Assembly (NCBI GenBank): GCA_963921795.1
Contig: OY997656.1
Span: 59,004,795-59,068,794, forward strand
DNA from: Nannobrachium achirus
Lineage: Eukaryota > Chordata > Actinopteri > Myctophiformes > Myctophidae
DNA: 64,000 nucleotides
Direction: 5' to 3'
Positions within the stretch are counted from its first letter, which is position 1, and every line of letters begins with the position of its first letter. The position numbers and the translations under genes were made by a program. This document shows positions 1 to 64,000 of the stretch, one piece after another. The notes under the pieces were generated by a model that did no database searches, had not been told where the DNA came from, and saw nothing but the letters and a program-made list of their open reading frames with translations.

Positions 1-29
1 GTCTGCTCTTTTCCCCTTCTACACCAAAG

Positions 30-116
30 TTCTTTGCCAAAAATAGCAGATCTACAATCTCACAACTCTGCAAGGCGTTGTGAGATTGTAGATCTGCAAT
101 TTTTGGCTAAAGTTAT
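30..116. repeat. Hairpin palindrome (core-hairpin family)
   Basis: An inverted repeat with arms of about 35 bases and a short centre. The left arm contains AGATCTACAATCTCACAAC and the right arm its complement. The symmetry extends outward through GCCAAAAAT on the left and ATTTTTGGC on the right. It is one of about 25 related hairpins in the window. Confidence 0.8.
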
Positions 117-159
117 CAGAATATGGACGCTAGGGTTCAAGTGGTTAATATAAAACAGG

Positions 160-235
160 AGAAAAAAAGTTTCTATCACTCAAAGATTTGGAGGACCCCC
201 TAGGGGTCCCGGACCCCCTGTTGAAGGCCCCTGTC
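160..235. repeat. hAT-like element end fragment
   Basis: The segment ends in GTTGAAGGCCCCTG and carries GGACCCCCTAGGGGTCCCGG, matching the right end of the complete hAT element at 25846-26281. A second such fragment is at 28880-28980. The left end is missing. From 236 to 520 I see only AT-rich dispersed-repeat sequence; 325-470 resembles 60300-60500 (see findings). Confidence 0.5.
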
Positions 236-522
236 CTAAAGAATAATGTAAGAATAATGTTGTTTATTAACGTTATGAAGATGTCAACACCAGTCCTTCT
301 CCTAAAGTGTAAGAACATTGTTATTATGGTGTCTGCACATTTCTAAAGTGACAATTTAAGGACTTTTTAATACCTCTAAAATGACAAATTAAACATTGGC
401 CAAATTGTCAAATATTAGTGGCAGAAATTGTCAATATAGCAGATCTACAAGCTCACAACGCCTTCTCCCAAAGTGTAGGAATGATATTTATTATGTTCAG
501 AGCAGGGAAGATCAGCCTTATG

Positions 523-618
523 TTACCGTGCGTGCGTGCGTGCGTGCGTGTGTATGTGTCACCAGTTTGTCTTGCTTAGTGACTTTTAATCAAATCAAAT
601 CTAACCTTTACGCTGTGC

Positions 619-675
<57 letters not shown>
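523..675. repeat. GTGC and GT microsatellites
   Basis: A (GTGC)n run at about 526-548 is followed by a pure (GT)n run at about 621-674 that ends in (GA)4. Reading frames through these repeats (poly Val-Cys) are artefacts of the dinucleotide. Confidence 0.9.
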
Positions 676-686
<11 letters not shown>

Positions 687-780
687 TTTGTCTGTCTGTC
701 GCCAGTTTGTCTTGCATAGTGGCTTTTAATCTAAACTTAGTATAATTGTTCCCATATCGGTGTGATAACATTTAGGCTGT

Positions 781-862
781 GTTGTGTGTGTGTGTGTGTG
801 TGCTTGCGCGCACGATGTGTGTGTGTGTGTGTGTGCTTGCGCGCACGACTGTGTGTGCGTGC
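781..862. repeat. GT-rich duplicated microsatellite
   Basis: Two copies of a block made of (GT)n followed by GCTTGCGCGCACGA. This is simple-sequence DNA with Z-DNA-prone purine-pyrimidine alternation. Between 863 and 1340 I see no gene. Confidence 0.75.
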
Positions 863-1347
863 ATATGGCTGTGACTAACTTGTTGTGCAGCTTAGTGACT
901 TTTAAGGAAACGACCCTTATATGATGCATATCACAAACCATTAAGACTACTAAACATTATGACTAAAGACACAGAGCTGCATGGGAACACACCTAGTTAT
1001 GAGTGACACAGTCATAAGCAACCTGAATGAGGCTTTATGATTGTGTAATAACAACAACTTAACTTAATGTGGGGAGGATTGGGCTCAGATTGGTTCCTCT
1101 GGGGAACATCGTGTAGAGCCACATCGCTCCAGGAAAGGCAGGCACCATACATAGTGGAAACCTCTGTTCATTTAAAAAGGAGTAGTTCACCTAAAAAAGG
1201 GGTATTTTCTATCTATTACACACACCTTTCTGATCCAATAAGTCCCAACGAGTCGACTCAAAGAGTAGGAGAGACTACTGAGTCTCCAGTGAAGTCGTGA
1301 CGTGACTCGCTCGTCCCCCGGTTCACAGAAGTAATTCCTCTATAGTG

Positions 1348-1746
1348 TAACGCAGCGGAAGTGCTTTACTGGTGCCACATAAAAAATGTCTTTCATTTTC
1401 CCCATGCACAGACTTTACAAAAATATTTATAACAATTATGTTAAGCCTCGAACCAAGCCATCCAGGATGGCAGTGAATCATGACCATATAACCTTTGATT
1501 CTATGAAAAGAACATTTTGAAAATCGCTAAAAAAAGTGTAGTTATTAAATGTAGCATATCAAATAATTTAATATTAAAATATGTTTTCACGTAGGATAAA
1601 TGGTTTTATGGTCATGATTTACAGCCATCCTGGATGGCTTGGTTCTAGGCTTAACATAATTGTTATAAATATTTTTGTAAAAGTCTATGGGGAAAATGAA
1701 TGACAATTTGTAAGTGGCACCAGTAAACCACTTCCGCTGCGATCTG
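1348..1746. repeat. Long inverted-repeat element (MITE-like)
   Basis: Arms of about 140 bases (about 1350-1490 and 1606-1745) are inverted copies of each other, separated by about 115 AT-rich bases. Landmarks are CAGCGGAAGTG at the left end, CCACTTCCGCTGC at the right end, and CCATCCAGGATGG inside both arms. A truncated copy lies at 3842-3935, so this is a dispersed element. No transposase is present. From 1747 to 2070 no feature was recognised. Confidence 0.75.
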
Positions 1747-2070
1747 TGATGCTCTATGGAGAATAACATTGGGTCATTGTAAAATCGTCTCGTATAAAGC
1801 ATTGTGGTCCACAAATAAACACATAATAAACTCGTTATTGTCGGGGAGGCGTCTCTGTATGGTTTACGATAGTCAGTCACTAATATTTGATACAGCCTGT
1901 TTCTAGCGAACATGTAACTAATTGGGCGACAGTAACATTATCGTTTTCTCATCATCAGTTGATTCTTCATATCCATATGAGTCAAACCGCTGAGATCATT
2001 TGTTTATGTTTGGAACACAGTTCTTGTATGACGCCATATGAAAAAAAAGTCTTTGGGAATTCAGAATGGA

Positions 2071-2127
2071 GGGGGGGGGGGGGGGGGGGACAGGGGGGGG
2101 AGGGGGGGGAACAGGGGGGGGGGGGGG
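2071..2127. repeat. Poly-G tract, G-quadruplex prone
   Basis: Nearly uninterrupted G runs (19, 8, 8 and about 16 bases) separated by A, CA or AACA. Four such runs in 57 bases are sufficient for an intramolecular quadruplex. It is also a typical site of sequencing error. Confidence 0.85.
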
Positions 2128-2332
2128 ACGTGAATCAGATAGGATGTGTAAATGACGTCAGACTTCAATTCTCTTTCGGGATTTTAAACTTTTTTTGACT
2201 CGGGTTCACCCCTGTAAACATCTTGCATGGCATCACTGACTTACACTGTTCATTTTTAGAATCCTACATCATATTACGCAACATAAATATGCACATCTTT
2301 TCACCTGAGATACGTGTAGGCTGTGTCACAGA

Positions 2333-2693
2333 TAGGGCTGTCACAATTATTACATAATCGTCTAATCGTGATTATTTGACATTATCGCAATTATTTTGTC
2401 ATAATCGTCATAATCGTGAATGTTGAAACATGTCAGAAATAGTGGAAATAGCCGATATACAAGCTCACAACACGTCGCGATCAATGTTATTTTTTAAGTA
2501 GTAAGTTGTCAAATATGTCAGTAATTTCTTCGTGTATTTAGGTTTTGTGTCAAATCTGCCATGTGCAACTTCAAAGCCTAAAAGCCAAACAGAAATGTAA
2601 TTGTCAATGACAAAAACACAATTAAATCGTTAATTGCCAATTATTTGAGTGACAATTAATCGTCATGTAAAATGTCATATCGTGACAGCCCTA
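2333..2693. mobile_element. hAT-type MITE, TIR TAGGGCTGTCAC
   Basis: A complete non-autonomous element of 361 bp. The terminal inverted repeats TAGGGCTGTCAC and GTGACAGCCCTA are flanked by a perfect 8-bp target duplication GTCACAGA (2325-2332 and 2694-2701), which is diagnostic of hAT. The interior is AT-rich, has no transposase, and carries only half of the core hairpin. Further copies are at 3047-3437, 21271-21670, 42890-43163 and 47523-48524. Confidence 0.9.
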
Positions 2694-2794
2694 GTCACAG
2701 AGAAACATCCGTTTCCATCAGAACTGACCGAAAGTAACTTTATATTTGACATTTAACCACTTGAACCCCACCGTCCCTATTCTGGGGGGGAAGG

Positions 2795-2879
2795 TTCACC
2801 AAAAATAGCCGATCTACAAGCTCACAACACGTCACTACGTGGCGCCTTGTGAGCTTGTAGATCTGATATTTTTGGTGAA
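2795..2879. repeat. Hairpin palindrome, solitary copy
   Basis: Outer symmetric arms TTCACCAAAAAT and ATTTTTGGTGAA enclose the standard core AGATCTACAAGCTCACAA-like arms (left GCCGATCTACAAGCTCACAA). The centre is a variant palindrome containing CACGTCACTACGTGGC. The outer arms differ from those of hairpins inside other elements. Confidence 0.8.
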
Positions 2880-2907
2880 GAGAGGTGGCTGTGGATGGGA
2901 AAAGAAC

Positions 2908-3045
2908 TCATCAAGTACAGTGTGAATCAGGGCTGTTCTTACTAGGGGTGCCACGGTTCAGTCAGCCCACGGTTCGGTTCGTATCTCGGTTTGTTCAGCA
3001 TAGTGAGGTGATATTGATGAAGTGATAGCGATTGAGTATTCTGAG
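2908..3045. repeat. Direct repeat of 3612-3700 with an internal insertion
   Basis: CAGTGTGAATCAGG, CTGTTCTTACTA and ATAGTGAGGTGATATTGATG occur here and again, contiguously, at 3612-3700. In this copy about 50 bases containing GGTTCAGTCAGCCCACGG are inserted between the second and third blocks. The pair indicates an old tandem duplication later separated by a MITE. Confidence 0.6.
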
Positions 3046-3046
3046 G

Positions 3047-3437
3047 CACCGATTAGGACATTTTACATGACGATTATTTGCCACTCAAATAATTGCGATT
3101 AACAATTTAATTGTGTTTTTGTCGTTGACAATTACATTTCTGTTTGGCTTTTAGGCTTTGAAGTTGCACATGGTAGATATGACACATAACCTAAATATAC
3201 AAAGAAATTACTGACATATTTGACAACTTTATACTTAAAAAAAGAACATTGATAGTGGAAATAGCCGATCTAAAGGGCTCACAATTGTGAGCTTGTAGAT
3301 CTGCTATTTCCACTATTTTTGACTTTTTTAAAATATATGAACATTTTTCAATATGGAAACGATTATGAAAAAGAATCACGATTATTTAAAAAAAAATCAC
3401 GATTAGACGATTATGTAATAATTGTGACAGCCCTAGT
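3047..3437. mobile_element. hAT-type MITE (TAGGGCTGTCAC family), 5' end degraded
   Basis: The right end GTGACAGCCCTA is intact, while the left end starts at ACATTTTACATGACG without a clear TIR. Inside, 3246-3318 is a shortened core hairpin with arms GATAGTGGAAATAGC and GCTATTTCCACTAT. Confidence 0.75.
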
Positions 3438-3800
3438 AACATATCTAACTAAGATTGAAATTCAACATCCCTAGGAGAATCTTTGACAGCTAGGGTAATT
3501 CTGGGTCTCATTCACTTACTATACACTGTACTATAAGGGAAAAAAATCACTCCTAAAAATATACTTTAAGTGGGATGTGAGGGGTCTAACTAGGTGTTTT
3601 AAAAAGAACTCAGCCAGCACAGTGTGAATCAGGTCTGTTCTTACTAAGCATAGTGAGGTGATATTGATGTAGTGATAGTGATTGAGTATTCTGATGCTGA
3701 GCCACCCCTGGACTGACCTCACGCCACCCACTTTGAGAAACCCTGGACTCTTGACCGATGACTGGGTCATCAGAGTATTGCCTCAGAATGTCCATGAATT
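3438..3800. repeat. Fragment of the palindromic element seen at 34.5 and 45.0 kb
   Basis: TCCCTAGGAGAATC, ATACTTTAAGTGGGATGTGAG and GGGGTCTAACTAGG parallel sequences in the arms of the element at 28985-35195. The copy is diverged and incomplete. 3842-3935 repeats the arm of the inverted element at 1348-1746. Confidence 0.5.
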
Positions 3801-4036
3801 CAGTGCTTCATTGTGAGTGCCATTTATAGAAAATATAGAGCGTCGCAGCGGAAGTGGTTAACTGGTGCCACTCGTCATTCATTTTCCCCATAGACTTAGA
3901 TTTTTTATTTATTTATAACAATTATGTTAAGAACTACTCTTAGTACACCGGGTCCATTTGGTTCCATTTGGTGCACTCTCAGAGTTGGATAAACAAAACA
4001 CTTCTGACGATGTGCTGTCTATGTGCGTGCATGTCG

Positions 4037-4190
<154 letters not shown>

Positions 4191-4405
4191 AAGGTGAGTA
4201 AAGCGAAAGTCCAACGTTACACTCACACACGCAGGTCACATGCTGTTTATGTGGGCCTGTGTGTGTGTGCGTGCGTGCGTGTGTGTGTGTGTTGCGAGTT
4301 TAGTCAATATTTGTGCGTTTCTTCCAGCAGTGAGACAGAGCAGAGCCCACTCAGCAGCAGTGTGTTTTCATTTCCCCTGCTGGTCAAAGTCACCTTCCTT
4401 CCTCT

Positions 4406-7400
4406 GAAACCCTCCATACCAGAGCAGTCTAACATGACTCTACCTACTGTATGAAACCTCTATACCAGAGCAGTCTAACATGACTCTACCTACTGTATGA
4501 AACCTCCATACCAGAGCAGTCTAACATGACTCTACCTACTGTATGAAACCTCCATACCAGAGCAGTCTAACATGACTCTACCTACTGTATGAAACCTCTA
4601 TACCAGAGCAGTCTAACATGACTCTACCTACTGTATGAAACCTCCATACCAGAGCAGTCTAACATGACTCTACCTACTGTATGAAACCTCCATACCAGAG
4701 CAGTCTAACATGACTCTACCTACTGTATGAAACCTCCATACCAGAGCAGTCTAACATGACTCTACCTACTGTATGAAACCTCCATACCAGAGCAGTCTAA
4801 CATGACTCTACCTACTGTATGAAACCTCTATACCAGAGCAGTCTAACATGACTCTACCTACTGTATGAAACCTCCATACCAGAGCAGTCTAACATGACTC
4901 TACCTACTGTATGAAACCTCCATACCAGAGCAGTCTAACATGACTCTACCTACTGTATGAAACCTCCATACCAGAGCAGTCTAACATGACTCTACCTACT
5001 GTATGAACCCTCCATACCAGAGCAGTCTAACATGACTCTACCTACTGTATGAAACCTCCATACCAGAGCAGTCTAACATGACTCTACCTACTGTATGAAA
5101 CCTCCATACCAGAGCAGTCTAACATGACTCTACCTACTGTATGAAACCTCTATACCAGAGCAGTCTAACATGACTCTACCTACTGTATGAAACCTCTATA
5201 CCAGAGCAGTCTAACATGACTCTACCTACTGTATGAAACCTCCATACCAGAGCAGTCTAACATGACTCTACCTACTGTATGAAACCTCCATACCAGAGCA
5301 GTCTAACATGACTCTACCTACTGTATGAAACCTCCATACCAGAGCAGTCTAACATGACTCTACCTACTGTATGAAACCTCTATACCAGAGCAGTCTAACG
5401 TGACTCTACCTACTGTATGAAACCTCCATACCAGAGCAGTCTAACGTGACTCTACCTACTGTATGAAACCTCTATACCAGAGCAGTCTAACATGACTCTA
5501 CCTACTGTATGAAACCTCTATACCAGAGCAGTCTAACATGACTCTACCTACTGTATGAAACCTCCATACCAGAGCAGTCTAACATGACTCTACCTACTGT
5601 ATGAAACCTCCATACCAGAGCAGTCTAACATGACTCTACCTACTGTATGAAACCTCCATACCAGAGCAGTCTAACGTGACTCTACCTACTGTATGAAACC
5701 TCCTACCAGAGCAGTCTAACATGACTCTACCTACTGTATGAACCCTCCATACCAGAGCAGTCTAACATGACTCTACCTACTGTATGAAACCTCCTACCAG
5801 AGCAGTCTAACATGACTCTACCTACTGTATGAAACCTCTATACCAGAGCAGTCTAACATGACTCTACCTACTGTATGAAACCTCCATACCAGAGCAGTCT
5901 AACATGACTCTACCTACTGTATGAAACCTCCATACCAGAGCAGTCTAACATGACTCTACCTACTGTATGAAACCTCTATACCAGAGCAGTCTAACATGAC
6001 TCTACCTACTGTATGAAACCTCCATACCAGAGCAGTCTAACATGACTCTACCTACTGTATGAAACCTCCATACCAGAGCAGTCTAACATGACTCTACCTA
6101 CTGTATGAAACCTCTATACCAGAGCAGTCTAACATGACTCTCTACCTACTGTATGAAACCTCCATACCAGAGCAGTCTAACATGACTCTACCTACTGTAT
6201 GAAACCTCCATACCAGAGCAGTCTAACATGACTCTACCTACTGTATGAAACCTCCATACCAGAGCAGTCTAACATGACTCTACCTACTGTATGAAACCTC
6301 TATACCAGAGCAGTCTAACATGACTCTACCTACTGTATGAAACCTCTATACCAGAGCAGTCTAACATGACTCTACCTACTGTATGAAACCTCCATACCAG
6401 AGCAGTCTAACATGACTCTACCTACTGTATGAAACCCTCCATACCAGAGCAGTCTAACATGACTCTACCTACTGTATGAAACCTCCATACCAGAGCAGTC
6501 TAACATGACTCTACCTACTGTATGAAACCTCCATACCAGAGCAGTCTAACATGACTCTACTACTGTATGAAACCTCTATACCAGAGCAGTCTAACATGAC
6601 TCTACCTACTGTATGAAACCTCCATACCAGAGCAGTCTAACATGACTCTACCTACTGTATGAAACCTCTATACCAGAGCAGTCTAACATGACTCTACCTA
6701 CTGTATGAAACCTCCATACCAGAGCAGTCTAACATGACTCTACCTACTGTATGAAACCTCCATACCAGAGCAGTCTAACATGACTCTACCTACTGTATGA
6801 AACCTCCATACCAGAGCAGTCTAACATGACTCTACCTACTGTATGAAACCTCTATACCAGAGCAGTCTAACATGACTCTACCTACTGTATGAAACCTCCA
6901 TACCAGAGCAGTCTAACATGACTCTACCTACTGTATGAAACCTCCATACCAGAGCAGTCTAACATGACTCTACCTACTGTATGAAACCTCCATACCAGAG
7001 CAGTCTAACATGACTCTACCTACTGTATGAAACCTCTATACCAGAGCAGTCTAACATGACTCTACCTACTGTATGAACCCTCCATACCAGAGCAGTCTAA
7101 CATGACTCTACCTACTGTATGAAACCTCCATACCAGAGCAGTCTAACATGACTCTACCTACTGTATGAAACCTCCATACCAGAGCAGTCTAACATGACTC
7201 TACCTACTGTATGAAACCTCTATACCAGAGCAGTCTAACATGACTCTACCTACTGTATGAAACCTCCATACCAGAGCAGTCTAACATGACTCTACCTACT
7301 GTATGAAACCTCTATACCAGAGCAGTCTAACATGACTCTACCTACTGTATGAAACCTCTATACCAGAGCAGTCTAACATGACTCTACCTACTGTATGAAA

Positions 7401-10400
7401 CCTCCATACCAGAGCAGTCTAACATGACTCTACCTACTGTATGAAACCTCCATACCAGAGCAGTCTAACATGACTCTACCTACTGTATGAAACCTCCATA
7501 CCAGAGCAGTCTAACATGACTCTACCTACTGTATGAAACCTCTATACCAGAGCAGTCTAACATGACTCTACCTACTGTATGAACCCTCCATACCAGAGCA
7601 GTCTAACATGACTCTACCTACTGTATGAAACCTCTATACCAGAGCAGTCTAACATGACTCTACCTACTGTATGAAACCTCCATACCAGAGCAGTCTAACA
7701 TGACTCTACCTACTGTATGAAACCTCCATACCAGAGCAGTCTAACATGACTCTACCTACTGTATGAAACCTCCATACCAGAGCAGTCTAACATGACTCTA
7801 CCTACTGTATGAAACCTCCATACCAGAGCAGTCTAACATGACTCTACCTACTGTATGAAACCTCCATACCAGAGCAGTCTAACATGACTCTACCTACTGT
7901 ATGAAACCTCCATACCAGAGCAGTCTAACATGACTCTACCTACTGTATGAAACCTCCATACCAGAGCAGTCTAACATGACTCTACCTACTGTATGAAACC
8001 TCTATACCAGAGCAGTCTAACATGACTCTACCTACTGTATGAAACCTCCATACCAGAGCAGTCTAACATGACTCTACCTACTGTATGAAACCTCCATACC
8101 AGAGCAGTCTAACATGACTCTACCTACTGTATGAAACCCTCCATACCAGAGCAGTCTAACATGACTCTACCTACTGTATGAAACCTCTATACCAGAGCAG
8201 TCTAACATGACTCTACCTACTGTATGAAACCTCCATACCAGAGCAGTCTAACATGACTCTACCTACTGTATGAAACCTCCATACCAGAGCAGTCTAACAT
8301 GACTCTACCTACTGTATGAAACCTCCATACCAGAGCAGTCTAACATGACTCTACCTACTGTATGAAACCTCCATACCAGAGCAGTCTAACATGACTCTAC
8401 CTACTGTATGAAACCTCTATACCAGAGCAGTCTAACATGACTCTACCTACTGTATGAAACCTCATACCAGAGCAGTCTAACATGACTCTACCTACTGTAT
8501 GAAACCTCCATACCAGAGCAGTCTAACATGACTCTACCTACTGTATGAAACCTCCATACCAGAGCAGTCTAACATGACTCTACCTACTGTATGAAACCTC
8601 CATACCAGAGCAGTCTAACATGACTCTACCTACTGTATGAAACCTCCATACCAGAGCAGTCTAACATGACTCTACCTACTGTATGAAACCTCTATACCAG
8701 AGCAGTCTAACATGACTCTACCTACTGTATGAAACCTCCATACCAGAGCAGTCTAACATGACTCTACCTACTGTATGGAAACCTCCATACCAGAGCAGTC
8801 TAACATGACTCTACCCTACTGTATGAAACCTCCATACCAGAGCAGTCTAACATGACTCTACCTACTGTATGAAACTCCATACCAGAGCAGTCTAACATGA
8901 CTCTACTACTGTATGAAACCTCCAATACCAGAGCAGTCCTAACAATGACTCCTACCTACTGTATGAACCTCCATACCAGAGCAGTCTAACATGACTCTAC
9001 CTACTGTATGAAACCCTCCATACCAGAGCAGTCTAACATGACTCTACCTACTGTATGAAACCTCTAATACCAGATGCAGTCTAACATGACTCTACCTACT
9101 GTATGAAACCTCTATACCAGACTAACATGACTCTACCTACTGTATGAAACCTCTATACCAGAGCAGTCTAACATGACTCTACCTACTGTATGAAACCTCC
9201 ATACCAGAGCAGTCTAACATGACTCTACCTACTGTATGAAACCTCCATACCAGAGCAGTCTAACATGACTCTACCTACTGTATGAAACCTCTATACCAGA
9301 GCAGTCTAACATGACTCTACCTACTGTATGAAACCTCTATACCAGAGCAGTCTAACATGACTCTACCTACTGTATGAAACCTCTATACCAGAGCAGTCTA
9401 ACATGACTCTACCTACTGTATGAAACCTCCATACCAGAGCAGTCTAACATGACTCTACCTACTGTATGAAACCTCCATACCAGAGCAGTCTAACATGACT
9501 CTACCTACTGTATGAAACCTCCATACCAGAGCAGTCTAACATGACTCTACCTACTGTATGAAACCTCCTACCAGAGCAGTCTAACATGACTCTACCTACT
9601 GTATGAACCCTCCATACCAGAGCAGTCTAACATGACTCTACCTACTGTATGAAACCTCCATACCAGAGCAGTCTAACATGACTCTACCTACTGTATGAAA
9701 CCTCTATACCAGAGCAGTCTAACATGACTCTACCTACTGTATGAAACCTCCATACCAGAGCAGTCTAACATGACTCTACCTACTGTATGAAACCTCCTAC
9801 CAGAGCAGTCTAACATGACTCTACCTACTGTATGAAACCTCCTACCAGAGCAGTCTAACATGACTCTACCTACTGTATGAAACCTGCAGTCTAACATGAC
9901 TCTACCTACTGTATGAAACCTCTATACCAGAGCAGTCTAACATGACTCTACCTACTGTATGAACCCTCCATACCAGAGCAGTCTAACATGACTCTACCTA
10001 CTGTATGAAACCTCCTACCAGAGCAGTCTAACATGACTCTACCTACTGTATGAAACCTCTATACCAGAGCAGTCTAACATGACTCTACCTACTGTATGAA
10101 ACCTCTATACCAGAGCAGTCTAACATGACTCTACCTACTGTATGAAACCTCCATACCAGAGCAGTCTAACATGACTCTACCTACTGTATGAAACCTCCAT
10201 ACCAGAGCAGTCTAACATGACTCTACCTACTGTATGAAACCTCCATACCAGAGCAGTTTAACATGACTCTACCTACTGTATGAAACCTCTATACCAGAGC
10301 AGTCTAACATGACTCTACCTACTGTATGAAACCTCCATACCAGAGCAGTCTAACATGACTCTACCTACTGTATGAAACCTCCATACCAGAGCAGTCTAAC

Positions 10401-13400
10401 ATGACTCTACCTACTGTATGAAACCTCCATACCAGAGCAGTCTAACATGACTCTACCTACTGTATGAAACCTCCATACCAGAGCAGTCTAACATGACTCA
10501 ACCTACTGTATGAAACCTCCATACCAGAGCAGTCTAACATGACTCTACCTACTGTATGAAACCTCCTACCAGAGCAGTCTAACATGACTCTACCTACTGT
10601 ATGAACCCTCCATACCAGAGCAGTCTAACATGACTCTACCTACTGTATGAAACCTCCATACCAGAGCAGTCTAACATGACTCTACCTACTGTATGAAACC
10701 TCCATACCAGAGCAGTCTAACATGACTCTACCTACTGTATGAAACCTCCATACCAGAGCAGTCTAACATGACTCTACCTACTGTATGAAACCTCCATACC
10801 AGAGCAGTCTAACATGACTCTACCTACTGTATGAAACCTCCATACCAGAGCAGTCTAACATGACTCTACCTACTGTATGAAACCTCTATACCAGAGCAGT
10901 CTAACATGACTCTACCTACTGTATGAAACCTCCATACCAGAGCAGTCTAACATGACTCTACCTACTGTATGAAACCTCCATACCAGAGCAGTCTAACATG
11001 ACTCTACCTACTGTATGAAACCTCCATACCAGAGCAGTCTAGCATGACTCTACCTACTGTATGAAACCTCCATACCAGAGCAGTCTAACATGACTCTACC
11101 TACTGTATGAAACCTCTATACCAGAGCAGTCTAACATGACTCTACCTACTGTATGAAACCTCCATACCAGAGCAGTCTAACATGACTCTACCTACTGTAT
11201 GAAACCTCCATACCAGAGCAGTCTAACATGACTCTACCTACTGTATGAACCCTCCATACCAGAGCAGTCTAACATGACTCTACCTACTGTATGAAACCTC
11301 CATACCAGAGCAGTCTAACATGACTCTACCTACTGTATGAAACCTCTATACCAGAGCAGTCTAACATGACTCTACCTACTGTATGAACCCTCTATACCAG
11401 AGCAGTCTAACATGACTCTACCTACTGTATGAAACCTCCATACCAGAGCAGTCTAACATGACTCTACCTACTGTATGAAACCTCCATACCAGAGCAGTCT
11501 AACATGACTCTACCTACTGTATGAAACCTCCATACCAGAGCAGTCTAACATGACTCTACCTACTGTATGAAACCTCCATACCAGAGCAGTCTAACATTAC
11601 TCTACCTACTGTATGAAACCTCCATACCAGAGCAGTCTAACATGACTCTACCTACTGTATGAAACCTCTATACCAGAGCAGTCTAACATGACTCTACCTA
11701 CTGTATGAAACCTCCATACCAGAGCAGTCTAACATGACTCTACCTACTGTATGAAACCTCCATACCAGAGCAGTCTAACATGACTCTACCTACTGTATGA
11801 AACCTCTATACCAGAGCAGTCTAACATGACTCTACCTACTGTATGAAACCTCTATACCAGAGCAGTCTAACATGACTCTACCTACTGTATGAAACCTCCA
11901 TACCAGAGCAGTCTAACATGACTCTACCTACTGTATGAAACCTCCATACCAGAGCAGTCTAACATGACTCTACCTACTGTATGAAACCTCCATACCAGAG
12001 CAGTCTAACATGACTCTACCTACTGTATGAAACCTCCATACCAGAGCAGTCTAACATGACTCTACCTACTGTATGAAACCTCCATACCAGAGCAGTCTAA
12101 CATGACTCTACCTACTGTATGAAACCTCCATACCAGAGCAGTCTAACATGACTCTACCTACTGTATGAAACCTCTATACCAGAGCAGTCTAACATGACTC
12201 TACCTACTGTATGAAACCTCCATACCAGAGCAGTCTAACATGACTCTACCTACTGTATGAAACCTCCATACCAGAGCAGTCTAACATGACTCTACCTACT
12301 GTATGAAACCTCCATACCAGAGCAGTCTAACATGACTCTACCTACTGTATGAAACCTCCATACCAGAGCAGTCTAACATGACTCTACCTACTGTATGAAA
12401 CCTCTATACCAGAGCAGTCTAACATGACTCAACCTACTGTATGAAACCTCCATACCAGAGCAGTCTAACATGACTCTACCTACTGTATGAAACCTCCATA
12501 CCAGAGCAGTCTAACATGACTCTACCTACTGTATGAAACCTCCATACCAGAGCAGTCTAACATGACTCTACCTACTGTATGAAACCTCCATACCAGAGCA
12601 GTCTAACATTACTCTACCTACTGTATGAAACCTCCATACCAGAGCAGTCTAACATGACTCTACCTACTGTATGAAACCTCTATACCAGAGCAGTCTAACA
12701 TGACTCTACCTACTGTATGAAACCTCTATACCAGAGCAGTCTAACATGACTCTACCTACTGTATGAAACCTCCATACCAGAGCAGTCTAACATGACTCTA
12801 CCTACTGTATGAAACCTCCATACCAGAGCAGTCTAACATGACTCTACCTACTGTATGAAACCTCTATACCAGAGCAGTCTAACATGACTCTACCTACTGT
12901 ATGAAACCTCCATACCAGAGCAGTCTAACATGACTCTACCTACTGTATGAAACCTCCATACCAGAGCAGTCTAACATGACTCTACCTACTGTATGAAACC
13001 TCTATACCAGAGCAGTCTAACATGACTCTACCTACTGTATGAAACCTCCATACCAGAGCAGTCTAACATGACTCTACCTACTGTATGAACCCTCTATACC
13101 AGAGCAGTCTAACATGACTCTACCTACTGTATGAAACCTCCATACCAGAGCAGTCTAACATGACTCTACCTACTGTATGAAACCTCCATACCAGAGCAGT
13201 CTAACATGACTCTACCTACTGTATGAAACCTCCATACCAGAGCAGTCTAACATGACTCTACCTACTGTATGAAACCTCCTACCAGAGCAGTCTAACATGA
13301 CTCTACCTACTGTATGAAACCTCCATACCAGAGCAGTCTAACATGACTCTACCTACTGTATGAAACCTCTATACCAGAGCAGTCTAACATGACTCAACCT

Positions 13401-15944
13401 ACTGTATGAAACCTCCATACCAGAGCAGTCTAACATGACTCTACCTACTGTATGAAACCTCCTACCAGAGCAGTCTAACATGACTCTACCTACTGTATGA
13501 AACCTCCATACCAGAGCAGAGCAGTCTAATATGACTCTACCTACTGTATGAAACCTCCATACCAGAGCAGTCTAACATGACTCTACCTACTGTATGAAAC
13601 CTCCATACCAGAGCAGTCTAATATGACTCTACCTACTGTATGAAACCTCCATACCAGAGCAGTCTAACATGACTCTACCTACTGTATGAAACCTCCATAC
13701 CAGAGCAGTCTAACATGACTCTACCTACTGTATGAAACCTCCATACCAGAGCAGTCTAACATGACTCTACCTACTGTATGAAACCTCCATACCAGAGCAG
13801 TCTAACATTACTCTACCTACTGTATGAAACCTCCATACCAGAGCAGTCTAACATGACTCTACCTACTGTATGAAACCTCCATACCAGAGCAGTCTAACAT
13901 GACTCTACCTACTGTATGAAACCTCCATACCAGAGCAGTCTAACATGACTCTACCTACTGTATGAAACCTCCATACCAGAGCAGTCTAACATGACTCTAC
14001 CTACTGTATGAACCCTCTATACCAGAGCAGTCTAACATGACTCTACCTACTGTATGAAACCTCCATACCAGAGCAGTCTAACATGACTCTACCTACTGTA
14101 TGAAACCTCCATACCAGAGCAGTCTAACATGACTCTACCTACTGTATGAAACCTCCATACCAGAGCAGTCTAACATGACTCTACCTACTGTATGAAACCT
14201 CCATACCAGAGCAGTCTAACATGACTCTACCTACTGTATGAAACCTCTATACCAGAGCAGTCTAACATGACTCTACCTACTGTATGAAACCTCCATACCA
14301 GAGCAGTCTAACATGACTCTACCTACTGTATGAAACCTCCATACCAGAGCAGTCTAACATGACTCTACCTACTGTATGAAACCTCCTACCAGAGCAGTCT
14401 AACATGACTCTACCTACTGTATGAAACCTCCATACCAGAGCAGAGCAGTCTAATATGACTCTACCTACTGTATGAAACCTCCATACCAGAGCAGTCTAAC
14501 ATGACTCTACCTACTGTATGAAACCTCCATACCAGAGCAGTCTAACATGACTCTACCTACTGTATGAAACCTCCATACCAGAGCAGTCTAACATGACTCT
14601 ACCTACTGTATGAAACCTCCATACCAGAGCAGTCTAACATGACTCTACCTACTGTATGAAACCTCCTACCAGAGCAGTCTAACATGACTCTACCTACTGT
14701 ATGAAACCTCCATACCAGAGCAGTCTAACATGACTCTACCTACTGTATGAAACCTCTATACCAGAGCAGTCTAACATGACTCAACCTACTGTATGAAACC
14801 TCCATACCAGAGCAGTCTAACATGACTCTACCTACTGTATGAAACCTCCTACCAGAGCAGTCTAACATGACTCTACCTACTGTATGAAACCTCCATACCA
14901 GAGCAGTCTAACATGACTCTACCTACTGTATGAAACCTCCATACCAGAGCAGTCTAACATGACTCTACCTACTGTATGAAACCTCCATACCAGAGCAGTC
15001 TAACATGACTCTACCTACTGTATGAAACCTCCATACCAGAGCAGTCTAACATGACTCTACCTACTGTATGAAACCTCTATACCAGAGCAGTCTAACATGA
15101 CTCTACCTACTGTATGAAACCTCCATACCAGAGCAGTCTAACATGACTCTACCTACTGTATGAAACCTCCATACCAGAGCAGTCTAACATGACTCTACCT
15201 ACTGTATGAAACCTCCATACCAGAGCAGTCTAACATGACTCTACCTACTGTATGAAACCTCCATACCAGAGCAGTCTAACATGACTCTACCTACTGTATG
15301 AAACCTCCATACCAGAGCAGTCTAACATGACTCTACCTACTGTATGAACCCTCTATACCAGAGCAGTCTAACATGACTCTACCTACTGTATGAAACCTCC
15401 ATACCAGAGCAGTCTAACATGACTCTACCTACTGTATGAAACCTCCATACCAGAGCAGTCTAACATGACTCTACCTACTGTATGAAACCTCCATACCAGA
15501 GCAGTCTAACATGACTCTACCTACTGTATGAAACCTCCATACCAGAGCAGTCTAACATGACTCTACCTACTGTATGAAACCTCCATACCAGAGCAGTCTA
15601 ACATGACTCTACCTACTGTATGAAACCTCCTACCAGAGCAGTCTAACATGACTCTACCTACTGTATGAAACCTCCATACCAGAGCAGTCTAACATGACTC
15701 TACCTACTGTATGAAACCTCCATACCAGAGCAGTCTAACATGACTCTACCTACTGTATGAAACCTCCATACCAGAGCAGTCTAACATGACTCTACCTACT
15801 GTATGAAACCTCCATACCAGAGCAGTCTAACATGACTCTACCTACTGTATGAAACCTCCATACCAGAGCAGTCTAACATGACTCTACCTACTGTATGAAA
15901 CCTCCATACCAGAGCAGAGCAGTCTAATATGACTCCACCTACTG
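4406..15944. repeat. 46-bp minisatellite, about 250 copies
   Basis: Tandem units of 46 bases containing ACTCTACCTACTGTATGAAA and ACCAGAGCAGTCTAACATG run without interruption for 11.5 kb. Units differ mainly at one site (CCTCCATACC, CCTCTATACC or the shortened CCTCCTACC), with rarer marks such as ACTCAACC, AACATTACT and a GAGCAGAGCAG insertion. The array lies 5' of the first visible wdr44 exon, so presumably in an upstream intron. Short open frames come from the repeat and are not genes. Indels cluster at 8770-9125. Confidence 0.98.
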
Positions 15945-17252
15945 TATGAAACCTCCTACCAGAGCAGACTCTACCTACTGTATGAAACCTCCTACCAGAG
16001 CAGACTCTACCTACTGTATGAAACCTCCTACCAGAGCAGACTCTACCTACTGTATGAAACCTCCATACCAGAGCGGACTCTACCTACTGTATGAAACCTC
16101 CATACCAGAGCAGACTCTACCTACTGTATGAAACCTCCTACCAGAGCAGACTCTACCTACTGTATGAAACCTCCTACCAGAGCAGACTCTACCTACTGTA
16201 TGAAACCTCCTACCAGAGCAGACTCTACCTACTGTATGAAACCTCATACCAGAGCAGACTCTACCTACTGTATGAAACCTCATACCAGAGCAGACTCTAC
16301 CTACTGTATGAAACCTCCTACCAGAGCAGACTCTACCTACTGTATGAAACCTCCATACCAGAGCAGACTCTACCTACTGTATGAAACCTCCATACCAGAG
16401 CAGACTCTACCTACTGTATGAAACCTCCTACCAGAGCAGACTCTACCTACTGTATGAAACCTCCTACCAGAGCAGACTCTACCTACTGTATGAAACCTCC
16501 ATACCAGAGCAGACTCTACCTACTGTATGAAACCTCCTACCAGAGCAGACTCTACCTACTGTATGAAACCTCCTACCAGAGCAGACTCTACCTACTGTAT
16601 GAAACCTCCTACCAGAGCAGACTCTACCTACTGTATGAAACCTCCTACCAGAGCAGACTCTACCTACTGTATGAAACCTCCTACCAGAGCAGACTCTACC
16701 TACTGTATGAAACCTCCTACCAGAGCAGACTCTACCTACTGTATGAAACCTCCTACCAGAGCAGACTCTACCTACTGTATGAAACCTCCATACCAGAGCA
16801 GACTCTACCTACTGTATGAAACCTCCATACCAGAGCAGACTCTACCTACTGTATGAAACCTCCTACCAGAGCAGACTCTACCTACTGTATGAAACCTCCA
16901 TACCAGAGCAGACTCTACCTACTGTATGAAACCTCATACCAGAGCAGACTCTACCTACTGTATGAAACCTCCATACCAGAGCAGAGCAGTCTAATATGAC
17001 TCTACCTACTGTATGAAACCTCTATACCAGAGCAGACTCTACCTACTGTATGAAACCTCCATACCAGAGCAGACTCTACCTACTGTATGAAACCTCTATA
17101 CCAGAGCAGACTCTACCTACTGTATGAAACCTCCATACCAGAGCAGACTCTACCTACTGTATGAAACCTCCTACCAGAGCAGACTCTACCTACTGTATGA
17201 AACCTCCTACCAGAGCAGACTCTACCTACTGTATGAAACCTCCTACCAGAGC
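15945..17252. repeat. 36/37-bp derivative of the same minisatellite, about 36 copies
   Basis: The unit has lost the TCTAACATGA segment, so GAGCAGACTCTACC is now continuous, giving 36 bases (CCTCCTACC type) or 37 bases (CCTCCATACC type). The 36-base unit is a multiple of three, so it reads as an open 12-residue repeat (MKPPTRADSTYC). I regard this as accidental, because 37-base units break the frame. One full-length-type unit with TCTAATATG is embedded at about 16976-17010. Confidence 0.97.
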
Positions 17253-17262
17253 AGTGCAGTTG

Positions 17263-17312
17263 GAATAGGGATGGGACGATACGCAATATTATCGTTTATC
17301 GTGATAAAAAAA
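17263..17312. mobile_element. End fragment of a TAGGGATGGGACGATA-type MITE
   Basis: The TAGGGATGGGACGATA terminus plus AATATTATCGTTTATCGTGA matches the complement of the right end of the complete element at 18932-19322. No partner terminus was found nearby. Confidence 0.5.
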
Positions 17313-17639
17313 CACTCACAACTAGAAGAAGTGCTCTTCCGAGCACAGGTCTCCACCAGCCACGCGTCCTGGTGGTGTTATAATAGGCCAATGTAAAAAG
17401 GGTGGCATGTGTTCTTCACCAATCTTAGGCCTTTCATGGCGCCACCATGAGAATGATTTGAAAATTTTGTAGTGTAATTTCTTCCTTGGCCTTTTGCGAA
17501 TGTGCATGCACAATTTCATTACAATTGCACGCTGTGTTTGATTTGAGGCATTTTGTTCGAAACGGATCAATCCTGCAAAGTTTGGAGGCCAATCTTAGCC
17601 AATCAGGATGGAAAATGTAATATGGGACAGATCCGTCTT

Positions 17640-18130
17640 GATCATATGACTGTAATACCAAATATTATTGTATTTTATATCATTTTTATTGTTGATTCGT
17701 CACCTTTACAACAAGGTACAGTTTGTAAGCATCGGGCATTCGAGGCATGAGCTACACAGCCAAACGTTTGGGTAGCGCCGACCAATTATTTGCCAAAATG
17801 GCTTGCAATGCAAAATGTGCCAACATTCGGTCCATTATTCCCCCCCTTTAATTATGCCGAATGGTATTTTCTTTGATATCATTGTTATCGTTGATTTGTC
17901 AGTCACCTTTACAACGAGGTACAGCTTGTAAGGATCTGGCATTCGTGGAATGAGCAACACAGGCAAACACCAAAAGAACAGTATTGCAGGCCTGCCAGGC
18001 CATTTTGGAGGGGCGCTACCCACACGTTTAGCTGTGTTGCTCATCCTTAATTATGCCAAATGGTATTGTGTTTGATATCATTGTTATCGTTGATTTTTCA
18101 CCTTTACAACGAGATTCAGCTTGTAAGGAT
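17640..18130. repeat. Three diverged direct repeats of about 195 bp
   Basis: The motif TTGATTTGTCA...CACCTTTACAACGAGGTACAG, followed by CTTGTAAGGATC and GAATGAGCAACACA, occurs at about 17690, 17885 and 18085. Spacing is regular (about 195-200). The repeats are diverged and no protein was recognised. They end about 200 bases before exon 1. Confidence 0.6.
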
Positions 18131-18339
18131 TGAGTAGGTTTCTGCCCAATCCAGTGTCATAACAGAACACAGACATCTTCTTTCCTCGTGTTGCACCTTT
18201 GGGAGAAAATACTGTAATTCGCCTTTTGAAAATAAATATTGATTGAACCGTTTCAAGATAAAAAAAAAGATGGGTTTTCAATTCATTAATTTCTCCATGT
18301 CAGAGACATCTTCTAAACTGTTGCTCTTTTGCCTTTCAG

Positions 18340-18373
18340 GTCACCTGCAAAGTTTGTCATTCCATCGAGTCAG
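18340..18373 (+). CDS. wdr44: wdr44 exon 1 of visible part (34 bp)
   Basis: A small exon encoding SPAKFVIPSSQ after one base that completes a codon from an exon outside the visible set. The acceptor is a clear pyrimidine tract (TTGCTCTTTTGCCTTTCAG) and the donor is CAG/GTAGGT. The peptide aligns with the vertebrate WDR44 N-terminal segment of the form VGSPGKVGLSTF, which lies shortly after the FFAT-like EEFYDAPED motif. The exon exits in phase 0, as the next exon needs. The call is inference from short similarity plus good splice sites. The alternative is a chance microexon. Confidence 0.62.
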
Positions 18374-18931
18374 GTAGGTTGATTACACATCAGTGGGTTG
18401 AATGATGAACAAAGCCTGTTCTTAGACTAAAGGTAGTCTGGGATCACTTCACTTTTCGGGGGTTGTAACCGGTCTGGAATGGAAACCACAACACGTCATG
18501 TTGTAGTACTCAAAGACTACAATTTGCCGGAAAGATCAAACCAGATTCAGTTTTAACCCAAACTATTCCCCTGCGCTCAAGGACATACTTTTAGGGCCTA
18601 CCTAATAAACTCCTTGATGCGGAGCAGTTTTGCTTTTGAAAAATTAGTTTGGTATATGCATCTTTTAGTCCAACTCTTAGCGACTGGCAAGACTACACTA
18701 GGCTACTGGAGCATTTTAATAGGGATTTGGGAAACAAACAGGGGGAACAAAAATCAAAGCATCGCCGCTTCTTCTAGTGGTTTCTGCGCTTTAAGCGGAA
18801 ACCAAACGGACTGTTGTGAACGAAGCCTGGCAGGCGAGGTTAGACTAAAGATAACCTGTTATGATATCGTTCATGTCAGGCAGAAAACTCACATCTCCAT
18901 GTTTTACGTCCTACGTGATCACAGTACAGCG

Positions 18932-19322
18932 TAGGGATGAGACGATATGAAAACTTCATACCACGATTATTGTGACAAAAGAAATCACGATTTACGATAT
19001 TATCGCGATAATCAAAAACCATTATTCTGGGGTGGAACATTTGCCAAAAAATAGCCGATCTACAAGCGCTGCGATGTGTTGTGAGCTTGTAAAAAGACAT
19101 TTGATAGAGTGAAAAAAAGACTGTATCAAGTACGTATATTATAAGTACCTTTTACCAGAGGGTTTAAATGGTACCAGATATGCAGCTCTGCATATAAAAG
19201 GTGAATTGATCCCAGTGCATGACGGAGGACGATGTCACGATAAATTAAATCTCCACGATACGATTATCGTGAGTGTTTTTTTATTATAATAAACGATAAT
19301 ATCGCGTGTCGTCTCATCCCTA
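18932..19322. mobile_element. hAT-type MITE, TIR TAGGGATGAGACGATA
   Basis: A complete 391-bp element. The ends TAGGGATGAGACGATA and TCGTCTCATCCCTA are flanked by an 8-bp duplication GTACAGCG (18924-18931 and 19323-19330). No coding capacity. The interior contains a degraded core hairpin at 19045-19092. Confidence 0.88.
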
Positions 19323-19330
19323 GTACAGCG

Positions 19331-19392
19331 TCAAAAGTAGCAGATCCACAAGCTCGAAGCGCGGTGTTTTGAGCTTGTCAATTTCCGCTGTT
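19331..19392. repeat. Degraded core hairpin
   Basis: AGCAGATCCACAAGCTCGAAGCGC on the left and GAGCTTGTCAATTTCCGCTG on the right form an imperfect inverted repeat. It sits directly after the target duplication of the preceding MITE. Confidence 0.5.
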
Positions 19393-19673
19393 TATTTGTA
19401 TTTTAATCCTTAAAAGTTTACTTTTTTTCGACATGAGGTTTTCCACCTGACAGAGAGGTTTTCTCCTAACATAAATCTCTTCTATCTCAACCAGTTTTCC
19501 TCTAGTAGTGTAAACCCTCTCTCCGGTGATTATGCTTGAAACACAGAAATATTGTCGCAACAACAACCTCCCAGCTGACCGTCACATTCCTGCTGGGTTC
19601 CGTTGATCAAGGGAACGAACCGCGTGAACCCTGCTACTATGGTGTCCTTGTTCTGAGGTCGGCGTTAGGCGGG

Positions 19674-20660
19674 AATAGCAGATCTACAAGAGTGCCGCGC
19701 TGCGAGCTCGTAGATATGCAATTTTTTTGAAAAATCTTCCCCATGTCTTTGAATATCTTCTAAATCCTTCTAAGGTTAAAAAAAAAGGAAATGTGTATAT
19801 TTATGTGTTTCTATGTCCGTGGTTCTCAAACATTTTCATGTCAAGGACCCCTAGAACAGGGGTTTTCAAAGTGGGTGACGGGGCACCCTGGGGTGCCGTG
19901 ACGGCAGTCCAGGGGTGCCGCAAGGTAATTTGATAATATTTGGAATTTATTTGGACACTTGAAAAAACATTTAGTATCATTTTAAACTTGAAGTACAAAG
20001 TTATTTTCAGTCAGTTCTAACCGAAATGGCTGTTATCTCAACATTTTCCTCGCAACATGATCAATAAAATATCGTCACTGTCGGGCAGAAACCTCGTATC
20101 TCCAAGTTTCAAATGTGTACGTCTTTTGGTAAAGCAAAGCCCTGCTTCATCATACAAGACTGTCGCACAAAACTAGTGAAAACAGCCGCGATCTACAAGC
20201 ACACAGGCATTGTGTGCTTGTAGATCTGCTGTTTTCACTAGTTTAGTACATTTTATAGATGATAAATACAAAACGAACGGTTTTGGACATACAAGGTTTC
20301 CACCCGACAACGACGATATGCTATAAATATTAGGTGCTGGGAGTGAAAACTATAATGTAGGGGTGCCTCGGATTAAAAAGAATATTCATGGGGTGCCCTG
20401 AGAGAAAAAAGCATGAAAACCCCGGCCCTAGAATTATATGTAGCTTATTTGTCCGCTGACCCCCGTCTCGAAATATTATGTTCCAGGGACCCCCCAGAAG
20501 CAAATATTTGACTTATAAATGTTTGCTTTGAAAAAAAGATATATTCAAAGTTTTGCAAAAGATTTCATGATTAAAAAAAAAGAAAAAGAAAAAAGCAGAT
20601 CTACAAGCTCACTCGGTGCCGCGCTGTGAGCTTGTATAATCTGCTATTTATTTAATAGTT
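19674..20660. mobile_element. TTAA-family palindromic MITE split by a hAT insertion
   Basis: Two parts (19674-19856 and 20426-20660) together resemble the TTAA-family element seen intact at 54050-54649. The shared parts are an internal hairpin (19676-19722), the phrase TGGTTCTCAAACATTTTCATG, the GACCCCCGTCTCGAAATATT block and a second hairpin (20594-20650). The hAT element at 19857-20425 interrupts it. The outer ends are not sharply defined. Confidence 0.6.
19857..20425. mobile_element. hAT element, TIR CAGGGGTTTTCAAA
   Basis: A 569-bp non-autonomous hAT. The left end is CAGGGGTTTTCAAAG, the right end CATGAAAACCCCGG, and the perfect 8-bp target duplication is CCCTAGAA (19849-19856, 20426-20433). 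The interior holds a core hairpin at 20164-20243 whose symmetric arms extend into AAACTAGTGAAAACAG. An inverted relative is at 22107-22574. Confidence 0.88.
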
Positions 20661-20741
20661 AAACTATAAAATAATGACTAATGTAAGAATGCGTAATATT
20701 GTCTTGAAGCATCCAGTGTTGTTGTTTATGTTGGAGTGCTG

Positions 20742-21250
20742 CAGTGTTGTTTTTGACAGCAAACTTTAGTAGATTTAGTCATAATTTAGTCACCTGAAAG
20801 GTTTTAGTTTTAGTCTAGTTTTAGTCAACTAAATATCATACGATTTTAGGTGACTAAATCTTCAGTTGACTTAGTCAACTAAAATGCATTTTGGCAGGCC
20901 TTGATGGCATCGTAATGACTGATTTGACACTTGGTTGCGTGCTGAAAATAGCAGATCTACAAGCTCACAACGCGTCACAGTGTGACGCGTTGTGAGCTTG
21001 CAGATCTGCTATTTTCAGCACGCAACACCGGAGAGCAACCAAACATAAAATGACTCTCTTCTCCACCAGTCCCTCCCCAACATTTTAGTCTAGTTTTTAT
21101 TTTGTTGACAAAATTGTCAATATATTTAGTCTTAGTTTTAGTCATCACAGCTTAGTTTCTATTTCGTTTTTATTTAGTTTTCGTCACTGAAAAAAAACGC
21201 AGTCGTCAAACATTTTTTTGTCTTAGTTTTAGTCGACAAAATCAACACTT
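20742..21250. mobile_element. hAT-type MITE, TIR CAGTGTTGTTTT
   Basis: A 509-bp element rich in TTTTAGTC motifs. The ends CAGTGTTGTTTTTG and AAATCAACACTT are flanked by GAGTGCTG (20734-20741, 21251-21258). It carries a perfect hairpin at 20938-21026 with arms extended through GCGTGCTGAAAATAGC. A sister copy, missing most of the left hairpin arm, is at 55017-55516. An empty-site relative (TTGGAGTGCTGTC) lies at 21690-21702. Confidence 0.88.
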
Positions 21251-21270
21251 GAGTGCTGTCAGACCCTGCA

Positions 21271-21670
21271 TAGGGCTGTCACGATATGACATTTTACATG
21301 ACGATTAATTGTCACTCAAATAATTGGCGATTAACGATTTAATTGTGTTTTTGTCGTTGACAATTACATTTCTGTTTGGCTTTTAGGCTTTGAAGTTGTA
21401 CATGGCAGATATGACACATAACCTAAATATACAAAGACATTACTGACATATTTGACAACTTACTACTTAAAAAATAACTTTGATAGTGGAAATAGCCGAT
21501 CTACAAGCTCACAACGCGTCGCAATGCGACGCGTTGTGAGCTTGTAGATCGGCTATTTCCACTATCTCTGACATTTTTCAACATTCACGATTATGACGAT
21601 TATGACAAAATAATTGCGATAATGTCAAATAATCACGATTAGACGATTATGTAATAATTGTGACAGCCCT
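21271..21670. mobile_element. hAT-type MITE (TAGGGCTGTCAC family) with intact hairpin
   Basis: The ends TAGGGCTGTCACG and TTGTGACAGCCCT are present and the interior matches 2333-2693 in reverse orientation. It contains the most perfect core hairpin of the window (21475-21561), with arms GATAGTGGAAATAGC and GCTATTTCCACTATC and centre CGCGTCGCAATGCGACGCG. From 21671 to 22106 I see only unique-looking intron sequence. Confidence 0.85.
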
Positions 21671-22106
21671 CCAGTGATGTTGTTTACGTTGGAGTGCTGT
21701 CGGCCCCTGCCCTAGTGTCCCAGTGTAGCAGAGAGAGGGATTTAAGAGCCATTAAACTGTCATGCATTTCACAGGAAAACACAGCACACATTATGTACTG
21801 TAGAAAAACTGTAAACATCCAGAAGTACTCTGTGTTGCCTTCCTCACTGCGTGCAACCAGAACGACTGGTTTACCTGTTTGTTGAGTCATGGAAAATCAG
21901 CCCAATAAAAAAGCTCCCAGTCTGTTAACCTAGAAAAACATTGTAGCCTGTAAGCACTGAAGCAATCCTGGTGCACTGAAACCTCTTTAAAGTTGCATGA
22001 AACCCCTAGGGCCAGTTTCTGGAGTTCTTTTTATTACGTTTCAACTGAAAAATAATAAAGAATGCCAGGTTGTGTCGAAGGTGCAAGCAAAGACAGTAGT
22101 GTAAGA

Positions 22107-22574
22107 CAGGGGTTCCCAAACCTTTTTATATCAGGTCACCCCATGAATATTCTTTTTAATCCGAGGCACCCCTACATTATAACTTTCACTCCCAGCACCT
22201 TATATTTATAGCATATCTTCGTTGTCGGGTGGAAACCTTGTATGTCCAAAACCGTTGGTTTTGTATTCATCATCTATAAAATGTACTAAACTAGTGAAAA
22301 GAGCAGATCTACAAGCTTGTAGATCGACAGTCTTGTATGATGAAGGGCAAAAGTGACAATATTTTAGTGATTATGTTGCGAGGAAAACGTTGAGATAACA
22401 GCCATTTTGGTTAGAACTGACTGAAAATAACATTGTACTTCAAGTTTAAAATGATACTAAATATTTTTTCAAGTGTCCAAATAAATTCCAAATATTATCA
22501 AATTATCTCACGGCACCCCTGGACTGCCGTCACGGCACCCCAGGGTGCCCCGTCACCCACTTTGAAAACCCCTG
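22107..22574. mobile_element. hAT element, inverted relative of 19857-20425
   Basis: It begins CAGGGGTTCCCAAACC and ends TTTGAAAACCCCTG, with an imperfect 8-bp duplication (GTGTAAGA and GTCTAAGA). The internal hairpin (about 22285-22325) is collapsed to a short AGATCTACAAGCTTGTAGATC palindrome. Confidence 0.82.
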
Positions 22575-22627
22575 GTCTAAGAGTTGGGTCACCTAAATCT
22601 GAAATCTACAAAATCCTAGTGTAGTCT

Positions 22628-23695
22628 AAGGGACGGCAGGGGCTCAGGAGGCCGCTTGGGAACCAGAAGGTTCCCAGTTGGATCCCAGGCTCCCCCAGAG
22701 TGTTGAAGAGTCCTTGAGCAAGACTCTGAACCCCTAACTGCTCCTGATGAGCAGGTTGGTGTTAATTATCAAGACTCTGAACCCCTAACTGCTCCTGATG
22801 AGCAGGTTGGTGTTAATTATCAAGACTCTGAACCCCTAACTGCTCCTGATGAGCAGGTTGGTGTTAATTATCAAGACTCTGAACCCCTAACTGCTCCTGA
22901 TGAGCAGGTTGGTGTTAATTATCAAGACTCTGAACCCCTAACTGCTCCTGATGAGCAGGTTGGTGTTAATTATCAAGACTCTGAACCCCTAACTGCTCCT
23001 GATGAGCAGGTTGGTGTTAATTATCAAGACTCTGAACCCCTAACTGCTCCTGATGAGCAGGTTGGTGTTAATTATCAAGACTCTGAACCCCTAACTGCTC
23101 CTGATGAGCAGGTTGGTGTTAATTATCAAGACTCTGAACCCCTAACTGCTCCTGATGAGCAGGTTGGTGTTAATTATCAAGACTCTGAACCCCTAACTGC
23201 TCCTGATGAGCAGGTTGGTGTTAATTATCAAGACTCTGAACCCCTAACTGCTCCTGATGAGCAGGTTGGTGTTAATTATCAAGACTCTGAACCCCTAACT
23301 GCTCCTGATGAGCAGGTTGGTGTTAATTATCAAGACTCTGAACCCCTAACTGCTCCTGATGAGCAGGTTGGTGTTAATTATCAAGACTCTGAACCCCTAA
23401 CTGCTCCTGATGAGCAGGTTGGTGTTAATTATCAAGACTCTGAACCCCTAACTGCTCCTGATGAGCAGGTTGGTGTTAATTATCAAGACTCTGAACCCCT
23501 AACTGCTCCTGATGAGCAGGTTGGTGTTAATTATCAAGACTCTGAACCCCTAACTGCTCCTGATGAGCAGGTTGGTGCCAAGCATGGTTTCCTCTGACAT
23601 CGCTGTATGAATGTGTGAGTGAATGGGTGAATGTAACATCACAATCGATGTAAAATCTCTGGATAAAGGCACTATATACAGTAGATACAGTAGAT
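22628..23695 (+). mobile_element. tRNA-derived SINE expanded by an internal minisatellite
   Basis: The head has a degenerate B-box-like AGTTGGATCCC. The body reads through TGAAGAGTCCTTGAGCAAG and TGAATGTGTGAGTGAATGGG to GATAAAGGCACTATATA, the arrangement of a widespread teleost SINE. The centre has been stretched by the 51-bp array at 22721-23577. Confidence 0.7.
22721..23577. repeat. 51-bp minisatellite, 17 near-identical copies
   Basis: The unit contains AGACTCTGAACCCCTAACTG and CTCCTGATGAGCAGGTTGG. Spacing is exactly 51 bases from 22721 to 23537 (16 full steps), and I saw no sequence differences between copies. The seed lies inside the SINE body; the added segment is TTAATTATCA. Confidence 0.97.
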
Positions 23696-23873
23696 ACACC
23701 ATTTAGTCTCTCATCAATATAATAATATATTTCCCAGCACCAGTCTTGTTGTGACTGTGAGTTTTATTCCATTTCTTGCTGTATGAGGTGTGGCCAATAA
23801 ATGGAACATGACCGTTTCTGCCCCGTAGCTTGTGATTGTACCCTAACAGCCCCCCCCCCCTCCCCTCCTGCAG

Positions 23874-23957
23874 AGAGCGGTGAACCCAGCACCACCACCA
23901 GAGGCCACTGTTGGACCACCAGCTCCAAACCACTCCCACACTGATGATTCCCTTCAG
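23874..23957 (+). CDS. wdr44: wdr44 exon 2 (84 bp, possibly longer)
   Basis: The frame reads RAVNPAPPPEATVGPPAPNH then SHTDDSLQ, entering and leaving in phase 0. The acceptor is a very C-rich tract ending CTCCTGCAG. The donor at 23958 is GTAAAC. The last 30 bases are the first copy of a 33-bp array. If the final unit's donor (24123, GTCTGG) were used, the exon would end at 24122 and stay in frame. No named domain is present; this stretch is poorly conserved in WDR44. Assignment rests on phase compatibility with the exons on both sides and on position just before the IIDSIIEESQ exon. Confidence 0.62.
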
Positions 23958-24122
23958 GTAAACCACTCCCACACTGATGATTCCCTTCAGGTAAACCACT
24001 CCCACACTGATGATTCCCTTCAGGTAAACCACTCCCACACTGATGATTCCCTTCAGGTAAACCACTCCCACACTGATGATTCCCTTCAGGTAAACCACTC
24101 CCACACTGATGATTCCCTTCAG
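23928..24122 (+). repeat. 33-bp exon-edge minisatellite, 6 copies, each with a splice donor
   Basis: Six units of AACCACTCCCACACTGATGA plus TTCCCTTCAG; the first five are followed by GTA and the last by GTC. The period is 33, a multiple of three, and the frame (NHSHTDDSLQV) stays open across all copies. Five units carry the donor CAG/GTAAAC. The array therefore offers six alternative in-frame exon ends. Confidence 0.95.
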
Positions 24123-24337
24123 GTCTGGCTTTCATTGATTGAATATTTTATTAGACAGAAATGCAAGACAGCACAAGTTCAGTCAAAAACACTTTTGTCT
24201 AAAAGGATTGCACCAAAAAAGTCCTTGGGTCTTTATTTATTTGGGGGTCTCCTGTGAGAACGGGGAGGTTTTTTATATTAATATATTTATATTAATATAT
24301 ATTCATATATTTATATTCATATTATATTATTGTTCAG

Positions 24338-24554
24338 ATCATTGACAGCATCATCGAGGAGTCTCAGATGGGGGTGTTTTTATATTAATATATTTATATT
24401 AATATATTTATATTAATATATTTCAGATCATTGACAGTATCATCGAGGAGTCTCAGATGGGGGTGTTTTTATATTAATATATTTATATTAATATATTTAT
24501 ATTAATATATTTCAGATCATTGACAGCATCATCGAGGAGTCTCAGATGGGGGTG
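24338..24554 (+). repeat. Three partial upstream copies of the exon 3 start
   Basis: The first 39 bases of exon 3 (IIDSIIEESQMGV) with their TTCAG acceptor are repeated at 24338-24376, 24427-24465 and 24516-24554, before the true exon at 24591. Each is followed by AT-rich (TATATTAATA)n intron sequence. Use of any early copy would reach a TAA within four codons after GGGGTG. Confidence 0.93.
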
Positions 24555-24590
24555 TTTTTATATTAATATATTTATATTAATATATTTCAG

Positions 24591-24792
24591 ATCATTGACA
24601 GTATCATCGAGGAGTCTCAGATGGGGGTGCACCCAGACGGGGAGGTGGCTCAGCTGTTGGAACAGCTTCACGTGGACGTCAGGACGCCGGGGGCGGAGCC
24701 TAACCACCACCACCACCACAGCAAAGCTCCGCCCCTCCTCCCCATAGAGCCCGCCCCGCCGCCCACACCGCCCCCTAGTGGGGAACAACCTG
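24591..24792 (+). CDS. wdr44: wdr44 exon 3 (202 bp)
   Basis: Encodes IIDSIIEESQMGVHPDGEVA, then QLLEQLHVDVRTPGAEPN, a five-histidine run, and a proline-rich tail ending PPSGEQPG. The opening matches the KKIIESIIEESQ block near residue 60 of vertebrate WDR44. The rest is low-complexity and fast-evolving. The acceptor is ATATTTCAG and the donor CCTG/GTAGGG. The exon enters in phase 0 and leaves in phase 1. Of four tandem acceptors only this last one leads into the full reading frame. Confidence 0.87.
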
Positions 24793-25429
24793 GTAGGGAT
24801 CCTATAATCCACAAGAACCTTTTATACATCACTGGTTTCCAAACCTTTCTGGTCAAAAAAAAGTCTCCTCCACCAAAATTGAAACTGCTTTTTTCTCCTC
24901 ATGGAATAAGGCTGAAGTCCAAACATGGACCAAACACTCAGTAGTAACTACAGTAGTACTATAAGAACATAGACCCATTTTGGTATTATCTGAATTAAAT
25001 TAAATCACTACCCTATCTTTAAATTATCGATTAACCTAGAATTATTGAATGCTTTAACCAGTGAAAAATAACAGTATATCTGTTAATTTTATATAAGCTC
25101 ACAAGCTTGTAGATCTGCTATTTTTGAAAAAGCCGCGAAAATGTGTGCAAATCTTTGAATATATGCATTTTCAAAGCGAACGTTTGTAACTCAAATGTTG
25201 CTTCTGGGTGGTCCCTGGAACTAAATATTTTGAGATGGGGGTCCGTGGCCAAATACATATCATTTTGGGGGTCCTTCACATGAAAAGGTTTGAGAACCAC
25301 TGACATAGTAGTCTCTCAAGAACAGACTAACTGAGCTCCATTTAAGTGAAAAGGACCTTTTCTTTGACGATGGCTGGCCAGATTGCTGACATGGGGTTTT
25401 TCAAAAAACCTTAGAAGGATTCAAAAGAC

Positions 25430-26367
25430 TGTTACGGCCACCACCTTTACCTTTGGGGACCGCAACATTAAGTGAACAATGAGATCTGATTTAAAAGGGA
25501 ATATTTACATTTATTACAAATAGACACGAGCTCTTATTACAAACATTTCCCAATAAATACAATCACATGTCTTAACTCTATTACAGTAATTCTAAGGGTT
25601 CAGCTTGACTCAAAGTAACAAAATCAGAACTCAAAGGGTTGGTGACAGGACAGAGGGATTGAGCCTCTGCTGCTGTTAGGCTGACGGTCCTCTGCTGCAC
25701 CGAACACAAACTGAGCCTTATATAGAGGACTAGGGATGGTCACGCCCCAATCAGCAGTCATGATCATGGAACCAGCTAATCACAGACAGGCCACTTCCCC
25801 ACAGCTGTCAGGTATTTGGCAATCAGCAGCACCAACTCTCCACACCAGGGGTCTTCAACGTTTTCAGGCCGGGGACCCCCAAACTGATGGGGAGATGGAG
25901 CAGGGACCCCCTACCACCTCGTAGGGTGGGGGGGTCGGGGCTAAGACATATTTTTTATTTTAAGTTACAGCGAGCAGGGTGGGCCGTACCACTACCATTT
26001 CTAAACATACTACTTATTAACTGAGAACCAATGTCAATAATATCAACAATTTGTCAATTGCATAGTAATCATGTATTCAAGCTATTCAAAATGGATAGAA
26101 TCCTGATTTATTTGTTAACATAAATGTGAAACATTAAGAAAGAAAAAAAACTAAACTAAAAAAAAAAAAAAATTTTTTTTTTGAAATCTTTTTTTTTTTT
26201 TTTAAGCAATATTTTCGCGGACCCCCTGCAGTACCTCCGCGGACCCCCTAGGGGTCGCGGACCCCCTGTTGAAGACCCCTGCTCCACACCAACTCTCCAC
26301 CTCAGAAACAGGGAATATTAAAGGGCCAGGCAGCAGAAAATACAATAATGACCCTAGGGTCATAACA
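25430..26367 (-). repeat. LTR copy interrupted by a hAT element
   Basis: 938 bp in total, of which 444 are the hAT insertion plus its duplicated target. The remaining sequence aligns along its length with the LTR at 27812-28283, with scattered substitutions, so the insertion is not very recent. Confidence 0.88.
25846..26281. mobile_element. hAT element, TIR CAGGGGTCTTCAAC
   Basis: 436 bp. The ends CAGGGGTCTTCAACG and GTTGAAGACCCCTG are flanked by the perfect 8-bp duplication CTCCACAC (25838-25845, 26282-26289). The other LTR keeps the uninterrupted site CTCCACACAAACTCTCC at about 28197, a natural empty-site control. Confidence 0.93.
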
Positions 26368-27811
26368 CCAACCCCCTTAAAATCAAACATTTACCCCTTA
26401 CAAAAATGTTTGATTACACAATACAAAAAAATATATATATCTAACCCAAATACAAATATACACTAAGACGGCTCAAAGTGAGGCCCAGCCGACTTATACC
26501 TTTCCAAGTTGAAGTTGCACCCCTCCCACTTACTCTCTCAAAACACAACGCTGTAAACATGCTCAAATTCTTCACAAACACGAAACTCAAGTGGCATAAC
26601 AAACCACTATCTTAACAAATCACAAGTGGCATAACTAACCACCATATTAACAAAAAAGGAATTGGTTGTAGGTGGGTGGCCCAATTAATCACCATATTAA
26701 CAAAAAAATCCATCTTTGTAGGTGGGTGACCCAATTAACCACCATATTAACAACACCATTCAATTTTGTAGGTTGGTGGCCCAATTTACCACTTTCTCAA
26801 ACAAACCTGATTCAATTTGGTACGTGGGGATAAAAAACAATTTTATCCTTTCTCAATTTAGAATCAGTGACATAGGGAACACAAGTACACAACTAATTCA
26901 ATTTGGTACGTGGGGGTAAAAACCAATTTTACCCTTTCTCAATTTAGAAGAAGTTGACACAACCATGGAACCCAAACTAATTCAATTTGGTACGTGGGGG
27001 TAAAAACACTCACTATTTACCCTTTCTCAATTTAGAACTAGTAAGGAACCCAAAAAACATAGACACAAAAATTTGAGCATATTCCCCACACCTTAAAGTT
27101 TTAACAGAAAAACCAAACACAAGGTAACATTAACTTTAAGTGGGCAAAGGACTCTAAGCCCCAATTTACACTGTTACTGATGGACACAAGTAGGCTTCAA
27201 GGGGAGGCAAACAAACTTGGTTGGCAGGCTTTTAACATGACCAAAATTGCTTGCACAGACTTCACACCAATTTAGAATGAAACAGCAAATACGAATTGAT
27301 AATTTATCAGGTGGCACACACACAGTAGGCTTGAGGGTTCTACATCATGTGACATGTTACTGAGGGGCAGGTAGTAGGTACTCCCTGTCAGCTCAAACCC
27401 TAATGTGCACACACATCAACTCACAAGGCCAGCTTAGACTTTTAAGTCTCCCCCCAGCATGAAAGCAACCAACGGCCCTGTGGGTCAGGGAGGACGTGTC
27501 AGCCGTCGCCTCCACATCCTCACCTGAACCCACAGGTGCACTCACCGAGGTATACAGAATACAGTCACTAAGACACCCTCTCCAGAAAAGTATACACCCT
27601 CTACAGCAAGCCACTGCAACACACTCCCTTCCCTCTGACATGCTCACCAGCAACGCCTGTTAGAAGGGAGACATCAGATTTTAACAACCAGCCACCAAAC
27701 ACCCAATCCAAAATGTTCACAGGTGGGAGTCTGCACAAACTAAAATTACTAACATTATACAAACCTGCCAAACCAACCAACAAAACTAACTTTTTGACGA
27801 GCCCCCAATTA
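26368..27811 (-). repeat. LTR element interior without protein genes
   Basis: Non-coding interior. It contains short tandem-like blocks: GTAGGTGGGTGGCCCAATTA repeated about three times (26668-26790) and AATTCAATTTGGTACGTGGG repeated three times (26810-27005). Only short spurious frames are present, so it would depend on enzymes supplied in trans. Confidence 0.8.
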
Positions 27812-28283
27812 TGTTACGGCCACCACCTTTACCTTTGGGGACCGCAACATAAAGTGTACATGGAAACTGATTTAAAAGGGAATATATACATTTATTACAA
27901 GAAAAGAGCTCTTTTACAGAAATGTTGTAAAACACAGAATCACAGAACTTAACTAGAAATCAAAGTGTTTGACTGACTCAAAATGACCAAATCATAAAGT
28001 AAGGGTTTGTGAGAGGACAGAGGGATCGAGTCTCTGCTGCTGTTAGGCTGACGGTCCTCTGATTAAAGTCTGTTCAAGAATGAGCTTTATAGAGGACATG
28101 CGAGGGCCCACGCCCAAGTCAGCAGCCATCCAGCCAATCAGAGCCAGGCCAATTTCCCACCACAGCTGTCAGACGTTGGCAATCAGCACCACACCTCTCC
28201 ACACAAACTCTCCACCTCAGAAACAGGGACACAAAAAAGGCAGGGCAGCAGAAAATACAAATAATGACCCTAGGGTCATAACA
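27812..28283 (-). repeat. Second LTR (uninterrupted)
   Basis: 472 bp, TGTTACGGCC...TCATAACA. On the minus strand it carries a CTATAAAGC TATA-like box and an AATAAATG signal. It supplies the empty-site comparison for the hAT at 25846. Confidence 0.9.
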
Positions 28284-28475
28284 AAGACACTTATAGAATC
28301 TCGTCAAATTTCTAATTTTCACGACTTTTCAAAAATAGCAGATCTACAAGCGAGTGCCGCGCTGTGAGCTTGTATATCTGCTATTTTTCAATAGTTAAAG
28401 CATAAAATAATGATACACAATAATGTGTACCCGTTCTAAATGGATTAAATGGTTTCATTCCATGATCTTGTTCAG

Positions 28476-28699
28476 ACCCCGGGTCCGTGGACAGTCCAGA
28501 AGCAGAGACCAAGCAGCAGCAGAACAGAGCAGAGGAAGGTTTACCCGAACCCGAACCCGACCCCGACCCCTCGGACGCTGTGGGGGCGGGGCAACGGGGG
28601 GTCCAGCCCCCTGACATCACCAGCACCCTGGGGAGGCGGGGCCTGCCCGCCGAGGGGGACGAGGACCAGCAGGGACCCCCCGCCGACCTGCTGGACCAG
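28476..28699 (+). CDS. wdr44: wdr44 exon 4 (224 bp)
   Basis: Enters in phase 1 (two bases complete an Asp codon) and leaves in phase 0. The product is acidic and low complexity: PGSVDSPEAETKQQQNRAEE, an EPEPDPDPSD run, then GRRGLPAEGDEDQQG and PPADLLDQ. Vertebrate WDR44 has a similarly variable acidic stretch between IIEESQ and KPPRH; the length is comparable. The acceptor is CTTGTTCAG. The donor CAG/GTGGAT is weak and runs straight into (GATT)n. Identification is by phase and position rather than strong similarity. Confidence 0.72.
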
Positions 28700-28701
28700 G
28701 T

Positions 28702-28702
28702 G

Positions 28703-28732
<30 letters not shown>
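28702..28732. repeat. (GATT)n microsatellite on the exon 4 donor
   Basis: About seven GATT units start three bases inside the intron, so the +3 to +6 donor positions are part of the microsatellite. Confidence 0.9.
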
Positions 28733-28733
<1 letters not shown>

Positions 28734-28802
28734 AACTGATGCTTGAATCAGAAATGGGGCGTGTTCTCTCCTCTGCGGCCCCCAGTGTAGGTAGTCGAGG
28801 TC

Positions 28803-28980
28803 AGGGGTTTTCATAGTGGGTGACGGGGCACCCTGGGGTGCCGTGAAAATCATTTGATAATATTTGGATTTTATTTGGAGAGAAAAAAAAAAGGTTTCTA
28901 TCATTCCAAGATTTGGAGGACCCCCTGTAGTAACTCTGAGGACCCCCCAGGGGTCCCGGACCCCCTGTTAAAGACCTCTG
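28803..28980. mobile_element. Fragments of two hAT families
   Basis: 28803-28870 matches the CAGGGGTTTTCA end of the family at 19857. 28880-28980 matches the GGACCCCC...CCCTGTTAAAGACCTCTG end of the family at 25846. The two are directly abutted, a hybrid or nested remnant. Confidence 0.6.
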
Positions 28981-29493
28981 GCTTATAGGAAGGGAATAGC
29001 TTAAAAAGTCCTGGAATAAATTCCTTACCAAAAGATTTCTTCACCAATGTGTTTGTAAAGGTGTCTAGTAGTGGTGCGCGGGCCGACCCGGTGCCCCCAC
29101 CTGCCCGCCAACCCGCCAGGGAAGATGCACAAACAATTCAGCGCGTTTCGCTGATCAGGATTTCGCTTATATGTCTCTGTCATCCACACAAGTCCGTTTA
29201 TAGCTAAATGTGTCGGTTAAAGGGATATTCCACTTTCAAAAACACTTTTGGTCATTGCATGGTCTAATCAGGCTTGTATGAACACCCTGAACAGTTTTTA
29301 ATTTGCTTCATTCAGTATTTAGATATTTGATGTAAATGTTACCAGGCCCAACACGCCCAGGCCCTCTCCACATACACACCCATTGTAACTTCAAACTCCA
29401 TTTTAACCATGATAGATTCATTAAAAACACACATTATCTTTTCTGGTGACTCATTTTACGTGAGCAGACCGTGTTTTTTCAATAACCTTTTTC

Positions 29494-29557
29494 TTTTATT
29501 AAGTGTGCCTGCCATGCAATGCAATGGCAAAACACTTATTGTAATCCGCCATACTTA
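29494..29557. repeat. AAGTGTGCCTGCC-type dispersed repeat start
   Basis: AAGTGTGCCTGCCATGCAAT and CACTTATTGTAATCCGCC recur at 32619-32670. The matching end, GCAGGCACACTTAAAATTTC followed by TTTTCTTTTCTAG, recurs at 32105-32151 and 33675-33723. This copy keeps an intact TATTAAGTG, the empty site for the TTAA insertion at 32162. Confidence 0.6.
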
Positions 29558-30469
29558 AAGGGGAAGACCACCCATTTTCAATATTGAACTATGTCATTAA
29601 TATACCTTAGAGGAGTTGTGTGGAAGTAGAAAAAAAGTTCCCCCCCTTCTGTGTTACCTAGAACTGGAGGATTGGTTTTGGGGTTTGTATTGTAAATTAC
29701 AACTTGATGACATCACACATTGTAATTTACAATACAAACCCCAAAATCAATTCCCCAGTTCTAGGCAACACAGAAGGGGGGGAACGTTTTTTCTATTTCC
29801 ACACAACTCCTCTAAGGTATATTAACACGTTGCAAGCCGCGGCAGAACCCTCTGAACAGAGGTAGCGCCGAAGAAATAAGCCATTTATTTACAAACATGT
29901 TTTAAAAAAACAAAGCCCACATGATAACAACACGTACTGGAGTGCTCGACACAGCGTACATATTCATCCTGCAGAGGTCGGCGATCTTACTTTGGCGAGG
30001 CGGAGGGGAGATCAATTCCATTCGTTTACGTGCGGCGAAGCAGGGAAAGGAGCGATAGAGAAGCGGCGCCCGAACGTGATTGAAACCGCGATCCACGAAC
30101 AGAGACAAAGACCAGCCATCTTGTTTGAGGTTCTTGCTGAGTTTCAACACTGGGGAGAGGATGAGGCTCCTCCTGGCCAGCCATCCATCCAGAATGTGAG
30201 TCAACGGCGTGGCCTGCTGGATATTAGGAGTATCACACCCAGCACCAGAAAATGACTGTCAGAGCATATTAACCCTTTCAGATCGCTCCAAAAAGACACA
30301 GAGAAGAATTTCCGATGTTTTTTTTTTTTTTATTATAATTTATATCAAAAGTCCGGTAATAGACGGCGTGGCTGATGGGACCCAGTAGGAAGTCCGAGGG
30401 AGTACGGCCAGGCTTAGAAGGTGTTAATGACATAGTTCAATATTGAAAATGGGTGGTCTTCCCCTTTAA
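29558..30469. mobile_element. Inverted-repeat element GGGGAAGACCACCC
   Basis: AAAGGGGAAGACCACCCATT at the left and AATGGGTGGTCTTCCCCTTT at the right are inverted copies that continue through CAATATTGAACTATGTC. Inside, 29608-29826 is itself a palindrome with arms of about 95 bases (AACACAGAAGGGGGGGAAC type) around ACTTGATGACATCACAC. Confidence 0.7.
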
Positions 30470-30503
30470 GTAAGTCAGTAAGTAAGTAAGTAATGTTCTT
30501 GCA

Positions 30504-30850
30504 AATTTCGGCATGTAATAACTGCCGCACAATTTACGCCACCGCCGCAATATATACATCAAAACGTGCGGCTCGGCCGGGAATGGGGTGCTATTACTTT
30601 TCTTTCCGATCCGCGTTACCATTGCGACGTAATTCGCAAAAAACGACGCCAAAAAACCCCATTCACTTAGAATGGGGGAAATTTCGGCACGTAATAACTG
30701 CCGCACGATTTACGCCACCCCCGCAATATATACATCAAAATGTGCGGCTCGGCCGGGAATGGTGTGCTATTACTTTTCTTTCCGATCCGCGATACGATTG
30801 CGATGTAATTCGCAAAAAACAACGCCCAAAAACCCCATTGACTTAGAATG
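30504..30850. repeat. Two direct copies of a unit of about 170 bp
   Basis: AATTTCGGCACGTAATAACTG, GTGCGGCTCGGCCGGGAATG and AACCCCATTGACTTAGAATG type blocks occur twice in succession. A third, shorter copy is at 32690-32775. No gene recognised. Confidence 0.75.
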
Positions 30851-31089
30851 GGGGACTCCGAAAAAAACCCAGAAACTTTGGCGCCACATAACTCTTGCCA
30901 TACTTTTGCCTAGCAACGTGATTTAAACTTTAAAATGCACACACAACTTTGGTCTTTTTCCAGCCAATAGGGATGAGCTGTAATTGATTAAGCCCCGCCC
31001 CCTCTATAACAGGAAGTGCCCTTTGCCAAACAGGAAGTGCCTCTACATCTCATGAACCGTTTATCGTACAGAGTTGTGGCTGGTGTCAT

Positions 31090-31395
31090 ACATTTTTTTT
31101 TTCTCAAAAAAATTTTTTTTCTCAATTTTTTTTTTCTCAAAATTTTTTTTTTCTCAAAAAAAAATAATTTCCTCAAAAATTTTTTTTTCTCTCAATTTTT
31201 TTTTTCTCAAAAATTTTTTTTTCTCTAATTTCTTTTTTTCTCAAAAAACTTTTTTTCTCTCAAAACATTTTTTTTCTCAAAAAAATGTTTTTTTCTCAAA
31301 AAAAAAGTTTTTTTTTCTCAAAAAAAATCTTTTTCTCAAAACATTTTTTTTTCTCAATTTTTTTTTTCTCAAAAAAATTTTTTTCTCTCAAAAAT
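31090..31395. repeat. T-rich (TTTTTTTCTCAAAAA)n low-complexity array
   Basis: About 16 irregular copies of a T-run, CTC and an A-run. The poly-Phe open frame that spans it is an artefact of composition. Confidence 0.9.
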
Positions 31396-31399
31396 CTCT

Positions 31400-31992
31400 A
31401 TTTCGCCAAACAGGAAGTGCCCCTCACCAAACAGGAAGTGACCCTTTACCTCGTGAACCGTTTGTCGTACAGACGCGTAGATGGCATCAAATGACTTTAT
31501 TAAGTCCTTAACCTTAATTGGGGCCTATTTCGCCAAACAGGAAGTGCCCCTCACCAAACAGGAAGTGACCCTTGATCTCGTGAACCATTTGTCGTACAGA
31601 TGCGCGGGTTGCGTCAAATGACAAGAATAAGAGTCCTTAACCTTAATTGGGGCCTATTTCGCCAAACAGGAAGTGCCCCTTACCAAACAGGAAGTGACCC
31701 TTTATCTCGTGAACCGTTTGTCGTGCAGACGCGCGGGTGGTGTGAAATGACTTGATTAAGAGTCCTTAACCTTAATTGGGGCCTATTTTGCCAAACAGGA
31801 AGTGCCCCTCACCAAACAGGAAGTCACCCTATATCTCATGAATTGTTTGTCGTACAGACGCGTGGGTGTCATCAAATGACTTGATTAAGAGTCATTAACC
31901 TTAATTGGGGCCTATTTCGCCAAACAGGAAGTGCCCCTCACCAAACAGGAAGTGACCCTTTATCTCGTGATCTGTTTGTCGTACAGACATGT
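31400..31992. repeat. Tandem repeat of about 128 bp, 5 copies
   Basis: Units start near 31402, 31530, 31660, 31788 and 31918 with TTTCGCCAAACAGGAAGTGC, then ACCAAACAGGAAGTGACCC, TCGTGAACCGTTTGTCGTAC and CCTTAACCTTAATTGGGGCC. Each holds two CAGGAAGTG motifs. Confidence 0.88.
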
Positions 31993-32161
31993 GGGTGGTG
32001 TCATATGAAGAACCATAATGTTAAAGCTTATGCAAAAAATGCTAATGTTAAAAAATGTAACGCTAATGCTAACACCAACCGCTACACAAGGTTGCACAGA
32101 CTTAGCGAGCTGCAGGCACACTTAAAATTTCTTAGAAATTTTCTTTTCTAGTTATTATTAA

Positions 32162-32616
32162 CTCATCTGCTGCCATTTAACAATACCTTCGTACTCTAAT
32201 TATGCCAAACTGTCTCCATAGACTTCCATGTAATTCATAGTGCACGGATCATGCACACCCATGCCTAGATAATGCACCATGTGTGTCCACATTGCTCACA
32301 GCTTTCAAACAAAAAAATCCGAATGGAAATCCGTTCAGGCATTCATGAGATAGCAGCCATTATGTTTTCCTAAAATGTAAACAAAGATGGCTGCCATGTT
32401 TGAAAGATGGGGTTGCTATGGGGGTTAAACATGCAATTTCGCGATCGCTATCATGCCTACTAAATGTTTTGGGGTCAAAAAAAAAATTTTGAAAAATTTT
32501 TTTTTTGAAAAAAATGTTTTTTTTTGTTTTTTTTCCAAAAATTCTCGGGTTCCTCGGGCGTGGCAGGGTGGTACATCGCGTAATTCTGGGGTTCCTCGTT
32601 TTTGGCAGCAAATGAG
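32162..32616. mobile_element. TTAA-target MITE, TIR CTCATCTGCTGCCA
   Basis: TTAA (32158-32161 and 32617-32620) flanks CTCATCTGCTGCCATTTAAC at one end and TTTGGCAGCAAATGAG at the other. This fits a piggyBac-like non-autonomous element. A second copy is at 37501-37844 and an empty site at about 29492. Confidence 0.85.
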
Positions 32617-33784
32617 TTAAGTGTGCCTGCCATGCAATGGCAAAACACTTATTGTAATCCGCCATACTTAATGATAATAATGATCCCACAAATTTGGTGC
32701 GCTAATAACTGCCGCACAATATATACATCAAAACGTGCGGCTCGGCCGGGAATGGTGTGCTATTACTTTTCTAAGAGAAAAGTTGTATCGTTTAATTGAT
32801 ATTAATTTATTAGTGAATTCATTTTACCCATTGACTTATAATGGGAATCGCAAAAACTCACATTCAATATTTTTTTTCTCGCAAACCATAGGGGCTACAG
32901 TTTCAAAACTTGGAGAGGAGATTTATAATGATATCAAGGATTAAATAAAAAATAATTTTGTCAGTTGGCCTCATGGTGGCGCTATAACAGTCCACTTTAC
33001 CTTTTGGCCTGTAACTCTTGAACCGTGGGTCGGAACATTAAAATTATTTTTTCCCTGAATTCCTTGGGCCATGACGCATCTCCTCATATAGGCCACGCCC
33101 ATTTGCGTCAGGATAGATTTTCCGCCATTTTGAATTTTCTTCAAAACACACTTTTTTCTCCTTTTCCTACATATTTTCTCCAAATGTCACAAAAATCGAT
33201 ACACACGATCTATGGACTCATGCGATAAACATATGTAAACGATATTGTGATAGTCCATACCGTTCTTCCGTAACAGGGTTCCAAAGTTAGCGGGAGGAGA
33301 CAGTTTTGTAAGAAGTAGCCATAAATCACAAACGAAACATCCAGTCAACACCAAATTTTAACCACAAGTGGGGGGCGCTATACTGAACATATACCCAAAA
33401 GCATTTCCACTTCGACCCATAGGGGGCACCACAAACGCGCAAAACGTAACCGTTTCATGCCAAAACGTGTTTTTCAGGGGGAACGACCCTCTCAAAACGA
33501 AACACAAACGATCTCGGGAGCGACGGGACAACGTAATCGCCTTGCGGAACTTGTGGGAGGAGCCTATTTCTTAAAAACAAGAAACCATATTGCTAATGCT
33601 AACACATGCTAATGCTAACAAATGCTAATGCTAACAAAGATGCTAATGTTAACACATACAAGGTTGCACACACTTAGCGAGCTGCAGGCACACTTAAAAT
33701 TTCTTCGAAATTTTCTTTTCTAGTTTTTAATAATTCTTTGGGAAAATGGAAAACATTAAATACAATAATATTTTATTGAAAATA
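32617..33784. repeat. Unresolved repeat-rich filler inside the composite
   Basis: Contains repeats shared with 29494-29557 and 30504-30850, and a run of GCTAATGCTAACAAAT units at 33595-33655. Otherwise AT-rich sequence with no recognisable gene. Confidence 0.5.
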
Positions 33785-35213
33785 AATGAAAAAAGTTATT
33801 GAAAAAACACGGCCTGCTCACGTATTAGGAGGGTATTGTGAGTCACCAGAAAAAATGTGTGTTTTTAATGAATCTATCATGGTTAAAATGGAGTTTGAAG
33901 TTACAATGGGTGTGTATGTGGAGAGGGCCTGGGCGTGTTGGAGCTGGTAACATTTACATCAAATATCTAAATACTGAATGAAGAAAATTAAAAACTGTTC
34001 AGGGTGTTCATACAAGCCTGATTAGACCATACAATGACCAAAAATGTTTTTGAAAGTGGAATATCCCTATAAGTTATATAACCAGCCAGTCAACGGATAC
34101 GATTTGAAACACAACTTTCGCAAGTGAGGCGGATTTTTTGACTGAATGACCCAACCACGCTTACCTCGAGTCGCTCCCATCTCTCCAATCTGGTGATGCC
34201 CAGATGCCCGACGATGCCCGGCGATTTAGAGAGAATGAACGTCTTTGAATTAATGTCTTTTAGGCTAAACCCCAATTTGAACAACACATTTGTTTATTTA
34301 GCCCATGACAATATTGTGCTACTGTAAATGTTTCTGTAAAGCGACTTTGGGTACTTAGAAGAGCCGTATATAAAGATGAGCTATTGTGGAGATGATATAC
34401 CACCTTTTTTTTAAATGCGGGTTGCGGGGCGGGCGGATTCGTTGATTTGTATATTGTTCTGCGGCGCGGGCGCGGGCGGGTTACGTTCCGTGCGGGCTGT
34501 GGGTCGTGCGGGTTATGAAAAAAACCTCACCCGCACATCACTAGTGTCTAGTAACACATCTCACAAAGACTGAAATTCACTTTCCCTAGGAGAATCCGTT
34601 ACAGCTGATGAAAGTTGGAGTAAATTAACTATACAGGATAAAACACACCAAAATAAATATGCTTTAAGTAGTACGTGAGGGGTCAAACTAGGGGTTTTTC
34701 ATGATTCTGAATCCATTGCAAGCATTTGTTTTGCACGAAAAACATTCCTTGGGGTGAAGGCGGATCCCACAAAACTGTGAAAAGTGATGACTCGTCACTA
34801 GACCATAGTTTTGTCGAGCCGTTTTTTGGCCAAGAAATGCTAAACAAATGCTTGCAATGGATTCAGAATCATGAAAACCCCCTAGTTTGTCCCCTCACAT
34901 GCTACTTAAAGCAGATTTATTTTGGTGTGTTTCATCCTGTATAGTATAGTTAATTTAATGGGACCCCAACTTCCATCAGCTGTAACTGATTATCCTAGGG
35001 AAAGTGAATTTCAGTCTTTGTGGGATGTGTTACTAGACACCTTTACAAACACATTGGTGAAGGAATGTTTTGGTAAGGAATTTATTCCAGGATATGACAC
35101 TATTTCTGAAGATATTCCCTTCCGATTAGGCAAGTGGCACTGGGTGAAAAATATGTTACAACAATGTAAAAAAACTACAATAGAAATGGTACAGTAAGAC
35201 TTTTACCCATTAA

Positions 35214-36051
35214 CCCATTTAGGCCTGGGATTATTGAATGCTTTAACTATTGAAAGATAGCAGATATACAAGCTCACAGCGCGGCACCGAGTGCCGCGCT
35301 GCGAGCTTGTAGATCTGCTATTTTTTGAAAAATCGTGAAAATGTGTGCAAATCTTTGAATATAGTATGTATTTTTAAAGCGAACGTTTTTAACTCAAATG
35401 TTGCTTCTGGGTGGTCCCTGGAACTAAATATTTTGAGATGGGTGTCCGTGGCCAAATAAATATCATTTTGGGGGTCCTTCACATGAAGAAGTTTGAGCAC
35501 CACTGACAAAGTAGTCTCTCAAGAACAGACTAACTGAGCTTAAGTGAAAAGGACCTTTTCTTTGACGATGGCTGGCCAGATTGCTGAGCTTGTAGATCTG
35601 CTGTTTTTTAATAGCTAAAGCATAAAATAATGATACACAATAGTGTGTACCCGCAGGGCTGGATTAACACCTCAGAGGGCCCCTGGGCACTGAAGCGCCA
35701 AGGGGCCCCCGTGTGCGCGCAAAATGTTTTGTAGGCATGTAGGCCTGTAGGTCCAATATAACATCTGCAGCAGCAGTTGGCTCAGCGCGGCCCGGCGTAG
35801 TTTTAATCAGTTGACTTGACTTTCATGAAATATTGTACACTGTACTTTACACACAATCAGCACTTTTCAGCAGCATTCTCACAGCATTTGTGTCAAGGGT
35901 GGTGGACATCATTTATTTCATTCTGATTAAAAAAAAAAAGATCTTTTTTTTTCTTCTTTTTTTTTAGGGCCCTTGATGCCCAGGGGCCCCTGGGCACGTG
36001 CCCAAAGTGCCCATATGGTAGATCCGGGCCTGTGTACCCGTTCGTATTGGG
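35214..36051. mobile_element. TTAA-family palindromic MITE ending 21 bases before exon 5
   Basis: TTAA at 35210-35213 and 36052-36055. It begins CCCATTTAGGCCTGGG and holds a core hairpin at 35247-35322 with centre GCGCGGCACCGAGTGCCGCGC. The nested hAT at 35654-36032 splits its right end. The native length without the insertion is about 450 bp. Confidence 0.85.
35654..36032. mobile_element. hAT-type MITE, TIR CAGGGCTGGATTAAC
   Basis: 379 bp. The ends CAGGGCTGGATTAAC and TAGATCCGGGCCTG are flanked by the 8-bp duplication TGTACCCG (35646-35653, 36033-36040). The sister TTAA element at 28420-28432 shows the uninterrupted TGTACCCGTTC. Confidence 0.92.
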
Positions 36052-36076
36052 TTAACCCTTGCCCCTCCCCTTCCAG

Positions 36077-36308
36077 GTCCCCCTCCTGTCAGACCCGTCC
36101 TGTGGTGACCCAGACTCCTCTGGGGGTCCCACCAAGCCCCCCCGCCACTTCACTGTGGAGCCGGACATCGTGGCCAGCACCAAGAAGACTCCGCCCACGC
36201 GCCCGCCCCCTCCCGGGGGGGTCCCCCCCCCACGGCCCCCCCTCCCCTCCTGGCGCACCCTGCCCTCCAAGAAGTCACATGACTCTCTGAGACTGAGCGG
36301 ACTGGACG
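36077..36308 (+). CDS. wdr44: wdr44 exon 5, proline-rich (232 bp)
   Basis: Reads VPLLSDPSCGDPDSSGGPTK, PPRHFTVEPDIVASTKKTPP, TRPPPPGGVPPPRPPLPSWR and SKKSHDSLRLSGLD. KPPRHFTVEPDIVASTKK is nearly identical to the vertebrate WDR44 block KPPRHLTPEPDIVASTKK, and the PPPRPP cluster is the known SH3-ligand region used to contact GRAF-type proteins. Phase 0 in, phase 1 out. The acceptor is CCCCTTCCAG and the donor GACG/GTACGT. A TTAA transposon ends 21 bases upstream, so the whole pyrimidine tract lies between the TTAA and the exon. An (ACGC)n repeat starts eight bases past the exon. Confidence 0.95.
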
Positions 36309-36314
36309 GTACGT

Positions 36315-36334
36315 CCACGCACGCACGCACGCAC
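36315..36334. repeat. (ACGC)n microsatellite just inside intron 5
   Basis: Four to five ACGC units follow the donor GTACGTCC directly. From 36335 to 36690 a CAGGGGTAGGCAAC terminus of a hAT-like element is at 36349; its possible partner (CCTATTGCTGACCTCTG) is at about 38511. The target duplication is not convincing. Confidence 0.7.
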
Positions 36335-36696
36335 TATCCTCGAGATGCAGGGGTAGGCAACTAGATTTGGCCTCGAACAAAAGGCATTATAATAATGAAA
36401 AGCTAAATTAAGAAATTCATAGGTAAACAATGTTACTGGAACTCCAAGACAGACTGCCTTACAAGACATAGGCATCTGTGGAAAATAAGAAGAAAAAAAA
36501 TTGTACCATAATTACAGTCATTTCTGGGCTGGGCGGCCACTAAGTGCAGAGGGCCAATCCTTCAGTAGCACCGGCCCCACAGAGCAGAGAGACGTCACAC
36601 GGTTGGCCCACTGGCTTGTCTATCATCTGAATACCGGCCCAGTAGCAGCCAATCACAGGCTACCGTGGCCCAGGAGTCCCAGACAAAGAAAACAAA

Positions 36697-36993
36697 TGTG
36701 TTTATCCTACCTGGGCTCATCAATGTGTTTATCCTACCTGGGCTCATCAATGTGTTTATCCTACCTGGGCTCATCAATGTGTTTATCCTACCTGGGCTCA
36801 TCAATGTGTTTATCCTACCTGGGCTCATCAATGTGTTTATCCTACCTGGGCTCATCAATGTGTTTATCCTACCTGGGCTCATCAATGTGTTTATCCTACC
36901 TGGGCTCATCAATGTGTTTATCCTACCTGGGCTCATCAATGTGTTTATCCTACCTGGGCTCATCAATGTGTTTATCCTACCTGGGCTCATCAA
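36697..36993. repeat. 27-bp minisatellite, 11 identical copies
   Basis: The unit contains TGTGTTTATCCTACCTGGGC plus TCATCAA. It is 297 bases long, exactly 11 x 27, with no difference seen between copies. The period is divisible by three, so all six frames look open; this is not a gene. From 36994 to 37500 I see no gene. Confidence 0.97.
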
Positions 36994-37500
36994 TGCAAAG
37001 CCCTTTTAGAAACACACCAGCTTTGCCATGACATGTTTGGCTGCTTGCATGGAGTATCATTTTAGACAGCACCACAAGATGAAGCATGGATATGGCACCT
37101 TCAAAGTTAGTTTACACCATAGACTGTATAAAAGATATGGACAAAGCGAAGCCATTGGTTTCTATGCAGCGCAAATGACACAATATGGGTCCTTGGCATG
37201 GGTGTTGCCATCATAGATTGAAATGCAACCAGAGGATGCTATTGGCTGCCAACGGTCACATGCAACCACAGGGATGCATGGGAGAATGTGGTCGGAGCCT
37301 CCCGAAATACAGCACACGAAGAAGAACACAGCCGGCTGGTATCAGTTTAGTTGGCCACACCCCCCGCAACTTTATCGTAAATTTTAACATAACTGGAACC
37401 TTATTTTCACAAAACGCATATCATCGTGATTGAAAGGCCATTTTTAACAAGCGATAGGAACCATAAAGTATTCATGAAAATGTTAATTAACTCATCTGCT

Positions 37501-37844
37501 GCCATTTAACAATACCTTCGTACTCCCACCTGCCATAAGTCTCCATAGACTTCCATGTAATTCATAGTGCACGGATCATGCACACCCATGCCTAGATCAT
37601 GCACCACGTGTGTCCACATTGCTCACAGCTTTCAAACAAAAAAATCCGAATGGAAATCCGTTCAGGCATTCATGAGATAACAGCCATTATGTTTTCCTTA
37701 AATGTAAACAAAGATGGCTGCCATGCTTGAAAGATGGGGTTGCTATGGGGGTTAAACATGCGATTTCGCGATTGCTATCATGCCTACTACATTTTTTGGG
37801 GTCAAAAAAATAAATAAAAATAAAATTGCTTGGCAGCAAATAAG
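37501..37844. mobile_element. TTAA-target MITE, copy of 32162-32616
   Basis: TTAA at 37497-37500 and 37845-37848. It begins CTCATCTGCTGCCATTTAAC and ends TTGGCAGCAAATAAG. It is shorter than the first copy because the T-rich right part is reduced. Confidence 0.85.
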
Positions 37845-38268
37845 TTAAGGTTAGAACACGAAAGGGGAAAATGAATGGGATCCAATGGAGAACAATTCTT
37901 TTTGCAACCGGCCAGGGGGAAAACAGCGCAACTAGCGGCCAATCATAGGAAGTTTTAGTTCCGTATTGGGCTCATTTTAAATCGGTGGAACTATGCCCCT
38001 GGTTTACACCCAAGACAGGCGCAAAAGCCAGAGACTGAAGCACTTTGACCTCGGGTAAAAGCTCACAGCAGCAGCAGCAGCAGCAGCACTCTGTGTCACT
38101 AGTGTTTGCTGCCTCTGCAGTGCTCGGTTTTATTCACTCTGTCTCAGCATGAATACCTTGAATAAGCGTTATACGTTCTCCATTTGGACATTATAGCTAT
38201 GATAGCGTATTATGTGGGACTGTCAGTCTAATTCTCAAAATAATCGGAGGGGCCAGAAATGATTTCCG

Positions 38269-38475
38269 TGGGGCGCCCGTTGGCCTGGTGGTCAAGGTGC
38301 ATACCACATACTAGGCTATGATGCCTGCTGGCGTCACCGGTTCGATTCCCGATCCGGACGACCTTTGCCACATGTCATTCACCATCTCTCACTCCCCATT
38401 TCCTGTCAGTCTACTATCCTATCAAATAAAGGCATAAAAAGCCCAAAAACAAATCTTTAAAAAAAAAAAAAAAAA
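38269..38475 (+). mobile_element. tRNA-derived SINE
   Basis: The tRNA-like head has an A-box-like GGCCTGGTGGTCAAGG and a B-box GGTTCGATTCC, as for Pol III. It is followed by the teleost SINE body (CACATGTCATTCACC, TTTCCTGTCAGTC, CAAATAAAGGC) and a poly-A tail. The target duplication GATTTCCG is present at 38261-38268 and 38476-38483. Confidence 0.9.
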
Positions 38476-38715
38476 GATTTCCGAGAGGCAAGTTTTGGCC
38501 CACGGGCCGCCTATTGCTGACCTCTGCTCTAGAGTCTTTCCTCCTGAGTGTGAGCTCTCTCTCCCAAATGGATAACATTGGTATCCCGGTCTGAAAATGT
38601 ATTTTCTGTTTCTTATTAAAACTCATTTTCTGCCCCAACCCGAGAATCCTGGGGGAAAAAGCTGTTGGTCCAAGGCTGCTCCGCACGAGAAACCAGAGCA
38701 TTTATTTTCATTTAA

Positions 38716-39165
38716 CCCTGCACAACCTGAATTAATTTCTACTGGCCAAAGAAAATTAAAAAAAAATCAGATGGTGTTGTAGCAGTCCTAATAAAAAAAT
38801 TATAATGTTTTTGTAAGGTTTTATATCCATAAATCATAAATCATGCTCTAATTAGCATTTTGGGGATATTTTTCACAATATTAACATATGCACATTTACT
38901 CATGTTTTAGTGAGGAATAGCTTCAGTTAAAAAATTAGATGTTGTTCGTCCAGACGCTGGAATTTCAACTTCTCTGGGAGGTGTGAATGTCAGTCTCTGT
39001 GGGGGGTATTTATATGCAAATATCGTGGCCAATGGCATTGTAATACTAAACAATAGGATTTAATGGTGACGTTAATGTGAAAAAAGAACAGGAAAACTAA
39101 TTATAACATTTTTTAAAAAATGATTTAAAAAATGTTGCCAAAAAGCAACGCTGGTCCTTGCAGGG
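38716..39165. mobile_element. TTAA-target element CCCTGCACAACC
   Basis: TTAA at 38712-38715 and 39166-39169. The ends are CCCTGCACAACC and GGTCCTTGCAGGG. The interior contains GACGCTGGAATTTCAACTTC and a Myb-like simple AT interior. A second copy is at 45998-46448. Confidence 0.75.
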
Positions 39166-39368
39166 TTAATTAATCTATAAAAATTGCAAACTGTAACAGG
39201 CGCTTCTCGATCGCGTCAGATCCCGACCCGCAGCTGACGCTGATTTGGTCCCTGTAACCTGAATAGAGAATCACTGCTTCTTGTCCAGTTTCTTTTTCTT
39301 TTCGGTGTGACCTTTCGCTCCCCTGCATTTCAACGATAACATGATGTTGTACTTCTGCCTCCGACCAG

Positions 39369-39502
39369 ACGGCGGAGTAGAGGGCCTGGAGCCGTCGGGC
39401 CTGCTGTCCCCCACCAGCACGGTGCGGAGCCTCACCAAGGAGCTGCAGCACTCGCTGGACCTCGCTAGCGCCACCAGCGGGGACAAGGTGGTCACTGCAC
39501 AG
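39369..39502 (+). CDS. wdr44: wdr44 exon 6 (134 bp)
   Basis: Reads DGGVEGLEPSGLLSPTSTVR, SLTKELQHSLDLASATSGDK, VVTAQ. SLDLASATSGDK(I/V)VTAQ is a signature of vertebrate WDR44 and marks the start of the conserved Rab11-binding part. Phase 1 in (AC completes Asp), phase 0 out. The acceptor is TGCCTCCGACCAG and the donor CAG/GTCAGT. Confidence 0.95.
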
Positions 39503-39977
39503 GTCAGTCTACCATAGACCTACCTGCTAGTTATGCCTGACTATACAGATCCATGTAAAACAATTAGAATATTGTGTAAAAGTACATTTTCTTGGAACTT
39601 TCATATATTCAAGATACATTGCACATGCAGTGAATTATTCCAAACTTTTTTTTGTTAAAATTTAGATTTTTTTTATGTCATACAGCTCATGAATATCAAA
39701 CGTCCATATTTCAAAATATTACAATATTACACAAGACCACTCAAAAGAAGGATTTATAATAGAGAAATGTCAACCTTCTGAAGTCAAAGTCCAGTGGGAA
39801 GTTTCCGATGTCAGTTATGATTTGGGGTGCTAGGGCATCTGCAAATCTTTTTTACGCATTATTCAATTTTTTTTAGATGGATCTGTAGTTGGGGGTAGGC
39901 TTTTTTTATGCACGGCACCCCTGAATCACACTGTTACTATACTATAGCTCCCTAGATTCACGTATGTGTCCCTCCAG

Positions 39978-40076
39978 GAGAGCGAGGGAGACGACCAGGC
40001 GTCGTCGGACGGTGGAGCAGACACGCCTGGATCTCAGCGACCTCGCTCCAACTCTGGTAGAGAGCTGACTGATGAG
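39978..40076 (+). CDS. wdr44: wdr44 exon 7 (99 bp)
   Basis: Encodes ESEGDDQASSDGGADTPGS and QRPRSNSGRELTDE, exactly 33 codons, phase 0 at both ends. QRPRSNSGRELTDE is identical to the human WDR44 block and contains an RPRSNS serine in a basophilic-kinase context. The acceptor is GTCCCTCCAG and the donor GAG/GTGAGG. Confidence 0.96.
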
Positions 40077-40124
40077 GTGAGGAGCTTTCACACACAGCCC
40101 TGTTCAGAAAGGATTGTTAACATA

Positions 40125-41782
40125 CAGGGTTCCCGCGGATCCTTAAAAAGTCTTAAATTGTCTTAACCCATTTAGTGCTCCAGACATGAACGGGTTAAAT
40201 GTCCAGCGTGCCTCTCGCAGGGCTCCATACGCGGCCAGTATCTTATTTTGAAGGCCAGAAGTCCATTGCGTAAACACTTCCGGGTTGACGTCATGATGTC
40301 ATTCAACCGAAGCAGTCGTCACCCCATGCCGTGTCTAAAATGGCCGGTCGTTGCCTTTGTTATTATGTTATTGTAGCGAGAATCTAATGCCATCCTTGGC
40401 TTTAAAAGTGTTGTTTGGAGAAAATGGACATTAAAGATGAGATTTCCCGTCGGCCTCCATGTTATGGGATTACTATTTTGTGCACGTGGATCCGTGATGA
40501 TGATGAATCGGCGAGGCCGATCGTGCCAGGACCTTCCAACGGACTATAGGGTAGGAGAACTGGCTCTCTATATACAGTATTTTACGCGAGTATACTCGGG
40601 ATCGGCACTCTAAATACTTGAGTATTTTTCACGAGTATACTCGGGATCGGCTAGAAATTAGTTAAATAAAACATGGGGAATTTAAGGTCTTAAAAAGTCT
40701 TGAATTCGACCAAATCTGACAGTAGGTATTACATTTGAAGATGATGTTTTTAAGTCTCATTGGTAAATGAAAGCCATAAACTTTTGTGCGTATTCATTTG
40801 ATTAGTTTATTTGATCTTATTAATATTAGATAACGACAGACCGCTAACAGCAGTCAGTGGGAAGAGGAGGCTGTTTGTTATTCTTGGCTCCGCCCGTTTT
40901 GTCAGTACTGTGGTGCCAGTGGTGGTGCGGGTAGATGGTGTAGATGGAGATTTTTTTTTTTTTTTTTACAAATCAAGCGCTCCTTTACTCTTGCCTGACG
41001 TCAACTGCACAGTGATTTGATAACGGCAGCGCTCAGTCAGACAGGCTGCACAGACTGAGAGAACACAAGGCGTTGTGTTGTAGAGTGGACTTTTCTTCTT
41101 TTTTTCGTTATATTAACTCTTTGCCAGCCCGAAATAGAATGGTTGTTGGTAGATTAGCCGTGAAATTTCTATTATTATATTATGATCTGAACCGCATTCA
41201 TTTTACCAGACATCCAGCGCTATATCACGTGGTCTTCATCCCCCATTATCATACCGCGATCCCCCGTTGTTTTACTCACCCCAGTTCCCAGTGAAATTCT
41301 CAATCTGCATTGGCTTAGAGTGGGAGATTCGGCTGACGCATCATGTCCCCGTGCGTTTCGCGTGCGCGATCCGTTCACGTAAATGTCCCCTCAAATAATC
41401 CACGTGTGACTCAAGAGTAGAACTGAAAAGTATCGCTAGCATAGCCCCCAGCACGGCTGCTGTAGAAGCACTCGTGTACAGACAGCAAACGGATGGGTGG
41501 AAGGTGCCTTGGAGAAGGAGTGGACCTGACGTCACTTCTGCTTCATGTCAGACCAGCCATGAGCTATCGATGCACGAGTGGTGACTAGGGAAGGTTAGAC
41601 GATCGCCGATTTTCGGATGAAAATCATTTATTTCGGTTTTAATGACACAGTACGGGAAAAGACAAGCGGCTGAGACCCCCCCCCCTCAGAAGTCCGATAT
41701 AGTACGGTTTTAATATTAAGGGGCTCCCCGTGGCTTGGAATGTGTTAAGACGTTTTACTTTCAAAATGGTGCAGGAACCCTG
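40125..41782. mobile_element. Probable hAT-like composite CAGGGTTCC
   Basis: Begins CAGGGTTCCCGCGGATCC and ends GCAGGAACCCTG, near-inverted termini. ACATA occurs on both sides but no clear 8-bp duplication was found. The interior includes TTAA-bounded pieces (40163 onward, 41115 onward) and TTAAAAAGTCTTAAA motifs typical of dispersed fish repeats. No enzyme frame. Confidence 0.45.
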
Positions 41783-41871
41783 ACATAGGAAGATAACACC
41801 ATCCCAATGGGATCCACCAGCCACTGTACTGTCCTGACTCTGCCAGGTGGTGGCGTACTGAGTAGGGATGG

Positions 41872-41952
41872 GACGCAGATCTACAAGCTCACAACGCGTC
41901 GCGATGTGACGCGTTACTTGTGAGCTTGTAGATTGGCTGTTTTTTATCGGCG
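41872..41952. repeat. Core hairpin
   Basis: AGATCTACAAGCTCACAACG on the left and a right arm with a TAC insertion. The centre is CGTCGCGATGTGACGCG. It sits next to a TAGGGATGGGACG terminus. Confidence 0.75.
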
Positions 41953-42355
41953 GCCTCGCTCTCGCCCGTAGCTGCTGCTGATTGGTTGGAAGTGGGCCCT
42001 GTGCGGTGTAGCGCCGATCTCTGATTGGTCCCAGATGGAAGTATGAGGAACTCAATAGAATACGCCACCATCTGAGTCAGGTTGGTCCTTGTGGGTTGAA
42101 TGTACACACCAGTTCCTTTTTTATTATGTTTAACTCTGTATGGATATTGACCAGTAAATGCTCTGTGCTTCATAAAGCACTGGTCAGGCAAAGAGGAAAC
42201 TCGTTGTGTTCTTTGGCTCCAAGTATCACTGTGATAGAGGAAGCACTTCTTATTCACATAGGCCTTGTGACCACAGTTCCTCAAATCTGTATACTTCAAC
42301 AGCCCTTCTTTAGACATCAAATAAAGCCAGAAACATTGACTCACGTTCATTCACA

Positions 42356-42372
42356 CGCACACGCACGCACAC

Positions 42373-42464
<92 letters not shown>

Positions 42465-42539
42465 ACACTCTTCCTATTATCTCACGATGCACTCGTGATT
42501 ATGAAGTTGTGTTGAAAATACACAGAATTACTGGGAAAA

Positions 42540-42580
<41 letters not shown>
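42356..42580. repeat. (CA)n and (AT)n microsatellites
   Basis: A (CA)n run of about 85 bases at 42375-42460, and a poly-A followed by (TA)15 at 42538-42580. From 42581 to 42889 no feature was recognised. Confidence 0.95.
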
Positions 42581-42582
<2 letters not shown>

Positions 42583-42889
42583 TGATAAGCTCTAACTGTA
42601 AACTGTAAATCACAATCAATTTCATGAGGAATACATCTGCAGAGGTGGAAGGAAGCGACACTCCAAAATAAAGGTTTTAAGACACTGCAGTCGACCATTC
42701 TTCTTTAATCCGCCTCGTTTTGGTGTTAGAATCAGCTTTAAAGAACTGGGTGATGAGGTAGACTGACTCAGGTACAATCTGCATAATCCCTGTTAAGCCT
42801 TCCATCAAAGGTTTTACTAACTCAGAAGTTAGTGATCTGTAACTTAACTGCTGTGCTGCCTGCCTGAAAAATCTTCATATATTTTCTAA

Positions 42890-43163
42890 CATTTTCAAAA
42901 AATAGTGGAAATAGCAGACCTACAAGCTCACAATGCGCCGCGATGCATTGAGCTTGTAGAGCAACTATCAATGTTCTTTTTTAAGTATAACGTTGTCAAA
43001 TATGTCAGTAATTCCTTTGTATATTTAGGTTATGTGTCGTATGTGCAACTTCAAAGCCTACAAGCCAAACAGAAATGTAATTGTCAACGACAAAAACACA
43101 ATTAAATTGTTAATCACAATTATTTGAGTGACGATTAGTCGTCATGTAAAATGTCATAATGGT
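42890..43163. mobile_element. TAGGGCTGTCAC-family MITE, truncated
   Basis: The body from ATAGTGGAAATAGCAG to ATGTAAAATGTCATAATGG matches 21271-21670 but both termini are lost. The hairpin (42902-42968) has an eroded right arm. The uninterrupted TTTTTTAAGTATAACG at 42975-42990 is an empty-site control for the TTAA insertion at 47727. Confidence 0.75.
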
Positions 43164-43170
43164 GACATGT

Positions 43171-43687
43171 GGTCCTCTCCAGGAGATCCTAGCAGGGTGA
43201 ATAAACAGTGTTTAATGTGTGGTCCTCTACAGGAGCAGGGTGAATAAACAGTGTTTAATGTGTGGTCCTCTACAGGAGCAGGGTGAATAAACAGTGTTTA
43301 ATGTGTGGTCCTCTACAGGAGCAGGGTGAATAAACAGTGTTTAATGTGTGGTCCTCTACAGGAGATCCTGGCAGGGTGAATAAACAGTGTTTAATGTGTG
43401 GTCCTCTACAGGAGCAGGGTGAATAAACAGTGTTTAATGTGTGGTTCTCTACAGGAGCAGGGTGAATAAACAGTGTTAATGTATGGTCCTCTACAGGAGA
43501 TCCTAGCAGGGTGAATAAACAGTGTTAATGTATGGTCCTCTACAGGAGATCCTAGCAGGGTGAATAAACAGTGTTTAATGTATGGTCCTCTCCAGGAGAT
43601 CCTGGCCAGTGTGATGATCATTATTATTATTAACTCTACAGGAGATCCTGGCCAGTGTGATGAACATTATTATTATTAACTCTACAG
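43171..43687 (+). repeat. Tandem array built from the exon 8 acceptor, 12 copies
   Basis: Ten units of 42-50 bases (GGTCCTCTACAGGAG...GGGTGAATAAACAGTG) start at about 43171, 43221, 43264, 43307, 43350, 43400, 43443, 43485, 43534 and 43584. Two units of about 46 bases carry more of the exon (GAGATCCTGGCCAGTGTGAT at 43596 and 43642). Most units keep CTCTACAG/GAG, an intact acceptor plus the first exon bases. Confidence 0.93.
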
Positions 43688-43824
43688 GAGATCCTGGCCA
43701 GTGTGATGATCAAGAACCTGGACACAGGAGAGGAGATCCCTCTGATCCAGGCTGAGGAGAAGCTGCCGTCTGGGATCAACCCTTTGACCCTGCACATCAT
43801 GAGGAGGACCAAGGAGTACATCAC
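43688..43824 (+). CDS. wdr44: wdr44 exon 8 (137 bp)
   Basis: Reads EILASVMIKNLDTGEEIPL, IQAEEKLPSGINPLTLHIMR and RTKEYIT. EILASVMIKNLDTGEEIPL and GINPLTLHIMRRTKEY are essentially identical to other vertebrate WDR44 proteins, in the conserved segment before the WD40 domain. Phase 0 in; it ends AC/GTACGT in phase 2. Both edges have been tandemly copied into the adjacent introns (43171-43687 and 43900-44910). Only this copy is complete. Confidence 0.97.
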
Positions 43825-43879
43825 GTACGTTCTACCTTCTATAGTATCTACCATACCTTCTACCATACCACCTACCATA

Positions 43880-44910
43880 CCTACCATACACACACCTAAC
43901 CCTAACCCTGCACATCATGAGGAGGACCAAGGAGTACATCACGTAGGTTATACCACCACTATGTTCTACCACCACTATGTTCTACCTTCTATCTACCATA
44001 CCTTCTACCATACCTTCTACCATACCTTCTACCATACCCACCATACACACACCTAACCCTAACCCTGCACATCATGAGGAGGACCAAGGAGTACATCACG
44101 TAGGTTCTACCACCACTATGTTCTACCACCACTATGTTCTACCTTCTATCTACCATACCTTCTACCATACCTTCTACCATACCTTCTACCATACCACCTA
44201 CCATACCTACCATACACACACCTAACCCTAACCCTGCACATCATGAGGAGGACCAAGGAGTACATCACGTAGGTTCTACCACCACTATGTTCTACCACCA
44301 CTATGTTCTACCTTCTATCTACCATACCTTCTACCATACCTTCTACCATACCACCTACCATACCTTCTACCATACCTACCATACACACACCTAACCCTAA
44401 CCCTGCACATCATGAGGAGAACCAAGGAGTACATCACGTACGTTCTACCTTCTACCTACCATACCACCTACCATACCTTCTACCATACCTACCATACACT
44501 CACCTAACCCTAACCCTTCACATCATGAGGAGGATCAAGGAATACATCACGTACGTTATACCTTCTACCATAGCTTCTACCATACCTACCATACCTTCTA
44601 CCATACCTTCTACCATACCTACCATACCTACCATACCTACCATACCTTCTACCATACCTTCTACCATACCTACCATACCTACCATACCTTCTATCATACA
44701 CACACCTAACCCTAACCCTGCACATCATGAGGAGGACCAAGGAATACATCACGTACGTTCTACCACCACTATGTTCTACCTTCTATCTACCATACCTTCT
44801 ACCATACCTTCTACCATACCTACCATACACACACCTAACCCTAACCCTGCACATCATGAGGAGGACCAAGGAGTACATCACGTAGGTTCTACCTTCTATC
44901 TACCATACCC
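43880..44910 (+). repeat. Tandem array built from the exon 8 donor, 7 extra copies
   Basis: The last 35 or so bases of exon 8 (CTGCACATCATGAGGAGGAC to ACATCAC) and the donor are repeated at about 43907, 44064, 44233, 44402, 44515, 44717 and 44846, with GTAGGTT, GTACGTT or GTACGTTATAC following. Units of about 157-169 bases include (CTACCATAC)n filler. In the copies the exon's AACCCTTTGACCCTG has become CCTAACCCTAACCCTG, a double telomere-like motif. Confidence 0.93.
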
Positions 44911-44914
44911 AGAA

Positions 44915-45300
44915 AACGCCAACAAAAGCTGTTTTTTTTGATGACTCATCACTTTTCATCACTAAACCATCATTTTCTGGGGCCATTTTTAGCCCAAGGA
45001 ATGTTTTTTTTTTGTGCAAAACAAATGCTTGCAATGGATTCAGCATCATGACAAACCCCTAGTTAGACCCCTCACATCCTACTTAAAGCAGATTTTTTTC
45101 TGGGTATTTTCCTCCTGTATAGAAAGTCGATGGGAGCCCAACTTGATTTGGCCACTGTGGGTATTTGCAGTGAGCAGATCATGGTAGATTTTTTTTATCC
45201 TGGCTAGTAGACCTAATTTCCTAAAAGAATCAGTTGAAAAACTAAATAATAAAATGTTGTCCAACCTGAGTGTATTTTTTCCCTAGATTTACTAGACTAG
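44915..45300. mobile_element. Fragment of the palindromic element (28985-35195 family)
   Basis: GCAAAACAAATGCTTGCAAT, GGATTCAGCATCATGACAAA and CTACTTAAAGCAGATTT correspond to the right arm near 34840-34920. Only one arm is clear. From 45301 to 45540 no feature was recognised. Confidence 0.6.
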
Positions 45301-45548
45301 ATCTGGTCAGGTGACCTGCCATACTGAGTGGCAGATTGAACCAGAGTCTCCAGTTGTGTTGCCACCCTGGTTCACAAACAGTGCAAAAAGATCCTTTCTC
45401 TGCTTGTTAGATAAATGATCTTACTGGTATGTGTTCCAGTTTATTAAAGAGCTGGAGAGACATCACAGTCATCACAATGATTCCTATCAGAACACACAGC
45501 TGTTTAGCACAGTTTGAATGGGAAAACAGAAGACAAGCCAGTCAGAAT

Positions 45549-45680
45549 AACTGTTGGAATGGACGTGTATGTGTTTATAAATGTTAAACTAACTGTTAGA
45601 ATGGACATGTATGACGTGTATGTGTTTATAAATGTTAAACTAACTGTTAGAATGGACATGTATGTGTTTATAAATGTCAT
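45549..45680. repeat. Three tandem units of about 42 bp before exon 9
   Basis: AACTGTTAGAATGGACATGT and GTGTTTATAAATGTTAAACT occur three times, the middle unit with a 10-base insertion. The last unit ends about 20 bases before the acceptor, but unlike the arrays at exons 8 and 10 it contains no exon sequence. Confidence 0.85.
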
Positions 45681-45701
45681 GTTGTGTTCTCCTCCTCTCA
45701 G

Positions 45702-45785
45702 GAACGACGCAGCTCAGTCAGATGACGATGACAAGGCGGCGGCTCCTCTGACGGACACGGACGGAGGGAAACTCAAGCAGAAAAC
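45702..45785 (+). CDS. wdr44: wdr44 exon 9 (84 bp)
   Basis: Reads (T)NDAAQSDDDDKAAAPLTDTD then GGKLKQKT. NDAAQSDDEEK and PTDTDGGRLKQKT are the corresponding vertebrate WDR44 blocks; the acidic serine is a likely CK2-type site. Phase 2 in and out. The acceptor is CTCCTCTCAG and the donor AC/GTAAGC. Confidence 0.96.
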
Positions 45786-45820
45786 GTAAGCCTTGCATTC
45801 TGCTGTCCAGTAGAGCTGTT

Positions 45821-45992
45821 TGGTTAGAACTGACTGAAAATAACTTTGTACTTCAAGTTTAAAATGATACTAAATATTTCTTTAAGTGTCCATAAATTCC
45901 AAATATTATCAAATTATCTTGCGGCACCCCTGGACTGCCGTCACGGCACCCCAGGGTGCCCCCCCCGTCACCCACTTTGAAAACCCCTGTTC
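45821..45992. mobile_element. hAT fragment (CAGGGGTTTTCAAA family)
   Basis: The GACTGAAAATAACTTTGTAC to TTTGAAAACCCCTG part of the element at 22107-22574 is present; the left half is missing. It is directly followed by the TTAA-target element copy. Confidence 0.7.
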
Positions 45993-45997
45993 TACAG

Positions 45998-46448
45998 AAC
46001 CCTGCAAGACCCGAATTAATTTCTACTGGCCAAAAAAAAAAATATATGTTTTTGTAAGATTTTATAGCCATAAATCATAAATCATGCTCTAATTTGCATT
46101 TTGGGGATGTTTTTCACAATAATAACATAATGTTCTAGACATTCTAATGATCACGAAATAAAAAAAATCAGGCATTTTACTTATGTTTTAGTGAGGAATA
46201 GCTTCAGTTAAAAGTGAGATGTTGTTCGTCCAGACGCTGGAATTTCAACTTCTCTGGGAGGTGTGAATGTCAGTCTCTGTGGGTGGGGGGTATTTATATG
46301 CAAATATCGTGGCCAATGGCATTGTAATACTAAACAATAGGATTTAATGGTGATGTTAATGTGACAAAAGAACAGGAAAACAAATTATAACATTTTCTAA
46401 AAAATGATTATTATTTTTTGCCAAAAAGCAACGCCAGGCCTTGCGGGG
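45998..46448. mobile_element. TTAA-target element, copy of 38716-39165
   Basis: AACCCTGCAAGACC at the left and GGCCTTGCGGGG before TTAA (46449-46452) at the right. The left TTAA is altered to ACAG. The interior GACGCTGGAATTTCAACTTC block is conserved with the first copy. Confidence 0.72.
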
Positions 46449-46538
46449 TTAATTGTTCTGTATACTGCACCATAACTATTGTGCTGACATCAGGCGACTG
46501 GATGTCAATAGCAGCCTTACGTTTGTCTTGACCCACAG

Positions 46539-47113
46539 GACTCAGTTTAAGAAGTTCCTTTTCAATAGCGGTCTTATGTTTGACCCAACAGGACGCAGTT
46601 AGAACGTGTACACATTATAGTGTATCATTATTTTATGCTTTAACTATTGAAAAATAGCAGATATACGAGCTTGTAGATCTGCTATTTTTGAAAAATCGTG
46701 AAAATTAGATTTTTTACACGATTCTATAAGTGTCTTTTGAATCATTCTAAGATTTTTTGAAAAACCTATGTGTCTATGTCAGCAATCTGGCCAGCCATCG
46801 TCAAAGAAAAGGTCCTTTTCACTTCAACTGGAGCTCAGTTAGTCTGTTCTTGAGAGACTACTATGTCAGTGGTTCTCAAACCTTTTCATGTGAAGGACCC
46901 CCAAAATGATATGTATTTGGCCACGGACCCCCATCTCAAAATATCTAGTTCCAGGGACCACCCAGAAGCAAAATTTTAGTTACAAACTTTCGCTTTGAAA
47001 ATACATATATTCAAAGATTTGCACACATTTTCAATAGTGGTCTTATGTTTGACCCAACAGGACACAGTTTAAGAAGTTCCTTTTCAACAGTGGTCTTATG
47101 TTTGACTCAACAG
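46539..47113 (+). repeat. 53-bp array from the exon 10 acceptor, split by a TTAA-family MITE
   Basis: Partial copies of the exon 10 start (CAG/GACNCAGTTTAAGAAGTTCC, or truncated) begin at 46539, 46592 and 47061, with the true exon at 47114. Spacing is exactly 53 on both sides of a MITE that occupies about 46605-47030. The transposon therefore landed in a pre-existing array. Confidence 0.9.
46605..47030. mobile_element. TTAA-family palindromic MITE
   Basis: GAACGTGTACACATTATAGTG at the left, a collapsed hairpin at 46650-46695, then the GTCAGTGGTTCTCAAACC and GACCCCCATCTCAAAATATC blocks. The right end fades into GCACACATTTTC. The ends are less clear than in other copies. Confidence 0.7.
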
Positions 47114-47220
47114 GACACAGTTTAAGAAGTTCCTGGGGAAGTCGGTGAAGAGGGCCAAACACCTGGCGGAGGAGTACGGAGAGAAGGCCGTCAACAAGGT
47201 GAAGAGCGTCCGCGATGAAG
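47114..47220 (+). CDS. wdr44: wdr44 exon 10 (107 bp)
   Basis: Reads TQFKKFLGKSVKRAKHLAEE and YGEKAVNKVKSVRDE. Vertebrate WDR44 has TQLKKFLGKSVKRAKHLAEEYGERAVNKVKSVRDE, so identity is very high. This basic helical segment immediately precedes the WD40 domain region. Phase 2 in, phase 1 out. The acceptor is GACTCAACAG and the donor GAAG/GTGAGG. Confidence 0.97.
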
Positions 47221-47522
47221 GTGAGGACACTTTGATAGGAACAGCTCCTGTTGTTCTGTGGAAAGTGTTGTTTATACATAAAATAGACTTCAAAGACCTA
47301 AAGACTGATCTGTAGAGACAGCCAGGTCTGTCTGTAAGTCAACAACAAATAGAAGACTATTTTTGCTGTATCGTCGCTGTCGGGCAGAAACCTCTTACAG
47401 TCTGCATGTCACCACTTGTGTTTGACAATTGTGGGAGGAAACAGTCTGGCCACACGAGACTATTGTTTTTAGTTTTTCTTTTGTTTGTTTTTTCACATTT
47501 CCTGAAAAGCAACAGTTTTGGA

Positions 47523-48524
47523 TAGGGCTGTCACAATTATTACGTAATCGTCTAATCACAATTATTTTAGGTAATCGCAATTATTTTGCATAATGGTCAT
47601 AATCGTTTCCATGTTGAGAAATGTTAATATAGTCACAAACACTTTCAAAAAGTTCACAACGCGTTGCGATGCAACACGTTGTGAGCTTGTAGATCAGCTT
47701 TTTCCACTATCAATGTTCTTTTTTAACTCATTGAGTGCCAATCCCGAACTAGTTCGGCTTTATTAGCGTATCGCAGAGTGCCGATCCCGAACTAGTTCGG
47801 CTTTAAAAAAAAAAAAAAAAAAAAAAAAAATTGAAAAAATTTTTTTTTTAATTTTTTTTTGGACCCCATCAAATCTGGTGAACATGATTTCAATCGCGAT
47901 TTTGCATGTTCCACCCCCATACAACCCCATCTAACATACAGGGCAGCCATTTTTGTTTACATAACATGTAAAACATAATGGCTATTATCTCAAGAATGCC
48001 TGAACGGATTTCCAATCGGATTTTTTTGTTTGAAAGCTGTGAACAAACTGCACAAATCCACTCCAATGCAATCCAGGATTGCATTGGATTTTTTAGAGCT
48101 CATTCTTCTCTGTTTTTTTCCCATGCATGAGGTGTGCAAGGTTTAATCGAGGCTAAATTGCAGAAAATAGATCTTCTAAAATGCTTGGTAGCCAATAGCT
48201 AACTTCAAGCTAACTTCATCCTCTTCCTGTACATGCACAAAGGAAAGTGTTCAGGCATGTCATGGCTGCAGGGCTTGTGCATATACCAGCACTGTCTAAG
48301 TAGAATTCTCTGGTCATTGGGGCCCTCTAGTGGTGAAAAAGGGGGCACTCAAAGAGTTAAGTATAAAATTGTCAAATATCTCAGTAATTTCTTTGTATAT
48401 TTAGGTTATGTGTCATGATTGCCATGTCAAACTTCAAACGACAAACACACAATAACATTGTTAATCGTAATTATTTGAGTGACAAATAATCGTCATGTAA
48501 AATGTCATAATCGTGACAGCCCTA
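47523..48524. mobile_element. TAGGGCTGTCAC-family hAT MITE with nested TTAA element
   Basis: The ends TAGGGCTGTCACAATT and TCGTGACAGCCCTA are flanked by the 8-bp duplication GTTTTGGA (47515-47522, 48525-48532). It holds a core hairpin at 47648-47705. The nested element at 47727-48356 accounts for its extra length. Confidence 0.9.
47727..48356. mobile_element. TTAA-target element, TIR CTCATTGAGTGCC
   Basis: TTAA at 47723-47726 and 48357-48360; termini CTCATTGAGTGCC and GGCACTCAAAGAG. 630 bp with a long A-run, two CCGAACTAGTTCGG palindromes and no enzyme frame. Precise removal restores the TTTTTTAAGTATAA seen at 42975. Confidence 0.9.
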
Positions 48525-48559
48525 GTTTTGGACATACAGTATGAGGTTTCCACCCTACG

Positions 48560-48680
48560 CAGACGATATCATGCTGTGTGTATGGGTGATAGAATGTCCA
48601 GCGTACCTACTGTACCTACTGTGTTTATGGGTGATAGAATGTCCAGCGTACCTACTGTACCTACTGTACGTTCTCCTTTC
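48560..48680. repeat. Short tandem duplication
   Basis: ATGGGTGATAGAATGTCCAG followed by CGTACCTACTGTACCTACTG occurs twice. From 48681 to 49000 the sequence is AT-rich with no gene. Confidence 0.75.
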
Positions 48681-49000
48681 TATCCGCTGCCAGCCTCTTT
48701 ACCTCGAACCCCTGACCAGCCCAGACGCAGAGGGCCAGGTCGGATCTCCTTCATTTATCTCCTTTATCAGCATATATTTAATAATCTATTTATTTATATA
48801 TCTTTCTACCCTGCTTCTTTATACTTCTTGTATATTTACTACCTTTGTCTTTGTGTCATCCTCCTTTACTGTGATGCTGCTCTGACAACTGAATGTACCT
48901 CTGGATCAATAAAGGTCAATCTGTTTATTTTCTACAGTTTATTTTCATTTTTTGTTTTTTTTTGTTGAGTTGAGCTGCTTTCTTCAGAGCTGCTGCTTAA

Positions 49001-49287
49001 AGGGCAAGTTCGCCTCTGGGACAACAGATCTTTTTTTATTGTTGTTTGGGACAAGATCAACACAATCCTGAGTTCTTTTTTTGTGTTCAATCTGTGTTTT
49101 GAGATATTTTAGAAGTTGCAGATGCAGCATGGTGACTCATATGATGCAAAATGCATCATCATTCATGCTGAACTACTAAAATATCTCAAAACACAGATTG
49201 AACACAAACAATAACTCAGGATTGTGTTGATCTTGTCCCAAACAACAATAAAATAAGATCTAGTTGTCCCAGAGGTGAACTTGCCCT
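49001..49287. mobile_element. TTAA-target palindromic MITE, AGGGCAAGTTC
   Basis: TTAA at 48997-49000 and 49288-49291. AGGGCAAGTTCGCCTCTGGG at one end is the near complement of the other, and the arms of about 120 bases pair almost completely around a centre with GATGCAAAATGCATC. A truncated relative is at 58055-58281. Confidence 0.88.
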
Positions 49288-49499
49288 TTAAAGACCAGCT
49301 GAAATGAAAAGAAAATTATAACTATAGTTTTTTCACCCTTTTTGGAGCATATCCACAGTCATATTGGAGTAATATATGCCTTTATATCAAAAGTCCAATC
49401 TTATTACTTCCTATCAAAAACAAAAAAACAAAATAGCATGTGCGATTGTGCGCTTACATCAGCAGGTACTAACCGATTTCAACCCTTAGTATAATATAA

Positions 49500-49790
49500 T
49501 GCTCGTGGGTTAAAAGTCTGCATTCTTCTCAACGTGGTCCAGTAAATTGAAGCGGTGGTCCTCCAGTACCCCCAGATTAACATATTTGGCCCCCGAGGGG
49601 GACCAGACCTCCATCTGAAAATATGTTGTGCCAAAAAGAGATGATTTGCGCTTAAACCATTTCCTAAAAGTTTCAACATTTGTACTATCCATAGTCAATT
49701 ATAAAGCCATCATGAGGCTGTATTAAGTCATTCTGCTGGGGAGCGTTGGGGACCCCCTGGAACCCCCTCAAGGACCCCTGGAGAACCACC
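49500..49790. repeat. hAT-like remnant with GGACC blocks
   Basis: Contains GTGGTCCTCCAGTACCCCC, GAGGGGGACCAGACCTCCA and GGGGACCCCCTGGAACCCCC-like segments resembling interiors of fish hAT elements. No termini were defined. From 49791 to 50060 no feature was seen. Confidence 0.35.
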
Positions 49791-50061
49791 GCCACAGAGG
49801 CCAGCAGCATGTCTGTCTGTATGGGCTTGTAACTTTAATAACAGTGTTTGCTGTGCAGCTGCCATGTGGCTGCTACACTAATAACAGTGTAACGTTTGAG
49901 TGTTTGACTTGGTCACAGTAGCAACATGTCTTGAAGCATCTTCAGTAAAACCCTAACGGTCTCTCTGATATTACAGTACATACGATTGTCAAAATGTCGA
50001 CGCCTCAATCTGTGGTTGAGACTGCTGGGCTGTCGGTACCAAACAGCAGGATAACAAACAC

Positions 50062-50558
50062 CTTTAGCTTGAAGATCTGCTATTTTTGAAAAATCGTGAA
50101 AATTTGAATTTTGACCCGATTCTATAAGTGTCTTTTGAATCCTTCTAAGATTTTGGGAAAAAAACCTATGTTTCTATGTCAGCAATCTGGCCAGCCATCG
50201 TCAAAGAAAAGGTCCTTTTCACTTCAACTGGAGCTCAGTTTAGTCTGTTCTTGAGAGACTACTATGTCAGTGGTGCTCAAACCTTTTCATGTGAAGAACC
50301 CCCACAATGATATTTATTTGGCCACGGACCCGCATCTGAAAATATCTAGTTCCAGGGACCACCCAGAAGCAAAATTTGAGTTTCAAACATTGGCTTTGAA
50401 AATACATATATTCAAAGATTTGCACACATTTTCACGACTTTTTCAAAAAATAGCAGATCTACAAGCTCGCAGCGTGGCACTCGGTGCCGCGCTGTGAGCT
50501 TGTATATCTGCTATTTTTCACTTGTTAAAGCAGTCAATAATTCTAAGCCCTAAATGGT
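50062..50558. mobile_element. TTAA-family palindromic MITE, left end truncated
   Basis: It starts inside the first hairpin (GAAGATCTGCTATTTTTG) and continues with the family blocks and a complete second hairpin at 50447-50518 (centre GCGTGGCACTCGGTGCCGCGC). It ends CCCTAAATGG before TTTAA. From 50559 to 51400 no element was defined; see the findings for a short zinc-finger-like frame at 50660-50950. Confidence 0.78.
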
Positions 50559-51400
50559 TTAATACCAAAACATCATACATGTACAGTAGCTACACATTGT
50601 GCTCCTTTCATGCAGTTTCTCAAATCACAGATTGAGGACTTAAGGACTTGCAAGGATTCTCAGTTACTGTATGGGATTGTTGTATTCTTTTTCTTTTTTG
50701 CTTTAATCCCTGCATTATGTGAAGCACCAGCATGTCGAATGTGAACGAACATGGCAGATGCTCTTTTAAAGTTCTGATTACATTTGAGGCAACGCAGTAC
50801 AGAAGTGTGATTCAGCAACACTGCTTGATTTAGTTGTTTTTTTATTTTTATTTTCTTTGGAGCGAGGTGACCTCCAGGAGGTCCCTGCGTGGGTCTCAAC
50901 CATGCCCAGGATGAGTGCTCATAGCTGGGGTAAAAGCAGCTCTGGTCCATAGCCTTAGAAGGAGTTCTCCTTAGAGGACAACTTTTTTTTTTTACAACAA
51001 GGGTTCATATTATAGATTGTAATGAGAGAAAAGAAGAAGTGAGGGTTAAAATGTTTGCATTTGCTTCGTTCTATTGTTTTAGCATGTTTAGCGTGCTAAA
51101 GCGTGGGGGCATGCGTACGCATGGGGACTAAATATGTCTTTTTAGACACAATAAGCCTTCGATTTCTTTGTTTTAACCCCAGAAGTCACATCTTCCCATG
51201 AAAGATTGTGGTGCATCTTGGGAATGGGCTTATTGTGTCTAAAATGACATATTTAGGCACTTTACACATGCTCCCACCCACTGAAATCAAAACAATCTTA
51301 AGGAGTAATCCTAACGCTATGGACCAGAGCTGGGGTAGAAGATGTGTCTGACCTCCATGCGGTTGAACCCCTCCCCCTTGGCTGTGATTGGCTGAGATGT

Positions 51401-51414
51401 GGCACGTGCACACA

Positions 51415-51503
<89 letters not shown>
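51401..51503. repeat. (ACGC)n-(AC)n compound microsatellite
   Basis: About ten ACGC units followed by about 24 AC units. A simple repeat. From 51504 to 51813 no feature was recognised. Confidence 0.95.
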
Positions 51504-51505
<2 letters not shown>

Positions 51506-51813
51506 AAACAATACCATTTCAGCTCGTCTTCCTAGGACCTCCTCACCCATGTCCAACCTCCTTTTCATATAAAAGGTCTTCACTAATGTTCACTATAAGA
51601 TGCTACCATGTCTCTCTACTCAGCTCTGTGTCTTGTTGTATGGACAGTTCAGTAATCTACCAGTGACATCATCAGTAACCTCCTTCCACCAGCTCTTCCA
51701 CCATAATGGAGAACCATCTCTAAATGACAACACAATCACATTTTTTTTATTGGGCCCCTCATTGATTACGGAGTCCTTGTTTGGTATCGCGATGCCCCAG
51801 CTGCCTTAAAGTT

Positions 51814-52633
51814 AAAGCTTTGATTGATTGATTGATTAAAGACTTTATTAGAAGTTTGCATAGGAAAAGGTACAGTTTCATGACGGTACAGTTCACTGGT
51901 ACAAGGTCTACTAAAAGGAGATCCATGACAAGACTAAGCTTATTTCCACAGGAAACCATTTAGGTATCTCATATAACATTGAATGACAGACGAATAGAAC
52001 ACAGTACTATGCAGTAGATATGTAAAGAAAAGAAAATTGAGAGAACAAAAAAAAAAAGAGTCTAAACAGTAAGTAAGTATATACAAAGAAGGGGCAGGGG
52101 AGGGTAGGGTTGGGCTAGGTTAGTTTTTTTACCAGTTGCGAACGGCTGCTGCCTGTAAGTGGTTTTTCAGGGCAATTTTAAAGGATGCTAGTGATCCACA
52201 CTCCTTTATGGCCTTCGGTAAGGCTTTCCACATTTTGGTGGTATAGCAGAAAAAAGAGTTTGACCCTTTGTTGGTTTTGACTCTGGGTTGAAAGTGATCT
52301 GTGGCGCTGCCTCTGGTGTTGTAATTATGGACATCCTTAATGTTTATAGTATTTTGTCAGGTACTTGGGTATCTTAGTGGTGTAGTGTATCTTGTACACC
52401 AGGCCCATTGCAAGTTGCTGTACTCTGTCATCTACTCTGAGCCACCCCACTCTTAACTGGTGAGTAGCGGTGAGGTGAGTCTGATAGGGAAGGTTAAGCA
52501 GGACCCTAATTAGTTTATTTTGGGCTGTTTGGAGTTTAGTTTTCAGGGCTTGTGGGGCGTCACGATACCATACGTGGACTCCGTAGTCAAAGAGGGGCTG
52601 GATTATTGCACCAGCTATGGTCTTCAGTGTGTT
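51814..52633 (-). mobile_element. LINE 3' end (ORF2 C-terminus) on the minus strand
   Basis: Minus-strand translation gives PLFDYGVHVWYRDAPQALK, TAQNKLIRVLLNLPYQTHL, WLRVDDRVQQLAMGLVYKIH and, further on, KMWKALPKAIKECGSLASF. This is the typical C-terminal part of a LINE reverse-transcriptase polyprotein after the catalytic domain. Stops and frameshifts are present. The 3' end is a (GATT)n tail on the + strand at 51817-51838, as in L2/CR1-like elements. The catalytic YXDD region is not included. Confidence 0.82.
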
Positions 52634-52831
52634 GAAACAGCCCAGAACAAACTAATTAGGGTTGTGCTTGGTCTTCCTCCTCAGACCCACCTTACCGATC
52701 ATCACCACGAAAGCGTGGGGTGGCTAAAAGTAGATGACAGAGTACAGCATCTTGCAATGGGCCTGGTGTACAAGATACACTACACCTCCAAGATACCCAT
52801 GTACCTGACAAACTACTTCTTAAAGATTTAA
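52634..52831 (+). mobile_element. Inverted second piece of the LINE
   Basis: The + strand encodes ETAQNKLIRVVLGLPPQTHL and VDDRVQHLAMGLVYKIHYTS, homologous to the minus-strand piece at 52380-52545. The two pieces are head to head, joined near 52634. The pieces overlap in content and differ at several residues, so they are not exact copies. Confidence 0.78.
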
Positions 52832-53057
52832 TATTGATCAGCGGGGCAACCCTTTGATGCTATATTAACCCATTAATATTGTCTGGACAGTTTCCAGAAA
52901 ATCTCATATTTCAATGAATCAGTGGTGCTCAAACCTTTTCATGTCAAGAACCCCCACGATTATATGTTCAGTGTATTTGGCCACTCCAGGTCGATGATGT
53001 CATTGGTAGGCAGGTTTCTGAACTGTTCCACTGCCCACCAATGAGACGAGTGAGTCG

Positions 53058-53504
53058 TAGGGCTGCAAGTAACGATTATTTTCATAATCGATGAATCGGT
53101 TGATTATCTAGACGATTAATCAGATTATGGCACTTTATAACTATTACCTTTTAGACATGTTCAAACTAACAAAGACATAAAAAATAATAATAATTCATTC
53201 AAAAATACATAATTTATTACATTTTGCTCAGCTGTCGATTAGGTTGCTAAAAAAGACAAACTAAATAAAAACCTTTTTCTGACTGCATACTGATTAAAGA
53301 AGAGCTACAGATTTGTCAGGCTAAAGGGTAACAGTATTCTTTTCAAGTAGGTCTTTTAAAAATAAACAAGTCATATTTTTTGTTCTTGACCCTATATTCC
53401 TACACAGCGATTAGTTGCAGATTCGATTACGATTACCAAATTAGTTGGCAACTAAATTAATAATTGATTCAATTGCGATTCATTGATTAGTCGTTGCACC
53501 CTTA
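53058..53504. mobile_element. hAT-type MITE, TAGGGCTGCAA
   Basis: Begins TAGGGCTGCAAGTAACGATT and ends TGATTAGTCGTTGCACCCTTA, imperfect inverted termini typical of a common fish MITE; AT-rich interior. The target duplication is obscured by the neighbouring element. Confidence 0.7.
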
Positions 53505-53808
53505 GGTGCCCTCCACACTAGGCATGGTTGCCGTCGGGGCTGCTGCTAGGATCAGTGGTGGCCGCACCGCGGTGAGACACAAACACACTCGCTCAGTGAG
53601 TAAATGCTGCGCGGTATTTCACAAAGATGAACACAATCCATCTCTCACCGCCCGCGTACGCATGCACAAACGTGCACGCTCGCGGTGCATCGCCTCGCCT
53701 GCTCGCCTCGCCGCCCCAAAACTTCGCTGCGCGGCCGAAAAAGCCGCCCGCCTCTCATTGAAAATTAATTGCTAAGAGGCGGTGACCGCGCCTAGTGTGG
53801 AGGGCACC
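53505..53808. mobile_element. Harbinger-like MITE, CpG-rich
   Basis: Termini GGTGCCCTCCACACTAGGC and GCCTAGTGTGGAGGGCACC are perfect inverted repeats of 19 bases, flanked by TTA on both sides (53502-53504, 53809-53811). The TTA target and GG start suggest PIF/Harbinger. The interior is unusually CpG-rich for this AT-rich intron. Confidence 0.85.
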
Positions 53809-54003
53809 TTAGTGAGTAGACATAAATCATCTAATGAGCATCAGTGAGGATTATACCTATGGAGATACGGTGGACAGTGGAGCAGGCGGTCCTTTTGTAA
53901 AGTGCCAATGAAAACCCCACTCCTTGAATGTATCATTTATTTACTTTTCATTTCTTAGCAGAAACATTTGAGCAATTGATTGTCTGTTTTTTTTCTGACT
54001 CAG

Positions 54004-54039
54004 ATGGGAAAATCAAGAGGAGCTTGAGCTTTGGGTTGA
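54004..54039 (+). CDS. wdr44: wdr44 exon 11, probable 36-bp cassette exon
   Basis: With the G from exon 10 and the TG of exon 12 it reads DGKIKRSLSFGLM, 12 extra residues between VRDE and FHTDQDD. The length is a multiple of three and phase 1 in and out matches both neighbours, so inclusion or skipping keeps the frame (skipping gives VRDEVFHTDQDD, the usual vertebrate sequence). The acceptor has a long T-tract (TTTTTTTTCTGACTCAG) and the donor is GTAAGT. KRSLSF looks like a basophilic-kinase or 14-3-3-type site. A TTAA transposon begins seven bases after the donor G. This is inference from splice sites and phase. Confidence 0.65.
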
Positions 54040-54049
54040 GTAAGTTTAA

Positions 54050-54649
54050 TTCAGAACGGGTACACAGTATTGTGTATCATTATTTTATGCTTTAACTAAT
54101 GAAAAATAGCAGATCTACAAGCTCGCAGCGCGGCACCGAGTGCCGCGCTGCGAGCTTGTAGATCTGCTATTTTTGAAAAATCGTGAACATTTGAATTTTG
54201 ACCCGATTCTAAAGTGTCTTTTGAATCCTTCTAAGATTTCTTTGGGAAAAAAAAAATATGTTTCTATGTCAGCAATCTGGCCAGCCATCATCAAAGAAAA
54301 TCCTTTTCACTTAACTGGAGCTCAGTTAGTCTGTTCTTGAGAGACTATACTATGTCAGTGGTTCTCAAACCTTTTCATGTGAAGGACCCCCAAAATGATA
54401 TGTATTTGGCCACAGACCCCCATCTCAAAATATCTAGTTCCAGGGACCCCCCCAGAAGCAAAAGTTGAGTTGCAGACGTTCGCTTTAAAAATACATTATA
54501 TTCATAGATTTGCACACATTTTCACGACTTTTTCAAAAAAATAGCAGATCTACAAGCTCGCAGCGGGGCACTCGGTGCAGCGCTGTGAGCTTGTATATCT
54601 GCTATTTTTTCAACAGTTAAAGCATTCAATAATCCTAGGCCTAAATGGG
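54050..54649. mobile_element. TTAA-family palindromic MITE, complete (600 bp)
   Basis: The best-preserved member: TTAA at 54046-54049 and 54650-54653, ends TCAGAACGGGTACACA and CCTAGGCCTAAATGGG. There are two hairpins, 54096-54180 (perfect, centre GCGCGGCACCGAGTGCCGCGC) and 54535-54612. Between them lies the TGGTTCTCAAACCTTTTCA block. No enzyme frame. Confidence 0.9.
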
Positions 54650-54758
54650 TTAAGCCTTCAGGCTTTGCGTTGAATCCTTCAATCCAAACTAATAAAGATC
54701 TAAAGATTGTCCTGGTTCTTAATGTTGTTTGGTTTTGTGTTTGTTCCCCGATGACCAG

Positions 54759-54910
54759 TGTTCCACACCGACCAGGACGACCCCTCGTCCAGTGACGATG
54801 AGGGCATGCCCTACACCCGTCCCGCCAAGTTCAAGGCGGCCCACAGCTTCAAGGGTCCCTTCGACTTCGACCAGATCAAGGTGGTCCAGGACCTGAGCGG
54901 AGAGCACATG
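54759..54910 (+). CDS. wdr44: wdr44 exon 12 (152 bp)
   Basis: Reads FHTDQDDPSSSDDEGMPYTR, PAKFKAAHSFKGPFDFDQIK and VVQDLSGEHM, nearly identical to vertebrate WDR44 just before the first WD40 repeat. Phase 1 in (G + TG gives Val if exon 11 is skipped, A + TG gives Met if it is included), phase 0 out. The acceptor is CCGATGACCAG and the donor ATG/GTAAGT. Confidence 0.97.
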
Positions 54911-55016
54911 GTAAGTTCACAGAATCTTCTATTTCTCTGCGTCCGTGTCTCGCTGAAACAGCTGAGTTTCCTGTAGCCGATATATAATATAGTAGCAGAT
55001 GGATTGCAATGGCCAC

Positions 55017-55516
55017 CAGTGTTGTTTTTGACAGCAAATTTTGATTTAGTTTTAGTCATAGTCTTTTGAATAAAATGTAATGTAGTTTTAGTCATATTTT
55101 AGTCACCTGAAAAGTTTTAGTTTTAGTCAAATTTCTGTCGACTAAATATAATAAAAGGTTTTAGGCGACTAAATCTACAGTTGATTTAGTCAACTAAAAT
55201 GCATTTTTGCAGGCCTTGATGGCATCGTAATGACACGGCACGACGCGTTGTGAGCTTTTAGATCTGCTATTTCAGCATGCAACACCTGAGAGCAACCAAA
55301 AATAATATGACACTCTTCTCCACTAGTCCCTCCCCAACATTTTAGTCTAGTTTGTATTTTGTTGACGCAATTGTCAATATATTTAGTCTTAGTTTTAGTC
55401 ATCACAGCTTAGTTTTTATTTAGTTTTTATTTCGTTTTTATTTAGTTTTCGTCAGTGAAAAAAACGCAGTCGACAAACATTTTTCGTCATAGTTTTAGTC
55501 GACGAAAACAACACTG
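55017..55516. mobile_element. hAT-type MITE, CAGTGTTGTTTT (second copy)
   Basis: 500 bp, ends CAGTGTTGTTTTTG and AAAACAACACTG, with the perfect 8-bp duplication ATGGCCAC (55009-55016, 55517-55524). The hairpin is reduced to its right arm (GACGCGTTGTGAGC). Confidence 0.9.
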
Positions 55517-55657
55517 ATGGCCACCTTAGTCACCTTTTTCTTATTTTCGTATTTCTTTCAGAATGCAGATAAAGCGTGTGCGTGTCCGTGATCGAACTGG
55601 GGATCGATAAAAAAATAGAAATATATTCAGACTACTAGAAAATGAGGAACTTATGTA

Positions 55658-56160
55658 TAGTTAGAGGGTTAGGGTTAGGGTTAGGGGGATTCAGTTAGAG
55701 GGGATACAAACGATCTTATGTATAGTTAGAGGGGATACAAACGATCCTATTTATAGTTAGAGGGGATACAAACGATCTTATGTATAGTTAGAGGGGATAC
55801 AAACGATCTTATGTATAGTTAGAGGGGATACAAACGATCCTATTTATAGTTAGAGGGGATACAAACGATCTTATGTATAGTTAGAGGGGATACAAACGAT
55901 CTTATGTATAGTTAGAGGGGATACAAACGATCTTATGTATAGTTAGAGGGGATACAAACGATCTTATGTATAGTTAGAGGGGATACAAACGATCTTATGT
56001 ATAGTTAGAGGGGATACAAACGATCTTATGTATAGTTAGAGGGGATACAAACGATCTTATGTATAGTTAGAGGGGATACAAACGATCTTATGTATAGTTA
56101 GAGGATACAAACGATCCTATTTATAGTTAGAGGAGATACAAACGATACAAACGATCCGAA
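55658..56160. repeat. 31-bp minisatellite seeded beside TTAGGG repeats
   Basis: About 15 units of TTATGTATAGTTAGAGGGGA plus TACAAACGATC. The array opens with GAGGGTTAGGGTTAGGGTTA, three telomere-type hexamers, and the unit itself contains the related GTTAGAGGGG. A minority of units read CCTATTTATAG. From 56161 to 56500 no gene was recognised. Confidence 0.95.
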
Positions 56161-56499
56161 AATATTTCAGAATACTTCAATTTGGTGCTGCTTCAATCAT
56201 AAAGATTGATGTTTTGTACTTTGTCTTTTGCCGTTTGCCTTCTTTTGTTCGCGCCAAGAAGTTTACCTCGTTTCGAAAAGATAATTACGTCACTTAATCG
56301 CCTCGTTATATTGGAGTTCTGGGTGGAAGTACTCATCGTGCACATGAATGGCATGACACAAAAACGCTCCCGTTGTGGAAGGAATCTTTAATGTAAATTC
56401 AGTCGTATTTGTGAGGTGGACAAACACATGAATCTGATATTAAACACTTCCTAATGTATTTAATGTGGAAGAGAAGCTTGGAAAGAATCACTGCCAACC

Positions 56500-56852
56500 A
56501 TACAGTACAGCACAGCACAGCACAGCACAGCACAGCACAGCACAGCACTGTACAGTACAGTACAGCACAGCACAGCACAGCACTGTACAGTACAGCACAG
56601 CACAGCACAGCACTGTACAGTACAGTACAGTACAGCACAGCACAGCACAGCACAGCACTGTACAGTACAGCACAGCACAGCACAGCACAGCACAGCACTG
56701 TACAGTACAGCACAGCACAGCACAGCACAGCACTGTACAGCACAGCACAGCACAGCACAGCACAGCACAGCACAGTACAGTACAGTACAGCACAGCACAG
56801 CACAGCACAGTACAGTACAGCACAGCACAGCACAGCACAGCACAGTACAGCA
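56500..56852. repeat. CAGCA/CAGTA pentanucleotide microsatellite with inverted blocks
   Basis: About 70 pentamers (ACAGC or ACAGT) interrupted by CACTGTACAGTACAG, where the repeat meets its own complement at GTAC palindromes. Long frames on both strands (STAQHSTAQ and AVLCCAVL) are artefacts of the 5-base period. Confidence 0.97.
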
Positions 56853-58054
56853 CAGTACGAGATCACTGACTGATACAGGAGGATGTTTTAAGAAGCTGTG
56901 TGTAACAAATAAGTATTATTGTGGAGCCAGAAGAAGCAAGCCTCATCAGAGGCAGGGGAGTGGAAGAGAGAAGGACCTCTATTTATAGACCCTGCTACAT
57001 CCCCTGGTCCTTAACACAACGGAAGCCAAGGTTTCTAACATTTCTAGCTGTTACTGGTGCCACCATTCACTTACGCTTTATTTTGAAGTGCCTCGGAAGC
57101 TTTGTGCGTGTGCATGTGGGTGTCCATTGACGATTGAGGAAGATAATCCCTTTGTTTACAAAAGCTCGCGAAACTATAATCCAAAACGGGGCCGACCATC
57201 GCGGTAAAGTGTCGCTGTGAAAACAATCAGATCTCTCCTTCCCTGTCGCTTTTTTCACCTCATTCAAAGATAAAGCCCTTCTTATGTTTCAAAGTAGAAT
57301 GTAAAGCAATAAACTGCCTCGCATTTTCTTCCCCTGTCTTCCTGCCTGCAGCTGGGGGGTGACGTAATGGACTTAGGTCATTCAGAGGGCAGCCACAGCC
57401 TGTACAGTTAACTCTTTGTTGTCTCGTCTCTCAACGAGATTGGCAGGGGGACACCTAGTGGCCATAACTCGTCCCTGAACGAGTTTGGCTCCCAAGTTGT
57501 TAAAGGACAACCTGCTTTTATAGAGACCTTCTACTGCCTGGTCCTTAAAGGAGAATACCTCTACTTATAGACCCAGCTGCATCCCCTGGTCCTTAACTCA
57601 TTCGTAGTTTACGGCCGTAAAGCCCGTTAATTTCTCTATGTCTTTCACTGCCGGCTTCTCCTACCTGTTAACGTGGGCGCTCGTCCAGTTCCCATCGTGC
57701 GTGATCGGACACTGCTATGCATCGTGTGTTCGCGTATTCCATCAGCTTCTCAAATCCGTTGAAACTTTTTCAATTGATCAATAAGTTCTCCATCTGTAAG
57801 CCGCGGAGTTCAGACAGAAAGTTAACGGGCCAAAATAGAGGACGGACTTCCGCTTCCGGTTCAGGGACTCCAATGTTAAAGTTGTCCGCTCAATAATGTG
57901 TCCGTGTAGAAACCGATCACGGAGCATTAGTTCCGGCCTATTTTAGTTGCACTTCGATAAAAAAATGTTTTTTAATTAATTTTTATTACATTTACGGGTT
58001 CTACGGGCATGGCAGAGAAGGGGTACAAAGGGGTATTTTGATGGCAGAGTTTGT
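56853..58054. repeat. Dispersed short repeats, possible TTAA elements
   Basis: CATCCCCTGGTCCTTAA recurs at 56997, 57580 and 58310, and CTTTTATAGAGAC recurs too. TTAACTCTTTGTTGTCTCG to GTTGTTAA (about 57409-57500) and TTAACTCATTCGTAG to GTGTTAA (57595-58050) have TTAA at both ends but weak inverted termini. No gene was recognised. Confidence 0.4.
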
Positions 58055-58281
58055 GTTAAAGGACCATTTCACCTCTGGGACAACCAGATCTTATTTTATT
58101 GTTGTGTGGGACACGATCAACACAATCCTGAGTTATGTTTTGTGTTCAATCTGTGTTTTTAGATATTTTAGTATTTCAGTATGCTACAACTGGTCATATG
58201 ATGCATTTTGCATCATATGATGCATCAGATGATGCAATATCACGCTAGCATGCTGAAATACTAAAATATCTAAAAACACCT
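58055..58281. mobile_element. TTAA-target palindromic MITE, right end truncated
   Basis: AGGACCATTTCACCTCTGGG onward matches 49001-49287. Its centre has expanded into TGATGCATTTTGCATCATAT and related nested palindromes. The right terminus is replaced by unrelated sequence. Confidence 0.75.
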
Positions 58282-58339
58282 TTATGCTTTTATAGAGACA
58301 TCCCCTGGATGACCCAGCTGCATCCCCTGGTCCTTAGAA

Positions 58340-58665
58340 AACAACCTGCTTTTTATTTTATGCTTCAACTATTAAACAAATAGTAGCTAAGATCACGGTG
58401 CCGCTCATGTGCCATCTCAACATATGTTGTTCCAGGGACAAACCAGAAGCAAATATTTGAGTTACAAATGTTCACTTTTAAAAATACACATTCAAAGATT
58501 TTCAAACAAATCTTGATTTTTCAAAAACAGCAGATCTACAAGCTGCTTTCATAGGGGCCTTCTAATGCTTAAAGAACAAGGACCCCCTTATTGACTCTTA
58601 TTGACATGCCAGGGACCCCCATAAGAGAAGACCTTTAAGGCTCTAGCAGTGATGCTCAACCATTG
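58340..58665. mobile_element. TTAA-family palindromic MITE, degraded
   Basis: TTTATGCTTCAACTATTAAA, TGTTCCAGGGACAAACCAG and CAGCAGATCTACAAGCTG mark a decayed copy. The termini are not clear. Confidence 0.55.
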
Positions 58666-58675
58666 AGACCTTTAA

Positions 58676-59334
58676 CTCAGTTAGCGCCGGGCGACTTTAC
58701 GAGCGACTAGTTCACTATGGCGTTTGGTGCCGAGCGACTCGGAGCGACTTTTATATAAAAGCATTGTTTAAGCTTTTAATATGTGTTTATAGACGGAGCG
58801 AAATGGTTAGCTTACCTCAGCTAATGTCCACACGTAAACCGTGAAAAAAAAGGATACGATTATGACGTCACCTTTAAACCAGGGCTTCCTGTTGACAACA
58901 GGCCTCTGCTAGCGTTAGCCTCAATGCAACCATCCGACCCTCACGTAGCTTCACTAGGTCGGATTTTGATTCTGAAACTTTCTGTGTGGCATCTATATAC
59001 GTCCCGATGCCCATACCAATGGTGGTTTGAGACGATCAAGCACGAATTGAACAGTATTGAGCTGAAATGGTGACCGGCGGCCCGTCCATGTTAAGTCAAT
59101 GAGGACCAAGTCAGCGTCTCATCCTGTTATGTGGATTTAAACAGGCTTAACATGGGACCATGTCAGTGTATGGTGTATGGTGGTCTCTAGTGGTCATCTG
59201 GTGGTATGGTATGCTGGACGTGCATTCGTTAAGGTGGTCTGGTTAAGGTGGTCTGGGGGGATACAAAATAGCTATTTCCTGGCGTTATAAGCGCACATTC
59301 ATATTCATATTTTGGAAATCTGGCCCTGTATGAG
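58676..59334. mobile_element. Putative TTAA-target element CTCAGTTAGCGCC
   Basis: TTAA at 58672-58675 and 59335-59338. CTCAGTTAGCGCCGGGCGAC at the left and GGCCCTGTATGAG at the right are only weakly inverted. 659 bp, non-coding. From 59339 to 59828 there is a half hairpin (59458-59492) and otherwise nothing recognised. Confidence 0.5.
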
Positions 59335-59828
59335 TTAAGAACAATGTTCTACTGCACCCATGGTCCTAACAGAACAGCTGCTTTCAACGCAGCACGTTTG
59401 GAACGCTCTTATTTCACTCTAAACAAATCGACTTGCTAAAACAATGGTGTTGCAACTCGTTCTGAGCTTGTAGATCGGCTATTTTTGGCAATCGCTGGAC
59501 CCCGGAATAGGTTTTATGTGTGTTCAAGTGCTTAACAAAAGTGGCGTTTATTTTGATCATTGCGATAATATCCGCCAAAACGTTGTACTATTTTTAGTCC
59601 ACAGCCCTCCTCTGAGACACAGAGTGAGTAGACGGGTTTCTGAACTGTCCACAGAACTCCTCCGACGTCGTGATCTTGCAGATCTGAACATTTTGGCTGA
59701 TGTATGTATGCATGGGTTCTTCATGTTGCTGGGGGACCCCCTGGGGACCCCTGCCCTCTCCAGCACCCCTGGGGGTCCCTCTGTGGGGACCAGTGTTGTT
59801 ATCATGTGGTTCCTGTGTTCTCCTTTAG

Positions 59829-59967
59829 GGGGCAGTGTGGACCATGAAGTTCTCCCACTGTGGCAGGCTGCTGGCCACTGCCGGCCAGGACAACGTGGTT
59901 CGCATCTGGGTCCTAAAGAACGCCTTCGACTACTTCAACAACATGAGGATGAAGTACAACACAGAGG
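59829..59967 (+). CDS. wdr44: wdr44 exon 13, first WD40 repeat (139 bp)
   Basis: Reads GAVWTMKFSHCGRLLATAGQ, DNVVRIWVLKNAFDYFNNMR and MKYNTEG. This is the first WD40 blade of WDR44: the WTMKFS..G.LLATAG.D..VRIW pattern gives the inner strands, and DNVVRIW is the WD-type end. Phase 0 in, phase 1 out. The acceptor is TCTCCTTTAG and the donor GAGG/GTAAAC. The following exons, starting near RVSPSPSQESL in other vertebrates, are not in the window. Confidence 0.97.
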
Positions 59968-60647
59968 GTAAACAAACATCTCACGGTTTATTTTAACGAT
60001 CGATCAATCGATTGTGTTCCGAGAGATCAACGGAACCGACATAGTATACTTTTAAGTTCCTACTTTCCTTCCTCCTAACATTTTTCTTATTTTATTTTTT
60101 TTACCATTATTTGGGGTCCCACTTGCAATATTCTCATGGTCCACCAGTAGTCCGTAGAGCTGTCAGAATTGGCCAAAAATGACATTCGAATATTCCCTTT
60201 AAAACGAAAGGAATTCATATTTTTTTTAATCAAAGCTTAATTTTTTACTGTTGAATATTATTTTATTGTTAACATTCGAAGGAACATTCAAATATAGAAT
60301 ATTCTTTCCCCCGATGACAGTGAAGTGACAAATTCAAGGACTTTTCTAAAGGACTTTCTCAAAAAGCAAGGAGAAAAGGAGCATCAAAAGTAACCGACAA
60401 ACAATACTATAAAAACTGGTGAAACATTGGCCAAATTGTCAAATAATAAGTGTGTTAATACAATTGTGAAAATTGCAGTTATACAATCTTGTGGATCTGC
60501 TATGTTCACAATATGTATCTGTGGAACCGAACACTTAATACCTCAACAATTCCAAGTGCTTGTCAGGGTGAGGGGTCCCCAGTTTCACTATGATTATCTT
60601 GGGGGGTTACAGGCCTGCGAATGTTGAAAACCATTGCATTTTACCAC
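59968..60647. repeat. Intron with MITE-like debris
   Basis: GAGCTGTCAGAATTGGCCAA and AACATTCGAAGGAACATTC suggest a decayed MITE at about 60150-60300. 60395-60500 resembles 385-470 (ACATTGGCCAAATTGTCAAA plus a decayed hairpin). No exon was found. Confidence 0.45.
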
Positions 60648-63600
60648 TGTTTTACATGAATCACTGTCTTGTCTAAGTACTGACAGCAACATGTTTTACA
60701 TTAATCACTATCTTGTCTAAGCACTGACAGCAACATGTTTTACATTAATCACTATCTTGTCTAAGCACTGACAGCAACATGTTTTACATGAATCACTGTC
60801 TTGTCTAAGTACTGACAGCAACATGTTTTACATGAATCACTATCTTGTCTAAGTACTGACAGCAACATGTTTTACATGAATCACTATCTTGTCTAAGCAC
60901 TGACCGCAACATGTTTTACTTTAATCACTATCTTGTCTAAGTACTGACAGCAACATGTTTTACATTAATCACTATCTTGTCTAAGCACTGACAGCAACAT
61001 GTTTTACATGAATCACTATCTTGTCTTGTCTAAGCACTGACAGCAACATGTTTTACATTAATCACTATCTTGTCTAAGCACTGACAGCAACATGTTTTAC
61101 ATTAATCACTATCTTGTCTAAGTACTGACAGCAACATGTTTTACATGAATCACTGTCTTATCTAAGTACTGACAGCAACATGTTTTACATTAATCACTAT
61201 CTTATCTAAGTACTGACAGCAACATGTTTTACATTAATCACTATCTTGTCTAAGCACTGACAGCAACATGTTTTACATTAATCACTATCTTGTCTAAGTA
61301 CTGACAGCAACATGTTTTACATGAATCACTGTCTTGTCTAAGCACTGACAGCAACATGTTTTACATTAATCACTGTCTTGTCTAAGTACTGACAGCAACA
61401 TGTTTTACATGAATCACTGTCTTGTCTAAGCACTGACAGCAACATGTTTTACATTAATCACTATCTTGTCTAAGTACTGACAGCAACATGTTTTACATGA
61501 ATCACTATCTTGTCTAAGCACTGACAGCAACATGTTTTACATTAATCACTGTCTTGTCTAAGCACTGACAGCAACATGTTTTACATGAATCACTATCTTG
61601 TCTAAGTACTGACAGCAACATGTTTTACATGAATCACTGTCTTGTCTAAGCACTGACAGCAACATGTTTTACATTAATCACTGTCTTGTCTAAGTACTGA
61701 CAGCAACATGTTTTACATTAATCACTATCTTGTCTAAGCACTGACAGCAACATGTTTTACATTAATCACTGTCTTGTCTAAGCACTGACAGCAACATGTT
61801 TTACATGAATCACTGTCTTGTCTAAGCACTGACAGCAACATGTTTTACATTAATCACTATCTTGTCTAAGCACTGACAGCAACATGTTTTACATTAATCA
61901 CTGTCTTGTCTAAGCACTGACAGCAACATGTTTTACATTAATCACTATCTTGTCTAAGCACTGACAGCAACATGTTTTACATTAATCACTGTCTTGTCTA
62001 AGTACTGACAGCAACATGTTTTACATTAATCACTATCTTATCTAAGTACTGACAGCAACATGTTTTACATGAATCACTATCTTGTCTAAGCACTGACAGC
62101 AACATGTTTTACTTTAATCACTATCTTGTCTAAGTACTGACAGCAACATGTTTTACATTAATCACTATCTTGTCTAAGCACTGACAGCAACATGTTTTAC
62201 ATGAATCACTATCTTGTCTTGTCTAAGCACTGACAGCAACATGTTTTACATTAATCACTATCTTGTCTAAGCACTGACAGCAACATGTTTTACATTAATC
62301 ACTATCTTGTCTAAGTACTGACAGCAACATGTTTTACATGAATCACTGTCTTATCTAAGCACTGACAGCAACATGTTTTACATTAATCACTATCTTGTCT
62401 TGTCTAAGTACTGACAGCAACATGTTTTACATTAATCACTATCTTGTCTAAGCACTGACAGCAACATGTTTTACATTAATCACTATCTTGTCTAAGTACT
62501 GACAGCAACATGTTTTACATGAATCACTGTCTTATCTAAGTACTGACAGCAACATGTTTTACATTAATCACTATCTTATCTAAGTACTGACAGCAACATG
62601 TTTTACATTAATCACTATCTTGTCTAAGCACTGACAGCAACATGTTTTACATTAATCACTATCTTGTCTAAGTACTGACAGCAACATGTTTTACATGAAT
62701 CACTGTCTTGTCTAAGCACTGACAGCAACATGTTTTACATGAATCACTGTCTTGTCTAAGCACTGACAGCAACATGTTTTACATTAATCACTGTCTTGTC
62801 TAAGTACTGACAGCAACATGTTTTACATTAATCACTGTCTTGTCTAAGTACTGACAGCAACATGTTTTACATTAATCACTGTCTTGTCTAAGCACTGACA
62901 GCAACATGTTTTACATTAATCACTATCTTGTCTAAGTACTGACAGCAACATGTTTTTACTTTAATCACTATCTTGTCTAAGTACTGACAGCAACATGTTT
63001 TACATGAATCACTGTCTTGTCTAAGTACTGACAGCAACATGTTTTACATTAATCACTATCTTGTCTAAGCACTGACAGCAACATGTTTTACATTAATCAC
63101 TGTCTTGTCTAAGCACTGACGGCAACATGTTTTACATTAATCACTATCTTGTCTAAGCACTGACGGCAACATGTTTTACATTAATCACTGTCTTGTCTAA
63201 GCACTGACAGCAACATGTTTTACATTAATCACTATCTTGTCTAAGTACTGACAGCAACATGTTTTACATGAATCACTGTCTTGTCTAAGCACTGACGGCA
63301 ACATGTTTTACATTAATCACTGTCTTGTCTAAGTACTGACAGCAACATGTTTTACATGAATCACTGTCTTGTCTAAGCACTGACAGCAACATGTTTTACA
63401 TTAATCACTATCTTGTCTAAGCACTGACAGCAACATGTTTTACATTAATCACTGTCTTGTCTAAGCACTGACAGCAACATGTTTTACATTCACTGTCTTG
63501 TCTAAGTACTGACAGCAACATGTTTTACATGAATCACTGTCTTGTCTAAGCACTGACAGCAACATGTTTTACATTAATCACTATCTTGTCTAAGTACTGA

Positions 63601-64000
63601 CAGCAACATGTTTTACATGAATCACTATCTTGTCTAAGCACTGACAGCAACATGTTTTACATTAATCACTGTCTTGTCTAAGCACTGACAGCAACATGTT
63701 TTACATGAATCACTATCTTGTCTAAGTACTGACAGCAACATGTTTTACATGAATCACTGTCTTGTCTAAGCACTGACAGCAACATGTTTTACATTAATCA
63801 CTGTCTTGTCTAAGTACTGACAGCAACATGTTTTACATTAATCACTGTCTTGTCTAAGCACTGACAGCAACATGTTTTACATTAATCACTATCTTGTCTA
63901 AGCACTGACAGCAACATGTTTTACATTAATCACTGTCTTGTCTAAGCACTGACATCAACATGTTTTACATGAATCACTATCTTGTCTAAGCACTGACAGC
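60648..64000. repeat. 44-bp minisatellite, at least 76 copies, runs past the window
   Basis: Units of 44 bases with GACAGCAACATGTTTTACAT and ATCACTATCTTGTCTAAG. The main variants are ATTAATC or ATGAATC, CTATC or CTGTC, and AGCAC or AGTAC. A CTTGT insertion marks 61020, 62214 and 62397, and an ACTTTAATC mark is at 60918, 62111 and 62958. The array lies in the intron after exon 13. Confidence 0.97.

Follow-up and report, generated by a model that had tools for sequence, protein, structure and literature searches.

Tandem arrays across five splice junctions of wdr44 in Nannobrachium achirus: probable ordinary minisatellite growth outward from intact exons

Tandem repeats at exon–intron boundaries have already been published (De Grassi and Ciccarelli, 2009; PMC2812944), as have tandem arrays of dual-specific splice sites, in human UBC and VCX3A (Duan et al., 2024; PMC10809524); the latter study also argues that a repeat expansion does less harm when it includes splice sites. 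According to exon definition, splicing prefers the sites nearest to each other across the exon (PMC9225289), a preference that is modest in the published data (60% for strength-matched donors, with the upstream bias of acceptors only reduced). Here we describe a wdr44 gene with tandem arrays crossing five splice junctions, in a 64,000-nucleotide window (the whole stretch of DNA analysed; contig OY997656.1, positions 59,004,795 to 59,068,794) of the N. achirus assembly GCA_963921795.1. No report of the same phenomenon in a fish was found in the literature searched.

The top-scoring wdr44 protein is 72% identical across 91% of the query. A search of solved structures matched 69 chains; the 60 of these that were listed are all of WD-repeat type by the region matched, and none of the 60 is named WDR44. 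The protein end of exon 2, DDSL[QL], occurs once each in P0007, P0015 and P0025. The five multiplied junctions claimed in an earlier note on this DNA, at exons 2, 3, 8 (both edges) and 10, are all present in the sequence (Table 1), although the 13 copies given there for the exon 8 acceptor reduce to 12 copies of CAG|GAG once a short unit is set aside. The simple repeat claimed beside the exon 4 donor consists of GATT units and lies where it was said to; its counterpart at the exon 5 donor is a visible short ACGC run that falls below the TRF threshold. The 42-bp repeat reported before exon 9 was likewise found, as a 42/51-bp array that stops short of the exon. TRF arrays span four of the five junctions, and the exon 8 donor is covered by copies of the junction word.

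Table 1. Exons and tandem arrays of wdr44 (window coordinates; exons numbered as in the earlier note).
Feature	Position	Strand	Details	Basis
Exon 2, shortest form	23874..23957	+		sequence reading, frame test
Exon 2 donor array	23927..24124	+	33 bp x 6; CAG|GT per unit, spacing exactly 33 bp (23958-24123); six donors in frame	
Exon 3 acceptor array	24286..24629	+	89/75-bp units; 4 copies at 24338, 24427, 24516, 24591 (spacing 89, 89, 75)	
Exon 3	24591..24792	+	starts at innermost acceptor	frame test
Exon 4	28476..28699	+	GATT repeat 28703-28732 begins 3 bases past donor	frame test
Exon 5	36077..36308	+		frame test
Exon 6	39369..39502	+		frame test
Exon 7	39978..40076	+		frame test
Exon 8 acceptor array	43168..43712	+	42-50-bp units; 12 copies of CAG|GAG (43183-43688)	
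Exon 8	43688..43824	+	innermost acceptor to innermost donor	only open pair among 96
Exon 8 donor array	43782..44899	+	8 copies of CATCAC|GTA (43825-44882); spacing 113-202 bp, inner 12-bp repeats	
42/51-bp array	45548..45677	+	ends 24 bp short of exon 9, non-straddling	
Exon 9	45702..45785	+		frame test
Exon 10 acceptor copies, outer pair	46539..46611	+	46539, 46592	
Exon 10 acceptor array	47028..47134	+	53 bp x 2 (47061, 47114)	
Exon 10	47114..47220	+		frame test
Exon 11	54759..54910	+	edges without copies	
Exon 12, first WD40 part	59829..59968	+	only its acceptor entered the edge counts	frame test

Except at exon 2, the reading frame stays open for just the innermost copy of each array (1 of 4 copies at exon 3, 1 of 12 at the exon 8 acceptor, 1 of 8 at the exon 8 donor and 1 of 4 at exon 10), every outer copy running into a stop, and a single one of the 96 combinations of exon 8 acceptor and donor is open. 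The innermost splice sites are not consistently the stronger ones: by approximate weight matrices, the innermost copy scores 6.3 at the exon 8 acceptor, where the outer ten reach 2.3–3.5; 3.0 at the exon 3 acceptor, where other copies reach up to 4.6; and 0.9 at the exon 8 donor, where other copies reach up to 1.7.

The exon 2 array is unlike the other four. Its 33-bp unit is a multiple of 3, AG|GT is present in each of the six copies, and all six donors are in frame; AG|GT is absent at the junction from the arrays of exon 3, exon 8 (both edges) and exon 10.

Edges were also scored in 20 myosin stretches (the only sample not picked via its arrays), in an UNC13-like gene reached via a near-edge array matching the exon 2 array, and in two kinesin stretches (L034 and L036); a third kinesin stretch (L035, three matches) was excluded as pseudogene-like, being without introns and having poor sites. 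The exon 2 array also has a match on C5, considered as a wdr44 paralogue; this match lies in a different gene, with MUN-domain exons. For the myosins, 426 of 566 possible edges (283 exons) were kept, those dropped lying at a stretch end or lacking a splice-like site within 24 bases; one of the sites retained (L023) is a GT 7 bases away from the probable donor, and in two kept cases of a multiplied edge the nearest copy is 309 and 428 bp away and may not be tandem. Copies were found at 13 of the 426 myosin edges, about half the adjacent-intron rate, with no excess at or near edges: the rates are 3.1% at edges, 4.7% within 100 bp, 6.2% at all non-exon positions and 0.7% in exon interiors. A previous count on myosins, based on Pfam rows, found copies at 3 of 102 edges, compared with 5.4% of other positions. 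Neither do the myosin arrays favour edges: 7 of 66 straddle one, where random placement predicts 9.4 (P 0.88), and a further 10 lie within 50 bp without straddling, where 11.8 are predicted (P 0.78); myosin repeat coverage is 2.3% within 50 bp of an edge, 3.2–4.6% from 50 to 1600 bp and 1.0% beyond. None of the 14 kinesin edges is multiplied.

When the myosins, wdr44 and the UNC13-like gene are pooled (467 edges, 426 of them from myosins and partly shared between paralogs), 21 edges are multiplied against 36.1 expected from positions +50 to +600 bp at the same loci, a ratio of 0.54 (bootstrap 0.32–0.84; 0.49 for repeats only). In wdr44 and the UNC13-like gene this ratio is biased towards a reading without targeting, because their straddling arrays feed that control; wdr44 by itself, with 5 of 21 edges multiplied and copies at 41 of 167 control positions, gives a ratio of about 1. 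With all non-exon positions as control, our own arithmetic gives an expectation of 33.8 edges. The pooled profile runs from 1/467 at 40 bp inside exons through 21/467 at the edges to 39/464 at +50 bp, and it has no peak at the junction, the highest of the nearest positions being those at +50 to +75 bp in all three sets. At every one of the 21 multiplied edges, 10–45 exon bases are shared with a copy. Selection that spares only duplications leaving the exon intact, one of the explanations put forward in the earlier note, fits both the exon side of this profile and the reading-frame test.

We consider it probable that the wdr44 arrays reflect ordinary minisatellite growth, the genome being rich in repeats, and that such growth is tolerated where it extends away from an exon left intact. 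The arrays would be ordinary minisatellites that start a few tens of bases inside the exon. Their head-to-tail units of 33, 42–50, 53 and 75/89 bp lie within the range of about 10–100 bp usual for minisatellites, which the 113–202 bp of the exon 8 donor array (with its inner 12-bp repeats) exceed, and arrays of similar kind are present in unrelated genes. Tandem duplications may arise at many sites along genes, expanding through slippage or unequal exchange; based on the observed distribution of copies, those disturbing exon interiors would be purged by selection and intronic ones would persist, as would edge-crossing arrays in which the copied exon piece is short and the innermost copy keeps the exon whole. 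Since the additional acceptors are upstream of an intact exon and the additional donors are downstream of it, closest-site pairing would give a normal mRNA, and outward-running arrays are probably tolerated because the innermost sites pair. At exon 2, where all donors are in frame, variable use would add only 11 residues per unit.

It is rather unlikely, in our judgement, that duplication instead has a preference for exon edges or their vicinity, at least among repeat-rich genes with long introns, whether through splice-site sequence, near-exon composition, R-loops or spliceosome-linked breaks. In wdr44 and the UNC13-like gene repeats are indeed denser close to exons, but both were reached through edge arrays, the former by the earlier note and the latter by array match. 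Repeat coverage in these genes declines from 24–29% within 100 bp of edges to 10–15% (wdr44) and 5–7% (UNC13-like) beyond 800 bp, and the repeat sequence within 400 bp of wdr44 exons is mostly part of straddling arrays. Arrays that straddle an edge or lie within 50 bp of one number 6 of 18 in wdr44 against 2.53 (P 0.029), and merged wdr44 arrays that straddle one number 5 of 18 against 1.82 at random placement (P 0.023; the exon 8 donor array was extended by hand to include its first copy), P values that are flattering because the gene was chosen for its edge pattern. The corresponding counts for the UNC13-like gene are 6 of 10 against 2.58 (P 0.015), including a two-copy 43-bp repeat ending at another acceptor that was scored as within 50 bp and not straddling, and 3 of 10 against 2.02 (P 0.32).

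Against such a preference, edge-by-edge shifts give P 0.235 for wdr44, with junction copies at 5 of 21 edges against 3.26, and P 0.754 for the UNC13-like gene (three multiplied edges in both an 18-edge first pass and a partly hand-corrected 20-edge second pass). TRF arrays straddle 4 of 21 wdr44 edges against 3.2 in circular shifts in which some edges were misplaced by one base (P 0.40). The wdr44 arrays as such exceed chance, and the evidence on their position is mixed. Of the edge targeting suspected in the earlier note, what holds is the nearness of arrays to exons in these two array-selected genes; the myosins show no excess whether edges, arrays or distances are considered, and the kinesin edges have no copies. 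That there is a class of repeat-rich, long-intron genes in which duplication starts preferentially at or beside edges and builds arrays of dozens of splice sites among which splicing would have to choose, with the myosins in another class, appears slightly more doubtful still.

We regard as improbable that the arrays are kept for a function, either as decoy sites that tune output via unproductive splicing or, at exon 2, as a dual-specific AG|GT array that yields a variable 11-residue repeat in the manner of polyubiquitin. The stops met by the outer copies of four arrays would suit the former and the in-frame AG|GT units of exon 2 the latter; dual-specific sites have been described in tandem-repeat genes (PMC10809524), and three junctions with donor copies each recur in three or four myosin paralogs. 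However, the other four wdr44 arrays have no AG|GT at the junction, and in the myosins copies are no commoner at edges than in intron. Assembly or sequencing artefacts are very improbable, for although the units within the exon 2 array and within the 51-bp array are perfectly identical, copies have diverged in four of the five junction arrays, the two pairs of exon 10 copies are ~470 bp apart, paralogs have related arrays at homologous junctions, and other genes hold similar arrays. A dispersed-repeat origin of the exon 8 acceptor array was rejected, as the array matched the genome at its own place only.

The arrays constitute natural competition experiments in splice-site choice, above all at exon 8, where 12 acceptors and 8 donors are near-identical and one combination is open. 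The extent of shared exon sequence in the 21 cases is an initial measure of the depth to which growing repeats enter exons. Gene models and short-read splicing maps will probably be misled by multiplied junctions of this kind, and an edge preference in repeat-rich genes, if true, would point to an undescribed mutational bias.

Among described systems, the boundary repeats of human segmental-duplication genes are similar by position: these minisatellites (~30-bp mean unit) cross exon–intron boundaries and are able to alter splicing (PMC2812944), and the wdr44 arrays likewise overlap exon, splice site and intron. The human repeats differ from one paralog to another and have transcript support, whereas the wdr44 arrays are seen in genomic sequence, mostly have more copies and affect several edges of one gene. 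The exon 2 array resembles those of UBC and VCX3A in having AG|GT in each unit, a multiple-of-3 unit and every copy in frame (PMC10809524), although its unit is not a domain; the other four arrays are unlike them, in that AG|GT is missing from their junctions and reading on from an outer copy ends in a stop. Intron gain via tandemly duplicated proto-splice sites (PMC2891723) also duplicates a splice-like site, with splicing masking the extra copy; unlike that process, in which an intron is gained, wdr44 multiplies an existing intron edge. The competing donors and acceptors around one exon in PMC9225289, the source of the innermost-pairing rule, are like those of wdr44, although that study concerns two sites and wdr44 presents up to 12 near-identical competing copies.

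The gene crossed by these arrays, in a genome of 1.66 Gb (564 contigs), is wdr44, as identified from its open frame and best-scoring relatives. Exons 2–11 (numbered as in the earlier note; the position of exon 1 was not found) join into a single open frame of 485 residues, and the top-scoring matches come from teleost entries for WD repeat-containing protein 44 (72% identity and 91% query coverage in the first; nine aligned). Arrays do cross all five splice junctions that the earlier note described as multiplied in tandem, and the splice consensus said to be kept by most copies (GT or AG) is present in 34/34 listed copies; the description was accurate except that the exon 8 acceptor has 12 copies rather than 13.

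Repeat arrays and associated features (bare coordinates are window positions; C5, C9 and C22 are other contigs of the genome under study, G000; L numbers are genomic stretches read outside the window)
Feature	Location	Copies	Unit	Remark
wdr44 exon 2 donor array		6	33 bp	
wdr44 exon 3 acceptor array		4	89 and 75 bp	
wdr44 exon 8 acceptor array		12	42–50 bp	
wdr44 exon 8 donor array		8	113–202 bp	
wdr44 exon 10 acceptor array		4		two pairs ~470 bp apart
UNC13-like acceptor array	exon C5:7637319-7637396, in L006	21	48–59 bp	
UNC13-like donor array		16 further	37 bp	
UNC13-like donor array, second		5 further	66 bp	
Related myosin donor-junction copies	L023, L025, L026, L029, L031	varying		same three exons of several paralogs
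Array	22719-23577	16.8, perfect	51 bp	~300 bp upstream of exon 2; 296 residues open in one frame; probably non-coding
Satellite-like array, 12.9 kb	4405-17255	~286	46 bp	97% alike
Array	60648-64000	~76	44 bp	reaches window end; probably within wdr44, because just downstream of exon 12
Short dispersed inverted repeats around AGCAGATCTACAAGCTC...GAGCTTGTAGATCTGCT	46640-46700, 54100-54170, 28340-28390, others			also in some myosin introns; one in the stretch splitting the two exon 10 acceptor pairs
Open frames, both strands	52337-52831			related peptides (AQNKLIRV..LP.QTHLT); resemble transposon reading-frame remnants
Intronless kinesin motor domains	C9:28768035-28771826; C22:20659519-20663364	three in tandem at each		suggests retrocopies, duplicated afterwards

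Each alternative splice-site copy was read through wdr44 exons 2–11. The frame stays open with one of the four acceptors at exon 3, one of the four at exon 10 and, at exon 8, one of 12 acceptors, one of eight donors and one of 96 pairs; each time this is the innermost copy, i.e., that closest to the intact exon. At exon 2 all six donors remain in open frame, each adding 11 residues; the exon end DDSL[QL] is present once in three of the nine aligned relatives (P0007, P0015 and P0025), the other six lacking the region or differing there. Transcriptome work reports that exon definition favours the sites closest across the exon, with a moderate preference (PMC9225289), which would pick the innermost splice-site pair of the wdr44 arrays. 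Because this preference is moderate and the innermost sites are not consistently stronger than the outer copies, some unproductive splicing at the arrays is likely, judging from sequence.

TRF arrays make up 16% of the wdr44 span (23874-59968). Edge by edge, they straddle 4/21 edges vs 3.2 in circular shifts (P 0.40; P 0.29 for periods of at least 20), and copies of the junction word (24 bases, 12 each from exon and intron; up to 4 mismatches allowed, no more than 1.5 kb away) occur at 5/21 edges vs 3.26 expected (P 0.235). Array by array, 5/18 merged arrays straddle an edge vs 1.82 under random placement (P 0.023), and 6/18 straddle or lie within 50 bp of one vs 2.53 (P 0.029), P values that are flattering because the gene was picked for its edge-array pattern. 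The exon 2 array weakly matches a locus on C5 that belongs to a gene, here called UNC13-like, some of whose exons match the MUN domain (PF06292). Its multiplied edges (those with a nearby junction copy) number 3/20 vs 4.04 in shifts (P 0.754); 3/10 arrays straddle an edge vs 2.02 (P 0.32) and three more lie within 50 bp vs 0.56 (P 0.014), giving 6/10 vs 2.58 (P 0.015), one of the six being the array through which the locus was reached. The exon with 21 acceptor copies is apparently one base short relative to the family sequence, which may reflect an indel or assembly error.

Twenty 10-kb stretches around myosin-head matches, not picked via arrays, yielded 283 exons delimited by conservation between paralogs, with 426 edges bearing acceptable sites. 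Copies lie near 13 of these edges (3.1%); the corresponding share is 0.7% in exon interiors, 4.7% for positions within 100 bp and 6.2% for non-exon positions as a whole. Of 66 arrays, 7 straddle an edge where random placement gives 9.4 (P 0.88), and a further 10 come within 50 bp, vs 11.8 (P 0.78). Among kinesin exons, 0/14 edges were multiplied. At three myosin donor junctions, related copies (1 to 5 further) recur in three or four paralogs each, and some junction arrays therefore appear to have outlasted gene duplications, or to have spread via gene conversion. Donors account for 16 of the 21 multiplied edges in the three sets; since 12 of these donors come from four myosin junctions, the excess is weak evidence for donor preference.

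Pooled over wdr44, the UNC13-like gene and the myosins (sums our own), junction-word copies rise from 1/467 at 40 bp and 10/467 at 25 bp inside the exon to 21/467 at the edge, then 23/423 at +25 bp, 39/464 at +50 bp, 37/412 at +75 bp, 27/341 at +100 bp, 22/306 at +200 bp, 32/333 at +400 bp and 27/330 at +600 bp; in none of the three sets was the junction itself the peak. The 21 multiplied edges compare with 36.1 expected from an own-locus control (+50 to +600 bp) that is inflated by straddling arrays in wdr44 and the UNC13-like gene (ratio 0.54; bootstrap over 22 loci 0.32–0.84), or with 33.8, by our arithmetic, from all non-exon positions; TRF arrays of period at least 10 give 14 vs 26.4 under the own-locus control. 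By gene, wdr44 shows no difference (5/21 edges vs 41/167 control positions) and the UNC13-like gene has 3/20 vs 56/158, the remainder being myosins. Repeat coverage in these two genes is 28–29% at 50–100 bp and, beyond 800 bp, 10–15% (wdr44) and 5–7% (UNC13-like); the corresponding myosin values are 2.3% up to 50 bp, 3.2–4.6% between 50 and 1600 bp, and 1.0% farther out. Repeats therefore sit near exons in two repeat-rich genes, and not in the unselected myosins.

The targeting of exon edges raised in the earlier note thus has no support in the unselected myosins; in the two selected genes the edge-by-edge tests show no clear excess and the array-by-array tests a near-edge one. Each of the 21 multiplied edges has 10–45 exon bases in common with a copy. 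On the best reading, growth of such repeats is tolerated where it reaches an exon edge, and selection on the exon shapes it. The wdr44 arrays offer natural splice-site competition, exon 8 foremost, and at exon 2 a possible variable 11-residue repeat; they also pose a clear question answerable genome-wide.

Parallels are described for human duplicated genes, in which tandem repeats at exon-intron boundaries alter splicing (PMC2812944), and for UBC, in which tandem AG|GT sites serve as both donor and acceptor, such expansions being argued to be less harmful because they are removable by splicing (PMC10809524). New introns can arise via tandem duplication of proto-splice sites (PMC2891723), and a 2025 survey reports direct repeats close to intron borders (PMC11782384). 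The wdr44 arrays belong with these boundary repeats, standing out by their copy number and by the five edges affected in one gene.
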